Source of the DNA: Gordonia crocea
Lineage (GTDB): Bacteria > Actinomycetota > Actinomycetes > Mycobacteriales > Mycobacteriaceae
Assembly: GCF_009932435.1 (NCBI RefSeq)
Contig: NZ_BJOU01000019.1
Span: forward strand, 124,001 to 188,000
DNA: 64,000 bases
Direction of reading: 5' to 3'
Shown here piece by piece: positions 1 through 64,000 of the stretch. Each line of letters starts with the position of its first letter. The first letter of the stretch is position 1. The notes below the pieces were generated by a model that ran no database searches, was not told where the DNA came from, and saw only the letters and a list, made by a program, of their open reading frames with translations. Position numbers and translations under genes: made by a program.

Positions 1-1053
1 GACGAGTTCATGGCCCTGCCCGAGACCGGGCGCCCGGAGTTCATGGGCGGCTACCCGGTGGTGATCCACGAGATGCGCGAGGCCCGCGACACCCGGATGG
101 GCATGCTGGCCCTGTCGAACCAGCCGGCCCACCACATCCCCTTCATGTACGCCTTCGCCTCGCGGGAGGGGAGTACCGCCCACGCCAAGACCCAGGCGAT
201 CGTGCGCGACGCGGTGCGCCGGCTCTTCGTCGGATCCGATCTCGGCCAGGGCTACCCCGGCGACGAGGACAACGGCGAGATGTCGGCGTGGTACCTGCTC
301 GCCGCGTCGGGGCTGTATCCGGTGACCATCGGCAGCGGGCAGTTCGTGCTGTGCGCGCCGAGCCTGCCGCGGTTGACGTGGACGCTGGAGAACGGCGCAC
401 AGATCGACATCGTCGCGCACGGTTTCTCGTCGGAGAACGTCTACGTGCAGGCGGTGCGCGTCGACGGGAAGCCGTGGGACAGCATCACCATCGAGCGCGA
501 GCGGCTCACCGACGGGGTGGTCATCGAGTTCGAGTTGGGGTCCTCGCCGTCGGATTGGGCCGCGGGGAGTGTGCCGCCGTCGCTAACCGCCGAGGGGGCG
601 CAGCCGGCGCCGCCGGTGGACCTCACCTCGCCGGACGGGGCCGGTGCGCTGGGCGCCGACGACGCCGGCCACGCCTTCGACGACTCGTCGGCGACCGCGC
701 CGGCGGTGCTGGGCGCCGGCGGGCACGTCGGATGGGAGTTCGCGGGTCCGACGGTGGTCGACCACTACACGGTCACCGTCGTCTCACCGGGGACGTATGC
801 GTGGGAGGTGCAGGCGCGCGGTGCCGACGGCCGGTGGTCGCCGGTCGGCGCACAGACCGCGCAGTTCCGGTGGGAGAACCAGACCAGGGTCTTCGCCGTC
901 GCCCCCGCCGTCGACGCTGTTGCCGCTGCTGGTGGTGCCGACACTGGTGGTGGTGCCGACGCTGGTGCTCCCGGGCCGGTCGCGGCACTGCGGCTCGTCG
1001 TCGACGATCCGATGTCGCTGGCCCAGCTGGAATTCCTGCGCCTGGGCTCCTGA
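1..1053 (+). CDS. GH92 family alpha-mannosidase, C-terminal part (5' truncated by window)
   Basis: The reading frame is open from base 1, so the gene begins upstream. The first ~200 residues are the end of a glycoside hydrolase 92 catalytic domain, seen in SNQPAHHIPFMY and PGDEDNGEMSAWY, the latter matching the family's conserved acidic G-[DN]-[ED]-D-x-G-[QE]-M-S-A-W-Y block. GH92 enzymes are calcium-dependent exo-alpha-mannosidases acting mainly on alpha-1,2-linked mannose. The last ~130 residues look like a beta-sandwich, discoidin-type carbohydrate-binding module (GWEFAGPTVVDHYTV, WEVQARGADGRW), broken by an Ala/Gly-rich stretch. In a mycolate actinobacterium the substrate could be mannosylated lipoglycan or fungal/yeast mannan. 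The N-terminus and any signal peptide are not visible. Confidence 0.9.
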   Translation, partial: DEFMALPETGRPEFMGGYPVVIHEMREARDTRMGMLALSNQPAHHIPFMYAFASREGSTAHAKTQAIVRDAVRRLFVGSDLGQGYPGDEDNGEMSAWYLLAASGLYPVTIGSGQFVLCAPSLPRLTWTLENGAQIDIVAHGFSSENVYVQAVRVDGKPWDSITIERERLTDGVVIEFELGSSPSDWAAGSVPPSLTAEGAQPAPPVDLTSPDGAGALGADDAGHAFDDSSATAPAVLGAGGHVGWEFAGPTVVDHYTVTVVSPGTYAWEVQARGADGRWSPVGAQTAQFRWENQTRVFAVAPAVDAVAAAGGADTGGGADAGAPGPVAALRLVVDDPMSLAQLEFLRLGS

Positions 1054-1060
1054 CCCCCGC

Positions 1061-1166
1061 CCCTTCCGCCGACTGGGCCCTGTTTTCCGCCGACTGGGCC
1101 CTCGATCTCGTCGACTGGGCCCTGATCCTCGCCGACTGGGCCCTCGATCTCGTCGAGTGGGCCCTC
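1061..1166 (+). repeat. Five-unit 21-bp tandem repeat, core YCGACTGGGCCCT
   Basis: Five copies of the 13-bp core occur at 1069, 1090, 1111, 1132 and 1153, separated by 8-nt spacers (gttttccg, cgatctcg, gatcctcg, cgatctcg), giving a strict 21-bp period. The fifth core has one change (gag for gac). The array begins directly after the GH92 stop codon and ends just before the rplN promoter. The same repeat occurs at 2927, 6613 (opposite strand) and 61009. Confidence 0.95.
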
Positions 1167-1181
1167 TCGTCGTCGCTGGAT

Positions 1182-1223
1182 TTGGCCCCGACCTGCGCAT
1201 TCCCCTACACTGAAACGGTTGCC
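1182..1223 (+). promoter_or_regulatory. rplN operon promoter with conserved ribosomal-promoter core
   Basis: A -10 box TACACT lies at 1206-1211, with a TTGGCC -35-like hexamer at 1182-1187 (18-nt spacer). The segment 1203-1223 is identical over 21 bp to 28084-28104 upstream of rpsH (CCTACACTGAAACGGTTGCC plus one leading C). Transcription probably starts near 1218. That gives a leader of about 160 nt before rplN in which I see no ORF with a ribosome-binding site. The rest of the 1054-1376 gap is the repeat array above. Confidence 0.75.
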
Positions 1224-1376
1224 TGCGGCGCAGTAGCGTCGCGAGTCGGCACGTGAACCCACTGGTGTTGCCTCGGGAGACCGAGAAACGCCAGGCAGGC
1301 ACGTGTCTGATGGCAGCAGGCCGTGCGCGTCGGGTCGGTAATCCGGCGGGCAACAACACCAGGTCAGGAGACACGA

Positions 1377-1745
1377 GTGATTCAGCAGGAATCCCGCGTG
1401 CGCGTCGCCGATAACACCGGTGCCAAGGAAATCTTGTGCATCCGCGTGCTGGGTGGCTCGTCGCGGCGATACGCCGGGATCGGCGACGTCATCGTCGCCA
1501 CCGTCAAGGACGCCATCCCCGGCGGCAACATCAAGAAGGGCGAGGTCGTCAAGGCCGTCATCGTCCGCACTGTCAAAGAGCGTCGTCGTCCCGACGGCAG
1601 CTACATCCGCTTCGACGAGAACGCGGCCGTCATCCTCAAGGGTGAGAGCGATCCCCGCGGTACCCGCATCTTCGGCCCGGTCGGCCGCGAGCTGCGCGAG
1701 AAGCGCTTCATGAAGATCGTTTCGCTGGCTCCGGAGGTGCTCTAA
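1377..1745 (+). CDS. rplN: 50S ribosomal protein uL14
   Basis: This 122-residue protein starts at GTG, with AGGAG at 1366-1370 six bases upstream. The product begins (M)[17 protein letters not shown], the usual actinobacterial L14 start; an upstream in-frame extension to 1323 has no support. L14 binds 23S rRNA at the subunit interface, near the sarcin-ricin loop region. It is first in a four-gene transcript rplN-rplX-rplE-rpsZ, three bases before rplX. The full-length match to mycobacterial L14 leaves little doubt. Confidence 0.98.
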
Positions 1746-1747
1746 CC

Positions 1748-2065
1748 ATGAAGGTGCACAAGGGCGACACCGTGATCGTCGTTTCCGGCAAGGACAAGGG
1801 CGCCAAGGGCAAGGTCATCCAGGCCTTCCCGAAGCAGCAGCGTGTCCTCGTCGAGGGCGTGAACCGCATCAAGAAGCACACCGCCGCGTCGGCTGACGAG
1901 CGCGGCGCCTCCTCCGGGGGCATCGTGACCCAGGAGGCCTCCATCCACGTGTCGAACGTGATGGTCGTGGACTCCGACGGCAACCCGACCCGCGTGGGTT
2001 ACCGGACCGACGAGGAGACCGGCAAGCGTGTCCGGATTTCCCGCAAGAACGGGAAGGACATCTGA
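1748..2065 (+). CDS. rplX: 50S ribosomal protein uL24
   Basis: The 105-residue protein has the KOW motif near its start ([22 protein letters not shown]). L24 initiates assembly of the large subunit by binding the 5' domain of 23S rRNA. It lies two bases after rplN and one base before the rplE ATG, so translation is probably coupled. Length and sequence are typical for actinobacteria. Confidence 0.98.
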
Positions 2066-2066
2066 G

Positions 2067-2642
2067 ATGACCACCTCTGAGAAGGTCCAGCCTCGGCTGA
2101 AGACTCGCTACCGCGAGGAGATCAAGGACTCCCTCAACAAGGAGTTCTCCTACGAGAACGTCATGCAGATCCCCGGCGTGGTGAAGGTTGTCGTGAACAT
2201 GGGCGTCGGTGACGCCGCCCGCGACTCCAAGCTCATCAACGGCGCCGTGAAGGACCTGGAGCTGATCACCGGTCAGAAGCCGGAGATCCGCAAGGCCCGC
2301 AAGTCGATCGCCCAGTTCAAGCTGCGCGAGGGCATGCCGATCGGCGCCCGCGTCACGCTGCGCGGCGACCGGATGTGGGAGTTCCTCGACCGCCTCGTGT
2401 CGATCGCCCTCCCGCGTATCCGCGACTTCCGCGGCCTGAGCGACCGTCAGTTCGACGGCAACGGCAACTACACGTTCGGTCTCAACGAGCAGTCGATGTT
2501 CCACGAGATCAACATCGACTCGATCGACCGACCGCGCGGTATGGACATCACCGTTGTCACGTCGGCCACCAACGACGACGAGGGTCGTGCGCTGCTCCGC
2601 GCGCTCGGCTTCCCGTTCAAAGACAACAACGCGAAGAACTGA
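2067..2642 (+). CDS. rplE: 50S ribosomal protein uL5
   Basis: The 191-residue protein ([19 protein letters not shown]) contains the L5 core [19 protein letters not shown] and the C-terminal [20 protein letters not shown]5 binds 5S rRNA and sits in the central protuberance. The ATG at 2067 follows the rplX stop by one base; a longer in-frame start at 2028 lies inside rplX and is unlikely. The spacing to rpsZ is 15 bp. Confidence 0.98.
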
Positions 2643-2657
2643 CGGTAGGGATTACTG

Positions 2658-2843
2658 ATGGCAAAGAAGGCTCTGGTCAACAAGGCCAACAAGAAGCCCA
2701 AGTTCGCCGTGCGCGCCTACACGCGCTGCAACAAGTGCGGTCGCCCGCACTCGGTGTACCGCAAGTTCGGCCTGTGCCGTGTGTGCCTGCGCGAGATGGC
2801 GCACGCCGGCGAGCTGCCGGGCGTGCAGAAGTCCAGCTGGTGA
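2658..2843 (+). CDS. rpsZ: 30S ribosomal protein uS14, zinc-binding type (type Z)
   Basis: This is the 61-residue short S14 with two CxxC pairs (CNKCGRPH and CRVCLREM) forming a zinc ribbon. It is the zinc-containing form, as opposed to the longer zinc-independent paralogue. In related genomes the next gene is rpsH; here rpsH lies 25 kb away at 28289 and two strong hairpins follow rpsZ directly. The operon has therefore been split at this junction. Confidence 0.97.
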
Positions 2844-2848
2844 GCTGA

Positions 2849-2919
2849 CGGTCCGGCGGTTGCCGGACCGATAGGACTACGACGACGACCCCGCCTCCGA
2901 TGGGAGGCGGGGTCGTCGT
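2849..2919 (+). terminator. Tandem hairpin terminators after rpsZ
   Basis: Two perfect hairpins stand in tandem. The first is a 9-bp stem, 2849-2857 with 2862-2870, loop ggtt. The second is a 17-bp stem, 2882-2898 with 2903-2919, loop gatg, very GC-rich. There is no long T tract, as is common in actinobacteria. Together they should stop transcription from the rplN promoter and isolate it from the downstream LLM gene. Confidence 0.88.
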
Positions 2920-2926
2920 GCATTCG

Positions 2927-2980
2927 TCGACTGGGCCCTACTTCTCGTCGACTGGGCCCTGTTTCTCGTCGACTGGGCCC
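2927..2980 (+). repeat. Three-unit 21-bp tandem repeat, core TCGACTGGGCCCT
   Basis: Cores lie at 2927, 2948 and 2969, exactly 21 bp apart, with spacers acttctcg-like and gtttctcg-like. The last core ends CCC instead of CCCT. The array starts eight bases after the rpsZ terminator and has the same orientation as rpsZ. It runs into the promoter region of the next gene: a -10-like TAGGTT at 2999-3004 sits six bases before the ATG at 3011. Confidence 0.95.
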
Positions 2981-3010
2981 CGGGTAGACCGCACCCGATA
3001 GGTTGGACCG

Positions 3011-3937
3011 ATGGAGATCACCATCATGCACGCGGTCGACAGCCGCAAGACCCTGCACCTCGACGAGTACATCGCCACCCTCGCGACGTTTGAGTCGGAG
3101 GGGTTCCGGCGCGCCTGGGCAACGCAGATGCCGACCGACGCCGACACGTTGACCGTCCTGGCCGTCGCCGGGCGGGAGGTGCCGCGGATCGAATTCGCCA
3201 CCGGCGTGCTGCCCATCCAGCCGCAGCATCCGATGAAGCTCGCCCAACAAGCGCTGACGGTCAACGCGATCACCGGCGGCCGACTCACACTGGGAATTGG
3301 GTTGACCCACCAGGTGGTGACCGAGGGAATGTGGGGTATTTCCTACGACCGCCCGCTGCGGCGCATGTCCGAGTACCTCGACGGCCTGCTGCCGTTGCTG
3401 TCCGGCGAGATGGCCGACGCGGTGGGCACATTGACCACGACGCGGGGTGCGATGACCCTCAACGAGGTGCCCGCGCCGCCGGTGTATCTCGCCGCGCTCG
3501 GGCCGCAGATGTTGGGGCTGGCCGGTCGTCGTACCGCGGGCACCGTCACCTGGATGACCGGGCCGAAGACGTTGCGCGACCACATCGTGCCGACGTTGCG
3601 CGAGGCCGCCGTCTCGGCCGGGCGCACGGCCGGCGATGTCCGGACCGTCGCCTTTTTGCCGCTCGCCGTCACCGACGACGTCGAGTCGTCGAAGGCGGCC
3701 GCCGCCCGACAGTTCCGGATGTACAACTCGCTCCCGTCGTACCGGGCGATGCTCGACCGCGAGGGTTATGACACCCCCACCGACGCGGCTATCGTCGGCG
3801 ACGAGAAGTCGGTCACCGCCCGCATCCGCGAACTCGCCGACGCAGGTGTCGACGAGTATGTCGGCATCGTCTTCGACCGCGACGACAAGGTGCGCGAACG
3901 GACTCGCGCATTGCTGCGCGAACTCGACGGCCGGTAG
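3011..3937 (+). CDS. LLM-class F420-dependent oxidoreductase
   Basis: The 308-residue protein has a luciferase-like monooxygenase TIM-barrel. Its markers are IEFATGVLPIQPQHPMKLAQ, GGRLTLGIGLTH and the C-terminal DAGVDEYVGIVF. It resembles the F420-dependent subgroup of LLM proteins found widely in mycobacteria and Gordonia, which transfer hydride from F420H2; the substrate is unknown. No clear Shine-Dalgarno sequence is present. A TAGGTT box six bases before the ATG suggests a leaderless mRNA. It is the first gene of the 25-kb block that separates rpsZ from rpsH. Confidence 0.88.
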   Translation: MEITIMHAVDSRKTLHLDEYIATLATFESEGFRRAWATQMPTDADTLTVLAVAGREVPRIEFATGVLPIQPQHPMKLAQQALTVNAITGGRLTLGIGLTHQVVTEGMWGISYDRPLRRMSEYLDGLLPLLSGEMADAVGTLTTTRGAMTLNEVPAPPVYLAALGPQMLGLAGRRTAGTVTWMTGPKTLRDHIVPTLREAAVSAGRTAGDVRTVAFLPLAVTDDVESSKAAAARQFRMYNSLPSYRAMLDREGYDTPTDAAIVGDEKSVTARIRELADAGVDEYVGIVFDRDDKVRERTRALLRELDGR

Positions 3938-3942
3938 GTCGC

Positions 3943-4215
3943 TTAGGTTGGGTCGGCAAAGGTGACAATCGAGTACTTGGTGGCGGTGGGCGTTGCCGTG
4001 AACAGATAGATCGTCCCGCTATCGTCGATACGTAGGCCGCCAGGCTCGCCCGGGGTGCCGGTGACCTGGGTGCTTTTCACCGTAGTCCCGTCCGCGGAAA
4101 TGGCGGTGATAGTGGTAGATCCGTCAGCGCCTTCATCGCTGTAGGTGAGCTGGTAGAGCGTTCCATCGGGTCCGGTGTACAGATTGCCGTATGGGCGGCC
4201 GGGGATGACAGCCAC
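3943..4215 (-). CDS. Small beta-propeller-like fragment, possibly a remnant
   Basis: A 90-codon frame from a GTG reads PDGTLYQLTYSDEGADGSTTIT then GGLRIDDSGTIYLFTAT. These repeated beta-hairpins (GPDGTLYxLTY, DDSGTIYLFT) resemble blades of an NHL or PQQ-like propeller. One or two blades do not make a propeller, and no signal peptide is seen, although the frame is open further upstream without a better start. I read it as a degenerate piece or an unrecognised small protein. It is convergent with the LLM gene, six bases apart, and borders a lower-GC patch. Confidence 0.4.
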   Translation of the reverse strand: MAVIPGRPYGNLYTGPDGTLYQLTYSDEGADGSTTITAISADGTTVKSTQVTGTPGEPGGLRIDDSGTIYLFTATPTATKYSIVTFADPT

Positions 4216-4609
4216 GAGCCAAGCCGATTCCGGTCGTCGCTGTGGTGACCTTGACCCGAGATTTAGTGATGTGGATCACATTTGGGGATATTGCGTTGAG
4301 AACGCAAGTAAGCCTATCGGCACGAAAGTGGCATAGCGGATAAGTCTCCGATAGTGGAAATCGGTTCACCCGTTTGGGGCAATGGGAGCGACGCGAGGTG
4401 GACGTGCGGCGAGTCGGCCAATCGATACGCCGACCGCCGCTGCATTCAGGGTATTTCTGCAGGTCATTGCGGCCGCGGAGTCGGTTAGGGCAACAGTCGC
4501 CGCGGGCCTGTTCAGGAGCGCTAGGGAGGGTGCCTAATGACTGCCGGCGAGCTCAAATATATGTGGGCTGGGTGTGGGCTGGGTTATTAACCGATGACTG
4601 TTTTGCGCG
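4216..4609. other. 394-bp gap of lower GC content, no convincing gene
   Basis: This stretch is visibly less GC-rich than the rest of the window (for example around 4260-4360 and 4540-4600). It contains no gene I can support; a 79-codon plus-strand frame at 4374 has Arg/Cys-rich composition unlike a real protein. The one recognisable motif is a CRP/GlxR-like palindrome at 4265-4280. The composition and the broken propeller fragment next to it suggest old insertion and decay. Confidence 0.6.
4265..4280. promoter_or_regulatory. Possible CRP/GlxR-type operator
   Basis: AGTGA-tgtgga-TCACA matches the CRP-family consensus TGTGA-N6-TCACA with one mismatch. It lies about 50 bp upstream of the propeller-like fragment and has no other nearby target. 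Mycolate bacteria have CRP/GlxR-type regulators with this consensus. A chance match cannot be excluded. Confidence 0.35.
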
Positions 4610-5152
4610 TTAAGAGGCTTCCTCGGGCGTGTAGCGCAGCGCCACGGCGCCGGACTTCAGCTGCCTGGTATTGGTCAGCCGCAAGTCGACGAACTCAGCC
4701 AACCCCGCGAACGGCGTCGGACCACGGCCGGCGATCCGTGGATGGACGATGAACTCGTACTCGTCGATCAACCCGAGCCGGGCCAGTTCGAGTGGCAGCG
4801 TCACGCCACCTACGTAAATCCCCGTACCGGGCTGTTCCTTCAGCCGCGTCACGGCCCCGGCGAGGTCGCCGCGGATCAGTTCGGCGTTCCAGTCGACGTC
4901 GGTCAGGGTGCTCGACACGACGTACTTGGGCATCGCGTTGATGCGCGCGACAAACGGGTCATCTGGCTCTTCGTCGTCGGGTACCCGCCACGCCGACTCC
5001 ATCATCTCGTAGACGATCCGCCCGAACAGGAGGGTGTCGGCGCGGCCCAGGATCTCCGCGGTGTAAGCGTGCAACTCCTCGTCGGGGCGGCCAGCGAGGT
5101 GATCGCAGCAGCCGTCGACCGTCACATTGATCGAATACCGAAGGGGACGCAT
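4610..5152 (-). CDS. Dihydrofolate reductase / RibD C-terminal domain family protein
   Basis: The 180-residue protein begins MRPLRYSINVTVDGCCDH and has the RibD_C/DHFR-like fold markers ADTLLFGRIVYEMM, YVVSSTLTD, GIYVGGVTLPLELARLGLIDEYEF and VHPRIAGRGPTPF. Such stand-alone proteins bind NAD(P)H and are usually annotated as DHFR-family reductases of unknown substrate. It follows the cysteine desulfurase by 48 bp on the same strand, so it may be the last gene of the encapsulin operon, though a functional link is not evident. Confidence 0.85.
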   Translation of the reverse strand: MRPLRYSINVTVDGCCDHLAGRPDEELHAYTAEILGRADTLLFGRIVYEMMESAWRVPDDEEPDDPFVARINAMPKYVVSSTLTDVDWNAELIRGDLAGAVTRLKEQPGTGIYVGGVTLPLELARLGLIDEYEFIVHPRIAGRGPTPFAGLAEFVDLRLTNTRQLKSGAVALRYTPEEAS

Positions 5153-5200
5153 GCGCCCGACGCTACCTGCGGTCGGCTCCCGCGACGGGCGAACGGCGGG

Positions 5201-6889
5201 TCAGACCCCGCCGCGGGCGAGGCTGTCGACGACGTCGATGAATGCGTCGATCTCGTCGGTGGTGTTGTAGAACGCGAATGACGGGCGGACGGTCTGTTCG
5301 ACGCCGAAGCGGCGCAGGATCGGTTGCGCGCAATGGTGGCCGGCCCGGACCGCGATGCCCTCCGCGTTGAGTGCCTTGCCGACCTCGAGCGGCTCGTGGC
5401 CGTCGAGCACAAAGCTCAACACGCTGGCCTTCTCGTCGGCGGTCCCGATGATCCGCACGCCCGGGATGGCGGCGAGCCGCGGCGTCGCGTACTCGAGCAG
5501 GAAGTGCTCGTAGGCGGCGATGCGCTCGATCCCGAGGTCGGCAACATAGCGCAGCGCCGTCCCCAAACCCACCGCGTCGGCGATGTTGCCGGTCCCGGCC
5601 TCGAACTTGTTGGGCGGGCCCTGGTAGAGCGCGCGCTCGAGCGTGACGTCGGCGATCATGTTGCCGCCGCCCTGCCACGGCGGTGTGTCGGCCAGTGCGT
5701 CTTCGGTGCCGTAGAGCACGCCGATGCCGGTCGGGCCGACGATCTTGTGCCCGGAGAAGACGAAGAAGTCGGCACCCAGGTCGACGACGTCGATGGGCAT
5801 GTGGGGGATGCTCTGCGCACCGTCGATGAGGACTCGGGCGCCGTACCGGTGACCGATCTCGACGATCTTCTTGGCCGGCGTCACCGTGCCCAACGCGTTC
5901 GAAACGTGGGTTGCCGCAACGATTTTGGTCCGCGGCCCGACGAGGCGTTCAAGTTCGTCGAGCAACAGGTTGCCGCGGTCGTCGACCGGCGCCACCCTGA
6001 TCACCGCGCCGGTGCGCTGGCTGATCAGCTGCCACGGGACGATGTTGGCGTGGTGCTCAAGGTGGGTGATGACGATCTCGTCGCCCTCGCCGAGATGCTT
6101 GGCGCCCCACGATTGCGCGACGAGGTTGACCGCCTCGGTGGTGCCGCGCACGAAGATCACGTCGTCGGCCCGAGGAGCGTTGATGAACTTCCGCGTCGTC
6201 TCGCGGGCGTCCTCGTACGCGTCGGTGGCCCGCGCCGCGAGCTCATGCGCCGCACGGTGGATGTTGGAGTTCTCGTGCTCGTAGAAGTAACTGATCCGAT
6301 CGATGACGGCCTTGGGCTTCTGCGTTGTCGCTGCGTTGTCGAACCACACCAGCGGCCGACCGTTGACGGTTTCGGACAGGATCGGGAAATCCTGACGGAC
6401 CGCGGCGACGTCGAGCGGTTGGTCGCCGGTGGTCGCGGTGGTCGCGGTGGTCGGCACTGCCGGGTGGTCGATGTCGACGGTCGTCGGGACGTCCTCGTCG
6501 ACGACCGGCTGCTCGTCGATGAAGTAGTACGGCTGGGCGGTCTCCGACGTGAAGTAGAACTGCGGTGTCGCGGAGATTTCCTCGGTCGCCGACCCCGCCG
6601 TGGACGGGGTGGTGGGCCCAGTCGACGGGATTGAGGGCCCAGTCGACGGGATTGAGGGCCCAGTCGGCGGGAAAGAGGGCCCAGTCGGCGGGAAAGAGGG
6701 CCCAGTCGGCGCGGCGTAGAGCCGGCCGGCGAGCTTCGCCAGCTCGGCGGCGCTCACCGGCAACTCGCTGTCGGCGCCGGTGCTGCGGAACTCCCGCGGC
6801 ACCGAGCCGCCACCTCCCAAACCCGTGCCGCCCAAACCCGTGTTTCCCAAACCCGTGCCTCCCAGCGCCGGGGGCTCAGGAGTAGTCAT
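5201..6889 (-). CDS. SufS-type cysteine desulfurase with long disordered N-terminal extension (encapsulin cargo)
   Basis: The 562-residue protein starts at the ATG at 6889 (MTTPEPPALGG). Residues ~156-562 are a full SufS-like PLP enzyme: PLP lysine in FSGHK, catalytic Cys520 in GHHCAQP. It releases sulfur from cysteine as enzyme persulfide. The first ~155 residues are Pro/Gly/Ser/Thr-rich and probably disordered. They contain TGLGG pentapeptide repeats, five PTGPS(F/I)P heptapeptides (residues ~60-93) and an aromatic motif PQFYFTSETAQPYYF. Family 2A encapsulins carry cysteine desulfurases targeted by such extensions, and the shell gene lies directly upstream, overlapping by 14 bp. Normal SufS proteins of ~406 residues lack this extension. 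Confidence 0.93.
   Translation of the reverse strand: MTTPEPPALGGTGLGNTGLGGTGLGGGGSVPREFRSTGADSELPVSAAELAKLAGRLYAAPTGPSFPPTGPSFPPTGPSIPSTGPSIPSTGPTTPSTAGSATEEISATPQFYFTSETAQPYYFIDEQPVVDEDVPTTVDIDHPAVPTTATTATTGDQPLDVAAVRQDFPILSETVNGRPLVWFDNAATTQKPKAVIDRISYFYEHENSNIHRAAHELAARATDAYEDARETTRKFINAPRADDVIFVRGTTEAVNLVAQSWGAKHLGEGDEIVITHLEHHANIVPWQLISQRTGAVIRVAPVDDRGNLLLDELERLVGPRTKIVAATHVSNALGTVTPAKKIVEIGHRYGARVLIDGAQSIPHMPIDVVDLGADFFVFSGHKIVGPTGIGVLYGTEDALADTPPWQGGGNMIADVTLERALYQGPPNKFEAGTGNIADAVGLGTALRYVADLGIERIAAYEHFLLEYATPRLAAIPGVRIIGTADEKASVLSFVLDGHEPLEVGKALNAEGIAVRAGHHCAQPILRRFGVEQTVRPSFAFYNTTDEIDAFIDVVDSLARGGV
6613..6709 (-). repeat. Five-unit 21-bp tandem repeat inside the cysteine desulfurase gene
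   Basis: On the plus strand the core reads AGGGCCCAGTCGA/C at 6613, 6634, 6655, 6676 and 6697, period 21 bp. On the coding (minus) strand it reads YCGACTGGGCCCT, the same orientation relative to the gene as at the other three loci. Because 21 bp is seven codons, the array adds heptapeptides (P/S)TGPS(F/I)P without shifting frame. It sits in the disordered linker, where insertion would be tolerated. Confidence 0.95.
6816..6860 (-). repeat. Three-unit 15-bp tandem repeat encoding TGLGG-type pentapeptides
   Basis: Units 6816-6830, 6831-6845 and 6846-6860 share CCCAAACCCGTG followed by three variable bases. On the minus strand they encode (G/N)TGLG pentapeptides at residues ~10-25 of the cysteine desulfurase. 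The sequence is unrelated to the 21-bp element, so the cargo extension holds two separate minisatellites. Confidence 0.9.
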
Positions 6890-7805
6890 GGAAGTTGTCC
6901 ACCGCGACGTCGTCGAGGACGGCCAGCGCGTCATCGGTCAGGGCGGCCAACGACGTGTAGAGCGACACCAGGTACGACGCCACGCCGGCCCGGTCGATGC
7001 CGGAGAAGCGCACGGTCAGGCCCGGGGTCTGGCTCTCGCCCTCGAGGTCGGGCTGGAACAACCCGACGACGCCCTGGCGCTCGACGCCGGTGCGCACGAG
7101 GATGAACTTGGTCTTCGACTTCTCCACCGGCACCTTGTCCGACGGGATGATCGGGATCCCGCGCCAGGTCAGGAACTGGGACCCGAAGAGGCTGACGGTG
7201 GCCGGCGGAACACCGCGGCGGGTGGCCTCGCGGCCGAAGGCGGCGACACCCAACGGGTGGGTGAGGAAGAAGCCCGGCGACTTCCACACCTTGGTGATGA
7301 GTCCGTCCAGGTCGTCGGGGGTCGGCGGTCCGGTCAGCGTGCCGACGCGCTGCTCGGGGACGGCCTGCGCGAGCAACCCGTACTCCGGGTTGTTGATCAG
7401 CGCGGACTCCTGGTGCTCCTTGATCGTCTCGATGGTCAGCCGCAGCTGCTCGGCGACCTGGTTGTGGGGGCTGGAGTACAGGTCGGACACGCGGGTCTGG
7501 ATGTCGAGGACGGTCGAGATCGGCCGCAGCGTGAACTCGCGCGGATGGGTCTCGTAGTCGACGAAGGTCTGCGGCAGGTCGCCGTCGAGATCCGACTCGC
7601 CCTGGGCGACGTGGACGGAAACCTGGTCGGGGTTGACCACCCGGTTCACCCGGTAGATGCCGGCCTCGACGGGAACCCACTGCAGCAGGTCGAGGAGCCA
7701 CCTCGGGGTGATCGTCGACAGTTGGGCGTTGGTCTTGGTCGCATTCGCCAGTTGCCGCGCGGCGAGGTCGCCGAGCGCCTGGGATTCGTTCTGCGGATTC
7801 GTCAT
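6876..7805 (-). CDS. Family 2A encapsulin shell protein
   Basis: The 309-residue protein closely follows the SrpI-type family 2A encapsulins: LAARQLANATKT, STITPRWLLDLL, VEAGIYRVN, YSSPHNQ.EQLRLTIE, LTHPLGVAAFGREATRRG, GSQFLTWRGIPIIPSDKVPV. These HK97-fold proteins assemble into an icosahedral compartment that encloses a cysteine desulfurase, probably for sulfur storage or trafficking. I place the start at the ATG at 7805, with GGAGG seven bases upstream; an upstream GTG frame to 7916 has no support. A possible minus-strand promoter has TACAGT at 7886-7891 with TTGTCC at 7911-7916, a long 19-nt spacer. The cargo gene follows with a 14-bp overlap. Confidence 0.95.
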   Translation of the reverse strand: MTNPQNESQALGDLAARQLANATKTNAQLSTITPRWLLDLLQWVPVEAGIYRVNRVVNPDQVSVHVAQGESDLDGDLPQTFVDYETHPREFTLRPISTVLDIQTRVSDLYSSPHNQVAEQLRLTIETIKEHQESALINNPEYGLLAQAVPEQRVGTLTGPPTPDDLDGLITKVWKSPGFFLTHPLGVAAFGREATRRGVPPATVSLFGSQFLTWRGIPIIPSDKVPVEKSKTKFILVRTGVERQGVVGLFQPDLEGESQTPGLTVRFSGIDRAGVASYLVSLYTSLAALTDDALAVLDDVAVDNFHDYS

Positions 7806-8120
7806 CGGGTCCTCCAATAGGGGGTGGTCGCGGCACGGCTTCCCGGCGATTCGGGGCCAAGTGTGCTCCCCGAAGCGGTCCGTTGACTGTAATTCCGGGG
7901 GATTAGAGGTGGACAAATCGGCACGGGGTTGGATTCAGCGTGATCCGAACCCGCCGCAACTCTCCACAACGACGCCCGGCTGGCTTAGCGTGGTGGGCGT
8001 GAGTGTTCTGCTTTCGATGCGAATGTGCGACGTCGTCGTCGCACCGGGTTGTCGGTGTCGATGACCGACGGGTAGTCCCGTCGTGCGCCACGCCGCCCAC
8101 CTCCATCGAAAAGAAGTCAC
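7806..8120. other. 315-bp divergent intergenic region
   Basis: This region separates the encapsulin operon (leftward) from the thioester-domain-like gene (rightward). It must hold promoters for both; only the weak leftward pair described under the shell gene is apparent. A perfect 7-bp hairpin (CGACGGG, loop TAGT, CCCGTCG) lies at 8066-8083, 37 bp before the rightward ATG. I see no RNA gene. Confidence 0.5.
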
Positions 8121-9146
8121 ATGTCCGAACTCGCGTTTGCCCGTCCCCTGCCGCGTCCCGTCATCCCCGTCGCGACGCCCGCGGCGAGCCCTGCCGTCGA
8201 CGTACCGCCGTTTGAACGGCTGACCCGGTACCGCGGCGGCACCTACTCGCCGACGGTGGCGCGGATCCGGTTCGCCGACGGCACGACGGCGCGGACCGAC
8301 CTCATCCGCCTCAACCCCGACGTCAGCGCCTACTCGCTGGACTTCAACGGCATGGTCACCGATTCGCCCACGGTCTACCGGCCCCGGGCGTGGGACCGGG
8401 TGACCGGGGTCCACGCGGCCCGGTTCCGGGCCTCGGCGATCTCGACGGTGCTGCACGAGTCGTACCCGGTGGTCGGGTTGCGCGTGTTGAGCGACCGGCT
8501 GCGTGCCGCCGGTTATGCCCTGGGAGCGGCCAATCTGCGCGAACACGAGGCGATCGCCGCGACGCAGGCGGCGATCTGGCGGTTGACCAACAATCTCGAG
8601 CTGGACACCGTTGCCCGCGACGAACCAGTCGAGGTGCGCGTCGTCGACGAGGCTGAGGGCAGCCTCATCGAGGTCGCCTTCGCCGACGACGTCGTGCTCG
8701 GCGGGTTCTCCGTCGGGATCGGCTCGGACTCGCCGGCCGATCGATTCGCGGTCCGGTTGCTCAAGCCGACGGCGCGCGGATGGGTGACGGTCGCCGGGTC
8801 GGTGTTCGAGACCGACGTGCACGGCACCCATGCCCGGACGCTGGGGGAGGCCGCGACCATCCGCGCAACCGGCCCCGCGGCGAGCCGGGTGGGCCATCGC
8901 CGCTATCGGCTCGACGTCTCCGCCGCCGGTCGGGTGCGGCTCGACGACCTGAGATTCCGGATCATCGGCTCGCGGTACGCCAACGACGCCCCGATCGTGC
9001 AGCTCTACCGCTACCTGCTCGACAGTGTCGGCCAGGATGCCGGCCGGGCGGCCGCACCGGTCGGTACCGGGGCGGCCAAGCCGTGGGTTCTGCTCGCCGA
9101 CGATGCCTCCGAGCTTGGGTTGACGCCGCTGATCACCGTGCGGTGA
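8121..9146 (+). CDS. Thioester-domain (TQxA)-like protein lacking the thioester cysteine
   Basis: The 341-residue protein resembles the thioester domain (TED/TQxA) of Gram-positive surface adhesins: GGTYSPTVARIRFADG near the start and HEAIAATQAAIWRLTN with Gln149. In true TEDs a Cys in an (A/Y)-Y-C-(I/L)-D motif forms an internal thioester with this Gln. Here the matching site reads AYSLDF, so Ser72 replaces Cys and no thioester can form. There is no obvious signal peptide, LPxTG motif or C-terminal membrane anchor. It is divergent from the encapsulin operon. Residues ~200-300 may form a second beta-sandwich. The role is unknown. Confidence 0.65.
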   Translation: MSELAFARPLPRPVIPVATPAASPAVDVPPFERLTRYRGGTYSPTVARIRFADGTTARTDLIRLNPDVSAYSLDFNGMVTDSPTVYRPRAWDRVTGVHAARFRASAISTVLHESYPVVGLRVLSDRLRAAGYALGAANLREHEAIAATQAAIWRLTNNLELDTVARDEPVEVRVVDEAEGSLIEVAFADDVVLGGFSVGIGSDSPADRFAVRLLKPTARGWVTVAGSVFETDVHGTHARTLGEAATIRATGPAASRVGHRRYRLDVSAAGRVRLDDLRFRIIGSRYANDAPIVQLYRYLLDSVGQDAGRAAAPVGTGAAKPWVLLADDASELGLTPLITVR

Positions 9147-9162
9147 CCGCCGGCGACGGCGC

Positions 9163-9684
9163 TCACTCGCGCTCGAGCAGGAAGAAGTAGATCTGCGCCG
9201 AGCCGCGCTGGTCCATCGCGCCGAGAACCGTGTTCGCATCGAGCCGGCGGAAGTGGTCGATGACCGGGATGTCGTCGTAAACCATTGCGGCGCTGGCGGT
9301 TCCGCGGAATTCTACGACGCGGATGCGGGCGCGCGGCTTGGTGGTGCGCATCGCCCGGAAGGCGAGTCCGCCGCCGGGCGGCAACGTCCGCGGCATCCGG
9401 TTACCCAGCCGGTTGAGGGTCTGCATCGGGACGAGCTTCGGGTTCACCGCGAAGAGGTCGCCCGGCTTGCCGAACAGCAACGGGTGGACCGAATCGGCGT
9501 CGATGAATTCCTTGCCATACCAACCGCTGGCGTCGAGCAACCCGTCCATCGGGTGGCCGGTGGGTACCTCCGAGCCGTGCCAGCGGCCCAGCATGTCGTC
9601 GGTGGAAACCGGGGCAAGCGAGTCGAAGAGTTCCTCGGCGGCGGTGGCGCTCAGCCCCGAACGCAGGTCGGCGATGGTCGTCAT
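9163..9684 (-). CDS. GXWXG / DUF4334 domain protein
   Basis: The 173-residue protein carries the GRWHG motif (LGRWHGSEVPTGHPMDGLL, residues ~33-50), typical of the GXWXG domain, followed by WYGKEFIDADSVHPLLF and a DUF4334-like C-terminal half ending VVEFRGTASAAMVYDDIPVIDHF. Proteins of this pair of domains are common in mycobacteria and Gordonia, without a proven function. It is convergent with the TED-like gene, 16 bp apart, and 33 bp upstream of the small membrane protein gene on the same strand. Confidence 0.8.
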   Translation of the reverse strand: MTTIADLRSGLSATAAEELFDSLAPVSTDDMLGRWHGSEVPTGHPMDGLLDASGWYGKEFIDADSVHPLLFGKPGDLFAVNPKLVPMQTLNRLGNRMPRTLPPGGGLAFRAMRTTKPRARIRVVEFRGTASAAMVYDDIPVIDHFRRLDANTVLGAMDQRGSAQIYFFLLERE

Positions 9685-9717
9685 GGTGGTGTTCTTTCGC
9701 AGTCGGTGGACGGTGGG

Positions 9718-9969
9718 TCAGGATTCGGTGGCCGGCGCGGCAACCCGTGGTCGACGGCCCTTCACCAGATAGACCAGCGGGAAGATCCCGGCGGAGTTGA
9801 TGATGGCCAGCCCCGCCGACCACAAGGACTTCGGGCCGTTCACCTCGTCTTTGGTCCGGCTGCCCAAATCGCGCAACGCCCAGGCGCGGAGTCCGGCGTC
9901 GACGGCGGCAGCGCCGACGACGAAGCCTTTGGCCTTCGGGGACAGGTCATTCCAACGTTTGCGTGCCAT
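9718..9969 (-). CDS. Small two-helix membrane protein
   Basis: The 83-residue protein starts at MARKRWNDLSPKAKG. It has two likely transmembrane segments: residues ~15-32 (GFVVGAAAVDAGLRAWAL) and ~50-72 (LWSAGLAIINSAGIFPLVYLV) with a KGRR stop signal. The pattern GPKSLW..GLAIINSAGI-PLVYL recalls PLD-N/DUF5652-type two-helix proteins. No function is known. It is probably cotranscribed with the DUF4334 gene downstream. Confidence 0.7.
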   Translation of the reverse strand: MARKRWNDLSPKAKGFVVGAAAVDAGLRAWALRDLGSRTKDEVNGPKSLWSAGLAIINSAGIFPLVYLVKGRRPRVAAPATES

Positions 9970-9990
9970 GGTCACCACCGTACCGGCGCA

Positions 9991-10935
9991 TCAACACCGG
10001 ACGACGAGGTTGCCGACCTTGTGGCCGGAATCGACGCGCCGATGCGCCGCGACGATCTCGTCGAGGTCGACAACCTCCTCGATGACGACGCGCAGCACCC
10101 CGTCGGCGACCAGGCCCACCAGCGTCGAAAAGTCCTCGGCCCGCTCCGAGGCGACGCCGGCTTTGACGCCGCCGCGGGCGAAGACGTTGTCGCCCAGGCT
10201 GGCGACGGCAAGAACGGCGGTGCCGCCGTCGGCGAGCAGACTCGGGGCGCTGTGCCGGTCCAGCGTGCCGACGGCGTCGAGGACGACGTCGAAGCGCCGG
10301 TCGAGGTCGTCGAGCCCGGTGGTGGTGTAGTCGACGGTGTCGTCGGCCCCGAGGCCGGTCACGAACCCGGCGTTGGCCCCGCTGGTGACGGCGGTGACGG
10401 TGGCGCCGAGGTGCTTGGCCAGCTGGACCGCGTTGGTGCCGATGGCTCCCGAGGCGCCGATGACCAGGACCGTCGAGCCCGGGCCGGTGTTGGCGGCCCG
10501 CAGGAAGTGCAGCGCGGCCGAACCGCCGAACAGCACGCCGGCGGCCTGCTCGTGGGTCACCGACGCGGGCTTGTGGGCCAGCTTCTTGGCCGGTACCGCC
10601 ACGTACTCGGCGTGGGTGCCCATGGCCGCCCCGGTCATGCCGCACACCTCGTCGCCGACGGCAATGCCCTGTACGCGGGCGCCCACCGCCTCGACGGTGC
10701 CGGAGAAGACGCCGCCCAGGATGGGGCGGCGCGGGCGGCGCAGGCCGAACACCAACCGCGACACGGAGCCGAAGCCGGGCGGGAAGTGGGCACCGCGGAT
10801 GCGGGCGTCGCCGCTGGTGACCGCCGCGGCGGCGACGCGGACGAGCACCGCGCCCGGCTTGAGCCGCGGCACGGCGGTGTCGCGGACGTGCACGACCTCG
10901 GGCGGGCCGAATTCCTCGACGATGGCTGCGCGCAT
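9991..10935 (-). CDS. MDR-family NAD(P)-dependent oxidoreductase (quinone reductase-like)
   Basis: The 314-residue protein starts at MRAAIVEEFGPPE. It has the N-terminal GroES-like domain (GVFSGTVEAVGARVQGIAVGDEV) and a Rossmann domain with VLVIGASGAIGTNAVQLAKHLG. Catalytic zinc ligands of true alcohol dehydrogenases are not evident, so a zinc-independent quinone or enone reductase is likeliest. It is divergent from the TetR gene at 11019, with two TetR-type palindromes between them. This suggests that the repressor controls it in response to an electrophilic or quinone-like compound. Confidence 0.87.
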   Translation of the reverse strand: MRAAIVEEFGPPEVVHVRDTAVPRLKPGAVLVRVAAAAVTSGDARIRGAHFPPGFGSVSRLVFGLRRPRRPILGGVFSGTVEAVGARVQGIAVGDEVCGMTGAAMGTHAEYVAVPAKKLAHKPASVTHEQAAGVLFGGSAALHFLRAANTGPGSTVLVIGASGAIGTNAVQLAKHLGATVTAVTSGANAGFVTGLGADDTVDYTTTGLDDLDRRFDVVLDAVGTLDRHSAPSLLADGGTAVLAVASLGDNVFARGGVKAGVASERAEDFSTLVGLVADGVLRVVIEEVVDLDEIVAAHRRVDSGHKVGNLVVRC

Positions 10936-10944
10936 GACCTTCTC

Positions 10945-10991
10945 CTTACACCTGTAAGCCGACGTCTGAATGCTAACCTTACAGCCGTAAG
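10945..10991. promoter_or_regulatory. Twin 14-bp palindromes, probable TetR operators
   Basis: CTTACACCTGTAAG (10945-10958) and CTTACAGCCGTAAG (10978-10991) are near-identical inverted repeats with centres 33 bp apart. They lie between the divergent MDR and TetR genes. The first is only nine bases from the MDR start codon and the second 27 bases from the TetR start. Occupancy by the adjacent repressor would block both promoters. Confidence 0.82.
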
Positions 10992-11018
10992 ACTGCAACC
11001 GACGACGAGGAGGAAGCG

Positions 11019-11663
11019 GTGGTCCGCGCCCGCCTGACCCGCGATGACGTGGTCGACGCCGCCGTGGCCGTCGCCGACGAGGGCGGGCTGACGAAGGTCA
11101 GCATGCGCAACGTGGGGCGCGCGCTCGGGGTCGAGGCGATGTCGCTGTATCACCACGTATCCGACAAGTCGGCGCTCCTCGACGCCATGGTCGACTGGAT
11201 CTTCCGCCGGATCGAACTCCCCGCGGCCGACGACGGCTGGCGGGAGGGGCTGCGGCGCACCGCCGAATCGGCCGGACGTGTCCTGGCCGCGCACCCCTGG
11301 GCGCTCGGACTCGTCGAGTCGCGCCGGACGCCCGGGACCGCGGTCTTGCGCCACCACGACGCCGTCCTCGGCTGCCTGCGGCGCAACGGCTTCCCGGTCA
11401 TGCTCGCCTCGCACGCCTTCTCCGCGGTCGACTCCTATGTGTACGGCTTCGTGCTGACCGAGACGAACCTGCCGTTCAACGACGGTGCCGAAGAGTACGT
11501 CGGGGAATTCACCGAGGCGCTGCCGATGAACGACTATCCGCACTTGGCCGAACTCGCCCGAACGATCATGGCCGACGGATTCCGCTACTCCGACGAGTTC
11601 GCCTACGGCCTGGACCTTGTGCTGGACTCGCTGGCGGTGCGGTTGGCAGCGGCGACGGACTGA
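11019..11663 (+). CDS. TetR/AcrR family transcriptional repressor
   Basis: The 214-residue protein starts at GTG after GAGGAGG. The N-terminal helix-turn-helix is clear (VVDAAVAVADEGGLTKVSMRNVGRALGVEAMSLYHHVSDKSALLDAM), and residues ~75-214 form a ligand-binding domain of the TetR_C type often seen in tetracycline-like and MDR-linked regulators. It is divergent from the MDR oxidoreductase and probably binds the twin palindromes at 10945-10991, repressing both genes. The ligand is unknown. Confidence 0.9.
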   Translation: MVRARLTRDDVVDAAVAVADEGGLTKVSMRNVGRALGVEAMSLYHHVSDKSALLDAMVDWIFRRIELPAADDGWREGLRRTAESAGRVLAAHPWALGLVESRRTPGTAVLRHHDAVLGCLRRNGFPVMLASHAFSAVDSYVYGFVLTETNLPFNDGAEEYVGEFTEALPMNDYPHLAELARTIMADGFRYSDEFAYGLDLVLDSLAVRLAAATD

Positions 11664-11798
11664 GTCGTCGCCCTCGCGCCCCAGTTGTTTCGCGGTCGTT
11701 TCCAGTCGGTAAGAAGTCCTTTTCGCCGCCAACGGCGACCTGGGACGATGTCCCTCAACGGTCCCGGGTGGACATCTCGGGATGGCAAGATCTCCGGC

Positions 11799-12101
11799 AT
11801 GCACTTCTCCGACGCCGACACCGAGAAGCTGATGTTGGCCGTGGCCGGGATGGTCGCCCGGGACCGGCGCGAGCGCGGCGTGCTGTTGAACCATCCCGAG
11901 ACCGTCGCCTTGCTGTCGACGTGGATCATCGAGCGCGCCCGCGACGGGCTGAGCGTCACCGACCTCATGGACCAGGGCCGCCGGGTCCTGGCCCGTGACG
12001 AGGTGATGCCCGGCGTTGCCGAGCTGGTGACCGAGGTCCAGGTCGAGGCAACCTTCCCCGACGGCCGCAAACTTGTCACCCTGCACCACCCGATCGACTA
12101 G
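11799..12101 (+). CDS. ureA: Urease subunit gamma
   Basis: This 100-residue protein (MHFSDADTEKLML...LLNHPETVALLSTWIIERARDG) is a complete gamma subunit. Urease hydrolyses urea to ammonia and carbamate in the cytoplasm. No Shine-Dalgarno sequence precedes the ATG. Instead CAAGAT (11786-11791) ends seven bases upstream and could be the -10 of a leaderless transcript. It is first of ureABCFGD plus a nickel transporter gene, all tightly packed. Confidence 0.97.
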   Translation: MHFSDADTEKLMLAVAGMVARDRRERGVLLNHPETVALLSTWIIERARDGLSVTDLMDQGRRVLARDEVMPGVAELVTEVQVEATFPDGRKLVTLHHPID

Positions 12102-12110
12102 GAGGCCGCC

Positions 12111-12449
12111 ATGGACCCCACCGCCCCGATCATCCCCGGCGAACTGCGCATCCGGCCCGGCCGGATCGAACTCAACGCCGACCGCGGCGACGCCGAACGC
12201 GCCGAATTCGTCCTGGTCAACACCGGTGATCGGCCGGTCCAGATCGGATCGCACGTGCATCTCCCAGATGCCAATGCGGCACTGGACTTCGACCGCGAGG
12301 CGGCGCACGGGTTTCGGCTGGACATCCCGGCGGGCACTTCTCAGCGGTTCGAACCCGGGGCGTCGCGCACGGTCGCGGCGGTCGCCCTGCGGGGCCGGCG
12401 CCGCGTGCCCGGGGTGGCGTTGGGCAAAACCGACGGCGGGAGGCTCTGA
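12111..12449 (+). CDS. ureB: Urease subunit beta
   Basis: The 112-residue protein starts [22 protein letters not shown] and contains [20 protein letters not shown], characteristic of UreB. It forms part of the (alpha-beta-gamma)3 enzyme. It begins nine bases after ureA, with an AGGAGG-type ribosome site, and its stop overlaps the ureC ATG (TGATG), so the two are probably translationally coupled. Confidence 0.97.
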
Positions 12450-14158
12450 TGGTGGCGATCGACCGGGAGCGCTACGCCGCGATCTACGGCCCGACGACCG
12501 GCGACCAGGTCCGCCTGGGGGACACCGATCTGTGGATCGAGATCGAGCGCGATCACACCGCCGGTGGCGAAGAATCGGTCTTCGGCGGCGGCAAATCCAT
12601 CCGTGAATCGATGAACCAGTCCACCGTCACCAGCGCCGACGGGGCGCTGGACACGGTGATCACCAATGTCATCGCCGTGGATTGGTGGGGGATCGAGCGG
12701 GCCGACGTCGGCATCCGCGCCGGCCGGATCGTCGCACTGGGCCGGTCGGGTAACCCCGACATCGCCGACGGGGTGCATCCCGACCTCGTGATCGGTCCGT
12801 CGACCGACGTGATCGGCGGCGAGGGAAAGATCCTCACCGCCGGGGCAATCGACTCGCACGTGCACCTGCTCTCGCCGTCGCAGCTGCGCGAAGCGCTCGC
12901 GACGGGGATCACGACGGTGATCGGCGGCGGCACGGGACCATCGGAGGGCTCGAAGGCGACCACCGTCACCCCCGGGCCCTGGCATCTGGCGACGATCCAC
13001 CGGGCCCTCGACGACGTGCCGCTCAATGTCGTGCTGCTCGGCAAGGGCAACACGGTATCCGCGCCGGGGCTCGCCGAGCAGGCGCTGGCCGGGGCCGGCG
13101 GGTTCAAGGTGCACGAGGATTGGGGGGCGACCCCGGCCGCGATCGATGCGGCGCTGCGCGCGGCCGACGAATGGGGCGTGCAGGTCGCGCTGCACTCCGA
13201 CTCGCTCAACGAGGCCGGGTTCGTCGATTCCACGGTGAACGCCATTGCCGGGCGCAGCATCCACGCCTTCCACGTCGAGGGGGCCGGCGGCGGGCACGCC
13301 CCCGACATCCTGTCGATCGCGTCGTTGCCGCACATCATCCCCGGCTCGACCAATCCGACCCTCCCGCACACCGTCAACACGGTTGCCGAACACCTCGACA
13401 TGCTGATGGTCTGCCACCACTTGAACCCGGCGGTCCCCGAGGACCTGGCGTTCGCCGAGTCCCGGATCCGGGCTACGACGATCGCCGCCGAGGACATCCT
13501 CCACGACCTCGGTGCGTTGTCGATCACCTCCTCCGACGCCCAGGCGATGGGGCGGATCGGCGAGGCCATCACCCGCACCTGGCAGGTGGCGCACGTGATG
13601 AAGGCTCGGCGCGGGCACCTCGGCGGCCCCGGCGACGGTCCGGCCGACAACCTGAGGGTCCGCCGCTATGTCGCGAAGTACACGATCAACCCGGCCACCG
13701 CCCACGGGCTCGACGACGAGATCGGCTCGATCGAGCCGGGCAAGCTCGCCGACCTCACGCTGTGGGAGCCGAAATTCTTCGGCGTCCGCCCGTCCTTGGT
13801 GATCAAGGGCGGGGCGATCGCGTGGGCGGCGCTCGGCGACCCCAACGCGTCGATCCCCACTCCGCAGCCCGTCCTGCAGCGTCCGGCGTTCGGCGACGCC
13901 GTCGGCGCCGACCTGTCGGTGAGCTTCGTGTCGCCGGCCGCGCTCGACGACGGTCTCGCGCAGCGGCTGGGTCTGCGTCGGCGGTTGGCCCCGCTCAAAC
14001 CGACCCGGGCCGTCGGCAAACGGGATATGCGCCTCAACGACGCGCTCCCGTCGATCGACATCCGACCCGACACCTTCGAGATCACCGTCGACGGGGAACC
14101 CGTCGAGCCCGCCCCGGCGCAGCGGCTCCCGCTGGCCCAGCTGTACTCGCTGTTCTGA
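12449..14158 (+). CDS. ureC: Urease subunit alpha (catalytic)
   Basis: The 569-residue protein has all the nickel-site elements: HVHL, the lysine of GFKVHEDWG that becomes carbamylated, [14 protein letters not shown], the mobile flap VCHHLNP with catalytic Cys-His, and [10 protein letters not shown] with the Asp ligand. It is full length and ends QLYSLF, typical of the family. It shares TGATG overlaps with ureB before and ureF after. An active enzyme is expected. Confidence 0.98.
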
Positions 14159-14823
14159 TGTACACCGCGATGCTCCTCGCCGACGCCCGGCTGCCGACCG
14201 GGGGCCATGCCTATTCGGCGGGCGTGGAACCGGCGGTGCGTGCCGGGCTGCCCCCGGACCTGTTGGCGGACTATCTGATCGGCCGGGTGCGCACGGTAAC
14301 CCGAGTGGAGGCCGGGACTGCGGTCCTCGCCCGGCACGTCCTGCTCGGGGACGCGACGGCCCATCGCCGCGCGCTCGCCGACGTCGCGGCTGCCTGGGCG
14401 GCGCGGACCCCGTCGCCGGCTCTGCGCGCCGCGTCGGTCGCCCAGGGCCGCGGGTATCTGCGGTTGGCTGCGCGGCTGTGGCCGGAGGCGCCGGCGTGGG
14501 CCCTGTTCGAGGACCGCGCGCCGTGCCGGGCGGTGGTGCTGGGCGCGATCGCGGCGGAATCGGGGATGCCCCCGGCCGACCTGGTCCGCACCGTCGTCTA
14601 TGACGATGCCGCAGCGGCCGCCGCCGCGGTTCTGAAACTCGACCCGCGCGACCCCGCCGAGGTCAGCCGGTGGGTGCTCGACGCCTGTGCCACCGGCGAA
14701 CCCTACGTCGCGGAGGTGGCCGCGTTGACCGATCCCGCCGACATCCCCGCCACCGGGGCCCCGCAAACCGAGGAGTGGGCCCAGGCCCACGCCCTCCTGA
14801 CCCAAAGGTTATTCCGTGCCTGA
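14158..14823 (+). CDS. ureF: Urease accessory protein UreF
   Basis: This 221-residue protein starts [24 protein letters not shown], the UreF signature (D-x-R-x-P-x-G-x-x-x-H/F-S). UreF helps UreD and UreG deliver nickel to the apoenzyme and gates the GTPase activity of UreG. Its ATG overlaps the ureC stop, and its end overlaps the ureG start by eight bases. Confidence 0.93.
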
Positions 14824-15562
14824 CTCCGCCCCCCGCACCCGTTCCTTCCGCCTCGGCGTCGCCGGTCCGGTGGGCACCGGCAAGTCGTCGTTGATCGCGA
14901 CGGTCTGCCAAGCATTGGCCGATGACCTGGAACTCGGCGTCATCACCAACGACATCTTCACCGACGAGGACGCCCGGATGCTCAAGGCCGCCGGGGTGCT
15001 CGATGCCGAGCGGATCCGGGCGGTGGAGACCGGGGCGTGCCCGCACACCGCGATCCGCGACGATGTGACCGAGAACCTGTTGGCCGTCGAGGACCTCGAG
15101 CGTGATTTCGCCCCACTCGACGTGGTGCTGGTCGAATCCGGCGGGGACAATCTCACCGCTACGTTCTCCCCGGCGCTCGTCGACGCCCAGATCTTCGTCC
15201 TCGACGTCGCGGGCGGCGGTGACGTCGCCCGCAAGGGCGGGCCCGGCATCGGGCGCGCCGACCTGTTGGTCGTCAACAAGACCGACCTGGCGCCGTACGT
15301 CGGCGTGGACGTCGCGGCGATGGTCGACGACGGCCTCGCCGCCCGCGAGGGCCGTCCGGTGCTGGCGCTGTCCCGTCACGACCAGGCCTCGGTCGGGCGG
15401 CTGCGCGAGTGGGTCCTGTCGATGCTCGAGGCGCATGTCTCGGGGCGGCACACCCCGGTGGATCCGGGACCGATGGCGCCCCACTTCCACGCCGACCCCG
15501 ACCACCCCGACGGTGGCCTCACCCACACCCACGCCCACGTCCCCGGACACACCCACCGGTGA
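14816..15562 (+). CDS. ureG: Urease accessory GTPase UreG with histidine-rich tail
   Basis: The 248-residue protein begins at GTG. P-loop GPVGTGKSS is followed by the CxH metal motif ([10 protein letters not shown]), ESGGDN and the guanine-specificity NKTD. UreG hydrolyses GTP to drive nickel insertion. The last ~30 residues contain eight or more histidines ([26 protein letters not shown]). No ureE gene is present, so this tail may supply the nickel storage usually given by UreE. Many UreG proteins lack such a C-terminal tail. Confidence 0.96.
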
Positions 15563-16296
15563 GCCGGACCGTCGTCGCGGTCGGTGCCGGTGGCCCGCGG
15601 ACCCGCGTCTCAATGTCGTCGGGCGCCGGCACCGCGCTGGTCCCGCGCATCCTGAACCGCACCGCCGATTCGGCGCGGGTCGCGCTGGTGCCGGGCGGGG
15701 CGATGGTGCTCGGCGGCGACCACCTGGACGTGTCGATCGACGTCGGTCCCGGGTGCGTGCTCGAGGTCGTCGAGGTCGGCGGCACCGTCGCCTATGACGC
15801 CGACGGCGCGGAGTCGAGCTGGCTGGTGAACATCACGGTCGGCGAGGGGGCGCGGCTGTTGTGGATGGGACGGGAGACGGTGGTGTCCACCGGGGCCAAC
15901 CTCGTCCGGCGTACGACGGTCCGGCTGGCCGAGCGGGCCTGCGCGCTGCTGCGCGAGACGACGGTGCTCGGGCGCAGCGGGGAGCGCGGCGGCCGGGTGT
16001 GGCAGCAGACGACGGTGACCGGGCCGCGGCGGCCGGTCCTGGTCGAGGAACTCGAGCTCGACGGCGCCCACCCGGTGCCGGGGGTCCTGCACGGGCAATC
16101 GGTGATGGATTCGGTGTTGCTGGTCGGGCGCCGACCGTCCGAGGACGTCGGCGCGATGGCGCTGGCCGAACCCGGCGCACTGGCCCGGTTCCTCGGGTCC
16201 GCGACCCACGACAGCCCCATGGGCCGGGTGTGGTCAGACTGGTCGGGCGAGCTGCTCGCCGGGGACGGCGCAGACCGGGCGGGGGGCCGACGATGA
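15559..16296 (+). CDS. ureD: Urease accessory protein UreD (UreH)
   Basis: The 245-residue protein starts at GTG in a GTGA overlap with the ureG stop ([12 protein letters not shown]). It shows [26 protein letters not shown] and [21 protein letters not shown], as in actinobacterial UreD. UreD docks on apo-urease and channels nickel. It is four bases overlapping with the nickel transporter gene downstream. Confidence 0.92.
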
Positions 16297-17297
16297 GGGG
16301 CGAGTGGCGGGTCGCCGTCGCGGTGATTGCCGGCCTGAACCTGCTGGGGTGGGGGCTGCTGTTGACGGCGGTGGTGCCGTCGGGGATCCACTACGCGGTG
16401 GGCGGGTCCACGGCGCTGGCGGTCGGGCTGGCCGCCTATGCGCTGGGTATGCGGCACGCCTTCGACGCCGACCACATCGCCGCGATCGACAACACGACGC
16501 GCCGGCTCGTCGACCGCGGCCGTCCGGCCGCGACGGTGGGCCTGTGGTTCTCGCTCGGCCACTCGACCGTTGTCGTCCTGCTCTGCGCGGCGCTGTCGGT
16601 CGGCCTCGGCGCCGCCGCCGCGGCGATCGCCGCCGACGACTCCGGGGTGCACCGCGTCGCCGGGGTGTGGGGGCCGACCGTGTCGGCGGTGTTCCTGCTC
16701 GCCATCGCCGCCATCAACGTCTGGTCGATCCGGCAGGCGCGGCGCGGGACGGGCGGCGCCCCGCCCGGTGGGCCGGTGTGGTGGTTGATGCGCCGCTTCG
16801 AATCGGTCGTGGACCGTCCGTCGCGGATGTTCGGGGTCGGCTTCGCCTTCGGCCTGGGCTTCGACACCGCGACCGAGGTCGGCCTGTTGGCCATCGCCGG
16901 AACCGCGACGCTGGGCCGGGTGCCGTGGTGGGCGGTGATGACCCTGCCGGTCCTGTTCGCGGCCGGGATGGCGGTGGCCGACACCGCCCAGGGGGCGGTG
17001 ATGCGCCGCGCCTATGCCTGGCGGACGGGTGCCGGCGACGGGCGACCGCGACGCCGGGCCGTCACCTATGCGGTGGTGATGACCGGCCTGTCGGCGGCGG
17101 CCGCGGTGGCCGTGGCCACCGTCCAACTCGCGGGGGTGGGGACCGAGACCCTCGGCTGGGGCGGCGTGGTCGCGCGGGTCGGCGCAATCGACCTGGAAAG
17201 CGCCGGGATCGGCCTCACCGTCGCGCTGCTGGTCATCTGGGTGGTGGCGGCGATCGGGTTCGGCATCGCCGGCCGCAGACGTGTAACCGTGTCTTAG
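16293..17297 (+). CDS. NiCoT-family nickel/cobalt permease
   Basis: The 334-residue membrane protein carries the NiCoT signature RHAFDADHIAAIDNTTR in transmembrane segment 2, plus LGHSTVV and FGLGFDTATEVGLLA, and about eight hydrophobic helices. It imports Ni2+ (possibly Co2+). Placement at the end of the urease operon with an ATGA overlap makes nickel supply for urease its likely job. No nickel riboswitch or NikR-like site was seen at the operon start. Confidence 0.95.
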   Translation: MRGEWRVAVAVIAGLNLLGWGLLLTAVVPSGIHYAVGGSTALAVGLAAYALGMRHAFDADHIAAIDNTTRRLVDRGRPAATVGLWFSLGHSTVVVLLCAALSVGLGAAAAAIAADDSGVHRVAGVWGPTVSAVFLLAIAAINVWSIRQARRGTGGAPPGGPVWWLMRRFESVVDRPSRMFGVGFAFGLGFDTATEVGLLAIAGTATLGRVPWWAVMTLPVLFAAGMAVADTAQGAVMRRAYAWRTGAGDGRPRRRAVTYAVVMTGLSAAAAVAVATVQLAGVGTETLGWGGVVARVGAIDLESAGIGLTVALLVIWVVAAIGFGIAGRRRVTVS

Positions 17298-17383
17298 CCT
17301 CCGCAGCCACGGTGTAGCACGCCGGAAACATCGGTGTCCCACCGGGAAAACACGGCCTTCGTACCGTCGCAGCACACGGAAAT

Positions 17384-17415
17384 CGACGACGTCGAGTCGT
17401 CGACTGCGCAGTCGA
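17384..17415. promoter_or_regulatory. Overlapping palindromes before the NCS1 permease gene
   Basis: CGACGAC-gtcga-GTCGTCG (17384-17402) overlaps the perfect 16-bp palindrome TCGACTGCGCAGTCGA (17400-17415). The second ends directly before the GCGGAGGA ribosome site of the gene at 17426. This could be a repressor operator or alternative mRNA hairpins controlling ribosome access. The rest of the 128-bp gap shows no clear promoter. Confidence 0.5.
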
Positions 17416-17425
17416 GCGGAGGACC

Positions 17426-19135
17426 ATGACCGACACAGTGGATACGAGGGCCGGGGATACCAGGGCCGGCGTTTCGCCCGTCAACACGAGCGAGCGCGAG
17501 GCACTGAAGGAGACGCTGGAGGACTACACCCTCCGGTTTGCGCCGCGGAGCTATCGGCGCTGGGGGCCGGCGGTCGTCGCCACCTCGGCGCTCGGCGGGA
17601 TCGCCTATCTCGCCGACTTCTCCATCGGGGCGAACATCGGTATCGCCCACGGGACGGGAAACGCGCTGTGGGGCATCCTCCTGTTCGCCATCGTCGTCCT
17701 CATCACCGGGACGCCGCTGGCCTACTACGCGGCCAGGTACAACATCGATCTGGACCTGGTCACGCGTGGCAGCGGATTCGGCTACTACGGCTCGGTCCTG
17801 ACCAACCTCATCTTCGCGTCGTTCACGTTTATCTTCTTCGCCCTCGAGGGCTCTATCATGGCCCAGGGCCTCAAACTCGGACTCGGCATCCCGCTGCCGG
17901 TCGGCTATCTGGCGTCGACGTTGATCGTCTTGCCGCTGGTCGTCTACGGGATGAAGGCGTTGGCGAAGCTGCAGGTCTGGACCACCCCGCTGTGGCTGGT
18001 CATGATGGTGGGCCCGTTCATCTACCTGGTGGCCGCGCATCCCGGTTCGGTGGGCGACTTCCTGAGCTTCTCCGGCGTCGACAGTGCCGGCAAACCGTTG
18101 GGCAACGGGGTCAGCTGGGCCGGGATCATGCTGTGCGCCGGGGTGTGTCTGGCGCTGATCGCGCAGATCGCCGAGCAGATCGACTACCTGCGGTTCATGC
18201 CGCCCCGCACCGAGGAGAACAAGCGGAAGTGGTGGACCGCGGTCCTCGTCGCCGGTCCCGGATGGGTGTTCTTCGGCGCGCTCAAGCAGGTCGCCGGATT
18301 GTTCTTGGCGGTCTACCTGATCGGCCACGTCGCCGACAGCGTCGGGGTCGCCAACGAGCCGGTGCACCAGTTCGTGATGATCTACGAGGAGTTCATGCCC
18401 GCCTGGCTGGCGATGACCCTGGCGGTGATCCTGGTGGTGATCTCCCAGATCAAGATCAATGTCACCAATGCCTACTCCGGCTCGCTGGCATGGACCAACT
18501 CGTTCACCCGCGTCACCAAGACCTACCCGGGTCGACTGGTCTTCGTCGTGGTCAACCTGGTCATCGCCCTGGTGCTGATGGAAGCGAATATGTTCAGTTT
18601 CCTGTCGGAGCTGCTGAACTTCTACGCCAACTGCGGTATCGCCTGGATCGTCGTCGTCGCCACCGACATCGCGATCAACAAGTACGTGCTCAAGATCAGC
18701 CCGAAGCATCCGGAGTTCCGCCGCGGGATGCTGTACGCGGTGAACCCGGTGGGCTTCGTGTCGGTCATCGTCGCCGCCGGTGCATCGATCCTGGTGTTCT
18801 TCGGCGTCTTCGGCGACGCGGTTGCCCCGTATTCGCCGATGGTCGCCGCGGTTCTCGGATTCGTCACGCCCCCGGTGCTCGCGGTCGCGACCAAGGGTCG
18901 CTACTACTTGCGCCGCGGCGACGATGGAATCGATCTGCCGATGTATGACGAGGACGGCAACCCCAGCGACGTCAAGCTGTGGTGCTGCGTCACCCAGACG
19001 GAGTTCGAGCGGCCGGACATGATCGCCTCGGCGGTCCCGGCGCCCGACGGGTCCAAGCAGTACATCTCTTCGCTCGCGCTGTCCTGCGACCGGACCGGCG
19101 AGCATGTGCTGCCGGCCGATCCGCCGGTGCGCTGA
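17426..19135 (+). CDS. NCS1-family purine/cytosine/allantoin-type permease
   Basis: The 569-residue protein has about twelve transmembrane helices. NCS1 features include YLADFSIGANIGIAHGTGN in helix 1, ITGTPLAYYAARYNIDLDLVTRGSGFGYYGS, and ISQIKINVTNAYSGSLAW in the later substrate-site helix. A ~75-residue hydrophilic tail follows. NCS1 proteins import nucleobases, allantoin, hydantoins or related compounds with H+ or Na+. Its place directly after the urease operon suggests a nitrogen source whose breakdown yields urea, but the substrate cannot be read from sequence. Confidence 0.88.
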   Translation: MTDTVDTRAGDTRAGVSPVNTSEREALKETLEDYTLRFAPRSYRRWGPAVVATSALGGIAYLADFSIGANIGIAHGTGNALWGILLFAIVVLITGTPLAYYAARYNIDLDLVTRGSGFGYYGSVLTNLIFASFTFIFFALEGSIMAQGLKLGLGIPLPVGYLASTLIVLPLVVYGMKALAKLQVWTTPLWLVMMVGPFIYLVAAHPGSVGDFLSFSGVDSAGKPLGNGVSWAGIMLCAGVCLALIAQIAEQIDYLRFMPPRTEENKRKWWTAVLVAGPGWVFFGALKQVAGLFLAVYLIGHVADSVGVANEPVHQFVMIYEEFMPAWLAMTLAVILVVISQIKINVTNAYSGSLAWTNSFTRVTKTYPGRLVFVVVNLVIALVLMEANMFSFLSELLNFYANCGIAWIVVVATDIAINKYVLKISPKHPEFRRGMLYAVNPVGFVSVIVAAGASILVFFGVFGDAVAPYSPMVAAVLGFVTPPVLAVATKGRYYLRRGDDGIDLPMYDEDGNPSDVKLWCCVTQTEFERPDMIASAVPAPDGSKQYISSLALSCDRTGEHVLPADPPVR

Positions 19136-19146
19136 GTCGGATACGG

Positions 19147-19179
19147 CGAGGCCGCCCGTCCATGCGACGGGCGGCCTCG
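19147..19179. terminator. Bidirectional terminator between the permease and narK
   Basis: A perfect 14-bp stem (19147-19160 with 19166-19179), loop catgc, stands in the 57-bp gap between two convergent genes. It would work on both strands. Confidence 0.88.
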
Positions 19180-19192
19180 ATGGTCGGGCCCG

Positions 19193-20416
19193 CTATTCGG
19201 ATGCGGTGTGACGGATGCCGAACACCGTGAACAGGCAGGCGGCGGCCGCCGCGATAACCAGCAGCGAGAGGCCGATGGTGTAGGAGTGCGTCGCCTCGTC
19301 GTAGGTCGCGCCCATGATCAACGGCGGGAAGAATCCGCCCAGACCGCCGGCGGCGCCGACGAGGCCGGTGATGGCCCCGACCCGGGCGGGCGGGGCGGCC
19401 TTGGCCACCCAGGCGAACACGGCGCCCGAACCCATACCCATCATCAGCGCCATGAGGATGAAGTCGACCCCGGCGAGCCAGGGCATCGTCGGCTTCATGA
19501 TCATCCACACGGCCAGGATGGCGGCACCGCCACAGGAGACCGCGGTGACCAGCCGTGGGCCGAACCGGTCCGACAACGACCCGCCGATCGGCCGGGCGAT
19601 GACGGCGGCGACCGCGAACCCGGCGGTGCGGGCGCCGGCCGACTTGAGGTCGTGCATGTCGTAGACGTCGTTGAGGTAGGTCGGCAGATACGTCGAGAAG
19701 GCCACGAACCCCCCGAAGGCCGCGGCGTAGAGGAAGGCCATCTGCCAGGTGATCGGGAGTTTGACCGCGTCGATCAGCTTGGGCAGGGCGGCCTCGCGGT
19801 TCGGCGTCCAGGACGGTGCGTCGCGCATCCAGGTCCAACACACGCCGGCGACGACCACGAGGGCGATCGCGATGATGAGGTGGGTCGGGAAGTAGCCGAA
19901 CCACTCCCGGAACCGGGGCGTGAAGAAGGCCGAGAGTGCGGTGCCGCCCATGCCGGCGCCGAACACGCCGGTGGCGAAACCCCGCCGGTGCGCCTCGTAC
20001 CAGTTGTTCAGAAAGGGGATGCCCGCGGCGAAGCTGGTGCCGGCGATGCCGAGGAAGAACCCGGCGACGAGCATCAGCGGATAGGACTTGAGTTCGCCGG
20101 CGACCGCGACCAGCAGCACGAACGGCACCGACAGCAGCAGGAGCACGGTGAACATCACCCGACCGCCGAACCGCGGCGTCAGCACGCCGACGACGATGCG
20201 GCCCAACGACCCGACGAGGATCGGGACCGAGATGAGGATCGACTTCTGCCCCGACGACAAGTCCATCTGCAGCGGGTTCGCGTAGAAGACGCCGAGCGGC
20301 GCGATGAGGTTCCAGGCCCAGAACGTGATGGTGAAGGCCGTGGTGGCCAACGCCAGGTTCCTCGTCTGTGCCGCCCGGTCGATCGCCGATTGGGGAGGTG
20401 CGGTGTCGGTGGTCAT
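19193..20416 (-). CDS. narK: Nitrate/nitrite transporter, MFS (NarK type)
   Basis: The 407-residue protein starts at the ATG at 20416 (MTTDTAPPQSAIDRAAQ) and has about twelve helices. Nitrate/nitrite-porter motifs are present: GIAGTSFAAGIPFLNNWY, GFATGVFGAGMGGTALSAFFTPR and GAITGLVGAAGGLGGFFPPLIMG, the two glycine-rich nitrate signature helices. It overlaps the narI stop codon (ATGA), making it the fifth gene of narGHJI-narK. It would import nitrate for the reductase or export nitrite. Confidence 0.93.
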   Translation of the reverse strand: MTTDTAPPQSAIDRAAQTRNLALATTAFTITFWAWNLIAPLGVFYANPLQMDLSSGQKSILISVPILVGSLGRIVVGVLTPRFGGRVMFTVLLLLSVPFVLLVAVAGELKSYPLMLVAGFFLGIAGTSFAAGIPFLNNWYEAHRRGFATGVFGAGMGGTALSAFFTPRFREWFGYFPTHLIIAIALVVVAGVCWTWMRDAPSWTPNREAALPKLIDAVKLPITWQMAFLYAAAFGGFVAFSTYLPTYLNDVYDMHDLKSAGARTAGFAVAAVIARPIGGSLSDRFGPRLVTAVSCGGAAILAVWMIMKPTMPWLAGVDFILMALMMGMGSGAVFAWVAKAAPPARVGAITGLVGAAGGLGGFFPPLIMGATYDEATHSYTIGLSLLVIAAAAACLFTVFGIRHTASE

Positions 20417-21165
20417 GAGCGCCGTCGATCCGAGGTGCCGATCGGGGCCCACGCGTGTGCGGACTTGGCGTCGCCGGGGGTCAACTTCTCGTCGCGGCTG
20501 CGGTAGACGATGTAGGGCCGAAACAGGTAGTGCAGCGGTGCGGTGAAGATGTGCACCAGGCGGGTGAACGGAACCAGGATGAACAGCGTCATCCCGATCA
20601 GGACGTGGACGTGGAAGCGCAGCGGGGCGGCGGCCATGGCGTCGAGGTCGGGTTGGAGGAGGAAGATCGAGCGGAACCAGGGGGACACGGTCTCGCGGTA
20701 GTTCACCCCGGGGCCGTGCGGATCGATCAGCCCGATGACGGTGAGGTAGGTCCCGGCCACCAGGGCCGACACCAGCACCAGGTACATCAGCTTGTCGTTG
20801 GCGGTGGTGGCGGCGAATACCGGGCCGACGGTGCGCCGCCGGTAGACGAGGATGGCGACGCCGACGAGGGTCGCCGCCGCGGCGAAGATTCCGCCGATCG
20901 CCGCCGCCCAGTGGTAGGCGGACTCGCTGATCCCGACCGCCTCGGTCCACGACTCCGGGATGACCAGGCCCATCGCGTGCCCGGCGATCACCATCAGGAT
21001 GCCGTAGTGGAACAGCGGCGAACCGATGCGCAACAGTCGGGACTCGTAGAGTTCCGACGAGCGGGTGGTCCACCCGAACTTGTCGTAGCGGTAGCGCCAG
21101 ATCGTGCCCCCGATCACCGCGATCAGGGTCAGGTACGGAATCACCCCCCACAGCAGGATCTTCAT
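20413..21165 (-). CDS. narI: Respiratory nitrate reductase subunit gamma (cytochrome b)
   Basis: The 250-residue protein starts MKILLWGVIPYLTLIAVIGG. Five hydrophobic helices carry the paired haem-b histidines (FHYGILMVIAGHAMGL in the N-terminal half, RFHVHVLIGMTLFILVPFTRLVH near the end). NarI takes electrons from quinol and passes them to NarH. It overlaps narJ by four bases and narK by four. Confidence 0.96.
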   Translation of the reverse strand: MKILLWGVIPYLTLIAVIGGTIWRYRYDKFGWTTRSSELYESRLLRIGSPLFHYGILMVIAGHAMGLVIPESWTEAVGISESAYHWAAAIGGIFAAAATLVGVAILVYRRRTVGPVFAATTANDKLMYLVLVSALVAGTYLTVIGLIDPHGPGVNYRETVSPWFRSIFLLQPDLDAMAAAPLRFHVHVLIGMTLFILVPFTRLVHIFTAPLHYLFRPYIVYRSRDEKLTPGDAKSAHAWAPIGTSDRRRS

Positions 21166-21881
21166 CGTCGACCTCCCATCGGAGCCGTCGCGGCCATCTC
21201 CGCGACGGTGAACAACGGCATCAACCGCGGATCGCCGGCGTCGAGCCCGACCTGCTCGACGGTCTCCGCCTCGCCCCGCATCGCCAACGCGCTGGCCCGG
21301 TCGGCGGGGGACGGCCCGGGCAGCGTCGCGCACACCGCGGTCAGCACGTCGGCGTAGGCGGAGGTCTGGTCGGCCAGGGCGAGCCGGATCAACTCCAGGC
21401 AGGGCCGGTATTCGACGAGCAGTTCCCGCCCGCCGTCCGGGTCGACCCGGGCGGCGAACTCCAGGACCATCGGCAGGTAGTCGGTCAGCTCGCCGCGGGT
21501 GTCGACGAGGAAGCCCGCGTCGCGGTAGCGCTGCTTGATCGCGGCCAGCGCCGCGCCGCGCCGTCGGGTGTCGCCATGGGTCCAATAGGTGAGGTAGAGG
21601 GTCTGCCGGCGCGACAGGTCGAAGACGTCGACGTAGGAGTGGCGCAGGTCGTCAGGGTCGGTGGCGGCGAGGTGGTCGACGAACCGGCCCAACGCCAGCA
21701 CCGCGTCCGACGACGGTTGTTCGTCGAGGGCGGCCCGCAGCAGCGCGGCGCGGGCGAGCACCTCGTCGTCGGGGTATTGCAGACACCATGACGCGGCCTG
21801 GTAGAGCACGCGGTGGTCGGCGGCGCCGCGCCGCGGGGCCGCGGTCGGGGCTGAGGGGGAACCGAAGGGGAATCGCATCAT
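21162..21881 (-). CDS. narJ: Nitrate reductase molybdenum cofactor assembly chaperone
   Basis: The 239-residue protein has the NarJ/TorD helical-fold motif (LYQAASWCLQYPDDEVL, SYVDVFDLSRRQTLYLTYWTHGDTRRRG, YLPMVLEFAA). It binds immature NarG and allows molybdenum cofactor insertion before the complex docks at the membrane. Two ATGs (21881 and 21878) are in frame; the gene overlaps narH and narI by four bases each. Confidence 0.95.
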   Translation of the reverse strand: MMRFPFGSPSAPTAAPRRGAADHRVLYQAASWCLQYPDDEVLARAALLRAALDEQPSSDAVLALGRFVDHLAATDPDDLRHSYVDVFDLSRRQTLYLTYWTHGDTRRRGAALAAIKQRYRDAGFLVDTRGELTDYLPMVLEFAARVDPDGGRELLVEYRPCLELIRLALADQTSAYADVLTAVCATLPGPSPADRASALAMRGEAETVEQVGLDAGDPRLMPLFTVAEMAATAPMGGRR

Positions 21882-23533
21882 CGCCCCGCGGGGAACAGGC
21901 CGGACGGCGCACCGTTGCCGTCCCAGTTCAACAGGTTGACCCGGCCGCGCAGGGACTCCTCGTCGGCGGCATGCTCACTGGTCTGCCGCTGTTGGAGGGC
22001 TTGGAAGGTCTCCACCGACACCGGCATCACCGGGCCGCTGGCCTCGCCGAACGGGCCCGACTCGTACATGCCGGGGCCGTCCTCGTAGTCCAGCGAGCAC
22101 GCCATCTCCTCGAGCTGGTGGCCCTGCTCGACGTGCGCGGTCGGGATCACGTAGCGGTCGGCGTACTTGGCGATCGCCATGAGGTGGTACATCTCGACCA
22201 TGGATTCCTCGTCCATCCCCACCGAGGCGGGGATCAGCGGGTTGGGCTCGCGGCCCAGGGCGATGTCGCGCATGTAGGACCGCATCCCGGCGAGTCGGCG
22301 CAGGACTCCGGTCACCACCGCGGTGTCGCCGGCGCTGAACAACTCGGCCAGGTACTCGACGGGGATGCGCAGGCTGTCGATCGCGCCGAACAGGTTGGTG
22401 TGGCTCTCCCCCTCGTGGCCCTGCTCGGTGAGCAGGTCGACGATGGGCGACAGCGGCGGCACGTACCAGACCATCGGCATGGTCCGGTACTCCGGATGCA
22501 GCGGCAGTGCCACGCGGTAGCGCTTGGCCAGCGCGTACACCGGGGAGCGGCGTGCGGCGTCGAGCCAGTCGTCGGGGATGCCCGCGGCCTTGGCCGCGGC
22601 GATCACCGCGGGGTCCGACGGGTCGAGCATCAGGTCCAGCTGGGCCTCGTAGAGATCCTTCTCGTCGGGGACCGACGCCGCCTCGGTGACCCGGTCGGCG
22701 TCGTAGAGGAAGATCCCGATGTAGCGCAGGCGCCCGACGCAGGTCTCCGAGCACACCGTCGGCTGGCCGACCTCCAGTCGGGGGTAGCAGAACGTGCATT
22801 TCTCGGCTTTGCCGGTGCGGTGGTTGTAGTAGATCTTCTTGTAGGGGCAGCCGGTGATGCATTGGCGCCACCCGCGGCAGCGGTCCTGGTCGACCAGCAC
22901 GATGCCGTCCTCGGACCGCTTGTAGATCGCGCCCGACGGGCAGGACGCCATGCACGACGGGTTGAGGCAGTGCTCGCAGATCCGCGGCAGGTAGAACATG
23001 AAGGTCTGCTCGAAGGACAGCTTGATCTTCTCGTTGGACTCCTCGGCCAGCTTCTGCAGAATCGGGTCGCGCTGGGCGGTCGCCCCGCTGCCGCCCAGAT
23101 TGTCATCCCAGTTCGCCGACCAGGAGATCTTCATGTCCTGGCCGGTGATCAGCGACTTGGGCCGGGCAACCGGGATGTCGTCGCCGAGCGGGGCGCTGAT
23201 GAGGTTCTCGTAGTCGTAGGTCCACGGCTCGTAGTAGTCGTCCAGGGTCGGCTGGACCGGGCTGTGGAAGATGGTCGCCAGCTTCTGCAGGCGCCCGCCG
23301 GTGCGCAACCGCAGCTTGCCGCGGCGGTTGAGCGACCACCCGCCGCGCCAGGTGTCCTGGTCCTCGTACCGCCGCGGATACCCCTGCCCGGGGCGCGTCT
23401 CGACGTTGTTGAACCACACGTACTCGGTGCCGGCCCGGTTGGTCCAGGCCTGTTTGCAGGTCACCGAGCAGGTGTGGCAGCCGATGCATTTGTCCAGGTT
23501 CATCACCATCGCGACTTGGGCCATGACTCGCAT
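21878..23533 (-). CDS. narH: Respiratory nitrate reductase subunit beta (iron-sulfur)
   Basis: The 551-residue protein starts MRVMAQVAMVMNLDKCIGCHTCSVTCKQ. Four cysteine groups are visible: CIGCHTCSVTC, CEHCLNPSCMASC, CRGWRQCITGC (with the Trp that makes a [3Fe-4S] centre) and CTFCYPRLEVGQPTVCSETC. These transfer electrons from NarI haem to NarG. The ATG overlaps the narG stop (ATGA). Confidence 0.97.
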   Translation of the reverse strand: MRVMAQVAMVMNLDKCIGCHTCSVTCKQAWTNRAGTEYVWFNNVETRPGQGYPRRYEDQDTWRGGWSLNRRGKLRLRTGGRLQKLATIFHSPVQPTLDDYYEPWTYDYENLISAPLGDDIPVARPKSLITGQDMKISWSANWDDNLGGSGATAQRDPILQKLAEESNEKIKLSFEQTFMFYLPRICEHCLNPSCMASCPSGAIYKRSEDGIVLVDQDRCRGWRQCITGCPYKKIYYNHRTGKAEKCTFCYPRLEVGQPTVCSETCVGRLRYIGIFLYDADRVTEAASVPDEKDLYEAQLDLMLDPSDPAVIAAAKAAGIPDDWLDAARRSPVYALAKRYRVALPLHPEYRTMPMVWYVPPLSPIVDLLTEQGHEGESHTNLFGAIDSLRIPVEYLAELFSAGDTAVVTGVLRRLAGMRSYMRDIALGREPNPLIPASVGMDEESMVEMYHLMAIAKYADRYVIPTAHVEQGHQLEEMACSLDYEDGPGMYESGPFGEASGPVMPVSVETFQALQQRQTSEHAADEESLRGRVNLLNWDGNGAPSGLFPAGR

Positions 23534-26500
23534 CAGTAGGTCACCTCCTGGCTGCGCCGGCGGATGGTCGACACAATGTCTCGCTGGTTGCCGGTCGGCC
23601 CCAGGTAGTTGAAGGCATAGGACAGCTGCGCGTATCCGCCGATCAGGTGGGAGGGTTTCACCAGCAGGCGGGTCACCGAGTTGTGGATGCCGCCGCGGCG
23701 CCCGGTCGCCTCCGACTTGGGCACGTCGATGGTGCGCTCCTGGGCGTGGTGGACGTAGGTCACCCCGGCAGGGATCCGATGGCTGACGACGGCCCGGCCG
23801 ACGAAGACGCCGTTGGCGTTGACGCATTCGATCCAGTCGTTGTCCTCGACACCGATCGCGGCCGCGTCGTCGGGGGAGAGCCAGGCGGTGGGGCCGCCCC
23901 GCGACAAGGAGAGCATGAACAGGTTGTCCTGGTACTCCGAGTGGATCGACCACTTGTTGTGCGGGGTCAGGTAGCGCACCGCGATCTCCATCTCGCCCGT
24001 CGGGCCGAGTCGGGGTTCGCCGAACAACCGGTGCATGTCCAGCGGCGGCCGGTACAGCGGCAGCGCCTCGCCGATGTCGAGCATCCAGTCGTGGTCGAGG
24101 TAGAAGTGCATCCGCCCGGTCAGGGTGTGGAAGGGCTTGTCCCGCTCGATGTTCATCGTGAACGGGGCGTAGCGGCGCCCGCCGGTCTCCGAGCCCGACC
24201 ATTCCGGCGAGGTGATGACCGGCTGCGGGGAGTCCTGGGTGTCGGCGAAGGTGATCTGCTTCTCCTCCGAACCGATCGCCAGGTCGACGAACCGCTTACC
24301 GGTCCGCTGCTCCAGCTTTTCGAAGGCGTCGACGGCGAGCTCGCCGTTGGTCGTCCCGGAGAACAGCAGGATCGCCTCGGCCAGCTTCTCGTCGGTGTCG
24401 ATCGCCGGGCGGCCGTGGGCGGCGCTGTGCGCGCCCATCATCACGCCGTTGCGCCCGGCGAGTTTGGCCATCTGCGACCCGACGTCGAAGGTCAGGTTCT
24501 TGACGGTGAAGCCGAGCCGGTCGGCGAGCGGGCCGACCGAGGCCAGTTTGTCGGCGATCGCGGTGTAGTCCCGTTCGACGACGGCGAACTGGGGCAGGTT
24601 CTTGCCCGGCACCCCGGGGCGCGGGGAGCCGAGCCAATCGTCGACGATGCCGTGCGGGTTGGCCGTCTCGCCCGGGGTGTCGTGCTGGTTGGGGGTGGCG
24701 ACCAGGTCGTGCACGGTACCCAGGTGCGTCTTGGCCTGCCGGGACAGTTCGCGGGCCAGCAGGTGGAACAGCTCGAAGTCGCTCTTGGCCTCCCACGGCG
24801 GCGAGATGGCCGGGGTGAAGGCGTGCACGAACGGGTGCATGTCGGTCGAACTGAGGTCGTGCTTCTCGTACCAGGTGGCGGCCGGCAGGACGATGTCGCT
24901 CATCAGCGTCGTCGAGGTCATGCGGAAGTCGGCCGACAGCAGCAGGTCGAGCTTGCCCTCGGGGGCCTCGTCGTGCCACGCCACCTCGCGTGGGCGCGGG
25001 GTCTGCGGATCCTCGGTGCCCAGGATGTTGTGGTCGGTGCCCAGCAGGTGGCGCAGGAAGTACTCGTCGCCCTTCGCCGACGAGCCGAGCAGGTTCGAGC
25101 GCCACAGCACCAGGGTGCGCGGCCAGTTCTCCGGGGCGTCGACGTCGTTGATCGACGGGGTCAGCCCGCCGTCGTGCAGTCGGTCGGCCACCCAGGCGCC
25201 CACGTTCGGCGCCGTGCCGGCGTCGACGGCGGCCTGCGCGTCGTCGGCCAGCTGCAGCGGGTTGGCGGAGAATTGGGGGTAGAACGGCATCCACCCCAGG
25301 CGGGCCGACTGGGCGATCGCGTCGGCGGTGTGGGGGTGGTCGAGCACCCCGCGGGACAGCGGCGAGGCGAGCGCGGTCGTCGAATACCCGTCGTTGCGCC
25401 ACTGGTCGGTGTGCATATACCAGTACGAGGTGCCCGGTTGGGTGCGCGGTGGCCGCGACCAGTCCAGCCCGTTGGCCAGCGAGATCCACCCGGTGATCGG
25501 GCGGCATTTCTCCTGCCCGACGTAGTGGGCCCACCCGCCGCCGTTTCGGCCCATGCTCCCGGTCAGGTTCAGCAGGGCGAGAATCGCCCGATAGGTGGCG
25601 TCGCCGTGGAACCACTGGCAGATGCCGGCGCCCATGATGATCATCGAACGCCCTTGGGACTCAACGGCGTTCGTGGCGAACTCGCGGGCAATGCGGATCG
25701 CCGCATCGGCGGGGACGCTGGTGATCGCCTCCTGCCACGCGGGCGTGTACGGGGTGGCGGCGTCGTCGTAACCGGCCGCCCAGTCGCCGGGCAGGCCGTC
25801 GCGGCCGACGCCGTACTGGGCGAGCATCAGGTCGAAGACGGTTGTGACGAGCTTGCCGTGCACGCGCCGCGCCGGGACGCCGCGGCACAGGACCGTGCCG
25901 CTGCCGTCGGGGGCGTCGAAGGCGGCGAGGCTGATCGCGACCGGTTCGGCCGCCGGGTCGTCGACCAGACTCAGCCGGGGGGTGACGCCCTGCAGATCCA
26001 GGTTCCAGCGGCCTTCCCCGGAGTCGGCGTAGCGGAAGCCCATCGACCCGTTGGGGGCGACGACGGCATCGGTGGCCTCGTCGAGGACGACCGTCTTCCA
26101 CGCGTCCTCGTCGGCGGTGCCGAGTCCGACGCCGTCGGCGGTGACGAACTTCCCGGGGACCAGCGTCGGTTGCCCCTCGTAGTCCTGCTCGGCCAGTTCG
26201 ACGAGGAACGGCAGGTCGGTGTACTTGCGCACGTAGTCGGAGAAGAACTCGGTGGTGCGGTCGACGAAGTACTCGCGGAGGATGACGTGGCCCATTGCCA
26301 TGGCCAGGGCGGCGTCGGTGCCGGCCTGGGCGGGCAGCCACTCGTCGGCGAACTTGGTGTTGTCGGCGTAGTCGGGGGAGACGGTGACGATCTTGGTGCC
26401 GCGGTAGCGGACCTCGGCCATCCAGTGGGCGTCGGGCGTGCGGGTGACCGGCACGTTGGAGCCCCACATCATCAGGTAGGTGGCGTCCCACCAGTCGCCG

Positions 26501-27252
26501 GACTCGGGTACGTCGGTCTGATCGCCGAAAACCTGCGGGCTGGCCACCGGCAGATCGGCGTACCAGTCGTAGAACGACGTCATGACGCCGCCGATCAGTT
26601 GGATGAACCGGGTGCCGACGCAGTGGCTGACCATCGACATCGCCGGGATCGGGGAGAACCCGGTGCACCGGTCGGGGCCGTAGGTCTTGATGGTGTGCAC
26701 GTGGGCGGCCGCGGCCATCTCGATGGCCTCGTCCCAGGAGACGCGCACGAGACCGCCCTTGCCGCGCGCCCGTTGGTAGGCGCGGCGGCGCAGCGGGTCG
26801 CCGGTCACGTCGGCCCAGGCGAGGACCGGGTCGCCGAGCTTCGCCTTGGCCGCGCGGTACATCTCCACCAGCACGCCGCGGGCATACGGGTGGCGGACCC
26901 GGGTGGGGGAGTAGGTGTACCAGGAGAAGGCGGCGCCGCGCGGGCAGCCGCGCGGCTCGTACTCGGGGCGGTCCGGACCGACCGACGGATAGTCGGTCTC
27001 CTGGGTCTCCCAGGTGATGATGCCGTCTTTGACATACACCTTCCACGAGCACGATCCGGTGCAGTTCACCCCGTGGGTCGAGCGCACGATCTTGTCGTGG
27101 CTCCACCGGTCGCGGTAGAAGTAGTCGCCCGCGCGGCCTCCCTCGCGGAACACCGCCCGTCCGTCGGCGGTCTCATCCCATCGGGTGAAGAACCGTCCGG
27201 CGTCGAGCAGCAACTGTGCAGATTTTCCTTGAACCTGGGCTGGGCGGTTCAT
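23533..27252 (-). CDS. narG: Respiratory nitrate reductase subunit alpha (molybdopterin)
   Basis: The 1239-residue protein starts at the ATG at 27252 (MNRPAQVQGK). It has the FS0 cluster motif H-x3-C-x3-C (THGVNCTGSCSW, later EPRGCPRG), the molybdenum-Asp region SFYDWYADLP and the QTDVPESGDWW block. It reduces nitrate to nitrite on the cytoplasmic side during oxygen-limited growth. No Shine-Dalgarno sequence is present; TACCGT ends seven bases before the ATG, in line with a leaderless mRNA. Its full length and intact motifs indicate a working enzyme. Confidence 0.97.
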   Translation of the reverse strand: MNRPAQVQGKSAQLLLDAGRFFTRWDETADGRAVFREGGRAGDYFYRDRWSHDKIVRSTHGVNCTGSCSWKVYVKDGIITWETQETDYPSVGPDRPEYEPRGCPRGAAFSWYTYSPTRVRHPYARGVLVEMYRAAKAKLGDPVLAWADVTGDPLRRRAYQRARGKGGLVRVSWDEAIEMAAAAHVHTIKTYGPDRCTGFSPIPAMSMVSHCVGTRFIQLIGGVMTSFYDWYADLPVASPQVFGDQTDVPESGDWWDATYLMMWGSNVPVTRTPDAHWMAEVRYRGTKIVTVSPDYADNTKFADEWLPAQAGTDAALAMAMGHVILREYFVDRTTEFFSDYVRKYTDLPFLVELAEQDYEGQPTLVPGKFVTADGVGLGTADEDAWKTVVLDEATDAVVAPNGSMGFRYADSGEGRWNLDLQGVTPRLSLVDDPAAEPVAISLAAFDAPDGSGTVLCRGVPARRVHGKLVTTVFDLMLAQYGVGRDGLPGDWAAGYDDAATPYTPAWQEAITSVPADAAIRIAREFATNAVESQGRSMIIMGAGICQWFHGDATYRAILALLNLTGSMGRNGGGWAHYVGQEKCRPITGWISLANGLDWSRPPRTQPGTSYWYMHTDQWRNDGYSTTALASPLSRGVLDHPHTADAIAQSARLGWMPFYPQFSANPLQLADDAQAAVDAGTAPNVGAWVADRLHDGGLTPSINDVDAPENWPRTLVLWRSNLLGSSAKGDEYFLRHLLGTDHNILGTEDPQTPRPREVAWHDEAPEGKLDLLLSADFRMTSTTLMSDIVLPAATWYEKHDLSSTDMHPFVHAFTPAISPPWEAKSDFELFHLLARELSRQAKTHLGTVHDLVATPNQHDTPGETANPHGIVDDWLGSPRPGVPGKNLPQFAVVERDYTAIADKLASVGPLADRLGFTVKNLTFDVGSQMAKLAGRNGVMMGAHSAAHGRPAIDTDEKLAEAILLFSGTTNGELAVDAFEKLEQRTGKRFVDLAIGSEEKQITFADTQDSPQPVITSPEWSGSETGGRRYAPFTMNIERDKPFHTLTGRMHFYLDHDWMLDIGEALPLYRPPLDMHRLFGEPRLGPTGEMEIAVRYLTPHNKWSIHSEYQDNLFMLSLSRGGPTAWLSPDDAAAIGVEDNDWIECVNANGVFVGRAVVSHRIPAGVTYVHHAQERTIDVPKSEATGRRGGIHNSVTRLLVKPSHLIGGYAQLSYAFNYLGPTGNQRDIVSTIRRRSQEVTY

Positions 27253-27349
27253 AAAAATAACGGTAGTTCGCCAAATAGGCCGGCAGGGGGCGAATGGGTG
27301 AAGTCCCGACGTAGGTCCCGCCACGGGTCGCCGTCTCCCGCAGACAAGG

Positions 27350-27388
27350 CCCGGCCCCGCGAACCGAGGGGTGGTTCGCGGGGCCGGG
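27350..27388 (-). terminator. Terminator after dps
   Basis: A 16-bp perfect stem (27350-27365 with 27373-27388), loop gaggggt, lies 37 bp after the dps stop and about 100 bp before the narG start on the same strand. It would separate dps transcription from the nar operon. Confidence 0.87.
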
Positions 27389-27424
27389 GGTCGGTGGGGC
27401 GGGCCGCCACTCGGGCGGCTCCGA

Positions 27425-27904
27425 TCAGGCCTGGCGGGCCTGCCACATCCAGTGGAGCTGCTCGAGCCGGGCGGCGAACCCGATGAGCAGATCCTCGGTC
27501 ACCGGGTCCTGCGTGCCGGTGGCCTCGATGCGCTCGCGGATGCCGCCGATGACCGCGGCGAGGTTCTCGACGATCACGCCGATCACGGCGGTGTCGCCGA
27601 TCCAGCCCTCGCTGATCCCGGGGGTCCCGGTCGTCTTGGCGACGGTCTGCACCCGGGCATCCGGGCTGACGCCGACGGCGGTTGCCCGCTCGGCGGCCGC
27701 GTCGGAGAACTCGCGGGTGACGTCGACGAGCTCGTCGAGGTCGGCGTGGACCGCGGTGAAGTGGCTGCCGACGACGTTCCAGTGCGCCTGCTTGGCGATG
27801 AGGCTCAGGTCGACCAGGTCGACGAGGGTCGCCTGCAGGGCGTCGCCGACGACCTGGCGGGCGTCGTGGTCGAGTACTCCGTTGATGGGGGTCGCGGTGC
27901 TCAT
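27425..27904 (-). CDS. dps: Dps-family DNA-protecting ferritin-like protein
   Basis: The ~159-residue protein has the Dps ferroxidase signature KQAHWNVVGSHFTAVHADLDELVDVTRE and the C-terminal LEQLHWMWQARQA. Dps dodecamers oxidise and store Fe2+ with H2O2 and shield DNA. I prefer the ATG at 27904, with AGGAG eight bases upstream; the ATG at 27910 is only two bases from that site. Upstream at 27988-28008 a perfect Fur-like palindrome overlaps the -35 region, suggesting iron- or peroxide-dependent repression. Confidence 0.93.
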   Translation of the reverse strand: MSTATPINGVLDHDARQVVGDALQATLVDLVDLSLIAKQAHWNVVGSHFTAVHADLDELVDVTREFSDAAAERATAVGVSPDARVQTVAKTTGTPGISEGWIGDTAVIGVIVENLAAVIGGIRERIEATGTQDPVTEDLLIGFAARLEQLHWMWQARQA

Positions 27905-27975
27905 ACTCATCACTCCTTCTCGTCCGGCCTCGGTTGGGTTTGGCCGGTGTGTCGCTGGGGGCTGCAACACCACTG

Positions 27976-28010
27976 ACTCTACCACTAAATCTGGATTGAA
28001 TCCAGATTAG
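27976..28010 (-). promoter_or_regulatory. dps promoter with 21-bp perfect palindromic operator
   Basis: AATCTGGATT-g-AATCCAGATT (27988-28008) is a perfect 10-1-10 inverted repeat. On the minus strand a -10 TAGAGT lies at 27976-27981, and the region 17 bases upstream (27999-28004) falls inside the palindrome. A bound repressor would cover the -35. The odd spacer and TCTGGATT half-sites recall Fur-family (FurA/PerR/CatR-type) boxes, by inference. Confidence 0.75.
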
Positions 28011-28063
28011 AGAGGGGGGCGGCTGGCCCGGTGGGGGCCGAGTCGGCCGCCCCCACCGAGGAT

Positions 28064-28104
28064 TTGGGTTCTTGGAGCGGGTTCCCTACACTGAAACGGT
28101 TGCC
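28064..28104 (+). promoter_or_regulatory. rpsH operon promoter, twin of the rplN promoter
   Basis: The -10 TACACT is at 28087-28092 and TTGGGT at 28064-28069 (17-nt spacer). Bases 28084-28104 are identical to 1203-1223 upstream of rplN. The start is probably near 28099, leaving a ~190-nt leader. Confidence 0.77.
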
Positions 28105-28288
28105 CGGGGTGAACTGTGCCCCCCGGGAGCCACAACTTCATACCCCGCCCGTGCCGGCGAAAAGCCAACGGCATGGGCAGGGAAGAACCTACGCACAACT
28201 CCACTTCGTGGAAGGCCCACCGGTTGACCTGGGAAAACCCAGTACGCCGCTGTATGGGAACCGCTACGAGAAAGGTTGACGGTCAACC
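28105..28288 (+). other. rpsH 5' leader with small hairpins
   Basis: The leader holds TCCAC-ttc-GTGGA (about 28200-28212), CTGGG-aaaa-CCCAG (28229-28242) and GGTTGAC-g-GTCAACC (28274-28288). The last directly abuts the rpsH ATG at 28289 and overlaps its GAAAGG ribosome site. An 82-codon frame crossing the leader lacks coding character. Leader-mediated control of rpsH translation is possible. Confidence 0.5.
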
Positions 28289-28687
28289 ATGACCATGACT
28301 GACCCGATCGCAGACTTCTTGACGCGTCTGCGCAACGCCAACTCGGCGTACCACGACGAGGTGACCCTGCCGTCGTCGAAGATCAAGGCCAACATCGCCG
28401 AGATCCTCAAGAAAGAGGGCTACATCACCGACTACCGCGTCGAAGACGCCGAGGTCGGCAAGAAGCTCATCGTGAACCTCAAGTACGGCCCGAGCCGGGA
28501 GCGCAGCATTGCTGGTCTGCGCCGCGTCTCCAAGCCGGGTCTGCGGGTTTACGCGAAATCGACCAACCTGCCCAAGGTGCTGGGCGGCCTCGGCGTGGCG
28601 ATCATCTCCACGTCGTCGGGCCTGCTCACCGACCGCCAGGCAGCCAACAAGGGCGTGGGCGGCGAAGTCCTCGCTTACGTCTGGTAA
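28289..28687 (+). CDS. rpsH: 30S ribosomal protein uS8
   Basis: The 132-residue protein begins [25 protein letters not shown] and is collinear with mycobacterial S8. It binds 16S rRNA helix 21 and is an early assembly protein; in enterobacteria S8 represses its own operon by binding mRNA. Here it is the first gene of the second half of the split spc operon, behind its own promoter. Confidence 0.98.
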
Positions 28688-28699
28688 GGGGCCCACAAC

Positions 28700-29236
28700 A
28701 TGTCGCGAATCGGTAAGAGCCCCATTGCGATCCCGGCCGGAGTCGATGTCACCATCGACGGCCAGGACGTGAAGGTCAAGGGCCCCAAGGGCGAACTGTC
28801 CGTCACCATCAGCGAGCCGATCACGGCCGCCGTGGAAGACCAGCAGATCGTCGTCACCCGGCCCAATGACGAGCGTCGCAACCGTGCCCTGCACGGTCTG
28901 TCGCGCAGCCTGATCAACAACCTCGTCGTCGGCGTCACCGACGGCTACACCCGCAAGCTGGAGATCTTCGGCGTCGGCTACCGCGTCGCCGCCAAGGGTC
29001 GCGACCTCGAGTTCGCACTCGGGTACAGCCACCCGGTGCCGATCGAGGCACCCGAAGGCATCACCTTCGCTGTGGAGTCGCCGACCAAGTTCTCGGTGAC
29101 GGGCATTGACAAGCAGCAAGTCGGCCAGATCTCGGCGAACATCCGTCGCCTGCGGCGTCCGGACCCGTACAAGGGCAAGGGCATCCGCTTCGAGGGTGAG
29201 CAGGTCCGCCGCAAGGTCGGAAAGACGGGTAAGTAA
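28700..29236 (+). CDS. rplF: 50S ribosomal protein uL6
   Basis: The 178-residue protein starts [21 protein letters not shown] and ends with the conserved [28 protein letters not shown]6 lies near the factor-binding centre of the large subunit. Twelve bases separate it from rpsH and three from rplR. Confidence 0.98.
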
Positions 29237-29239
29237 GCC

Positions 29240-29638
29240 ATGAGTGAAACCGCAACGCAACGCAAGCCGGTCGGCAAGGACGCCTCGACGCGTCGCCGCA
29301 CCGCGACCAACCGCCGCCACTTCCGCCTGCGGAAGAAGATCTCCGGCACGCCGGAGCGGCCGCGCCTGGTCGTCAAGCGCAGCAGCCGCCACATCCACGT
29401 CCAGCTCATCGACGACCTGGCCGGCAACACGCTGGCCGCCGCGTCGTCGATCGAGGCCGACGTGCGGTCGGCCGGTGGCGACAAGTCGGCCCAGGCGGCC
29501 AAGGTCGGCGAGCTGATCGCCGGTCGCGCCAAGTCGGCCGGCATCGAGGCCGTCGTGTTCGACCACGGTGGCCACGGCTACCACGGCCGGATCGCGGCGC
29601 TCGCCGACGCCGCCCGCGAGGGAGGCCTGAAGTTCTGA
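29240..29638 (+). CDS. rplR: 50S ribosomal protein uL18
   Basis: The 132-residue protein has the L18 core [20 protein letters not shown] and ends [28 protein letters not shown]. It binds 5S rRNA. Its N-terminus is about ten residues longer than in enterobacteria, as is normal for actinobacteria. The stop overlaps the ATG of a 15-codon frame leading to rpsE. Confidence 0.98.
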
Positions 29639-29685
29639 TGACCACCTACATGAATTGCCTGATCAACAACGGAGGGATCCTCTGA
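29638..29685 (+). CDS. 15-codon micro-ORF linking rplR to rpsE
   Basis: The sequence ATG ACC ACC TAC ATG ... CTC TGA encodes [15 protein letters not shown]. Its ATG overlaps the rplR TGA (TGATG) and its TGA overlaps the rpsE ATG (TGATG). The ribosome site of rpsE (GGAGGG) lies inside it. It may only be a coupling device that carries ribosomes from rplR into rpsE. No homologue is known to me. Confidence 0.35.
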
Positions 29686-30350
29686 TGCCCGGACGTCAGC
29701 GTGACGGCGGGAACGGACCCGCCAACAGCAACAGCAATGAGCGCGGCGGCGACCGCCGCGGTGGCCGCGGCGACCGTCGCGACAACCGGGGCGGCCGCGA
29801 CCGCGAGGAGCGCAACCACCTCGAGCGCGTCGTCACCATCAACCGCGTGTCCAAGGTCGTCAAGGGCGGCCGCCGGTTCAGCTTCACCGCCCTCGTGGTG
29901 GTCGGCGACGGCCAGGGCATGGTCGGCGTCGGCTACGGCAAGGCCAAGGAAGTTCCGGCCGCGATCCAGAAGGGTGTCGAAGAGGCTCGCAAGAACTTCT
30001 TCCGCGTCCCGATGATCGCCGGCACCATCACCCACCCGGTTCAGGGTGAGGCCGCCGCCGGCGTCGTGCTGCTGCGTCCGGCCGCTCCCGGTACCGGTGT
30101 GATCGCCGGTGGCGCGGTGCGCGCCGTGCTCGAGTGCGCGGGCGTCACCGACGTCCTCGCCAAGAGCCTGGGCTCGGACAATGCCATCAACGTCGTGCAC
30201 GCCACCGTGGCCGCCCTCAAGCTGCTGCAGCGCCCCGAAGAGGTCGCCGCCCGCCGTGGCCTGCCGGTCGAGGACGTCGCACCCGCCGGCATGCTGCGGG
30301 CCCGCGCCGCTGCGGCTGCCGCTGCGTCGTCGGCCGCTAAGGGGGCGTAA
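29685..30350 (+). CDS. rpsE: 30S ribosomal protein uS5
   Basis: The 221-residue protein starts at MPGRQRDGG with GGAGGG upstream. The first ~40 residues are an Arg/Gly/Asp/Asn-rich disordered tail ([20 protein letters not shown]). The S5 double-stranded RNA-binding domain follows ([37 protein letters not shown]). It ends in an Ala-rich stretch. S5 acts in decoding fidelity. Long charged N-termini are common in actinobacterial S5. Confidence 0.97.
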
Positions 30351-30377
30351 GCCGCCATGGCCAAAAAGGAGACTGAA

Positions 30378-30557
30378 GTGGGCCAGCTGAAGATCACCCA
30401 GATCAAGAGCACCATCGGTACCAAGAGCAATCAGCGTGACAGCCTGCGCACCCTTGGCCTCAAGGGCATCCGCAAGACCGTCACCCGCGAGGACAACCCG
30501 CAGACGCGGGGCCTGATCAACGTGGTCCGGCACCTCGTGACCGTCGAAGAGGTTTAA
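30378..30557 (+). CDS. rpmD: 50S ribosomal protein uL30
   Basis: I choose the GTG at 30378 ([16 protein letters not shown], 59 residues). AAGGAG at 30366-30371 is six bases upstream, and the product then matches the usual L30 start. The in-frame ATG at 30357 would add MAKKETE from the ribosome-site region. L30 is a small globular protein of the large subunit. Confidence 0.93.
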
Positions 30558-30560
30558 GAC

Positions 30561-31001
30561 ATGACCATCAAACTCCACCACCTTCGCCCCGCTCCGGGCG
30601 CGAAGACCGAGAAGACCCGCGTGGGTCGCGGTGAGGGCTCGAAGGGCAAGACCGCCGGCCGCGGCACCAAGGGCACCAAGGCCCGCAAGACCGTGCCGGC
30701 CGGCTTCGAGGGCGGCCAGATGCCGATCCACATGCGGTTGCCGAAGCTCAAGGGCTTCACCAACCGCAACCGGGTCGAGTACCAGGTCGTCAACGTCGGC
30801 GATCTCGCCGAGCTCTTCCCGTCCGGCGGCACCGTGGGTGTCGAGGACCTCGTCGCCAAGGGCGCGGTCCGCAAGAACGAGCTGGTGAAGGTCCTCGGCG
30901 ACGGGGAGCTGTCGGTGAAGCTCGACATCACCGCCAACAAGTTCTCCGCGTCGGCGAAGGACAAGATCGCCGCCGCCGGTGGCACCACCACCGAGCTCTA
31001 A
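30561..31001 (+). CDS. rplO: 50S ribosomal protein uL15
   Basis: The 146-residue protein starts [38 protein letters not shown], the basic glycine-rich tail that threads into 23S rRNA, and has the globular domain [18 protein letters not shown]. It is the last gene of the spc part, followed by a hairpin and a new promoter for secY. Confidence 0.98.
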
Positions 31002-31016
31002 GCACATCCGGGGGCG

Positions 31017-31057
31017 GGGTCGTCGGTGCAATGCCCAGCGCGTTGCGCCGACGACCC
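31017..31057 (+). terminator. Terminator between rplO and secY
   Basis: GGGTCGTCGG (31017-31026) pairs with CCGACGACCC (31048-31057), extended inwards by a T-G wobble and GCAA/TTGC. This makes a ~15-bp stem with an 11-nt loop, followed by CGCTTTCCC. Confidence 0.82.
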
Positions 31058-31074
31058 GCTTTCCCGGCAACTGT

Positions 31075-31093
31075 TAGAGTTTGCAGCGTTGCC
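31075..31093 (+). promoter_or_regulatory. Probable secY promoter (-10 and start region)
   Basis: TAGAGT (31075-31080) is followed seven bases later by GTTGCC (31088-31093). The rplN and rpsH promoters have TACACT followed six bases later by the same GTTGCC. No good -35 is visible. A shared GTTGCC at the expected start point suggests a common transcription-start context for translation genes. Confidence 0.5.
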
Positions 31094-31170
31094 CGTCGCG
31101 CGACCGAGCCGTCCGCGCCACCCCTGACCGTCAGGCACCGATCCGAAGTGGTCGCCGCTAGGAGGAATTA

Positions 31171-32517
31171 GTGTTCTCCCCCCTCGTCGCCGTGTTCCGC
31201 ACGCCGGAACTGAGGAAGAAGATCTTCTTTGTCATCTTCCTCTTGGTGCTGTACCGGTTCGGTGCGACGCTGCCGTCGCCGGGTGTGAACTTCCAGGTCA
31301 TCCAGAACTGCCTCAAGCCGACCGACGGCCAGTCGTCGGCCCAGGAGCAGCTCTACTCGCTGATCAACATGTTCTCCGGCGGCGCACTGTTGCAGCTGTC
31401 GGTGTTCGCGATCGGCATCATGCCCTACATCACCGCGAGCATCATCGTGCAGCTGTTGACGGTGGTGATCCCGCGCTTCGAGGAGTTGCGCAAGGAGGGG
31501 CAGGCCGGCCAGGCCAAGATGACGCAGTACACGCGCTACCTCACGGTCGCGCTGGCGCTGCTGCAGGCCACCGGCATCGTTGCCCTCGCCGCGAACGGCG
31601 GGCTGCTGCAAGGGGCGGCCGCCAAGGAGGGCTGTACGCCGAGCGACATGATCGACGACAAGTCGATCATGGGGCTGGTGACCATCGTCATCGTCATGGT
31701 GGCCGGCGCCATGGTGGTCATGTGGTTCGGCGAGCTCATCACCGAGCGCGGTATCGGCAACGGCATGTCGCTGCTGATCACCGCCGGTATCGTCGCCCGA
31801 ATCCCGGCCGAGGGCCGCATGATCCTCAAGGAGCGCGGCGCGGTCGCCTTCACGCTCGTGATCATCGCGGGCCTGGTCATCGTCGCGGGCGTGGTCTTCA
31901 TCGAGATGGGCCAACGCCGGATCCCGGTCCAATATGCCAAGCGGATGGTGGGCCGCAAGATGTACGGCGGTTCGTCGACGTACCTGCCGCTCAAGGTCAA
32001 CCAGGCCGGTGTTATCCCGGTCATCTTCGCCTCGTCGCTGCTGTACCTGCCGATGCTGATCGCCAACCTGACCAGTCAGGACGGTCAGCCGAAGGGCTGG
32101 CAGGTCTTCATCACACAGCACCTGGTGAACCCGACCGACTGGGTTTACATCACCACGTACTTCCTGATGATCATCTTCTTCACCTACTTCTACGTGGCGG
32201 TGACGTTCAACCCCCAGGAACGCGCCGACGACATGAAGAAGTACGGCGGCTTCATCCCGGGCATCCGACCCGGTCAGCCGACCGCCGACTACCTCGGCTA
32301 CGTCCTGTCGCGGATCACCCTCCCCGGTTCGATCTACCTGGGTCTGATCGCGATCCTGCCCAACGTGTTCCTGCAGGTGGGTAGCAGCTCCGGCGGCATC
32401 CAGAACCTGCCGTTCGGCGGTACCGCCCTCCTGATCATGGTCGTGGTGGCCCTCGACACCGTCAAGCAGGTCAACAGCCAGTTGATGCAGCGCAAGTACG
32501 AAGGGTTCCTGAATTGA
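31171..32517 (+). CDS. secY: Preprotein translocase subunit SecY
   Basis: The 448-residue protein starts at GTG with AGGAGG upstream ([22 protein letters not shown]). It has ten helices and the conserved [15 protein letters not shown] and [23 protein letters not shown] cytosolic loop used by SecA and ribosomes. It forms the protein-conducting channel in the plasma membrane. The stop overlaps the adk start. Confidence 0.98.
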
Positions 32518-33056
32518 GACTCATCATCCTTGGCCCTCCCGGGGCCGGTAAGGGCACGCAGGCCGAACTCCTGTCGGAGGCGCTGGGCATTCCCCACATC
32601 TCCACCGGGGACCTGTTCCGCGCGAACATCTCCCAGGGCACCGCGATCGGCATCGAGGCGAAGCGGTACCTCGACGCCGGCGACCTGGTCCCCTCCGAGG
32701 TGACCGTCGACATGGTGCGCGCCCGCATCGCCGAGCCGGATGCCGCCCGCGGGTTCATCCTCGACGGCTTCCCGCGGTCGATCGAGCAGGCCGACGCACT
32801 CAAAGAGATGGGTGTCACCCTCGACGCCGTGCTCTCCTTCTCGGTCGACGCCGACGTGGTCGTGGAGCGCATGCTGGCCCGTGGCCGCGCCGACGACAGC
32901 GAGGACGTGATCCGCAACCGCCTCTCGGTGTACGACTCGGAGACCGCACCGCTGCTCGAGTACTACGGCAACGACGTCACGTCGATCGACGCGGTCGGCG
33001 AGGTCGACGAGGTGCACCAGCGCGTCCTGGCCGCACTGGGCACCGGCGCCGAGTAG
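32514..33056 (+). CDS. adk: Adenylate kinase
   Basis: The 180-residue protein starts at TTG within TTGA overlapping the secY stop ([20 protein letters not shown]). P-loop GPPGAGKGT, the AMP-binding HISTGDLFR and DGFPRS motifs are intact. The lid is short, without a zinc site, as in mycobacteria. It converts ATP + AMP to two ADP. Confidence 0.97.
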
Positions 33057-33073
33057 GCGGCGAGTCTCCGACC

Positions 33074-33874
33074 ATGGCTTTGTTCGGTCGACGGGTTGTC
33101 CCGTTCCGGTCGGCCGGTGAGCTCGACGCGATGGCTGCCGCTGGCGCGGTCGTCGGCGAGGCACTCGTGGCGGTCCGCGCGGCCGCCGCGCCCGGCGTGT
33201 CCACCCTGGAACTCGACGAGGTCGCCGAGTCGGTCATCCGCGCCGCCGGGGCGGTGCCCTCGTTCAAGGGCTATCACGGCTTCCCCGGGTCCATCTGCAG
33301 CTCGGTCAACGACGTCGTCGTGCACGGCATCCCGTCGGCCGACGTCGTCCTCGCCGAGGGGGATCTCGTCTCCATCGACTGTGGGGCCATTCTCGACGGA
33401 TGGCACGGCGACTCCGCCTGGACCTTCGGCGTGGGGACCCTGGCCCGTGACGACGAGGAGCTGAGCGAGGCCACCCGGTTGTCGTTGGAGGCGGGGATCG
33501 CCGCCATGGTCGACGGCGCCCGGCTCACCGACGTGTCCCACGCCATCGAACAGGGCACGATTGCCGCCCGCGAGCGGTTCGGGCGTCACTTCGGCATCGT
33601 CGCCGGTTACGGCGGCCACGGGATCGGCCGAGAGATGCACCTGGACCCGTTCCTGGCCAACGAGGGGGAGCCCGGTCGCGGTCCGCGACTGGTGGTCGGG
33701 TCGACGCTGGCGGTCGAGCCCATGCTCACGCTGGGTACCGAGGACACCACCGTCTTGGACGACGACTGGACCGTGATCACCGACGACGGCACCCGGGCCG
33801 CGCACTGGGAGCACACCGTCGCGGTGACCGAGGACGGCCCGCGCATCCTGACGACCCGGCCCGCCGGCGCCTGA
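33074..33874 (+). CDS. map: Type I methionine aminopeptidase
   Basis: The 266-residue protein retains the five metal ligands: Asp in SIDCGAI, Asp in GDSAWTF, His in [11 protein letters not shown], Glu in AVEPML and Glu in HWEHTVAV. Catalytic HG(Y/F)PGSIC-type residues occur in [13 protein letters not shown]. It removes initiator methionine. It lies 17 bp after adk, as in mycobacteria; in this genome dtd is next, on the opposite strand. Confidence 0.97.
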
Positions 33875-33896
33875 GCCTCTCGCACGCTACCGCGCC

Positions 33897-34346
33897 TCAC
33901 ACGTCCAACGTGATGGTGACCGGTCCGTCGTTGACCAGGTCGAGCATCATGTGCGCGCCGAACCGGCCGGTCGCCACCGATGCGCCCATCGACCTCAGGT
34001 GCTCGACCACTGCCGCCACCAACGGTTCGGCGACATCGCCGGGTGCCGCGGCATTCCACGACGGCCGACGGCCCTTGTCGGTATTGGCGTACAGGGTGAA
34101 CTGGCTGACCACCAACACCGGTGCGAGCAGGTCGGCCGCACCGGATTGACCGCCGTCGGGTCCGTCGAGGATGCGCAACCGCCAGATCTTCTCGGCGAGG
34201 GCCCGGGCCTGCTCGTCGCCATCGGAGTGGGTGGCGCCGACGAGGACCGCGAGTCCCTGTGCGCCCGGCGCCAAGTCCAATTCGCCGACCACCTCGTCGT
34301 CGACGAGGACCCGTGCCCGGCTGACCCGTTGGACGACTGCTCGCAT
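33897..34346 (-). CDS. dtd: D-aminoacyl-tRNA deacylase
   Basis: The 149-residue protein starts [21 protein letters not shown] and has the two DTD active-site motifs SQFTLYA and NDGPVTI. It frees tRNA of mischarged D-amino acids and glycine. It is convergent with map, 22 bp apart. Confidence 0.97.
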
Positions 34347-34383
34347 GCGGACAACCCTGCCAGAGTCGAGTCGGCGGCCGCGA

Positions 34384-35598
34384 TCAGGCCCGCTGCAGCG
34401 TGTCGTCGAGCCAATCGAGGGCGCGGCGGTTGAGCAGCGACCGGTTGAGCATCTCGCAGTGCATTCCGGCGCCCTGCGCGGCGGTGAAGTCCAACAGGGT
34501 CACCCGGTCGCCGAGTTCGTCGACGAACCGTTGGGCGCCGCGGGAGAGGAAGTCGTCCTCGGCGGTGGTCACCAGAACCGGGCAGGAGATGTGTGAACCG
34601 ACGCCGTCGAGGGAGTAGCGCAGGGTGGCGGCGAGGAAGTCGGCGAGATTGTCCACCCCGTTCACCCAGAAGCCGCGCTTGACGATCGACCAGTCCAACC
34701 TCGGGTTGGCGGTGATCGCGGCCATCATCGCGTCGATCGTCTTCTGGTCGATCGTGCTCGGATTCGCGGCGGCGCGCGGCGCCACCCCCATCGAGGTGGC
34801 CATCAGGGTCATCGTCGCCCCGACGTCCCACTGCCCCGGATCGGCCACCACCGCGGCCAGCCGGTGCTCGCCGGAGGCGCCGCGCGGGGCGAGGTAGCCG
34901 CCGAGGCTCCACCCGCTGAGAACAATGGCGTCGGGATCGACCAGGTCGTGCCCCAGCGCCCAATCGACGACGGGCGTGATCACGTGCTCCCAATCGGTCC
35001 GCATGGGCAGTTGGCGGTGGATCAGCATCTCGCCCTGCCCGGGGCCGTCGAACAGCAGGCAGTGGTAGCCACGGCGACCCGCCGCGACCGCCGAGGCGAA
35101 GTACATGTCGGTGATGGTGGCGTCGTACCCGTTGGTGAAGACGACCAGTGGCCGGCGCTCACCCGCGGAGCCCGGCGCCGGGATGAGATAACCGGGCAGC
35201 GAGGTGTCGTCGTAGGGAATCTGCACCGCGGTGCCGGCGGGGTCGAGCAGTGCCATGGCGGCGCCGAACTCGGCGGACTGCTTGTCGAAGGCGTCGACGA
35301 GGCGCGGGTCGACCGGGGTGCCGTACAGCGGATGGAAGGACGACGCGTAGTAGACGGCGGCCCGCAGATGCAGTTCCCGGGCCGACGCGGTGTGCCCGGC
35401 CTTCTCGGCCGCGGCCGCGTCGGCCGCCAACCCGTCGGCCATCGCGGCGAAGGCGGCGTAGAAGGCATCGGCGCCGCCGTCGCCGACGGTGGTCGCGATC
35501 GCCCGGAGTTCGCCGAAGTCGCAGCCCCCGTAGGGCGCATAGGCCAGCGGCCACACGCCGAGCTCGTCGAGCAGCGGGTCGTGGAACAGGATGGTCAC
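34384..35598 (-). CDS. Alpha/beta hydrolase of the FrsA / dihydropseudooxynicotine-hydrolase type
   Basis: The 404-residue protein has a ~150-residue helical N-terminal cap region followed by an alpha/beta hydrolase core. Nucleophile Ser is in [13 protein letters not shown], the acid probably in [13 protein letters not shown] and the His in GAGMHCEML. The oxyanion region is [16 protein letters not shown]. Relatives with this cap include 2,6-dihydropseudooxynicotine hydrolase and FrsA-like esterases. The substrate is unknown. It overlaps nothing; eight bases separate its start from the next minus-strand gene. Confidence 0.85.
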
Positions 35599-35605
35599 AA
35601 AATCC

Positions 35606-36124
35606 TCACCGCCGTACCTCGATCAACACGATCCACGAGAGCCCGACACTGGCCACGATTGCCGTGATCGATCCGGCCGCGACCCAGTTCAGCCCGTCGA
35701 CGTTGCCGGTCACCAGAATGATTCCGCCGATGACGAACAACAGGGGGGAGGCCAGCGCCATGGCGATCTTGCCCGGCGGCCACATCCGGGGCGGTTTGGG
35801 CAGTAGCGGATCGTGCTCGGCGGAGGCCACGCGATAGATCCGCAGCGAGGCGAGCAGGGCGAACCACCCGACGAGTAGGGCCCCGACCAGGATCTCCACC
35901 CCGAGGGCGGACAGCGACTGGTCGGGGATCAGCGAGAGGCATCCGGCGGCGACGGCGAGGGTGAGGGCGCCGATCGCCGCGCCGGTCCGGGCCGGGATGG
36001 CCGGCGAGACCAAGATGCGTTCGAGGTTCACCGACACCGCGACGATGATCAGGCCCGCCAACGCCGCGCTGGCACCGGCGATGGCGACGTTGAAGTCGGA
36101 CCACTGTTCCAGTGCCGGATGCAT
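35606..36124 (-). CDS. Multi-pass membrane protein of unknown function
   Basis: The ~172-residue protein (MHPALEQWSDFNVAIAGASAALAGLIIVAVSVNLERIL) has about five hydrophobic helices: residues ~12-32, 48-65, 72-92, 120-140 and 148-170. No conserved motif links it to a transporter class. It lies nine bases downstream of the SIMPL lipoprotein gene and may be cotranscribed with it. The start at 36124 is the best-placed ATG. Confidence 0.7.
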   Translation of the reverse strand: MHPALEQWSDFNVAIAGASAALAGLIIVAVSVNLERILVSPAIPARTGAAIGALTLAVAAGCLSLIPDQSLSALGVEILVGALLVGWFALLASLRIYRVASAEHDPLLPKPPRMWPPGKIAMALASPLLFVIGGIILVTGNVDGLNWVAAGSITAIVASVGLSWIVLIEVRR

Positions 36125-36132
36125 GTCGGGGG

Positions 36133-36876
36133 TCAGGTCAGCGCGAACTTGACGGTCACCGTGTAGGTGAGGGTCTGTTGGCCCGGCTCGATCGGCACGG
36201 GTGCGGCCGCCATCGCGTCGGGGGCGCGGCGGTAGGACGGGCCCACCGAATCGGCGGTGTTCGTCTCGGTGATCACCAACGCCTTGCCGAGTTTGTCCCC
36301 GGCCAGGCGGGCGTACTGGTCGGCGCGCGCCCGGGCGTCGGCGAAGGCGGCCTCGCGCGCATTGCGCATCAGCGCCGAATTGTCGTCGATGGCGAAGCTC
36401 ACACCCGACAGGCGGGTGTTGTTGCCGCCGGCGGTGACGATGTTGCCGAGAATCGTGGAGGCCTTGGCGAGGTCGCGGATCTTGATCGAGACGGTGTTGG
36501 TCGCCTGGTAGCCACTGATGGTGGACGTACCGCCGCCCGGGCCCGGCGAGGAGTAGCGCGGTGAGATGGAGACCTGCTGGGTTTGCACGTCTTTGCGGTC
36601 CACGCCGGCCTCGACGGCCGCGTCGGTGATCTTGGTGATCTTGGCCGAGGTCTCGTTGATGGCCGCGGAGACGTCGGCGGCCTCCGCCTCGACGCCGACG
36701 GTCGCGCTGAGGGTGTCGGGCACCCCGGTCACCTTGCCGTTGCCGACGACGGTGACCGAACGCGTGTCGTCGACGGAGTTCGACGAGGCCGAACATCCGA
36801 CGAGGACGGCCCCGGCGGCGCCGATGCCGGCGATCAGCGCGACGGCGGTGCGGAAGCGGTGCGGTGTGGTGGGCAT
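36133..36876 (-). CDS. SIMPL-domain (DUF541) lipoprotein
   Basis: The 247-residue protein starts MPTTPHRFRTAVALIAGI. A signal peptide ends in the lipobox LVGC. The SIMPL domain is clear: SVTVVGNGKVTGVPDTLSATVGVEAEA, AREAAFADARARADQYARLAGDKLG, and the TYTVTVKFAL end. SIMPL proteins form oligomers at the cell envelope; an actinobacterial role is undefined. It is likely to be exposed on the outer face of the plasma membrane. Confidence 0.9.
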   Translation of the reverse strand: MPTTPHRFRTAVALIAGIGAAGAVLVGCSASSNSVDDTRSVTVVGNGKVTGVPDTLSATVGVEAEAADVSAAINETSAKITKITDAAVEAGVDRKDVQTQQVSISPRYSSPGPGGGTSTISGYQATNTVSIKIRDLAKASTILGNIVTAGGNNTRLSGVSFAIDDNSALMRNAREAAFADARARADQYARLAGDKLGKALVITETNTADSVGPSYRRAPDAMAAAPVPIEPGQQTLTYTVTVKFALT

Positions 36877-36894
36877 ATCAGCGGCTCCGATCAC

Positions 36895-37305
36895 TCAGTC
36901 CGAAACGGTGTCGGCGATGCGGTCGCCGACCGCGGTCACCACGATCCCGACGATCGAGACGATGATCGCCGCCCAGATCGCCGACCACCAGAACTTGTCG
37001 ACGACCAGGCCCCACCCGGTCACGTGGTTGCTGAACCAGGACACCAGCCACAGCATCAGCGCGTTGACGATCACGTGGAACAGGCCCAACGTCAGGATGT
37101 AGAACGGGATGGAGAGGAACTGCACGACCGGCTTGACGAACGCGTTCACGACGCCGAAGACGACCGCCACGATCAACACGATCCCGACCTTGCGCCACAC
37201 CGAATCGGCGTTGCCCCATTCGAAATGCATGCTGTCGGGAACCAACAGGGTCGCGAGCCACAGGGTGACGCCGGTCGTCGCGGTGCGCCAGAGGAAAGGG
37301 ATCAT
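36895..37305 (-). CDS. Four-helix phage-holin-like (PF04020 type) membrane protein
   Basis: The 136-residue protein has four hydrophobic helices and the motif VFGVVNAFVKPVVQFLSIPFYILTLGLF...VNALMLWLVSW, diagnostic of the mycobacterial 4TMS holin superfamily IV annotation. Despite the name, chromosomal members are not known to lyse cells. It is divergent from the ten-gene operon starting at 37387; the 81-bp gap contains a perfect 19-bp palindrome. Confidence 0.88.
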   Translation of the reverse strand: MIPFLWRTATTGVTLWLATLLVPDSMHFEWGNADSVWRKVGIVLIVAVVFGVVNAFVKPVVQFLSIPFYILTLGLFHVIVNALMLWLVSWFSNHVTGWGLVVDKFWWSAIWAAIIVSIVGIVVTAVGDRIADTVSD

Positions 37306-37349
37306 GGCCCGATCCTGCCAGATTCAGCCAACTGGGTGGGCGATTCATT

Positions 37350-37368
37350 CGTCTGGGTCACCCAGACG
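37350..37368. promoter_or_regulatory. Perfect 19-bp palindrome before the ten-gene operon
   Basis: CGTCTGGGT-c-ACCCAGACG is a perfect 9-1-9 inverted repeat ending 18 bases before the ATG at 37387. It sits in the divergent promoter region of the holin-like gene and the ten-gene operon. No regulator gene is within the operon, so an unlinked repressor or activator is implied. Confidence 0.65.
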
Positions 37369-37386
37369 CGCAGGACATGTGAAAAC

Positions 37387-38085
37387 ATGGCATCCGTGTC
37401 GTCGTTCAATCCGTTTGGTCAGGGTAATGACCCGGGCCAGTCGTCGCCCTCTGGAGCACCGTCGGGGTACCCGGGTGCGCCCCAAACGGGTCAGCCGGGT
37501 CCGGGTCAACCGGGGCCGGGTCAGCCGGGGCCGGGCTACCCGGGCCGGCATGTGCAGCCCGGGCCGGTTCAATCCGGTCCGCCCCAACCCCCGGCGCAGC
37601 CGGGGCAGTGGGTCCCCAACGCGGGGCCGCAGGCCACACCGGGCCGACACGAGGCCCCCGGTGGTGCGGGCGGGTTCGGCACGACGCCTTTTGACCACGG
37701 TGTTTCGACGGGAACCGGGGTCGACCCGGCCGACCCGCTCGCGCGCCGCCAATCCGGGTCGTCGGTTCCCGGCGGTAGCGCGATCACCATGGCCGAGCCG
37801 CCGAACGGGTTGCTGATTGCGGCAGCGGTGCTGGCCGCGGTCGGTGGAATCATCGGCGCGATCGGCTGGGGTCACTGGTGGTCCCTGCTGGGCTGGGTGT
37901 TGGCCGGCCCGTTGGCCATCTGGTTCGTCGCGCGGTTCGTCGCCGTCGACACCGAGCGCAAGACCGCTACGGTGTACTCGCGACCCGGGTCCACCGGGGT
38001 GCTGTGGGCGGTGGCGATTGCTTTGGTCGTCATCGGGATCGCGGTGACGGCGTTGGCCGTCGGATTCTGGGTCGGGCGGTTGTGA
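37387..38085 (+). CDS. Operon gene 1: Pro/Gly/Gln-rich tail plus three membrane helices
   Basis: The 232-residue protein starts MASVSSFNPFGQG. Residues ~8-135 are low complexity with PGPGQ repeats and few hydrophobics. Three hydrophobic helices follow (residues ~139-158, 161-180 and 207-228), ending WVGRL. I recognise no enzymatic motif. Similar tails recur in operon genes 2, 3 and 9, with (N/D)PF motifs. The stop overlaps the next ATG (TGATG). No strong ribosome site precedes the ATG. A membrane docking subunit is a fair guess. Confidence 0.75.
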   Translation: MASVSSFNPFGQGNDPGQSSPSGAPSGYPGAPQTGQPGPGQPGPGQPGPGYPGRHVQPGPVQSGPPQPPAQPGQWVPNAGPQATPGRHEAPGGAGGFGTTPFDHGVSTGTGVDPADPLARRQSGSSVPGGSAITMAEPPNGLLIAAAVLAAVGGIIGAIGWGHWWSLLGWVLAGPLAIWFVARFVAVDTERKTATVYSRPGSTGVLWAVAIALVVIGIAVTALAVGFWVGRL

Positions 38086-40898
38086 TGGCAAGGGGGATTC
38101 ATCCGGTGGCGGATTCGCGATCAGTCGTGGCCAGGTGGTTCGCCGTCGTCGCGCTCGCGGTGCTGCTGGCGCCGTTGGGCCTGCTGCTCGGCGCGGCCCA
38201 TGCCGAACCGGCTGATGGCGACGCCGCCGTCTCCCGGTTCGCGTCGTGTGTGGCCGGTCAGAAGAACGGCCAGGTGCTGTTCCTCATGGACGAATCGCTG
38301 AGCCTGCAGAAGTCCGACGCCACGGCGGCCCGGGTGGCCGCCGCGAAGGAACTCGCCCGCCAGCTGCGCATGGTCGCCGAGCGCGACGGCACCCGGCTGG
38401 ACCTGTCGGTGGCGGCCTTCGCCGACGGCTACCGGGTGATCACCGACTGGACCGAGCTGAACGCGAACTCGATGGGTGCGGTGACCGCCGGTCTGGACAA
38501 GCTGGGGCAGAGCAACACCGGGCGCGACACCGACTATGCGACGGCCCTGGCCAACGCCGCGTCGGCGCTCGCCGCCAAGCGCCGGCCCGATGCCGCGGCC
38601 GGGTGCCAGATGATCGTCTGGTTCACCGACGGCGCGCTCGACTTCGACTACCAGAACCGCGGCCGGGTCGACAAAGAGTTCGCCCCCGGCCAGCAGCTCA
38701 CCAGCCCGGCCGATCGCGACGCGATGAAGAAGGCCGCCGAGCAGAGCATCTGCCGGCCCGGCGGAATCGCCGACCAGTTGCGCTCGGCAGGGGTCATCAC
38801 CGTCGCCATCGGCCTCGACGCCCAGTCCCGCGCCTCGGACTTCGACCTGTTGCAGGCGATCGCCACCGGGAAGTCGGATGGCGGCCGCACCTGCGGGTCG
38901 ATCACCCAGCCGGTGCCGGGGGCGTTCTACCGGGTCACCGACATCGACGAGTTGGTGCGCGCCTTCGCCACGATCGGCGGCGGCGCCGGCGTGGAGACCA
39001 AGCGCGGAGCCTGCCCGAACAACCGGGTCTGCGAAGACGCCAAGCACCGCTTCGTCCTCGACGAGTCGGTGTCGAGCGTCAGCATCATCGCCGACGCGAC
39101 GACGACCGGCCTGATCCCGGTCCTGGTGGCGCCAGACGGGTCCGAGCACCGCCTCGAGACCGGGAAACCGGGGAAGGTCGACATCGCCGGAACCGCGGTG
39201 AGTTATTCCTCGCCGAGTCCGAAGTCGGTGTCCATCGAGATGGCGGCCGCCGACGCGAAGAAGTGGCGCGGTGTCTGGGCCCTGGTGTTCGTGTCGCCCG
39301 ATCAGACGGTGAGCGCACAGACCCAGTCCAACATCCGGATCTACGGAGATCTGGCGCCGGCGTGGCCGGCCTATGGCAATTACAAGTTGCGGGCCGGCGA
39401 CAAACTTGCCCAGTTCAACTTCGTCGTGACCAACAAGAGCAACCAGACCGTCGCGGTCGAGGCGTTGCCGGGCACGGTCTCCTTCGACGCCGGGTTGGTC
39501 ACCCGCGGTGGCCAGACCGTCACGATCGCCCGCAACCTGCCGAAGAACAAGGTGACGCAGACGCAGACCGCCGACCTGTCCAAGGTCGCGCCCGGTCCGG
39601 CGATGCTGCGGATGAAGCTCGCGGTCACCACCGCGCCGGCGCGCGACTCCCGGGGCAAGCTGGTCCCCGGAACCCCGTTGGTGCCCAAGGGCGTCGACCT
39701 GCCGGTGACGATCAACCCGCCGGCCGGGTACCCCCAGGTCGCCTCGCGCGTCGACTTCGGCACGGTCACCGGTTCCGGCGAGGCGACCGTCGATCTGGAG
39801 TTCCACGGTCCGGGCTGCGTCTGGGTGGCACCGCAGGGCGCCACCAAGGTGGAGGCGTCGCCGAGCGGCACCGATGGGCTGAACGTGACGTCGACGGCGA
39901 CCAGCGCGAAGAACTGCGCCTCGGACCCCGGGGCGGGGGAACAAGGCAAGTTGCCGCTCACCCTGCACGTCCCGAACCAGGGGCGCGGCGACGTCGGCGG
40001 CACCGTGACCGTGATGGTCGCCAAAGCGGACGGCCAGGGCGAACCCCGGGCCATGCAGGTCCAGTTCAGTGCGACCCTGGCCAAGCAGCAGGATGCGGCC
40101 AACACCCTGCTGGGCATCCTCGCTGCGCTGATCCTGGGCCCGCTTGTGCCGCTCGGCCTGGCGTACCTGGCCAAGTGGTGGACGGCGCGGATCCCCGCGC
40201 GCTCGCTGCGCGCCGAGGTCATCCCGGTGACGATCAGCGGGTCGTCGGTCCTGCGCGACGGTGAACCGTTCGCCTTCCGCGACAACGACTTGGTCCGCAT
40301 GGTCCCCGGTACCGCGGCACCGACGCGACACCTGGCGATCGATGGGATCTCGCTCGACACCCGCGTCGGGCGGTCGCCGTTCGGCACCGGCTACGTCGTG
40401 GCCAGCGCGCCCGGGATGATCGGGGCGGCGGGCAAAACCGGCGACAGCGTCGGACCCGCGCCGGATGCCCGGCTCCCGCTCAACGTCCACAACCGGTGGT
40501 TCGTCTTGCACAACCCCGGCGGGCCCGCCGATCGGGCCGATGTGGTGGTCCTCGTGGGCGACGACGCCGGGTCGGTGACGCTGGAACGCTTCAGCGAGGA
40601 GATCACCGAGTCGGTGGGTACCGTGGTCGCCACGCTGCGCCAGCAGGCCGGCGCTCCCGCCGCCACCGGCGAGTCGCCGGATCCGTTCGGCCGGGCGGGT
40701 GGGGTGCCCGGTGGCGATCCGTTCGCCGCGCAGCCACCGCCGCCGCGGCCGGGTTCGTTCGGCCCGCCGCAGGGCGGTCCGGTTGGTCCGCCGCAGAGTG
40801 GTCCGCCGCAGGCCGGTCCGCCGCAGGGCGGCCCGGGTGGCCCCCCGCAGGCCGGGCCCGGTGGCCCCCCGCGCGACTACAACCCGTTCGACAACTGA
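38085..40898 (+). CDS. Operon gene 2: exported VWA-domain protein with membrane anchor and cytosolic tail
   Basis: The 937-residue protein has a signal peptide (WFAVVALAVLLAPLGLLLG, likely cleavage AHA|E). A von Willebrand A domain spans residues ~55-310, with MIDAS D69-E-S71-L-S73, a later threonine (GRDTDYAT) and the FTDGALD aspartate. Beta-rich domains follow, then a helix at ~674-698 (LLGILAALILGPLVPLGLAYL). The cytosolic end is Pro/Gly-rich with DPFG, DPFA and NPFDN. The VWA domain should face outward and bind a metal-dependent ligand while the tail contacts cytosolic partners. An MIDAS-type sensor or adhesin of a conflict/stress system is inferred. Confidence 0.85.
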   Translation: MARGIHPVADSRSVVARWFAVVALAVLLAPLGLLLGAAHAEPADGDAAVSRFASCVAGQKNGQVLFLMDESLSLQKSDATAARVAAAKELARQLRMVAERDGTRLDLSVAAFADGYRVITDWTELNANSMGAVTAGLDKLGQSNTGRDTDYATALANAASALAAKRRPDAAAGCQMIVWFTDGALDFDYQNRGRVDKEFAPGQQLTSPADRDAMKKAAEQSICRPGGIADQLRSAGVITVAIGLDAQSRASDFDLLQAIATGKSDGGRTCGSITQPVPGAFYRVTDIDELVRAFATIGGGAGVETKRGACPNNRVCEDAKHRFVLDESVSSVSIIADATTTGLIPVLVAPDGSEHRLETGKPGKVDIAGTAVSYSSPSPKSVSIEMAAADAKKWRGVWALVFVSPDQTVSAQTQSNIRIYGDLAPAWPAYGNYKLRAGDKLAQFNFVVTNKSNQTVAVEALPGTVSFDAGLVTRGGQTVTIARNLPKNKVTQTQTADLSKVAPGPAMLRMKLAVTTAPARDSRGKLVPGTPLVPKGVDLPVTINPPAGYPQVASRVDFGTVTGSGEATVDLEFHGPGCVWVAPQGATKVEASPSGTDGLNVTSTATSAKNCASDPGAGEQGKLPLTLHVPNQGRGDVGGTVTVMVAKADGQGEPRAMQVQFSATLAKQQDAANTLLGILAALILGPLVPLGLAYLAKWWTARIPARSLRAEVIPVTISGSSVLRDGEPFAFRDNDLVRMVPGTAAPTRHLAIDGISLDTRVGRSPFGTGYVVASAPGMIGAAGKTGDSVGPAPDARLPLNVHNRWFVLHNPGGPADRADVVVLVGDDAGSVTLERFSEEITESVGTVVATLRQQAGAPAATGESPDPFGRAGGVPGGDPFAAQPPPPRPGSFGPPQGGPVGPPQSGPPQAGPPQGGPGGPPQAGPGGPPRDYNPFDN

Positions 40899-40931
40899 CC
40901 CGATCTAGTCCGTGAAGAGGATTGAAACCAG

Positions 40932-43900
40932 ATGAAGCGTTTTCTCGTCGTCGGCTGCGGTGGTTCCGGTGGGGCCGCGCTGGCCTACATGATGGACCAG
41001 CTCGAGTCCGACCTCCGTGCGCACGGCATCAACCGGCTGCCGGCCGGTTGGCAGTTCGTGCACCTCGACGTGCCCACGTCGCCGTCGCCGGTTGCCGGTG
41101 TCGGGACCGTGCCCGACCACGGCGGGGTCTACGTCGGCACCGGACCCGAGAGTGACGGCTACAAGGTCCTCGACAACGCACTGTCGCAGCGGTTGATCGC
41201 CAACAACGCCCTCGACACCATCGCGACCTGGGCCCCGCGCGAGCCGGAGCAGGTGTACACCCCGCTCTCCACCGGTGCCGGCCAGTACCGCGCGCTGGGG
41301 CGCATGATCACGCTGAGCCGCGTCGACACCGTGCGCAAGGCGCTGCAGCGGTCCTGGGACACGCTGTTCGCCAACTCCACCGACACCGAGATGCGGTCGC
41401 TGAAGATCCCGGGTGCGGGACCGTACAGTTCCAACGACCAGCCGATCGTCCTCGTCGTCTCGTCGATGGCCGGCGGCGCCGGTGCCTCGATGGCGCTGGA
41501 CATCTGCCGCATCCTCACGCTGGTGCAGGGCGTCGATCCGCGCCTCATGGGCGTGTTCATGGTGACCCCGGACATCTTCGAGTCGCTCGACGAATCCGCC
41601 ATCACCGGGACCCGGGCCAACGCCCTGGCCATGCTCGGCGAGATCGTGGCCAGCCAGACCGGCTCGGCGCGGGAGAGCGACGTCGAGTTGTTGCGCGCAC
41701 TCGGGCACGAGCACGGTGAGGGGGAGCGGATCCCGTTCGCCCGCGTCTTCCCGATCGGCCGCTATGTCGGTGCACAGCGGACCGTCTTCGGCGACGGCAC
41801 CCCGGGTGCGGTGTACCGCGGGCTCGGCCGAGGGTTGGCGGGCATGGTCCTGTCCGGCTCGGCCACCCAGCAGTTCATCGAGTGGGACCTCACCAACCAG
41901 ACCGGCGACCAGGGGTCGCTGGAGTACCTCGGGTGGGGCAACAAGCAGTGGAACAACATCCCGTGGGGAACCTTCGGCTACGCCAGCCTGTCGATGGGCC
42001 GCGACCGCTACGCCGAGTACTCGGCGCAACGGTTGGCGCGCAGCAGCATCGACAAGCTGCTGCACGGCCACGTCCAGCCGGGCAACGACGCCTCCGATGA
42101 GGAACAGGTCAACGCCATCCTCGACAACCAGTGGAGCAACATCTGCCATTCGCTGGGACTGCCCGACGGCGCCGACGGATCGGCGGCCGTCGTCGCACCG
42201 TGGTTGACCCACACCGTGCTGCCCGGCGACCAGGTGGTCGCGCAGTCGCGCAACGTGGTCAACGCCTGCGTGCGGCCGATGATCGACCAGACTCCCGGCA
42301 TCAACGGGGAGCAGTGGTCGGCGCGCGTCGGACAGGTGCTCGTCGAGCAGCGGCACAACCTCGCGGAGGGGGCCAACGCGGCGGCGTACCACGACGCCTT
42401 CGTGTGGCACCAGAACTTCGTCGCCCACCTCGAGCAGGCCACGTCCCGGGCGCTGGCCACCCAGGGGCTGCCGTATGCGACCGGTCTGGTCAAGCGCGTC
42501 GCCCGCCTCCTCGACGACGTCTTGCTACCGTCGCTGACCGACCTGTCGAAGTACGGGCCGGCCGATATCGCCGACCTGCCGCCGGAGACCAAGGGCACGC
42601 TGGCCGGGCTGTCGGGCACCATCACCAACCCGGCGCCGATCGCCGACGAGGTGTTCGCGGGTTCGGCGCGCACCGTCGAGCGCCAGATCTACGCCGCGCT
42701 GGCACACCACGTCGGCAATGCGTGCGGTGCGATGATCACCGAGGTCTTCGACCCGCTGATCGACGCGCTCAACGAAGCGCAAACCCTGCTGCGGCAGGCC
42801 GCAGGGGCGAACCGGCAGCAGGTGGGCCTGGCCCAGTTGCAGACCGAGGAGTACGCGGCCTGGCCGGCCGACTCCGACGAGCTGGTGGCCGAGCGCTTCT
42901 CCGAGGCGGACAACGAGGTCATGCTGACCCGCTCGGCGGAGTTCAAGCAGCGCTACGAGATCGACCTGCCCGCCTCGGTCGGTGCGACCAGCACCGACCC
43001 GCGCCTGCTGGGCGAGGGCATCTCCCGCGCGGCGGGCCACGTCATCACCGGGTATTGGACGACTCTCGACGGGACGACGTCGCCGGCCGACGAGCGCGCC
43101 GTCGTCGAGCGGACCACCACCTGGGTCTCGCGGGCCTTCCCGCGGCACCCGGAGACCGGTGACGGTTTGATCGCCCAGCGGGCCAGCTACGACGTGCACC
43201 TGCGCCCGGGAGAACTGCTGGGCCGCGCCCGGCGCTTCGTCGGGCGCACCGGCGAGTCGTTCGACCGGTTCTGCTCGGTCTCGCTGCGCGAGTACGTGGA
43301 GGGCTATGACGCGCCGGAGTCCGAGCGGGCCGCCCGCCGCAGCGACCTGGAGCTGCGCTTCATCGAGGCCGTCAACCTCGCCCGCCCCCTCGCCAGCGTC
43401 AACGAGAACGCGATGCAGGCCATCCACGGCGTCGCCGAGATGGTGTACCGCTACAAGTTCTCCGCGATCCCGTTCCAGGGGCTCCCGGTCGCCGAGAACC
43501 TGATGGCCGGGCTGAACTCCACCGCGCGCGTGGACAAGAAGAGCGGGGACGCGGTCAAGAACGCCCTCACCGACGAGGCGAAGATCAAGCGCATCGACAT
43601 CTTCGGCTCCTATCCGAACTACTCGCCGCTGGCCTACGAGGCGGTCATCGAGCCCGCCGCGCGCCAGTGGTTGGCGTCGTCGCCCGGTCAGCGCAAGGCG
43701 TTCTGGACCATGCGCCGGAGCCGGCCGCTGGAGGCCAGCCTGCCGATGCACGAGAACGAGCGGCGCGCGATGGTGGCCGGATGGATCCTCGGCCAGGCCC
43801 TCGGGTTCATCCAGGTGCCGCCGCCGCCGTTCACCGACGCCGTGCACGTGTGGGATACCGAGGACCGGCGCTGGCTGGCCTTCCCCAACCCGTTGCTGAC

Positions 43901-44717
43901 CCCGCAGTCGGAGTTCCTCGCCGACTACGACTGGCTGCCCGCGGTTCTGGAATCGGTGCTGCTGGCTATCGCGCAGAGCCACAAGCCGCCGGTCATGTCG
44001 TCGATGGCGCCGTACCGCGCGCTGCGCCACATCTACGACGCCGGTGCGGAGAACCCGGCGTCGGGGCTGGACCAGCGCCAACTCGCCGCCGCGGTGAACA
44101 TGGCGAACTGGCTGCGCAACGGCGAGACCGGGACCGGTGTGGCGTCGGCCATCCCGGATTCGGGGCCGGGGCTCTCGATCCGCGACCGCGCCGAGAAGCT
44201 GCGGGCTTACTTCGCCTACCAGAACGACTTCGTGTCGAAGAACTACATGGAACCGGGCCAGGGCTCGAGTCCGGGTCATCCCGGCGCCGACGGCACCGGG
44301 GTGTTCGCCCGGATCACCGTGCGCCAGCAGGCGTCGAAGACCCCGATCTACCGCGACGTCGCGCCGGATGTCTTCTGGGCGACCAACGAGTTGGCCGGCC
44401 TGGTCGACGCGGCCGTGGCGATCGCCGAGCAGGGCACGGTGGCCCCGGCACCCGCCCCGAACTTCCAGGGCGGCGACACCTACCAGGTGCCGTCAATGGA
44501 TCCGGCCGCGGCCTTCACCCAGGAACCGTCGGCCCAGCCGCCGGTGCCGCCGACGGCCCAGCCGCCGGTGCCGCCGACACCCCAGCCGCCGACGTCATCG
44601 CCGTATGCGCCACCGGCCCCCGAAACGGGGCCGGGCACGCCCGGCGGGCCGCAGGGCCAGGGCGGGCCCAACCCGTTCGGAGGTTTGCAGTCCCCTGAGC
44701 AGCCGGGCGGGTTCTGA
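40932..44717 (+). CDS. Operon gene 3: tubulin/FtsZ-like giant protein
   Basis: The 1261-residue protein starts MKRFLVVGCGGSGGAALAYMMD with a glycine-rich nucleotide loop at residues 8-14. A second element VSSMAGGAGASMALDICR (180-186 core) matches the tubulin signature loop GGGTG(S/A)G in modified form. This is the pattern of the Tubulin_2 family of large actinobacterial tubulin-like proteins. The middle ~900 residues are helical without known domains. The last ~80 residues are Pro/Gln-rich and end PNPFGGLQSPEQPGGF. It probably binds GTP and may polymerise or act as a GTP-dependent scaffold. Ribosome site GAGG lies 12 bases before the ATG. Confidence 0.85.
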   Translation: MKRFLVVGCGGSGGAALAYMMDQLESDLRAHGINRLPAGWQFVHLDVPTSPSPVAGVGTVPDHGGVYVGTGPESDGYKVLDNALSQRLIANNALDTIATWAPREPEQVYTPLSTGAGQYRALGRMITLSRVDTVRKALQRSWDTLFANSTDTEMRSLKIPGAGPYSSNDQPIVLVVSSMAGGAGASMALDICRILTLVQGVDPRLMGVFMVTPDIFESLDESAITGTRANALAMLGEIVASQTGSARESDVELLRALGHEHGEGERIPFARVFPIGRYVGAQRTVFGDGTPGAVYRGLGRGLAGMVLSGSATQQFIEWDLTNQTGDQGSLEYLGWGNKQWNNIPWGTFGYASLSMGRDRYAEYSAQRLARSSIDKLLHGHVQPGNDASDEEQVNAILDNQWSNICHSLGLPDGADGSAAVVAPWLTHTVLPGDQVVAQSRNVVNACVRPMIDQTPGINGEQWSARVGQVLVEQRHNLAEGANAAAYHDAFVWHQNFVAHLEQATSRALATQGLPYATGLVKRVARLLDDVLLPSLTDLSKYGPADIADLPPETKGTLAGLSGTITNPAPIADEVFAGSARTVERQIYAALAHHVGNACGAMITEVFDPLIDALNEAQTLLRQAAGANRQQVGLAQLQTEEYAAWPADSDELVAERFSEADNEVMLTRSAEFKQRYEIDLPASVGATSTDPRLLGEGISRAAGHVITGYWTTLDGTTSPADERAVVERTTTWVSRAFPRHPETGDGLIAQRASYDVHLRPGELLGRARRFVGRTGESFDRFCSVSLREYVEGYDAPESERAARRSDLELRFIEAVNLARPLASVNENAMQAIHGVAEMVYRYKFSAIPFQGLPVAENLMAGLNSTARVDKKSGDAVKNALTDEAKIKRIDIFGSYPNYSPLAYEAVIEPAARQWLASSPGQRKAFWTMRRSRPLEASLPMHENERRAMVAGWILGQALGFIQVPPPPFTDAVHVWDTEDRRWLAFPNPLLTPQSEFLADYDWLPAVLESVLLAIAQSHKPPVMSSMAPYRALRHIYDAGAENPASGLDQRQLAAAVNMANWLRNGETGTGVASAIPDSGPGLSIRDRAEKLRAYFAYQNDFVSKNYMEPGQGSSPGHPGADGTGVFARITVRQQASKTPIYRDVAPDVFWATNELAGLVDAAVAIAEQGTVAPAPAPNFQGGDTYQVPSMDPAAAFTQEPSAQPPVPPTAQPPVPPTPQPPTSSPYAPPAPETGPGTPGGPQGQGGPNPFGGLQSPEQPGGF

Positions 44718-47398
44718 TGTCGGCATTGACCGTGCTCATGGCGCCGACCGGCGCGGCGGGCAGCGTGTTGTCGGCGCTGACGGACCTGTCGGCGGCCGGC
44801 CTCGTCGACGATTTCCTGTGGGTCGCCGATCCGTCGGCGCAGACCCCGGTGGTCTCGGTGCAGATGGTCGCCGGCGGCCGGGTGCGCGAGGTGGGTCTGA
44901 CCGAACTCGTGGCGAGCCGACGCACCACGCGCCTGCGGTTGTGCTCGGTGGTCCCGGCCCTGCCGGGCACGCCGCGCTCCTCGGTGGCCGACGAGACCGC
45001 CGTCGCGAACCAGTTGATCGGTACGACCGGGGCCGGTGAGGTGACCCGGGTGCGGGCGCTCATCACGCGGCCGCCGGCCGTCGCCGGCGCGGGCCGCGAG
45101 TTGGCGGTCCCCGGCTGGCACAACATCGTGATCTCGCCGGAGGATGCGCGCGGCCCCGAGTTCGGCCGCGTCCCGCTGACCGAACAGGCGTCCGCCGACG
45201 ACCTGGGACGTCATGCGGCACCGGTGATCGCGGGCCTGGTCGGCCTGTGGAGCGGCGTCGATCACGCGCCCCTCGACGGCCTGCAGGTGGTACCCGGCGA
45301 GTCGGTCCGGCTGGCCCGGTCGTTCTACCGGAAGCTGCGCACCGACGAGGTCGAGGCCGCGTTGAGTGCCTCGTTGTTGACCAACGACGGCGTTCTGCCG
45401 CTGCCCAGCGACCAGCGCTCCCAGATCGTCTACGTCGCGGACGTGGCCACCGCCACCTCGACGATGGCCGATGTCTTCTGGCGCAAGCACGCCGCGGTGT
45501 TGCGCGGTCCCCGGATGGCCTACAGCGCCAACCCGCCGCAGGAGATCGGTGCGATGGCGGTGCTGAAGATGTTCTTCAACTTCGTCTGGGCATCGATCCG
45601 CAACGCGCCGGCGGCCTGGTACCGCAGCGTCGTCGACAGCGTGTCGTCCAAGATCGCGGTGGGGGTGGAACAAGCGGTCTTCCAGGGCCAACCCGCCGCC
45701 TACCAGGTCGTGGTCAACGGCCGCACCTCCTCGGGTCGGATGGCCGGGTGGGCCGAGATCGGCGCCGCCTCGAATGCGCTGTCGGGCGCCCTGTTCGACC
45801 CGTCCGGGCAGTTGGCCGACTCCGACTCGGACCTGACCCAGGTGTGGCAGGACTACGCGCGTGCCGCGCTGACCCTCGCCGACGCCGGTGCCCGCAGCCG
45901 CGATCTGCCGCCGATCCAGGTCGGGTCGGCACGCGCCATCGTCAAACACGCCGACGAGGTCGTCCCCGGCCCGTCGGCCGCGTTCCGCGCCATCCCCGGA
46001 CCGGTCTCGGCGGCCGTCGAGGTGGACAGCGTCGACGCGACCGACGTGCTCGGCATCGTGGACCTGTCCAACCGGCTCACCGAGTTGGAATCGAGCTCCG
46101 ATCACGGCGTCGGCGCCCGCTCGACGCTGACCGAACTCACGACCTGGCGCCGCAACTCCGGCCGCAGCTTCGGCGTGGCCGCCGGTCAGCGGCTCGGCGA
46201 CGCGTTCTACGGCGCGTACAACGAGGTCCAGCAGCTGCTGCACCAGGTGAACACGGCGGTCGCCCCGCCGCCCGAACCCGACCAGCGCAACCGCTCGCTG
46301 GGCCGGGCCGTCCAGGTCACGGTGATCGCGTTCCTGCTCATCACCGGCCTGTTCGCGTACCTGAGCATCAAACAGGGCTTGGCCTGGTGGGTGTCGCTGA
46401 TCGTCGTCGTCGCCTTCGGCCTCATCGGCCTGGGCGCCTGCCTGTGGGGCTTCATCTCCTCGCAACGGATGATCTTCGCGCTGCTGCACCAGCGGCGGGC
46501 CTCGATCGACCGGCTGGAGGTCGACCGGCACAACTTGCGTGCGGCGCTGCGCGATGTCCGCCGCCTGTCGCAGGCCTACGGCCAGTTCCTGTCGTGGAAC
46601 CGTGCTCTGGGCTCCTACCTGGAGGCACCCCTGGGCTCGCCGTCGGCGGCAGCCGCGCGGTCACTGCAGTTGGGGTGGGGACTGCCCATGTCGACCGGGT
46701 TGGGCTCGGCACAGCCGAGTGGACCCGACGTCGACGAGTCGGTGGGCTACCTGCGCCGCGACCTGTTCCGACCGGGCTGGCTGACCCCGTCGTGGGACAC
46801 GCTGATCGTGTCGTCGATCCCGCCGCGACTCGGGTCGCGGGAAGCCGGCGCCGAGGCGTCGCCGGTGTGGCTCGACCACGGCAAGGACACCGGCACCGCG
46901 CTGGACCGCTGGTCGACGGACCTGTTCAACGGGGTGATCGGCTCGAGCGGGGCCGACTTCGTGTGGGGCCGTGCCCTGGCGTCGTTGGGCGGACCGCTCG
47001 GTGAGCTGGTCCCGCGGTTGGTCAGCACCGTCGCGATTCCCGGCGCAGCGGCGTTGCCGCGCGAGGAGTTCCTCGCCGGGATCGACCGGGACGCCGCGCC
47101 CAGCGGGGCGTTCGACCACGGGCTGCTCACCGACATCGCGGTGACCAACGGCGGTGCCGCGGTGCGCGTCGACGTCCGGCATCGCGTCGCGGTGGGCTTG
47201 GGAATCGTGTGCGTGGCGACCCAGTTGTCCGAGGCGATCACTGTGGACTACCTGCGTCTGGAGGGGGCCGCCACCGCACCCGCACCAGCCGCGTGGGAGG
47301 TCCCGCCCTCACCGGTGTCGCAGCAGAATCCGACCAACCCGGCGGGGTCGGCGATCGCGCCGGACCCCTACCTGCCGCCACAGATGGGACAGGGCTGA
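44717..47398 (+). CDS. Operon gene 4: unrecognised membrane protein with coiled coil
   Basis: This 893-residue protein (MSALTVLMAPTGAAGSVLSALTD) overlaps gene 3 (TGATG). There is no signal peptide. Residues 1-530 form a soluble region beginning with a glycine-containing loop. Two helices follow at ~535-552 and ~556-580, then a charged coiled coil (LLHQRRASIDRLEVDRHNLRAALRDVRRL, quoted in parts only: residues ~590-625). A ~250-residue C-terminal domain ends PDPYLPPQMGQG. I know no family for it outside tubulin-like loci. The helical hairpin would leave both large domains in the cytosol, anchoring the system to the membrane. Confidence 0.75.
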   Translation: MSALTVLMAPTGAAGSVLSALTDLSAAGLVDDFLWVADPSAQTPVVSVQMVAGGRVREVGLTELVASRRTTRLRLCSVVPALPGTPRSSVADETAVANQLIGTTGAGEVTRVRALITRPPAVAGAGRELAVPGWHNIVISPEDARGPEFGRVPLTEQASADDLGRHAAPVIAGLVGLWSGVDHAPLDGLQVVPGESVRLARSFYRKLRTDEVEAALSASLLTNDGVLPLPSDQRSQIVYVADVATATSTMADVFWRKHAAVLRGPRMAYSANPPQEIGAMAVLKMFFNFVWASIRNAPAAWYRSVVDSVSSKIAVGVEQAVFQGQPAAYQVVVNGRTSSGRMAGWAEIGAASNALSGALFDPSGQLADSDSDLTQVWQDYARAALTLADAGARSRDLPPIQVGSARAIVKHADEVVPGPSAAFRAIPGPVSAAVEVDSVDATDVLGIVDLSNRLTELESSSDHGVGARSTLTELTTWRRNSGRSFGVAAGQRLGDAFYGAYNEVQQLLHQVNTAVAPPPEPDQRNRSLGRAVQVTVIAFLLITGLFAYLSIKQGLAWWVSLIVVVAFGLIGLGACLWGFISSQRMIFALLHQRRASIDRLEVDRHNLRAALRDVRRLSQAYGQFLSWNRALGSYLEAPLGSPSAAAARSLQLGWGLPMSTGLGSAQPSGPDVDESVGYLRRDLFRPGWLTPSWDTLIVSSIPPRLGSREAGAEASPVWLDHGKDTGTALDRWSTDLFNGVIGSSGADFVWGRALASLGGPLGELVPRLVSTVAIPGAAALPREEFLAGIDRDAAPSGAFDHGLLTDIAVTNGGAAVRVDVRHRVAVGLGIVCVATQLSEAITVDYLRLEGAATAPAPAAWEVPPSPVSQQNPTNPAGSAIAPDPYLPPQMGQG

Positions 47399-47402
47399 AC
47401 GA

Positions 47403-49832
47403 ATGGTGTCCAGTCACAATATGGCCGCCGCGCTGGAGCAGTGGGCCGCCGGTGTGGCCGCCAGCGGTCGGGCGGCGCCGGCCGATCGCGAACTCGAGGC
47501 GATCGCCCGCCGTCCCGACACGTGGCGCACCGATATCAACGCCTCGGCGGAGGCGCAGTATTGGGGGGCGACGATCGACCACCTGATCGGCCAGGTCCGG
47601 CTCGGCGTGCTGCCGACGATCGCCGTCGCGCACGTGCCGTCCGGTCTCGAGCCGGCCGAACCGCCGCCGGCACCCGCACCGCCGCCCGAGGACCCCGCCG
47701 CGGGCCGCCACTGGGCGTCGACGACCGGGCCGACCGCGGTTCCGGCCGCCGCCGAGCCGACCGGTGACCCGGTGGAGGAACTGACCGCCGCCCTCATCGC
47801 CTGGCGCGGGGCCAAGATCGCCGAAGGCGCACCGGGGGCCGAGACGATCAAAGACCTGACGCTGCGGAACCTGGCCAAACGGACCCCGGTGACCGCGGAG
47901 CAGCTTCGCAAGAAGCTGCCCGGCGCCGGCGCGTTGGTGGAGGAACTGGCCGGAGTCTTCGCCCGGTTCGGCGGAGCCGAGTCCGCGCCGGCCCCGGCCG
48001 GACCAGCAGCTGCCGCCCCCGCGGCGACAGCACCCACCCCCGCGGCGGCGGCACCCGCCCCCGCGACGGTGCCGCCGGCCCAGCCCACCGAGGCACCGGC
48101 GCCGTCGGTGGCACGATCAGTGGCCGTGGATCCGGATCTGCGGCCGCTGACCCACGCCGACTTCCCCGAGTACCAGTACCTGACGTCCGAGCACGAACCC
48201 GGGCCGATCACCATCGCCACCACCCCCGACGGGGTGCGGCTGAGTTGGGAGCCGTGCCGTGAGGCCGCGGCGGTCATCTACCGCGTCGTCTCCGGCGACG
48301 GGCCGATCGGGCCACACAAGCCCGAGGCCGGTGAGCAGGTGGTCGTCACGGTCGGCACGTCGGCGGAGGATTCACGGTTCCTCACCTCGGCCGTCCGCTA
48401 CTTCCAGGTGTGGGCCCACCTCGGCGACGACGAGGGTTCCGCCCGAGCGGCCCAGCCGGTCAAGTGGGCGGTGGGCGAGGAGATCAGCCCGGTCGAGGAC
48501 ATGCGGTTGACCGAGGACGAGGGACGCGTCGTCGGGGAGTGGTCGGCATTCGACGGCACGCAGGCCGTCCGGGTGTTCCGGATCCCCCTCGACGAGGGCG
48601 GCCCGATCACCACCGATCCGCGCTACCAGATCAGCGTGGCCGACTTGAACCTCAACGGCTTCGTCGACGCGGAGGCCCCGCGCGGGCGCCGCTACCTCTA
48701 CCGGGCCCAGGCGGAGGTCCCCGTCGGGAACCAGTTGCGGCTCTCGCGCCCGGCGCAGCAGGAGATCCTGGTCTCGGTCAAACTGACCCCGATCGACGAC
48801 CTCGACGTCTCGATCAGCGAGACGAATTCCCAGTTCGACCTGACGTGGACGACACCGGAGGGCGGACAGGAGGTCCGCGTCTACCGGTTCCAGCAACCAC
48901 CGCCGGCCGGGCTCGAGCGCGAGGACTTGGCCCTCGACGCGCTGTCCCCGCAGGGCTTCAACGATGCGACCCGCGTCCGGCACCCGGTGAAGGCCGGCGC
49001 CGATCCGACGCACTCGCAGATGTCGGGTGTGCCGTGGCCGAGCGGGTGGGATCGCGCCTACCTGACCCCGGTCACCGTCGCGTCCGGCAAGGCGCGGATC
49101 GGCACGACGCAGGTGTTGGCGCGGCCGCTGGCGGCCGTCGTCGACCCGCACATCATCGAACGCTTCCACTGCGAGATGATCACCTTCGGGTGGCCGCGGG
49201 GGGCTGCGGCGGTGCGGGCCTACATCGGCCAGCCCGGTGTCCCGGCCGAGCAGTTGTGCCACGGACGGCCATTCGGCGAGGTGAGTGCCGAGCAGTACGA
49301 GCGCGACGGTGCGCTCATCCTCGCCCGGCCACTGACCCTGAAGGGGTGCCAGGTCGTGTTGGTCGCGGTGTCATACTCGGCGGGGCGGGAGATCGTCGGC
49401 GAACCGGTCGGGATCGTGTACCCCGGACTGGCCCGGATCGCCTATAACCTGGAGCTGCAACCGTCGGCTCCGCGCCACGTCGTCCGGTTGATGCTGCACA
49501 GCGAGTCGCCGGTCACCGACCTGCCGCCACTGGTCCTGGTCCACCGTCCGGACCGGTTGCCGCTCGATCCGACCGACGGCCGCACCTTGCGGTTCTATTC
49601 GGAACGGACGCAGCAGCAGGTGCCCCACTGCCAGGTGGACGGGGAACTGGTGCCCGGCCGGATGTCCACCGAGTGGGTGGTCGACCTCACCGACTTCACC
49701 GGATACGTTCGGCTGTTCGTCCACGACGGCAGCCGTGCGGGTCGTCGCCCGATCGCACTGCTGGACCCGCCGATGGGAGTGCTGCGGTTGGTCCCGCAGC
49801 CGCCGCCCCCGGCGCCCGAGGCCCAGTGGTGA
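47403..49832 (+). CDS. Operon gene 5: HRDC-like plus fibronectin-III-like protein
   Basis: The 809-residue protein (MVSSHNMAAALEQW; ATG at 47421 is an alternative) has a helical N-terminus. A ~65-residue HRDC-like domain lies near residues 120-190 (VEELTAALIAWRGAKIAEG, LRNLAKRTPVTAEQLRKKL). An Ala/Pro linker follows, then several FN3-like beta-sandwiches (DGVRLSWEPCREAAAVIYRV; FDLTWTTPEGGQEVRVYRF). HRDC domains bind nucleic acid or act as adaptors in helicases. No helicase motifs are present, so an adaptor joining nucleic acid or a partner to the GTPase complex is inferred. Confidence 0.72.
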   Translation: MVSSHNMAAALEQWAAGVAASGRAAPADRELEAIARRPDTWRTDINASAEAQYWGATIDHLIGQVRLGVLPTIAVAHVPSGLEPAEPPPAPAPPPEDPAAGRHWASTTGPTAVPAAAEPTGDPVEELTAALIAWRGAKIAEGAPGAETIKDLTLRNLAKRTPVTAEQLRKKLPGAGALVEELAGVFARFGGAESAPAPAGPAAAAPAATAPTPAAAAPAPATVPPAQPTEAPAPSVARSVAVDPDLRPLTHADFPEYQYLTSEHEPGPITIATTPDGVRLSWEPCREAAAVIYRVVSGDGPIGPHKPEAGEQVVVTVGTSAEDSRFLTSAVRYFQVWAHLGDDEGSARAAQPVKWAVGEEISPVEDMRLTEDEGRVVGEWSAFDGTQAVRVFRIPLDEGGPITTDPRYQISVADLNLNGFVDAEAPRGRRYLYRAQAEVPVGNQLRLSRPAQQEILVSVKLTPIDDLDVSISETNSQFDLTWTTPEGGQEVRVYRFQQPPPAGLEREDLALDALSPQGFNDATRVRHPVKAGADPTHSQMSGVPWPSGWDRAYLTPVTVASGKARIGTTQVLARPLAAVVDPHIIERFHCEMITFGWPRGAAAVRAYIGQPGVPAEQLCHGRPFGEVSAEQYERDGALILARPLTLKGCQVVLVAVSYSAGREIVGEPVGIVYPGLARIAYNLELQPSAPRHVVRLMLHSESPVTDLPPLVLVHRPDRLPLDPTDGRTLRFYSERTQQQVPHCQVDGELVPGRMSTEWVVDLTDFTGYVRLFVHDGSRAGRRPIALLDPPMGVLRLVPQPPPPAPEAQW

Positions 49833-49836
49833 TGTG

Positions 49837-52689
49837 ATGGCCGACTTGACCAAGCGCCCCGCCGAGGCCCCCCGCCGGGCACCGTCCGGGGCCGGCAGAC
49901 CCGTGTCCGTCGACACGGCGAGATTCGCCCAACTGACCTACACCTCCTTCGACGGCGGTGCGCCCGCCGGCGGCGCGGCGCTGGGCGGTCCCGGGACCGG
50001 TCAGCGCAGTCACGGGGGCGGCTGGCAGGTCAAGCAGGTCGTCGGCGACCTCGATCCCGCCTACGTCGACGCCCTGACCGCCCGCATCGTCACCCGGTTC
50101 GACCTCGAACCGGCCCTGCCGGCATTCCCCACCCCCGACCAGATCGCCGACCGTCCGGCCCGGCTGGTCTACGCCGTGCTGGAGGCCGATGGTGGGCGTC
50201 CCGCGGCGTTCTGGCACACCGTTGACGCCGGGCGCGACGGCACCGGCCGGCCGGGAAACGTGTTCGCCCACCTGCTCGCCACCACCACCGCCGCCGACGC
50301 GGCTCCGGTCGGCGGGGCGGTCCGGATGGGGCTGCGGCCGATCGAGCTGTGGCGCTGGCCGGGGTGGCTGAACCCCTACGGGCCCGAGGCGGTGAAAGCC
50401 GCGGTGTTGCCCGCCGGACCTCCGGCGTTGGCCCCCAATCCGGCGCTGTCCGCGTCGTCGGTCGTCGCCTTCCTCCTCGATCCGAGCCGCGACCGGCTCG
50501 GCGTCGTCCGCGTCCTGCTCGACGCGGTGGCCGCGCGGATGGCCGGCCAGACCCGCGGCCCCGTGGTGCTCGCCGTCGGCGACCACGACCGGGCGGCCTC
50601 CTGGATCGCCGCGGTCAGCCACTTCCTCACCGCCGCCGGAGCCGAGCAGTTCTGCTGGAGCACCCACGACGCGCCGGAGGCGGTCGCCGCCGGGGCGTGC
50701 GCCGACCTGCACCTGGTCTGCGTGCCCCGGACGCGGATCGGCGAGATCGCGGGCCATGCGGGAACGGCCGTCCTCATCGACGAGAACGAAGAGCCCTACC
50801 TGGGCGACCCCGGGTCGGCACACCGTGTGGCGGCGGGCACCGTCGAGGTGACCGCGTTGTCGGTGCTCGCCGAAGCGGTGTTGGCCGACCAGGACATCGC
50901 CCTGCGGGTGCTGGGCCGGCGCGACCAGATCGCGGTCGACTTCGAGGACCGCCCCGGCGGGGCGGCGGGCACGCTCGCCCCGGAATGGCCGATTGCGATC
51001 GCCGTCCTCGAGGAGCCCGAGCTCGCGGAGTTCCACGCCGATGCCGCCGCCGTCCTCGTCGACGAGGCCCCCGACGGCCTGTCCGACGTCGACTGGGCGG
51101 CCGAACTCGTCGAATCGACGCTCCGCGCCAACCCGCCGACCCCCGACGATGCGCTGCGTCGCCTGGCCGCCGCGGCCCGGCGGGGACGGGGTACCGAACT
51201 GTTGGCGACCCGGGTCGTGGACGCGGCGGTGCGCGATCCGGACTGGTTCGACGGCTGCGACCTCTCCGTGGTCCCCACCGTCCACTCCGTGCCGATGGGC
51301 GGGCTGCGCGCCGCGGTGACCGATCGGTGCGGGGCGTTGACGCCCGAGGCGCCGGGGGCGACGCGCGCGGCACTGCGGCTGGCCGAGACCATCGAGCGGC
51401 TGGGCGCGCCCGGCGTCGACCTCGACGCGGTCCGCGGCGAGGTGGCGGGGGCCGTGCGGCGGACCGGACTGGCCGACATCGGCCCGGCGGGGTGGGCGGC
51501 CGCGGTCGGCGCCGAGGATCTGTCCGCCTCGACGGTGGCGGACTACGTGCGGCCGGTGTTCGCGGACAAACCGGCCGGCGAGTTGTCCGCGATGGACACC
51601 GACGTCGCCCTGTGGCTCTACCGCGGCGACGAGGGCGTGCGGTATGCGAGTCCGGCGGAGTTCTCCGAGGTCGACGACTACCTGTTCGGGTTCGCCACCT
51701 GCGCGGTCCTGCGGGATCGGGCACTGGGGATCCCCGCCGATGCGCGCACCCTGTATGCCGGCGAGGGGATTCGGGCGGCGCTGCGCTCGGCGCGGCTCGA
51801 CGACGGCGAGTGCCGCGAGTTGGTGGGCGAGATCGTCGCCGAACAACGCCCGTCGGCCGTCGATTTGCTGGAGTTCTCCGCGTCCACCGGCCGAGTGCCG
51901 CCGCAGATCCTCGATTCGCTGGTGTTCTACGGCGAGGTGGAGGACGGCGCGCTGCGCGCCATCCTCGACGCTCCCGGTGCCGCCTCACCGGAACTGGTGG
52001 CCGCGTCCTGGCTGCGGCTCGCGCGGCGCACCGGCCCGGTCACCGACCGGGACCGCTGGTGCGACAGCGTGGCGGCGCTGGCCGAATCGGCGTCGAGTTC
52101 GACGCGGGCCGGGGCACCGGTCACCTGGGTGGCGCAGGCCGCCGACGAACTGGTGGTCATGGCCGCCGCCGGCTTCGTCGTCGGGCAGAGCGTGGGCGCC
52201 CCCTGGGCCGATCCGGACTCGGGCTTCTGTGCGGCCCTGCGCGAACGGATGGCCGGCACACCGGGAAGCGTCGGGCTGTACGCCCCCGTCGTCGAGGAGT
52301 TGTCGCGCGCCGAGCAGGGCTGGGTTCTCGACACCGCCTGGGTGGCCGGGCATTCGCTGACCGTCATGATGGGGTTGCCCGGCGCGGGTGCCGGGCCGTT
52401 GGGCGGGTTGGGATCGCCGTCGATCCGCGAACCCGGCCAACTGGTGCCCTGGTCGATGGCGATCATCGAAGAACGCGGCGCGTCCGGGTCGTATCGCGGA
52501 CCGGTCGACGTGATCGGCGTGCGCGATGCGGCGTGGCTCGTGGTCCGCAACCTCGAGGCCGCGGCCGCCGAACGATTTTTCACCGACTACCGCAGAACAG
52601 CGGACGATTGGTTGGTCCGCGTCGGGGTACCGGCGCGAACCACAGGACCGGCGGCACACGGCCCGTCGGGCCGGGGAGGACTGGGTTAG
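49837..52689 (+). CDS. Operon gene 6: GTPase-associated protein 1 (GAP1)-like
   Basis: The 950-residue protein has near residues 27-160 the motif set FAQLTYTSFD...GGGWQVKQVVGDLD...GRPGNVFAHLLA. This is how I recognise the N-terminal domain of GTPase-associated protein 1, predicted as an adaptor for GTPase-centred conflict systems. A middle domain (~190-320, LLDAVAARM...VVLAVGDHDRAASWIAAVSHFL) and a long helical C-terminal part follow, in line with GAP1-M and GAP1-C. It lies three bases before the small VWA gene and two genes before the GTPase. Assignment to the family is from memory, not a profile search. Confidence 0.75.
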   Translation: MADLTKRPAEAPRRAPSGAGRPVSVDTARFAQLTYTSFDGGAPAGGAALGGPGTGQRSHGGGWQVKQVVGDLDPAYVDALTARIVTRFDLEPALPAFPTPDQIADRPARLVYAVLEADGGRPAAFWHTVDAGRDGTGRPGNVFAHLLATTTAADAAPVGGAVRMGLRPIELWRWPGWLNPYGPEAVKAAVLPAGPPALAPNPALSASSVVAFLLDPSRDRLGVVRVLLDAVAARMAGQTRGPVVLAVGDHDRAASWIAAVSHFLTAAGAEQFCWSTHDAPEAVAAGACADLHLVCVPRTRIGEIAGHAGTAVLIDENEEPYLGDPGSAHRVAAGTVEVTALSVLAEAVLADQDIALRVLGRRDQIAVDFEDRPGGAAGTLAPEWPIAIAVLEEPELAEFHADAAAVLVDEAPDGLSDVDWAAELVESTLRANPPTPDDALRRLAAAARRGRGTELLATRVVDAAVRDPDWFDGCDLSVVPTVHSVPMGGLRAAVTDRCGALTPEAPGATRAALRLAETIERLGAPGVDLDAVRGEVAGAVRRTGLADIGPAGWAAAVGAEDLSASTVADYVRPVFADKPAGELSAMDTDVALWLYRGDEGVRYASPAEFSEVDDYLFGFATCAVLRDRALGIPADARTLYAGEGIRAALRSARLDDGECRELVGEIVAEQRPSAVDLLEFSASTGRVPPQILDSLVFYGEVEDGALRAILDAPGAASPELVAASWLRLARRTGPVTDRDRWCDSVAALAESASSSTRAGAPVTWVAQAADELVVMAAAGFVVGQSVGAPWADPDSGFCAALRERMAGTPGSVGLYAPVVEELSRAEQGWVLDTAWVAGHSLTVMMGLPGAGAGPLGGLGSPSIREPGQLVPWSMAIIEERGASGSYRGPVDVIGVRDAAWLVVRNLEAAAAERFFTDYRRTADDWLVRVGVPARTTGPAAHGPSGRGGLG

Positions 52690-52692
52690 TTA

Positions 52693-53670
52693 ATGGCTAC
52701 ATATGTCTTGGACGGGAAGTCCGCGGCCACGCTGGCGCGCCGGCCGCTCGCGGTGCGGCTGGCGGTGTCGGGAACGCCGACGACCGGCGGGGTGCGCCTG
52801 GTTGCGCGGACCCCTGACGGCCAACCGTCGACCGCCGTGGTGGAGACCGCGCCGACGATGCTCATCCTGCCGCACGTCACCGACGAGATCGTCATCGGCG
52901 CCGTCCCGCAGGGAGGCGATCTGTTCGCCCCGGGGACCACGGTGCACGTGTCGATCGGCCCCGACAGCAACACCGAGTTCGACGCCGACGTCGCCCAGTT
53001 GACGCCGCGCGACGTCTCCGGTCTGGGCTTCATCAAGCTCGCCAGCGTCGCGCCGGGTGGCGCCGACACGGTGACCGTGACCACCTGGCTCACCCGCCCG
53101 GACTCCAAGCTCCCGCCGGTGGCCGAGGCCGCGCGGGTCGCCGCCCGCGGCGTGCTCAACGTCGACCAGGTGCACGAGAGCCGGGCCCTGCCGGTCCGCC
53201 TCGTCGTGGATGCCTCGGCGTCGATGGCGCCGCTGTTCGCCTCGGGGATGGTGGCCGCGGCCGCCGACCTCGTCGCCGGACTGGCCGAGGTGGTCTCCGG
53301 TTCCTCGCAGATCACCCTGGGAGCCATCGGTCCGTCGGCACCGCCGCCGGTGCCGACGGCGACCGACGGCGCGGGCGCGGCGCTGGCCGCGGGGCCGTCG
53401 ATCGGCTACGGCTTGAGCGGCGGGCCCGCGGTGCCGGCGGCCCCGGGAACGCTGACGGTGGTGCTCACCGACTCGGTGCCCGCCGATCCGATCACCGCCG
53501 ACCAGGTGGTGCTGGTCCTGTCCGGGGCCCGGCCGACCACGGCGGTCCGCGGGTCGGTCCTCGCCCCGGTCGACAATCCGGTGGCGGCGTTGACGGCCGC
53601 ACCCACCGTCGTGACGCGCGTGGTCAGCGAACTCCTCGCCCCGTTCTCCCTGGCCGGAGGTGCGCGTTGA
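52693..53670 (+). CDS. Operon gene 7: small cytosolic VWA-like protein with MIDAS
   Basis: The 325-residue protein has an N-terminal beta-rich domain of ~150 residues (LAVRLAVSGTPTTGGVRLVART). A VWA-like domain follows, starting LPVRLVVDASASMAPLFASGM, with MIDAS D173-x-S175-x-S177. The later part has TVVLTDSVPAD, which could supply the third MIDAS aspartate. No signal peptide is present, so it is cytosolic. It overlaps the GTPase start by four bases. A metal-dependent adaptor role next to the GTPase is likely by analogy with VWA-ATPase/GTPase pairs. Confidence 0.8.
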   Translation: MATYVLDGKSAATLARRPLAVRLAVSGTPTTGGVRLVARTPDGQPSTAVVETAPTMLILPHVTDEIVIGAVPQGGDLFAPGTTVHVSIGPDSNTEFDADVAQLTPRDVSGLGFIKLASVAPGGADTVTVTTWLTRPDSKLPPVAEAARVAARGVLNVDQVHESRALPVRLVVDASASMAPLFASGMVAAAADLVAGLAEVVSGSSQITLGAIGPSAPPPVPTATDGAGAALAAGPSIGYGLSGGPAVPAAPGTLTVVLTDSVPADPITADQVVLVLSGARPTTAVRGSVLAPVDNPVAALTAAPTVVTRVVSELLAPFSLAGGAR

Positions 53671-54815
53671 CCAAGTGCCCCCGGTGCTTCTCGACCCTCA
53701 GCGTCGACGACACCGTCGCGTGGGTGGATCGCGAACCCGCCCAGGTCTCCGTCGACCGCGTGGCCTCGGAATACGCCGGCCGCGAGGTGCGGATGGGCCC
53801 GGTCACCGTGGCACGCCGCCACGAGTGGCGCGGCGAATGGCCGCCGGCGCCGGAGCGCCCGAGCAACCCGGTCTGCCCGGTCTGCCACTTCGCGTTGCCG
53901 CAGTTCTGGTACCACGGCGAGGCCACCTGCATCACGATGGCCGGGGCCCGCGCCACCGGGAAAACGGTCTACATCGCCGTCCTGATCAAGCAACTGCAGC
54001 GGTTCGCGGCCCGGCTCAACCGCGAGGTCTTCCCGGCCAACGACGAGACGGTGCGCCGGTTCCGCGACGAGTACGAGCGGCCGTTGTTCACCGAACGCGG
54101 CATCCTGCAGCCGACGCCCCGGGCGGCGCTGCACGGCAGCTATCAGCACGACCCGCTGATCTTCAACCTCGGCGAGTGGGGCGGGCGCCGGCACTACCTG
54201 GTGATCCGCGACGTGGCGGGGGAGGACCTCGAAGCCGCCGACGTGGGCGGCCGGGCCTGGGAGTTCTTCTCCCGCGCCGACGCCGTGCTGTTCCTGTTCG
54301 ACCCGTTGTGCGTCGGCGAAGTCGCCAACCAGTTGCGCGACCTCGTCCCGCCGCCGTCGAGCCTGGGTGGCGACCCGCGGCAGGTGCTGCACACGATGAC
54401 CAACCTGATCGGCAACGGCGCGCCCAAGCTGGCGGTGATCCTGTCGAAGTTCGACGCCCTGCAGGCGTTGTCGGTCGTCGAGGCGAGTGCGTGGGGGCAG
54501 GTGATGGCCCAACTCGGTGCGGCCTACAACCGCGACCCCGGGCTGTTGGCGCGCGGCTACGACGAGAACGACGGGCAGGCCCTGCACGAGGAGGTGCGCA
54601 GCCTGTTGACCAGGCTCGACGCCGGACCGGCCTTGACCACCATGGTCAACCCGACCACCGGCCGGCAATACAACCACCGGTTCTTCGCGGTGTCCGCGCT
54701 CGGTGCGTCGCCGGAAGGGGAGAAGCTCAGCGACCGTGGCATCTCGCCGTTCCGCGTGACCGATCCGGTCCGCTGGGTGCTCGCCGAGCGCGGTGTCATG
54801 GTGGAAGGCGCGTGA
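53667..54815 (+). CDS. Operon gene 8: zinc-ribbon P-loop GTPase (double-GTPase-2-like)
   Basis: The 382-residue protein starts at TTG with GGAGG six bases upstream, inside the end of gene 7. Two CxxC pairs (KCPRC near residue 4 and VCPVC near residue 72) form a split zinc ribbon. Then Walker A GARATGKT (93-100), a Walker-B-like RDVAGED (181-187) and the NKxD-equivalent SKFD (260-263) follow. This layout fits TRAFAC GTPases of the type annotated as double-GTPase-like in conflict systems. It would be the energy-using switch of the operon, with GAP1 as partner. No membrane segment is seen. Confidence 0.83.
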   Translation: MTKCPRCFSTLSVDDTVAWVDREPAQVSVDRVASEYAGREVRMGPVTVARRHEWRGEWPPAPERPSNPVCPVCHFALPQFWYHGEATCITMAGARATGKTVYIAVLIKQLQRFAARLNREVFPANDETVRRFRDEYERPLFTERGILQPTPRAALHGSYQHDPLIFNLGEWGGRRHYLVIRDVAGEDLEAADVGGRAWEFFSRADAVLFLFDPLCVGEVANQLRDLVPPPSSLGGDPRQVLHTMTNLIGNGAPKLAVILSKFDALQALSVVEASAWGQVMAQLGAAYNRDPGLLARGYDENDGQALHEEVRSLLTRLDAGPALTTMVNPTTGRQYNHRFFAVSALGASPEGEKLSDRGISPFRVTDPVRWVLAERGVMVEGA

Positions 54816-55471
54816 TGAGCACTCCAGGATTCCGCGGACCCGACCCGTTCGCACCCGGTCCGGGCGGTGCGGTCCCCCATGCCGGCGCGGCCCCGAATAC
54901 CGGTGGGCAGTACGCCGGTGGGCCCAACCCGGGATTCGGGGGCCAGGGTGCGCCGACCGCCTACCCCGGACAGCCGGCCTCGTCGCCAACCGGCCCGGCC
55001 GGGCAGTCGCCGATCCCGGTGCGCCGGTCGTCACCGCCGGTCACCGTGTGGTTGGCGTTGGCCTGCCTCGTCGCAGCCGCCGGGCTGTGCGTCGCGCAGG
55101 CCGTCCTGGGGATCCGGGCGGCGAGCCGCTCCGATGTCGACGACGCCCAGGTCCACTACCTCGGGTTCGAGGTCGCCGACCTGTCGACCACCGCGATCGT
55201 GTTCACCGTGCTGCTCGCCCTCGTGTTCGCCCTGGGCTACCTCGGCTTCGGGTACGCGGTGTGGCGCGGCCAGTCGTGGCCGGCCCCGCTCGGATCGGTC
55301 CTCGCCGCCTTGTCGCTCTTCGGTTTGATGGGCGGCCCGCTGATCATCGCCCTCGTCGTCGTCGGCATCCTCGCCGTCGTGTTCCTGTGGTTGCCGCCGT
55401 CGCGGGAGTTCGCCCGTCAAGGGTCGCCGACCGCACCGCCGACCGCCTTCGATCCGTGGGGAGCACGCTGA
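54815..55471 (+). CDS. Operon gene 9: small membrane protein with disordered N-terminal tail
   Basis: The 218-residue protein starts MSTPGFRGPDPFAPGPGG. A ~70-residue Pro/Gly-rich tail precedes about four helices: ~76-98 (VTVWLALACLVAAAGLCVAQAVLG), ~120-150 as one or two segments (STTAIVFTVLLALVFALGYLGFGY) and ~160-195 (LGSVLAALSLFGLMGGPLIIALVVVGILAVVFL, two short segments). The end is AFDPWGAR. It shares the tail style and DPF motif with genes 1, 2 and 3. Stop/start overlaps occur at both ends. Function unknown; a membrane platform is inferred. Confidence 0.75.
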   Translation: MSTPGFRGPDPFAPGPGGAVPHAGAAPNTGGQYAGGPNPGFGGQGAPTAYPGQPASSPTGPAGQSPIPVRRSSPPVTVWLALACLVAAAGLCVAQAVLGIRAASRSDVDDAQVHYLGFEVADLSTTAIVFTVLLALVFALGYLGFGYAVWRGQSWPAPLGSVLAALSLFGLMGGPLIIALVVVGILAVVFLWLPPSREFARQGSPTAPPTAFDPWGAR

Positions 55472-55983
55472 TGGCCAACCGCAGGGGCTTGCAGAAAGTC
55501 AGCATAGGCGTCGGCTGGGACCTCCAGCCCGCCGGTGCCCAACTCGACCTCGACCTGGCCGCATTCGCGCTGCCCGTGGGCGGAACCGTCGATTCCGACC
55601 AGGACTTCGTCTTCTTCAACAACGTCACCGCGTGCGGCGGCGCCATCCGGCTGACCTCCGATTCGGCCACCTTCCAGGGGTGGAAGGAGGAGATGGTGAT
55701 CGACACCGCCGCGCTGCCCGCGCGCATCGAACGCGTCGTCGTCTCGGTGTGCTCGTATGCCGGGGAGGCGCCGTTCGGCCGGTTCCCCGCCGGGGCGGTC
55801 GAGCTGTGGGATTCCGACGCCGGCCAACTCGCCCGGTGCGACCTCTCGGCGCAGTTCGCCGACAAGTCCGCGCTCGTCTACGCCGACCTGCGCCGCGACG
55901 GCGACCGGTGGGTGTTGTTCGCCCGCGCCGAGCCCTACGACGACCTGGCGTCGATCGCCAGGTCGATGGGCGTCAAGGTGTAG
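55471..55983 (+). CDS. Operon gene 10: TerD-family protein
   Basis: The 170-residue protein shows the TerD fold: VSIGVGWDL.....QLDLDLAAFAL, DSDQDFVFFNN, IERVVVSVCSYAG, VELWDSDAGQLARCDLSAQFADKSALVYADLRRDGDRWVLFA. TerD proteins bind Ca2+ through acidic loops and belong to tellurite-resistance/Ter stress systems; VWA-domain proteins and Ter domains often sit together. It ends 11 bases before the -35 of the infA promoter, with no terminator between, so read-through into infA is possible. Confidence 0.92.
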   Translation: MANRRGLQKVSIGVGWDLQPAGAQLDLDLAAFALPVGGTVDSDQDFVFFNNVTACGGAIRLTSDSATFQGWKEEMVIDTAALPARIERVVVSVCSYAGEAPFGRFPAGAVELWDSDAGQLARCDLSAQFADKSALVYADLRRDGDRWVLFARAEPYDDLASIARSMGVKV

Positions 55984-55993
55984 CGAGCCCGAA

Positions 55994-56023
55994 TTGGATC
56001 GGCCGCCCCGCTTCGCGTAAGAT
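55994..56023 (+). promoter_or_regulatory. infA operon promoter
   Basis: TTGGAT (55994-55999) and TAAGAT (56018-56023) are separated by 18 nt. The start would be near 56030, leaving a ~60-nt leader. The promoter begins eleven bases after the terD stop codon. Confidence 0.72.
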
Positions 56024-56091
56024 GGATCGCTGGTGCGCGTATGCGCGCCTACCACTACCACCAGGCCCGATGGGCCGGGAGCGCGGAGGAC

Positions 56092-56313
56092 ATGGCAAAG
56101 AAAGACGGTGCCATCGAGGTCGAGGGTCGCGTGGTCGAGCCCCTGCCCAATGCGATGTTCCGCATTGAGCTGGAGAACGGACACAAGGTTCTCGCCCACA
56201 TCAGCGGGAAGATGCGGCAGCACTACATCCGCATCCTGCCCGAGGATCGCGTGGTCGTCGAGCTTTCGCCCTATGACCTCGGCCGTGGACGAATCGTCTA
56301 CCGGTACAAGTAA
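56092..56313 (+). CDS. infA: Translation initiation factor IF-1
   Basis: The 73-residue protein starts [23 protein letters not shown] with GGAGG upstream (gcgGAGGAcATG). The S1-like OB fold is complete, ending [14 protein letters not shown]-1 occupies the ribosomal A site during initiation. A longer in-frame GTG/ATG at 56041 is not used by any relative I know. Confidence 0.98.
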
Positions 56314-56396
56314 GACTTCCCGGCGTCGCCGGGGGAACAGCAGCGGACGGTGCGGTGACCCGTGCCGTCCGTGACAAGGAAACAGGAGAAGCTGAC

Positions 56397-56510
56397 GTGA
56401 AGGTCCAGCCGAGCGTCAAGCCGATCTGTGAGAAGTGCAAGGTGATCCGCCGCAATGGTCGGGTCATGGTGATCTGCGAAAACCTGCGCCACAAGCAGCG
56501 CCAGGGCTGA
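56397..56510 (+). CDS. rpmJ: 50S ribosomal protein bL36
   Basis: The 37-residue protein (GTG start, AGGAG eight bases upstream) reads [19 protein letters not shown]... with two Cys in CEKC, a further Cys (MVICEN) and His (LRHKQRQG), the C+-type zinc ribbon. It stabilises the large subunit near the peptidyl-transferase region. It lies between infA and the structured leader of rpsM. Confidence 0.97.
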
Positions 56511-56595
56511 GCAGCGCCCTTCCACCGGTCGCTTGGCCGAACAGGATAAGTGAAAACCGAGACAACTGAATATCTCTGACGAACTTCCAGCACCA

Positions 56596-56681
56596 GCGGG
56601 TGCAGACGCGCACCCGCCCACCCCCGGTTCAGAGGCCGGGGCCCGACAGCGTTCGGGGCGGACTGGGAGCAGACCTCTGAA
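56596..56681 (+). ncRNA. Structured 5' region of rpsM, possible r-protein leader
   Basis: GCGGGTGC-agacgc-GCACCCGC (56596-56617) forms an 8-bp hairpin. Then TTCAGAGG (56628-56635) pairs with CCTCTGAA (56674-56681), enclosing a GC-rich 38-nt inner part. The closing helix ends shortly before the GAGAAGGA ribosome site of rpsM (ATG 56702). In enterobacteria, S4 binds the mRNA upstream of rpsM. A comparable control element here is inferred from position and pairing alone. Confidence 0.5.
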
Positions 56682-56701
56682 AACGAGAAGGAATCGAACA
56701 C

Positions 56702-57070
56702 ATGGCACGTGTTGCCGGTGTGGATCTCCCCCGCGAAAAGCGGCTGGAGATCGCACTTACCTACATCTACGGGGTGGGACGCACCACCTCGAAGGAAATC
56801 CTCGCCGCCACCGGCCTCTCGGCCGACCTGCGCGCGAAGGATCTGACCGACGCCGATGTCGCCAAGCTGCGCGAATACATCGAGGCGTCGGTGAAGGTCG
56901 AGGGTGACCTGCGCCGCGAAGTGCAGGCCGACATCCGTCGCAAGATCGAGATCGGCTGCTACCAGGGTCTGCGCCACCGTCGCGGCCTCCCGGTCCGCGG
57001 TCAGCGCACCAAGACCAATGCCCGCACTCGCAAGGGCCCGAAGAAGACCATCGCCGGGAAGAAGAAGTAA
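56702..57070 (+). CDS. rpsM: 30S ribosomal protein uS13
   Basis: The 122-residue protein ([38 protein letters not shown]) is full length and ends with the basic tail [22 protein letters not shown]13 contacts the large subunit and P-site tRNA. Its stop overlaps the rpsK ATG by one base. Confidence 0.98.
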
Positions 57071-57477
57071 TGCCTCCTAAGTCACGCAGCGCTGGCCCCA
57101 AGAAGGGCACCCGCCGTCGCGAGAAGAAGAACGTTCCGCACGGCCACGCGCACATCAAGTCGACGTTCAACAACACGATCGTTTCGATCTGCGACCCCAG
57201 CGGCAATGTGATCAGCTGGGCGTCGTCGGGTCACGTGGGCTTCAAGGGCTCGCGCAAGAGTACGCCGTTCGCCGCGCAGCTCGCCGCCGAGAACGCGGCC
57301 CGCAAGGCGCAGGAGCACGGCGTCAAGAAGGTCGACGTGTTCGTCAAGGGCCCGGGTTCGGGCCGCGAGACGGCAATCCGCTCGCTGCAGGCAGCCGGCC
57401 TCGAAGTCGGCACGATCTCCGATGTCACCCCCCAGCCCCACAACGGCTGCCGTCCGCCCAAGCGGCGCCGGGTCTAG
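57070..57477 (+). CDS. rpsK: 30S ribosomal protein uS11
   Basis: The 135-residue protein has [38 protein letters not shown] and the end [13 protein letters not shown]11 lines the platform at the E site. It overlaps rpsM and lies 21 bp before rpsD. Confidence 0.98.
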
Positions 57478-57498
57478 CGGGAAGGTTAGGACAAGAAA

Positions 57499-58104
57499 AT
57501 GGCTCGTTATACCGGACCCGCGACCAAAAAGTCGCGTCGTCTCCGTGTCGACCTCGTCGGCGACGATAAGGCGTTTGAGCGTCGTCCCTACCCGCCCGGG
57601 CAGCATGGCCGCGCGCGGATCAAGGAGACCGAGTACCTGCTCCAGCTGCAGGAGAAGCAGAAGGCTCGCTTCACCTACGGCGTGATGGAGAAGCAGTTCC
57701 GCCGCTACTACGAGGAGGCGAACCGTCGTTCCGGCAAGACCGGCGACGAGTTGCTGAAGATCCTCGAGACCCGGCTGGACAACGTGGTCTACCGTGCCGG
57801 GCTCGCCCGGACGCGTCGTCAGGCCCGTCAGATGGTCAGCCACGGCCACTTCACCGTCAACGGTGTGAAGGTCGACGTCCCCAGCTACCGCGTCGGTCAG
57901 TACGACATCATCGATGTCCGACCGAAGTCGCTGGCCACCGTGCCGTTCCAGATCGCCAAGGAGATCCAGGGCGAGCGACCGGTTCCGGCGTGGCTGCAGG
58001 TTGTGCCCTCGACCCTGCGCATCCTCGTGCACAACGTGCCCGAGCGCGAGCAGATCGTCGTCCCGCTCACCGAGCAGCTGATCGTCGAGTTCTACTCGAA
58101 GTAG
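57499..58104 (+). CDS. rpsD: 30S ribosomal protein uS4
   Basis: The 201-residue protein (MARYTGPATKKSRRLRVDLVGDDKAFERRPYPPGQHGR) lacks the zinc-binding cysteines of some S4 forms and has the S4 RNA-binding domain LETRLDNVVYRAGLARTRRQARQMVSHGHF. S4 starts 30S assembly and may regulate its operon. Two hairpins follow before rpoA. Confidence 0.98.
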   Translation: MARYTGPATKKSRRLRVDLVGDDKAFERRPYPPGQHGRARIKETEYLLQLQEKQKARFTYGVMEKQFRRYYEEANRRSGKTGDELLKILETRLDNVVYRAGLARTRRQARQMVSHGHFTVNGVKVDVPSYRVGQYDIIDVRPKSLATVPFQIAKEIQGERPVPAWLQVVPSTLRILVHNVPEREQIVVPLTEQLIVEFYSK

Positions 58105-58107
58105 CCG

Positions 58108-58166
58108 GTCGGGGGCCCGCCCCCGACTCCCTCCCACCGGCCCTTGTGGTTGCAGAACCGCAAGGG
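58108..58166 (+). terminator. Two hairpins between rpsD and rpoA (attenuators)
   Basis: GTCGGGGG-cccg-CCCCCGAC (58108-58127) comes just after the rpsD stop. A second, 11-bp stem 58141-58151 with 58156-58166, loop gcag, has one T-G wobble. rpoA lies 68 bp beyond, without a clear promoter in between. They may be partial terminators that lower rpoA relative to rpsD, or RNA processing sites. Confidence 0.68.
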
Positions 58167-58234
58167 CGGCGGGGGATCAACCGAAATCCACCGACGCCGT
58201 CAAATAGTGGGCGGCAAAGGAGAACACCACACCA

Positions 58235-59284
58235 ATGCTCATCTCACAGCGACCCACCCTGTCCGAAGAGGTCCTCGCCGACAACCGGTCGAAGTTCGTC
58301 ATCGAACCGCTCGAGCCCGGCTTCGGCTACACCCTGGGCAACTCGCTGCGCCGCACCCTGCTGTCGTCCATCCCGGGCGCAGCGGTCACCAGCGTGCGCA
58401 TCGACGGCGTGCTGCACGAGTTCACCACCGTCGCCGGGGTGAAGGAAGATGTCACCGAGATCATCCTGAACCTCAAGGGCCTCGTCGTCTCCTCGGAGGA
58501 GGACGAGCCGGTGACCATGTATGTCCGCAAGCAGGGCCCCGGGGACGTCACGGGCGCCGACATCGTGCCGCCGGCCGGTGTCACCGTGCACAACCCCGAT
58601 CTGCACATCGCCACCCTGAACGACAAGGGCAAGCTCGAGATCGAGCTCGTCGTCGAGCGGGGGCGCGGCTACGTCCCGGCCGTGCAGAACAAGGCCTCCG
58701 GCGCCGAGATCGGCCGTATCCCGGTCGACTCGATCTACTCGCCGGTGCTCAAGGTGACCTACAAGGTTGAGGCCACCCGTGTCGAGCAGCGCACCGACTT
58801 CGACCGTCTGGTGCTCGACGTGGAGACCAAGAACTCGATCTCGCCGCGCGACGCCCTGGCGTCGGCGGGCAAGACGCTCGTCGAGCTCTTCGGCCTGGCA
58901 CGTGAGCTCAACGTCGAGGCGGAGGGCATCGAGATCGGCCCGTCGCCGATCGAGGCCGACCACATGGCGTCGTTCAACCTTCCGATCGAGGACTTGGAGC
59001 TGACCGTTCGCAGCTACAACTGCCTCAAGCGCGAGGGTGTGCACACCGTCGGCGAGCTGGTTGCGCGGACCGAGTCGGATCTGCTCGACATCCGCAACTT
59101 CGGCCAGAAGTCGATCGACGAGGTGAAGGTCAAGCTGCACGCGATGGGCCTGTCCCTCAAGGACAGCCCGGCGAGCTTCGACCCGTCGCAGGTCGCGGGA
59201 TACGATCCCGCCACCGGCACCTGGTCGGACGAGCAGGGCCTCGATGACAGTGGTGAGGATTTCGCCGAGACCGAGCAGCTGTAA
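58235..59284 (+). CDS. rpoA: RNA polymerase subunit alpha
   Basis: The 349-residue protein ([45 protein letters not shown]) closely matches mycobacterial RpoA over its full length. It has the dimerising N-terminal domain, a linker and the C-terminal domain ([42 protein letters not shown]) that binds UP elements and activators. It ends DFAETEQL. The leader has AAAGGAGAA 13 bases upstream of the ATG. Confidence 0.98.
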
Positions 59285-59343
59285 GCGGCTGTACCAACAT
59301 CCCGACCCACTCGTGAGAGTCGGTCATCTCTGAGGAGAAGACA

Positions 59344-60081
59344 ATGCCCAAGCCCACCAAGGGTGCCCGCCTCGGCGGGTCGGCCAGCCACCAGAAGGCG
59401 ATCCTGGCGAACCTCGCCACGTCGCTCTTCGAGCACGGCCGCATCACCACCACGGAAGCCAAGGCCAAGCGCCTGCGTCCGTACGCCGAGAAGCTCATCA
59501 CCCACGCCAAGGCCGGCACCCTCGCCGACCGCCGCCAGGTGCTGAAGTTCATCCGCGACAAGGACATCGTGCACGTCCTGTTCGCCGAGATCGGCCCGTC
59601 GTTCACCGACCGTCCGGGCGGCTACACCCGCATCGTCAAGACGCTGCCGCGCAAGGGCGACAACGCCCCGATGGCCGTGATCGAGCTCGTCCGCGAGTCG
59701 ACCGTGACCACCGAGGCCAACCGCGCCAACCGTGTCGCCGCGTCGAAGAAGTCCGACGAGAAGCCGGCCAAGGCGGAAAAGGCTGAGGAGAAGGCCGACG
59801 AGGTTGCCGAGGCCACCGCTGCCGACGAGGCGAAGGCCGACGAGGCCGCCGACACCACCCCGGCCGCTGCTGCCGACCTGCCCGCCGGTGCGCATGCGCC
59901 GCTGGAAGACGGCTCGCAGCCCGAGGGCTTCCCGATCAAGGGCAACGCCGAATCGAAGCTGTACCACCGTCCCGGCAGCCGGTTCTTCGACAGCACCGTG
60001 GCCGAGATCTGGTTCGCGACCGACGCTGACGCCGAGGCCGCCGGGTACCAGCTGCCCCCGTCGCAGCGCGACGAGGACTAG
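59344..60081 (+). CDS. rplQ: 50S ribosomal protein bL17 with C-terminal 'sunset' extension
   Basis: The 245-residue protein has a normal L17 domain (~120 residues, [21 protein letters not shown]). An Ala/Glu/Lys/Asp-rich linker of ~65 residues follows, then a C-terminal ~45-residue module: [37 protein letters not shown]. This module matches the pattern annotated as a sunset domain in many actinobacterial L17 proteins and elsewhere; its role is unknown. Typical L17 proteins stop near residue 120-130. A strong hairpin terminator lies just after the gene. Confidence 0.95.
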
Positions 60082-60117
60082 TCGGCACGACGATCGGGAT
60101 CGTCGTTGTCTGACTCG

Positions 60118-61005
60118 ATGACACCGAACCCCGCCACCGAGACCGGTGGCGGGGTTTGTCGTCTGCGCCTGACCATCGGGTATGACGGCACCGACTTCCA
60201 CGGCTGGGCGATCCAACCCGACCGCCGCACCGTGGCCGGGGTGCTCAGCGAGACGTTGTCGACGGTGCTGCGCCACGAGGTCCGGCTGACCGTCGCCGGC
60301 CGGACCGATGCCGGCGTGCACGCCACCGGGCAGGTCGCCCACGTCGACGTGGAGCGCCGCGCATTGGACACCCGGTCGATCCATGGGGACCCGTCGACGT
60401 TGGTGCGGCGGTTGGCCAAGATGTTGCCCGACGACGTCCGGGTCAAGCGCGTCGACGAGGTTTCCACGGACTTCGACGCCCGGTTCTCGGCGTTGCGCCG
60501 CCACTACGAGTACCGGCTCGCCGACGCCGCCCACGGGCCGGAGCCGATTCGCGCCCGCGCGACGGCGGATTGGCCGCGCCCCCTCGACGTCGGATTGCTG
60601 AACGAGGCGTCCGCGCGGCTGATCGGGTTGAACGACTTCGCGGCCTTCTGCCGCTTCCGACCCGGTTCGACGACCATCCGGGATCTCCAGGTTTTCTCCT
60701 GGCGCCGCGACGACGAGGGTGTGCTGGTCGGCCGGGTCAGTGCCGACGCCTTCTGCTGGTCGATGGTCCGGTCCCTGGTCGGTGCGGTCGCCACCGTCGC
60801 AGAGGGGCGCCGCGACGTCGACTGGTGCGCCGGGTTGTTGGCGGAAAAGGCGCGCAGCGCCCAGGTCCCCGTCGCCCAGGCGCGCGGGCTGTGCCTGACC
60901 GGTGTCGACTATCCGCCGCCGCAGGAGTGGGCTGCCCGCAACGCGACGACCCGGGACCTCCGAGACGCCGACGAGGTCGGCGGTGCCGGTGGCTGCTGCG
61001 GCTGA
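60118..61005 (+). CDS. truA: tRNA pseudouridine(38-40) synthase TruA
   Basis: The ~295-residue protein has LRLTIGYDGTDFHGWAIQ, the catalytic Asp in AGRTDAGVHATGQVAHVD, and FDARFSALRRHYEYR, typical of TruA. It modifies U38-U40 of tRNA anticodon arms. Start choice is uncertain: ATG 60118 or TTG 60106, both without a good ribosome site. The rplQ terminator hairpin (60127-60156) lies inside the first codons. The C-terminus is Cys/Gly-rich (GGAGGCCG), ending next to a 21-bp repeat array. Confidence 0.92.
   Translation: MTPNPATETGGGVCRLRLTIGYDGTDFHGWAIQPDRRTVAGVLSETLSTVLRHEVRLTVAGRTDAGVHATGQVAHVDVERRALDTRSIHGDPSTLVRRLAKMLPDDVRVKRVDEVSTDFDARFSALRRHYEYRLADAAHGPEPIRARATADWPRPLDVGLLNEASARLIGLNDFAAFCRFRPGSTTIRDLQVFSWRRDDEGVLVGRVSADAFCWSMVRSLVGAVATVAEGRRDVDWCAGLLAEKARSAQVPVAQARGLCLTGVDYPPPQEWAARNATTRDLRDADEVGGAGGCCG
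60127..60156 (+). terminator. Terminator-like hairpin overlapping the truA start
   Basis: AACCCCGCCACC (60127-60138) pairs with GGTGGCGGGGTT (60145-60156), loop gagacc, followed by TTGTCGTCT. It lies 46 bases after the rplQ stop and about codons 4-13 of truA. It looks like an intrinsic terminator for the ribosomal operon, so truA would depend on read-through. Confidence 0.8.
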
Positions 61006-61008
61006 CCG

Positions 61009-61062
61009 CCGACTGGGCCCTCATTCCCGCCGACTGGGCCCTCTTTCTCGTCGACTGGGCCC
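61009..61062 (+). repeat. Three-unit 21-bp tandem repeat after truA
   Basis: Cores CCGACTGGGCCCT at 61009 and 61030 and TCGACTGGGCCC at 61051, period 21 bp, spacers cattcccg and ctttctcg. The array begins four bases after the truA stop, in the same orientation as truA, and fills most of the gap before the convergent hydrolase gene. Confidence 0.95.
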
Positions 61063-61073
61063 CGCCGGCCTCG

Positions 61074-62147
61074 CTACGTTGCGCTGCTCTCGAGTGCCAT
61101 CGCCTCGTACACCTCGGTGCGGGTCTCGAAGCTGACGGGTTTGCTCACGCCCGCGCCGACGGGATCGGCCCCGTTGAGGAGTTTGGCGCGCCACTCGAAC
61201 GGATCGAACACCGCGGGCGTCGTCGTTTCGATGAAACGCGAGACGAGGCCGGCGAATCGATCGGGTTCGTCGCGGAACGGGAAGTGTCCGCAGCCCTCGA
61301 AGCTCTCCAAGACTGAACCGGCGATGGCGGCGTGGGCCAACTCGGCGTGCCGATACGGGATGACCGGATCGTCGGTGCCCCAGGCGATGAGGACCGGGAT
61401 GCTGGAGGTCAGATAGCTGCGGTCCAGCATGGAGATGTGCTGACCCCGCCAGTCGACGACCGCGCGAAGGGTGCGGCCGAAGGCCGCGCGGGCATCCCGC
61501 GGACTCAGATCGCGCAGGATCCGCATCAGGTCGGACCGGTCCAGGAGATGGTTGACCGGCGAGAGGGATTTGGCCGGGCCGGGCAGTGGTGGGATCGCGG
61601 CCAGGGCCCGGGTGGTGGTGTCGAGCGCCGTCATCGCCCCGGGCAGGCGGAGCAGACCCAGCGCCTGACTGGCCCCCGGGAGTGTGGCCAATCGCAACGC
61701 GGGCGACACGTCACGGCTGACGCCGCCGGCGGCGACGAGTGCCAGGCGCGAGACCATCGACGGGAATTGGTAGTAGAACTGCATGGCGACACCGCCGCCG
61801 AGAGAGTGGCCGACAACGGTCACCCGCTCATGGCCGAGGACCCACAGCAGGTCTCGGACGCCGTTGGCGAAGGCGGCGATCGAGTAGTCGGCGCGCGGCT
61901 TGTCGGAGAATCCGTGCCCGAGGAGGTCCGGTGCGATGACGGTGTAGTCGGAGGCGAGCCGGGCCATGATCGGTTCCCACGTCGACGAGTTGTCGCCGAT
62001 TCCGTGGATGAGGACAACCGGCGGGCCACTCCCCGCGATGCGGTAGGCGCGTCGGTATCCGTGGATCGTTCGAAACCGCAGGCGGATCCTCGGGTGCGGT
62101 TGGTCGGTGCGCGGTGCGGCACCGACGTGGATGGCGTCGATGGTCAC
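61074..62147 (-). CDS. Alpha/beta hydrolase
   Basis: The 357-residue protein starts at GTG (62147) with AGGAGG six bases upstream. It is a classic hydrolase: oxyanion HGIGDNSSTW, nucleophile Ser in VVGHSLGGGVAMQ, acid Asp in WGTDDPVIP, His in FEGCGHFPFRDEPDRF. The last ~50 residues are an extra tail beyond the fold. It resembles mycobacterial lipase/esterase-like proteins; the substrate is not predictable. It is convergent with truA. Confidence 0.88.
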   Translation of the reverse strand: MTIDAIHVGAAPRTDQPHPRIRLRFRTIHGYRRAYRIAGSGPPVVLIHGIGDNSSTWEPIMARLASDYTVIAPDLLGHGFSDKPRADYSIAAFANGVRDLLWVLGHERVTVVGHSLGGGVAMQFYYQFPSMVSRLALVAAGGVSRDVSPALRLATLPGASQALGLLRLPGAMTALDTTTRALAAIPPLPGPAKSLSPVNHLLDRSDLMRILRDLSPRDARAAFGRTLRAVVDWRGQHISMLDRSYLTSSIPVLIAWGTDDPVIPYRHAELAHAAIAGSVLESFEGCGHFPFRDEPDRFAGLVSRFIETTTPAVFDPFEWRAKLLNGADPVGAGVSKPVSFETRTEVYEAMALESSAT

Positions 62148-62373
62148 GGAAGACCTCCTCCTGTCGACCTGGTGTAGCCAGTCAACCCCAACCGGCGCAC
62201 TCGCGCGTAGCCGGAATCGCGGATGTAGCACGGTATTTACATACGAAACGATCAACGGGCGGGCGCCTCGCAAGCCCGCACCGCTCGGTCATCGACGATC
62301 CCGATGGAACCGTTCGCGCCTCCGCTGCGTCTAATCCCATACGCGGCGAAACACGCCGCGCGGGGGAGGAGCC

Positions 62374-62712
62374 ATGGAAACCGGAGTACTGGATTGGATT
62401 GATTCCCGCACCACGACGCGCTCGCGGTCGGGGGCGATCACCGTGACGACCACGGCACACGGATTGCCGGTGGCCGTCCGGATCAGCGACGCGGCGTTGG
62501 GGATGGGCGCCGACGCGGTGGCCGCACGCGTGCTGGCCCTGTGCGACGAGGGGCGGATCGCGGCGAGCGTCCGGTTGCGCGAGCACTTGGCGGCGACCGG
62601 GGTCGACGACGAGGTGCTCGCGGCCATGTCGTTGTCCACCGCTGACGATCTGGCCCGCGCACAATCCGCCGAGGACGCGGCGGCCTGCGGCTCCGGTTCG
62701 TGGCTGAGGTGA
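62374..62712 (+). CDS. EspD/EspH-like ESX-associated protein
   Basis: The 112-residue protein starts METGVLDWIDSRTTTRSRSGAITV. The pattern ITVTTTAHGLPVAVRISDAALGMGADAVAARVLALCDEGRIAASVRLREHL (seen over residues ~22-72) parallels EspD and EspH of mycobacterial ESX-1 loci (VSVSTLxDGRIxxVxLSxxVxxMxExxLAxEIxxIAxLAxxKAxxA). These are cytosolic stabilisers or partners of secreted ESX substrates. GGGAGGAG lies upstream of the ATG. It is first of four overlapping genes. Confidence 0.7.
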   Translation: METGVLDWIDSRTTTRSRSGAITVTTTAHGLPVAVRISDAALGMGADAVAARVLALCDEGRIAASVRLREHLAATGVDDEVLAAMSLSTADDLARAQSAEDAAACGSGSWLR

Positions 62713-62714
62713 CC

Positions 62715-63029
62715 ATGGCGAATCCAGAGCTCGACGAGATGCTCGCCGCCGCCACCGCCGCCGTCGGGCGGATGGCCGACCTGAACGATGACTACGAGGC
62801 GATCCGCGCGCAGGCCGCCGACCCGCGGAACTTGGTCACTGCGACTGTCAACGGCGCGGGCGGACTGGTCGGGTTGCGCCTCGATCCCGCCTCGCTCCGC
62901 CTCGGTGCCAGCGAACTCGGCGACCTGATCGCCTCGACGGCGCTGATCGCCGCCCAGCGCGCGTTCGCGCGGCGCGCGGCGATCACCGAAGAGTTCCAGT
63001 CCGAGCTCGGCGCGGCGGACAACCGATGA
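62715..63029 (+). CDS. YbaB/EbfC-like (EspL-type) protein
   Basis: The 104-residue protein (MANPELDEMLAAATAAVGRMADLNDDYEAIRAQAADP) has the YbaB/EbfC pattern: N-terminal helix, then a [44 protein letters not shown] core. EspL in ESX-1 loci has the same fold and works with EspD. The in-frame GTG at 62709 overlaps the previous stop (GTGA) and is an alternative start. Confidence 0.75.
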   Translation: MANPELDEMLAAATAAVGRMADLNDDYEAIRAQAADPRNLVTATVNGAGGLVGLRLDPASLRLGASELGDLIASTALIAAQRAFARRAAITEEFQSELGAADNR

Positions 63030-63328
63030 GCGGCGTGATGATCGTCGGCGAGGCGGTCGAGGGGTTGGCCGCGACGTCGGCCGCGATGGGTACCGCCCTG
63101 GCCACCGCGGGCAGCGTCGATGCGGCAGCGAATACCGCGGCGATGGTTGCGGTGTTCGGATTGATCGGACAGGAGTTCATTGCCGCGTTCGCTTCGGCGC
63201 AGGCCGCCCACCTGGCGTCGGTGGGCAGTTTGGCGGCCGTCCATGCGGGCACGGCGGCATCGATGCTCGCCGGTTCGGCAGCCTTGGCCGCGACCGATGC
63301 GATCGGTGCGGCCGAGGTGGCGCGGTGA
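63026..63328 (+). CDS. Small helical ESX substrate-like protein (EspC/PE-like)
   Basis: The 100-residue, Ala-rich, all-helical protein (MSGVMIVGEAVEGLAATSAAMGT) lacks Trp and Cys. It has FGLIGQEFIAAFASAQAAHLASVGSLAAVHAG, like the second helix of EspC-type or PE-like secreted proteins. A clear WxG and YxxxD/E export signal are not seen. It overlaps neighbours by four bases on both sides, consistent with translation as part of an ESX substrate operon. Confidence 0.6.
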   Translation: MSGVMIVGEAVEGLAATSAAMGTALATAGSVDAAANTAAMVAVFGLIGQEFIAAFASAQAAHLASVGSLAAVHAGTAASMLAGSAALAATDAIGAAEVAR

Positions 63329-64000
63329 ACGGGGGGCCGGTGCAGGCCACCGGTGCGGTATCGGCGTCGGCCGGGCTGACCGTCGAAGGGGCGTTACGCG
63401 CGGGCGGACTTGGACCGGTTCTCGACACCCCGGTATCGGCGGTGCTCCAGTCGTTGGGTCTGCCACCGCTCCCGCACGTACCACCAATGCCGCCGCTGCC
63501 CGGCCTACCGCCGCTGCCGGTGCTGGATCTGTCGGCGCTGCTCAAGCCGCTCACCGACCTGCTCGGCGCCTTCGGTACCGGGGATCTCGCGGGAGCAGGA
63601 GACCCGACGAAGATTTTCACCGGCCTGTCGTCGTTGCTCGACCTCACCGTTTCGGGCACGACCTCGGCGCTCAAAGCGGTCGACAAGGTGTGGTCGGGCG
63701 CCGCGGCGACCGGCGCGGCCGCCAAGATGGGGCGAACAGCGGTCGAGTCGGGAATGGTTGCGCGCCAGGGCGCGACGATGTCGGTCGACATCGGTGCCGC
63801 GGCGACCATCGTCGCGGGCGGGCTCGCCGCGCTGCAGGCGGTGATCGTGAAGACCGCGGGTCTGGTAGGGGCGGCGTTGCCGTTTATTTGGACTCCGCCC
63901 GGGCAGGCTGCGGCGCTGGCCGCGATCAGTGCCGGTATGACCGAAGGGGTCGCGGTTGTCACGGCGACGAAGGTGCAACTTCTGGCACCCACGGCGACGA
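63325..64000 (+). CDS. Large helical ESX-associated protein, N-terminal part (cut by window end)
   Basis: A GTG within GTGA overlaps the preceding stop. The frame is open to base 64000 (225 codons). The first ~75 residues include a Pro/Leu-rich segment (PPLPHVPPMPPLPGLPPLPVLD), then Ala-rich helices (AATIVAGGLAALQAVIVKTAGL, PFIWTPPGQAAALAAISAGM). This is like large EspB/PPE-type or effector N-terminal domains in ESX loci of Gordonia and Nocardia. The family cannot be fixed without the C-terminus. Confidence 0.6.
   Translation, partial: MNGGPVQATGAVSASAGLTVEGALRAGGLGPVLDTPVSAVLQSLGLPPLPHVPPMPPLPGLPPLPVLDLSALLKPLTDLLGAFGTGDLAGAGDPTKIFTGLSSLLDLTVSGTTSALKAVDKVWSGAAATGAAAKMGRTAVESGMVARQGATMSVDIGAAATIVAGGLAALQAVIVKTAGLVGAALPFIWTPPGQAAALAAISAGMTEGVAVVTATKVQLLAPTAT

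Follow-up and report, generated by a model that had tools for sequence, protein, structure and literature searches.

The locus raises the question of what kind of system is encoded by ten consecutive genes of Gordonia crocea that combine a tubulin-like protein with a GTPase, vWA proteins and TerD. Most of the features that could be tested place the operon among the actinobacterial GAP1-N2/DO-GTPase tubulin systems, with TerD coupled to it.

Operon architecture and genomic context

The window, i.e. the whole stretch of DNA that was analysed (64,000 nucleotides), belongs to a genome of 3.78 Mb. All ten plus-strand genes for which the sequence-only reading had claimed overlaps or gaps of at most 33 bp are present between positions 37387 and 55983 (Table 1), and the widest gap within the operon, located between g2 and g3, is 33 bp. 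Upstream lie secY-adk-map (31171-33874, named by eye), followed by a few minus-strand genes. Downstream lie infA, rpsM, rpsK, rpsD and truA (by eye) as well as rpoA and rplQ (Pfam). Thus, the operon lies within the ribosomal-protein supercluster, in the interval from map to infA, and is embedded between translation clusters as had been described. The small genes after truA (62374-63328) resemble the start of an ESX-type region, an impression from the sequence.

Table 1. Genes of the operon and its bordering intergenic regions (positions within the window).
Feature	Position	Strand	Description
g1	37387..38085	+	membrane protein with three hydrophobic segments and a Pro-rich N-tail (NPF at residue 8); no Pfam family
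g2	38085..40898	+	vWA protein; Pro-rich C-tail with [ND]PF at 866, 878 and 933
g3	40932..44717	+	tubulin-like GTP-binding protein (Tubulin_2, residues 5-373); long helical insert; C-terminal PGGF
g4	44717..47398	+	unnamed core family; hydrophobic segments 531-549 and 558-576 beside long predicted helix; possible degenerate second tubulin fold
g5	47406..49832	+	probable HRDC/FNIII-type protein, by position and Kaur 2020; no Pfam match
g6	49837..52689	+	GAP1 (GAP1-N2 PF20013, 2.4e-15; GAP1-M PF20014, 6.2e-8)
g7	52693..53670	+	vWA-like; no hydrophobic segments; MIDAS DASAS
g8	53667..54815	+	DO-GTPase2; two N-terminal CxxC pairs; motifs GAR..GK, DVAGE, SKFD
g9	54815..55471	+	optional membrane protein with three hydrophobic segments and a tail (DPF at residue 10)
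g10	55471..55983	+	TerD domain protein; optional part; sole TerD match in the Gordonia crocea genome
Divergent intergenic region, 81 bp	37306..37386	.	minus-strand gene (36895-37305) to g1; left edge of the insertion site
TerD-infA junction	55984..56094	.	right edge of the insertion site, with the start of infA set at 56095

Domains and conserved residues

The gene-by-gene assignments made earlier were good. Pfam detects vWA in g2 (PF13519, 7.8e-11), Tubulin_2 in g3 (PF13809, 2.8e-46), both GAP1 domains in g6 and TerD in g10 (PF02342, 3.8e-28). The zinc-ribbon GTPase proposed for g8 is borne out by a match to DO-GTPase2 (PF19993, 28.1 bits against a cut-off of 27) and by two CxxC pairs N-terminal to the GTPase domain, the cysteines of which are 98-100% conserved. 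Across the collected homologues the functional residues are preserved, namely those of the glycine loops in g3, of the three motifs and both CxxC pairs in the GTPase g8, and of the MIDAS in g2 and g7. For g7, which had been taken as a cytosolic VWA protein, this conservation supports the assignment, but the Pfam match to vWA stays below threshold (0.026). No Pfam family scored above cut-off for g1, g4, g5, g7 and g9, NCBIfam yielded no family above its cut-off, and none of the ten operon proteins matches any anti-phage model of PADLOC.

In contrast, the HRDC/FN3-like character claimed for g5 was not confirmed by Pfam in the Gordonia crocea protein, and one of the four homologues scanned (L166) gave a weak HRDC match (E 0.045). 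In g2, two hydrophobic segments (11-29 and 675-693) flank the vWA domain (64-183); beside these, no FNIII match was found by Pfam. Judged from this arrangement, the vWA domain of g2 probably faces outward and the tail inward.

Relation to published GAP1-N2 systems

In the passages of Kaur et al. 2020 (PMC7159879; eLife 9:e52696) that treat the tubulin theme, tubulin is assigned to about 52% of GAP1-N2 neighbourhoods, and a conflict role is predicted for these systems. The actinobacterial version is described there as one tubulin, an HRDC-FNIII protein, a membrane vWA-FNIII protein, GAP1 and a zinc-ribbon GTPase, and Table 1 of that paper gives GAP1-N2 systems in 904 organisms. The operon from Gordonia crocea shares with this theme GAP1-N2 and GAP1-M, the zinc-ribbon DO-GTPase, one recognisable tubulin, the membrane vWA protein and a protein in the FNIII/HRDC position. 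It differs by the addition of TerD and tailed membrane proteins, by an eight-gene core that includes g1, g4 and g7, by a helical part of g3 that is an insert within the fold (by model), and by shared tail motifs and a possible second tubulin. The passages on the tubulin theme do not name g1, g4, g7, a link to TerD or shared tail motifs. A term search of the main text found TerD once, for another system, and no NPF, DPF, PknH or proline-rich.

Among open-licence PMC papers, no experiment on a GAP1-N2 tubulin system was found, and searches on SCO2368/tdd8, TerD with tubulin, Tubulin_2 in Gordonia/Rhodococcus and NPF motifs led to nothing on this system beyond Kaur et al. The sequence-only reading had called the combination uncharacterised. 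This stands as far as experiments in these papers are concerned, but the kind of system was predicted in the above passages of PMC7159879. Overall, that reading is therefore partly supported: the co-occurrence of the genes holds (see below), yet the kind has been in print since 2020. Several features seem to be without precedent in the open-licence PMC literature searched, chiefly the tail code, the coupling to Ter and the possible second tubulin.

Distribution and conservation of gene order

Profile searches detected Tubulin_2 in 11 of the 249 genomes sampled from the order. Within Gordonia, 14 of 59 genomes gave a match above cut-off (15 at E<=0.001), and in the sample of the genus Mycobacterium 20 of 178 did so, 19 of them strongly. 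A search with g4 only returned six of the 249 genomes of the order, and a scan of named genomes for the g4 family returned 69 loci. These belong to Gordonia, Williamsia, Rhodococcus, Mycobacterium, Mycolicibacterium, Antrihabitans, Propionibacteriaceae, Microbacteriaceae, Arthrobacter relatives, Nocardioides, Humibacillus and one Pseudonocardia MAG. Two Rhodococcus megaplasmids carry a g4 homologue. A universal housekeeping role in Gordonia is ruled out by the tubulin counts in this genus. Five g4 homologues (P0066, P0074, P0077, P0079, P0085) are termed 'magnesium transporter' in public databases; g4 of the window has no Pfam match above cut-off that would support this name.

For comparison of the loci, 92 stretches were profiled, namely the Gordonia crocea window, 22 stretches collected by Tubulin_2 and 69 collected by g4. 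Profile matches were obtained in 79 (g1), 83 (g2), 88 (g3), 88 (g4), 85 (g5), 82 (g6), 81 (g7), 82 (g8), 20 (g9) and 39 (TerD) of them, the counts for g3 and g4 being partly a matter of construction since the stretches were collected by Tubulin_2 or g4. After removal of nine stretches that duplicate others, 79 non-redundant loci with g4 were left. The co-occurrence of the genes in other genomes, set beforehand as the point on which the earlier reading should stand or fall, holds: all eight core genes are present in 62 of the 79 loci, always on one strand, and in exact order in 58. Of the remaining 17 loci, 13 are cut by the end of a contig or stretch and four (G051, G198, G087, L204) are diverged, as judged by reading. 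TerD lies within the stretch at 31 and g9 at 14 of the 79 loci. Consequently, the core consists of g1-g8, to which TerD and g9 are optional additions. The family at 44717-47398 that could not be named before, i.e. g4, remains without a Pfam family and is present in 18 of the 22 stretches collected by Tubulin_2 (window not counted).

The four Tubulin_2 stretches lacking g4 all belong to one other family of the order and have a GTPase-profile match near the tubulin; a fifth carrier from this family (G204) was left out of the stretches. One of this family (G192, L070, 7461-17306) contains a more distant tubulin system, in which a large TM protein directly follows the tubulin in the position of g4 and the protein in the vWA position has a tail ending in NPFA. 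Another observation concerns a neighbour that recurs in seven stretches; one member (L151:988-2133) has GmrSD_C and Excalibur domains.

Insertion site and evolutionary history

The secY-rpoA interval of the Gordonia genomes was taken whole or in part, and its genes were mapped in 59. The operon is found between the minus-strand gene (36895-37305) and infA in seven Gordonia, and on stretches without map/infA in another seven. In a midpoint-rooted tree built from eight genes (5328 nt, with 56-59 genomes for each gene) the seven site carriers form one clade (UFBoot 87), in which all 7 species have kept the operon and no non-carrier occurs. In the trees of g3 and g4 the Gordonia sequences group together, with site and non-site copies separate, and the gene trees mostly track genera. 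One insertion followed by retention fits best for the site clade; the remainder requires losses or transfers.

At the map-infA site, 26 of 55 Gordonia with both edges on one stretch (a count that leaves out G289, G258, G298 and G274) have less than 1 kb between the edges, seven have the operon and 22 have 1.2-15 kb of other sequence. The site (36895-56313, minus-strand gene to infA) is a permissive insertion site in Gordonia. In other Gordonia, apparent mce-like or methylcitrate-cycle-like clusters were seen here (named by eye, not by Pfam). A fast-moving defence island at this site is not supported, as the seven carriers are one clade of which every member has the operon.

In a comparison of the window with G286, the tubulin (86%) and the GTPase (88%) are as conserved as SecY (87%) and Map (88%). 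The values are 83% for g4, 77% for g7, 76% for TerD, 75% for g5 and 72% for g2. GAP1 (64%) changes faster than tubulin and GTPase; g9 and g1 have 59% and 55%.

TerD and the Ter stress genes

TerD was found in 39 of 59 Gordonia, i.e. in 14 of 14 tubulin carriers versus 25 of 45 others (Fisher p 0.0013, kinship ignored). Five genomes of the site clade (G000, G254, G257, G286, G290) have exactly one TerD match, the operon's own. Since it is the sole match there, this suggests that TerD of the operon works with the tubulin system. TerD is not obligate, however, because it was found in only one of the 30 stretches from mycobacteria (L149; at the median, the named stretches extend roughly 3 kb past the core) and not found in the profile search control Corynebacterium glutamicum, a Tubulin_2 carrier.

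The Ter grouping of Anantharaman et al. 2012 reportedly comprises TerD, TerC/DUF475, StiP, PELOTA, PRTase_2-TRSP and C-C bond lyase. Scanning around the core at three sister Gordonia loci (L047, L051, L055) revealed StiP-PELOTA, PRTase_2-TRSP, C-C bond lyase and TerD, together with an AIM24 protein. A StiP-type neighbour is present in six of seven non-site Gordonia, and a neighbour family of which a scanned member has DUF475/TerC occurs in 11 stretches. The likeness to Ter stress-response systems hence consists in TerD within the operon and in Ter biosynthetic genes by the core at the three sister loci. At the Gordonia crocea locus, by contrast, TerD alone was recognised, with one TerD match genome-wide; no Ter biosynthetic genes were recognised among its neighbours, which were scanned or inspected by eye (some scanned frames were non-coding).

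Tail motifs

[ND]PF motifs were found in 62 of 75 C-tails of g2 (167 motifs versus 5.5 in composition-preserving shuffles) and in 56 of 71 N-tails of g1 (78 versus 5.0), where shuffles and counts ignore relatedness and thus refer to related sequences spanning several families rather than to independent events. Slight enrichment was observed in the tails of g4 (9 versus 2.6 shuffled) and marginal enrichment in those of g3 (5 versus 2.3), whereas the C-tails of g5, g6, g7 and g8 exhibit none. Among genes sampled from the same genome, the motif occurs in 10 of 332 N-ends and 7 of 332 C-ends. Pro-rich tails are no perfect contrast, since the motif is present in four of 21 Pro-rich C-tails of flanking proteins (11 motifs versus 0.5 shuffled). 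A coupling between g1 and g2 in the choice of N or D in their motifs was considered as evidence for co-evolution, but is weak (Spearman 0.32).

The mycobacterial stretches also encode tailed membrane proteins of one family on the flanks of the core, with 83 copies spread over 28 stretches. After removal of duplicates, [ND]PF occurs within the first 80 residues in 69 of 78 of these proteins, compared with nine of 555 other flanking proteins. They resemble g1, g2 and g9 in their [ND]PF tails, but constitute a BLAST cluster without a member from the window, and the 28 stretches are all mycobacterial. One protein that was scanned has a PknH_C-like extracellular domain. In G109 and L170-L182, [ND]PF-tailed membrane proteins are located on both sides of the core (six in G109) and vary in the parts after the tail; a possible function of these proteins is that of a sensor repertoire.

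The second motif is a C-terminal Phe, present in 60 of 79 g3 and 66 of 78 g4 proteins versus 13 of 633 flanking proteins and 10 of 332 proteins of the genome sample. In Gordonia crocea g3 ends in Phe, whereas g4 ends in MGQG; g4 of some near relatives also lacks the Phe.

Proposed mechanism

We propose, with a probability of roughly 0.5, that the operon encodes a membrane-tethered, GTP-switched assembly answering envelope insult. Domains, motifs, fixed gene order and model folds are the observed basis, from which we infer topology, recruitment, assembly, signal and output. As the motif enrichment suggests, g2 (vWA outside, tail inside), g1 and g9 would display [ND]PF peptides that recruit cytosolic parts. 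The tubulin g3 would assemble next to g4, its predicted membrane-anchored partner. The GTPase g8, GAP1 (g6) and g5 may form an on/off switch, the threshold of which would be set by the GTPase-GAP1 pair. Presumably, g7 and TerD are adaptor or output parts, and TerD could be a ligand reader or output. With respect to the trigger, retention in the site clade and slow evolution slightly favour a stress role, patchiness and plasmids a conflict role.

Alternatively, the operon may be an antiviral conflict system, in which phage sensing by FNIII/vWA leads to assembly of the tubulin, driven by the GTPase, so that the phage is contained or the cell is brought to a halt. This is the prediction in the passages of Kaur et al. 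(PMC7159879) cited above, and the patchy presence in Gordonia, in the Mycobacterium sample and in the order, the megaplasmid-borne g4 homologues and the fast change of GAP1 are in line with it. We nevertheless regard it as rather unlikely, given that the PADLOC models match none of the ten proteins, that the core is constant in order and content without a visible hypervariable effector, that the site clade retains the operon in every species, that tubulin and GTPase are conserved to the same extent as SecY and Map, and that the gene trees mostly follow genera. Less probable still is that the operon encodes a resident cytoskeletal device that serves cell shape, polar growth or construction of the envelope and has no part in conflict. 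The slow evolution of g3 and g8, the complete retention in the site clade, the tubulin fold of the g3 model and the vWA protein in the membrane would suit such a device, but 45 of 59 Gordonia lack a match above cut-off, and the link to Ter stress genes speaks against it.

g3 as a tubulin and g4 as a possible second tubulin

The model of g3 displays a two-domain tubulin fold that aligns over both tubulin domains. Foldseek returned tubulins as best rows with a probability of 1.00, yet no E value fell under 0.001. In this alignment and in the conserved glycine-rich loops g3 resembles the CetZ/TubZ/FtsZ/tubulin family, from which it differs by its Tubulin_2 branch, the long insert and the operon context. 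Fold and intact loops suggest that g3 is a GTP-binding tubulin that assembles. In passages of PMC9871819, Tubulin_2 proteins are treated as divergent FtsZ-like outliers.

The g4 model is less clear. In VIA-align, the first 26 entries are of tubulin/FtsZ type. Against reading g4 as a tubulin stand the hhalign comparison, with a probability of 0.1% for sequence homology of g4 to g3, the search for solved relatives by sequence, whose two matches (E 0.38 and 9.2) both fall in the hydrophobic part, and Foldseek, which found no match at E<=0.001 in PDB and viral models and, unlike for g3, did not return tubulins as best rows. FtsZ and tubulin have a glycine-rich nucleotide signature of the GGGTGTG type. 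In 62 aligned g4 homologues this signature is absent from the conserved columns of residues 1-260 and 640-893.

Tentatively, and at somewhat less than even odds, we propose that g3 and g4 are a tubulin pair of a new type, consisting of an active GTP-binding g3 and a nucleotide-less, membrane-anchored g4 that has eluded searches by sequence. Each would be split by a helical insert and would bear a docking peptide with Phe at its C-terminus. In that case the operon would encode a receptor-coupled polymer nucleated on the membrane, with the [ND]PF code plugging in outward-facing sensors. It is highly doubtful that g4 is instead a membrane-active effector and no tubulin, whose long helices and hydrophobic hairpin (531-549 and 558-576) would enter the membrane or change their arrangement there once the switch is triggered. 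Chains of alpha-pore-forming toxins do occupy the first 16 Foldseek rows of the g4 model (E 6.2e-3 to 0.11, with a probability no higher than 0.54), but with TM-scores of at most 0.24 and an rmsd of 25 or more they share with g4 only long helices, and tubulin/FtsZ-type entries come first in VIA-align.

Significance

GAP1-N2 systems are a large predicted class, about half of whose neighbourhoods contain tubulin according to the cited passages of Kaur et al., and for which the open-licence PMC papers held no experiment. With a core of eight genes in fixed order, two tail motifs and a link to Ter genes, the inventory of domains becomes a set of contacts that can be tested, namely the reader of [ND]PF, the reader of the terminal Phe and the nucleation of g3 by g4. 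If the proposed tubulin pair is true, a membrane-anchored second bacterial tubulin would be a new way of coupling receptors to a cytoskeletal polymer.
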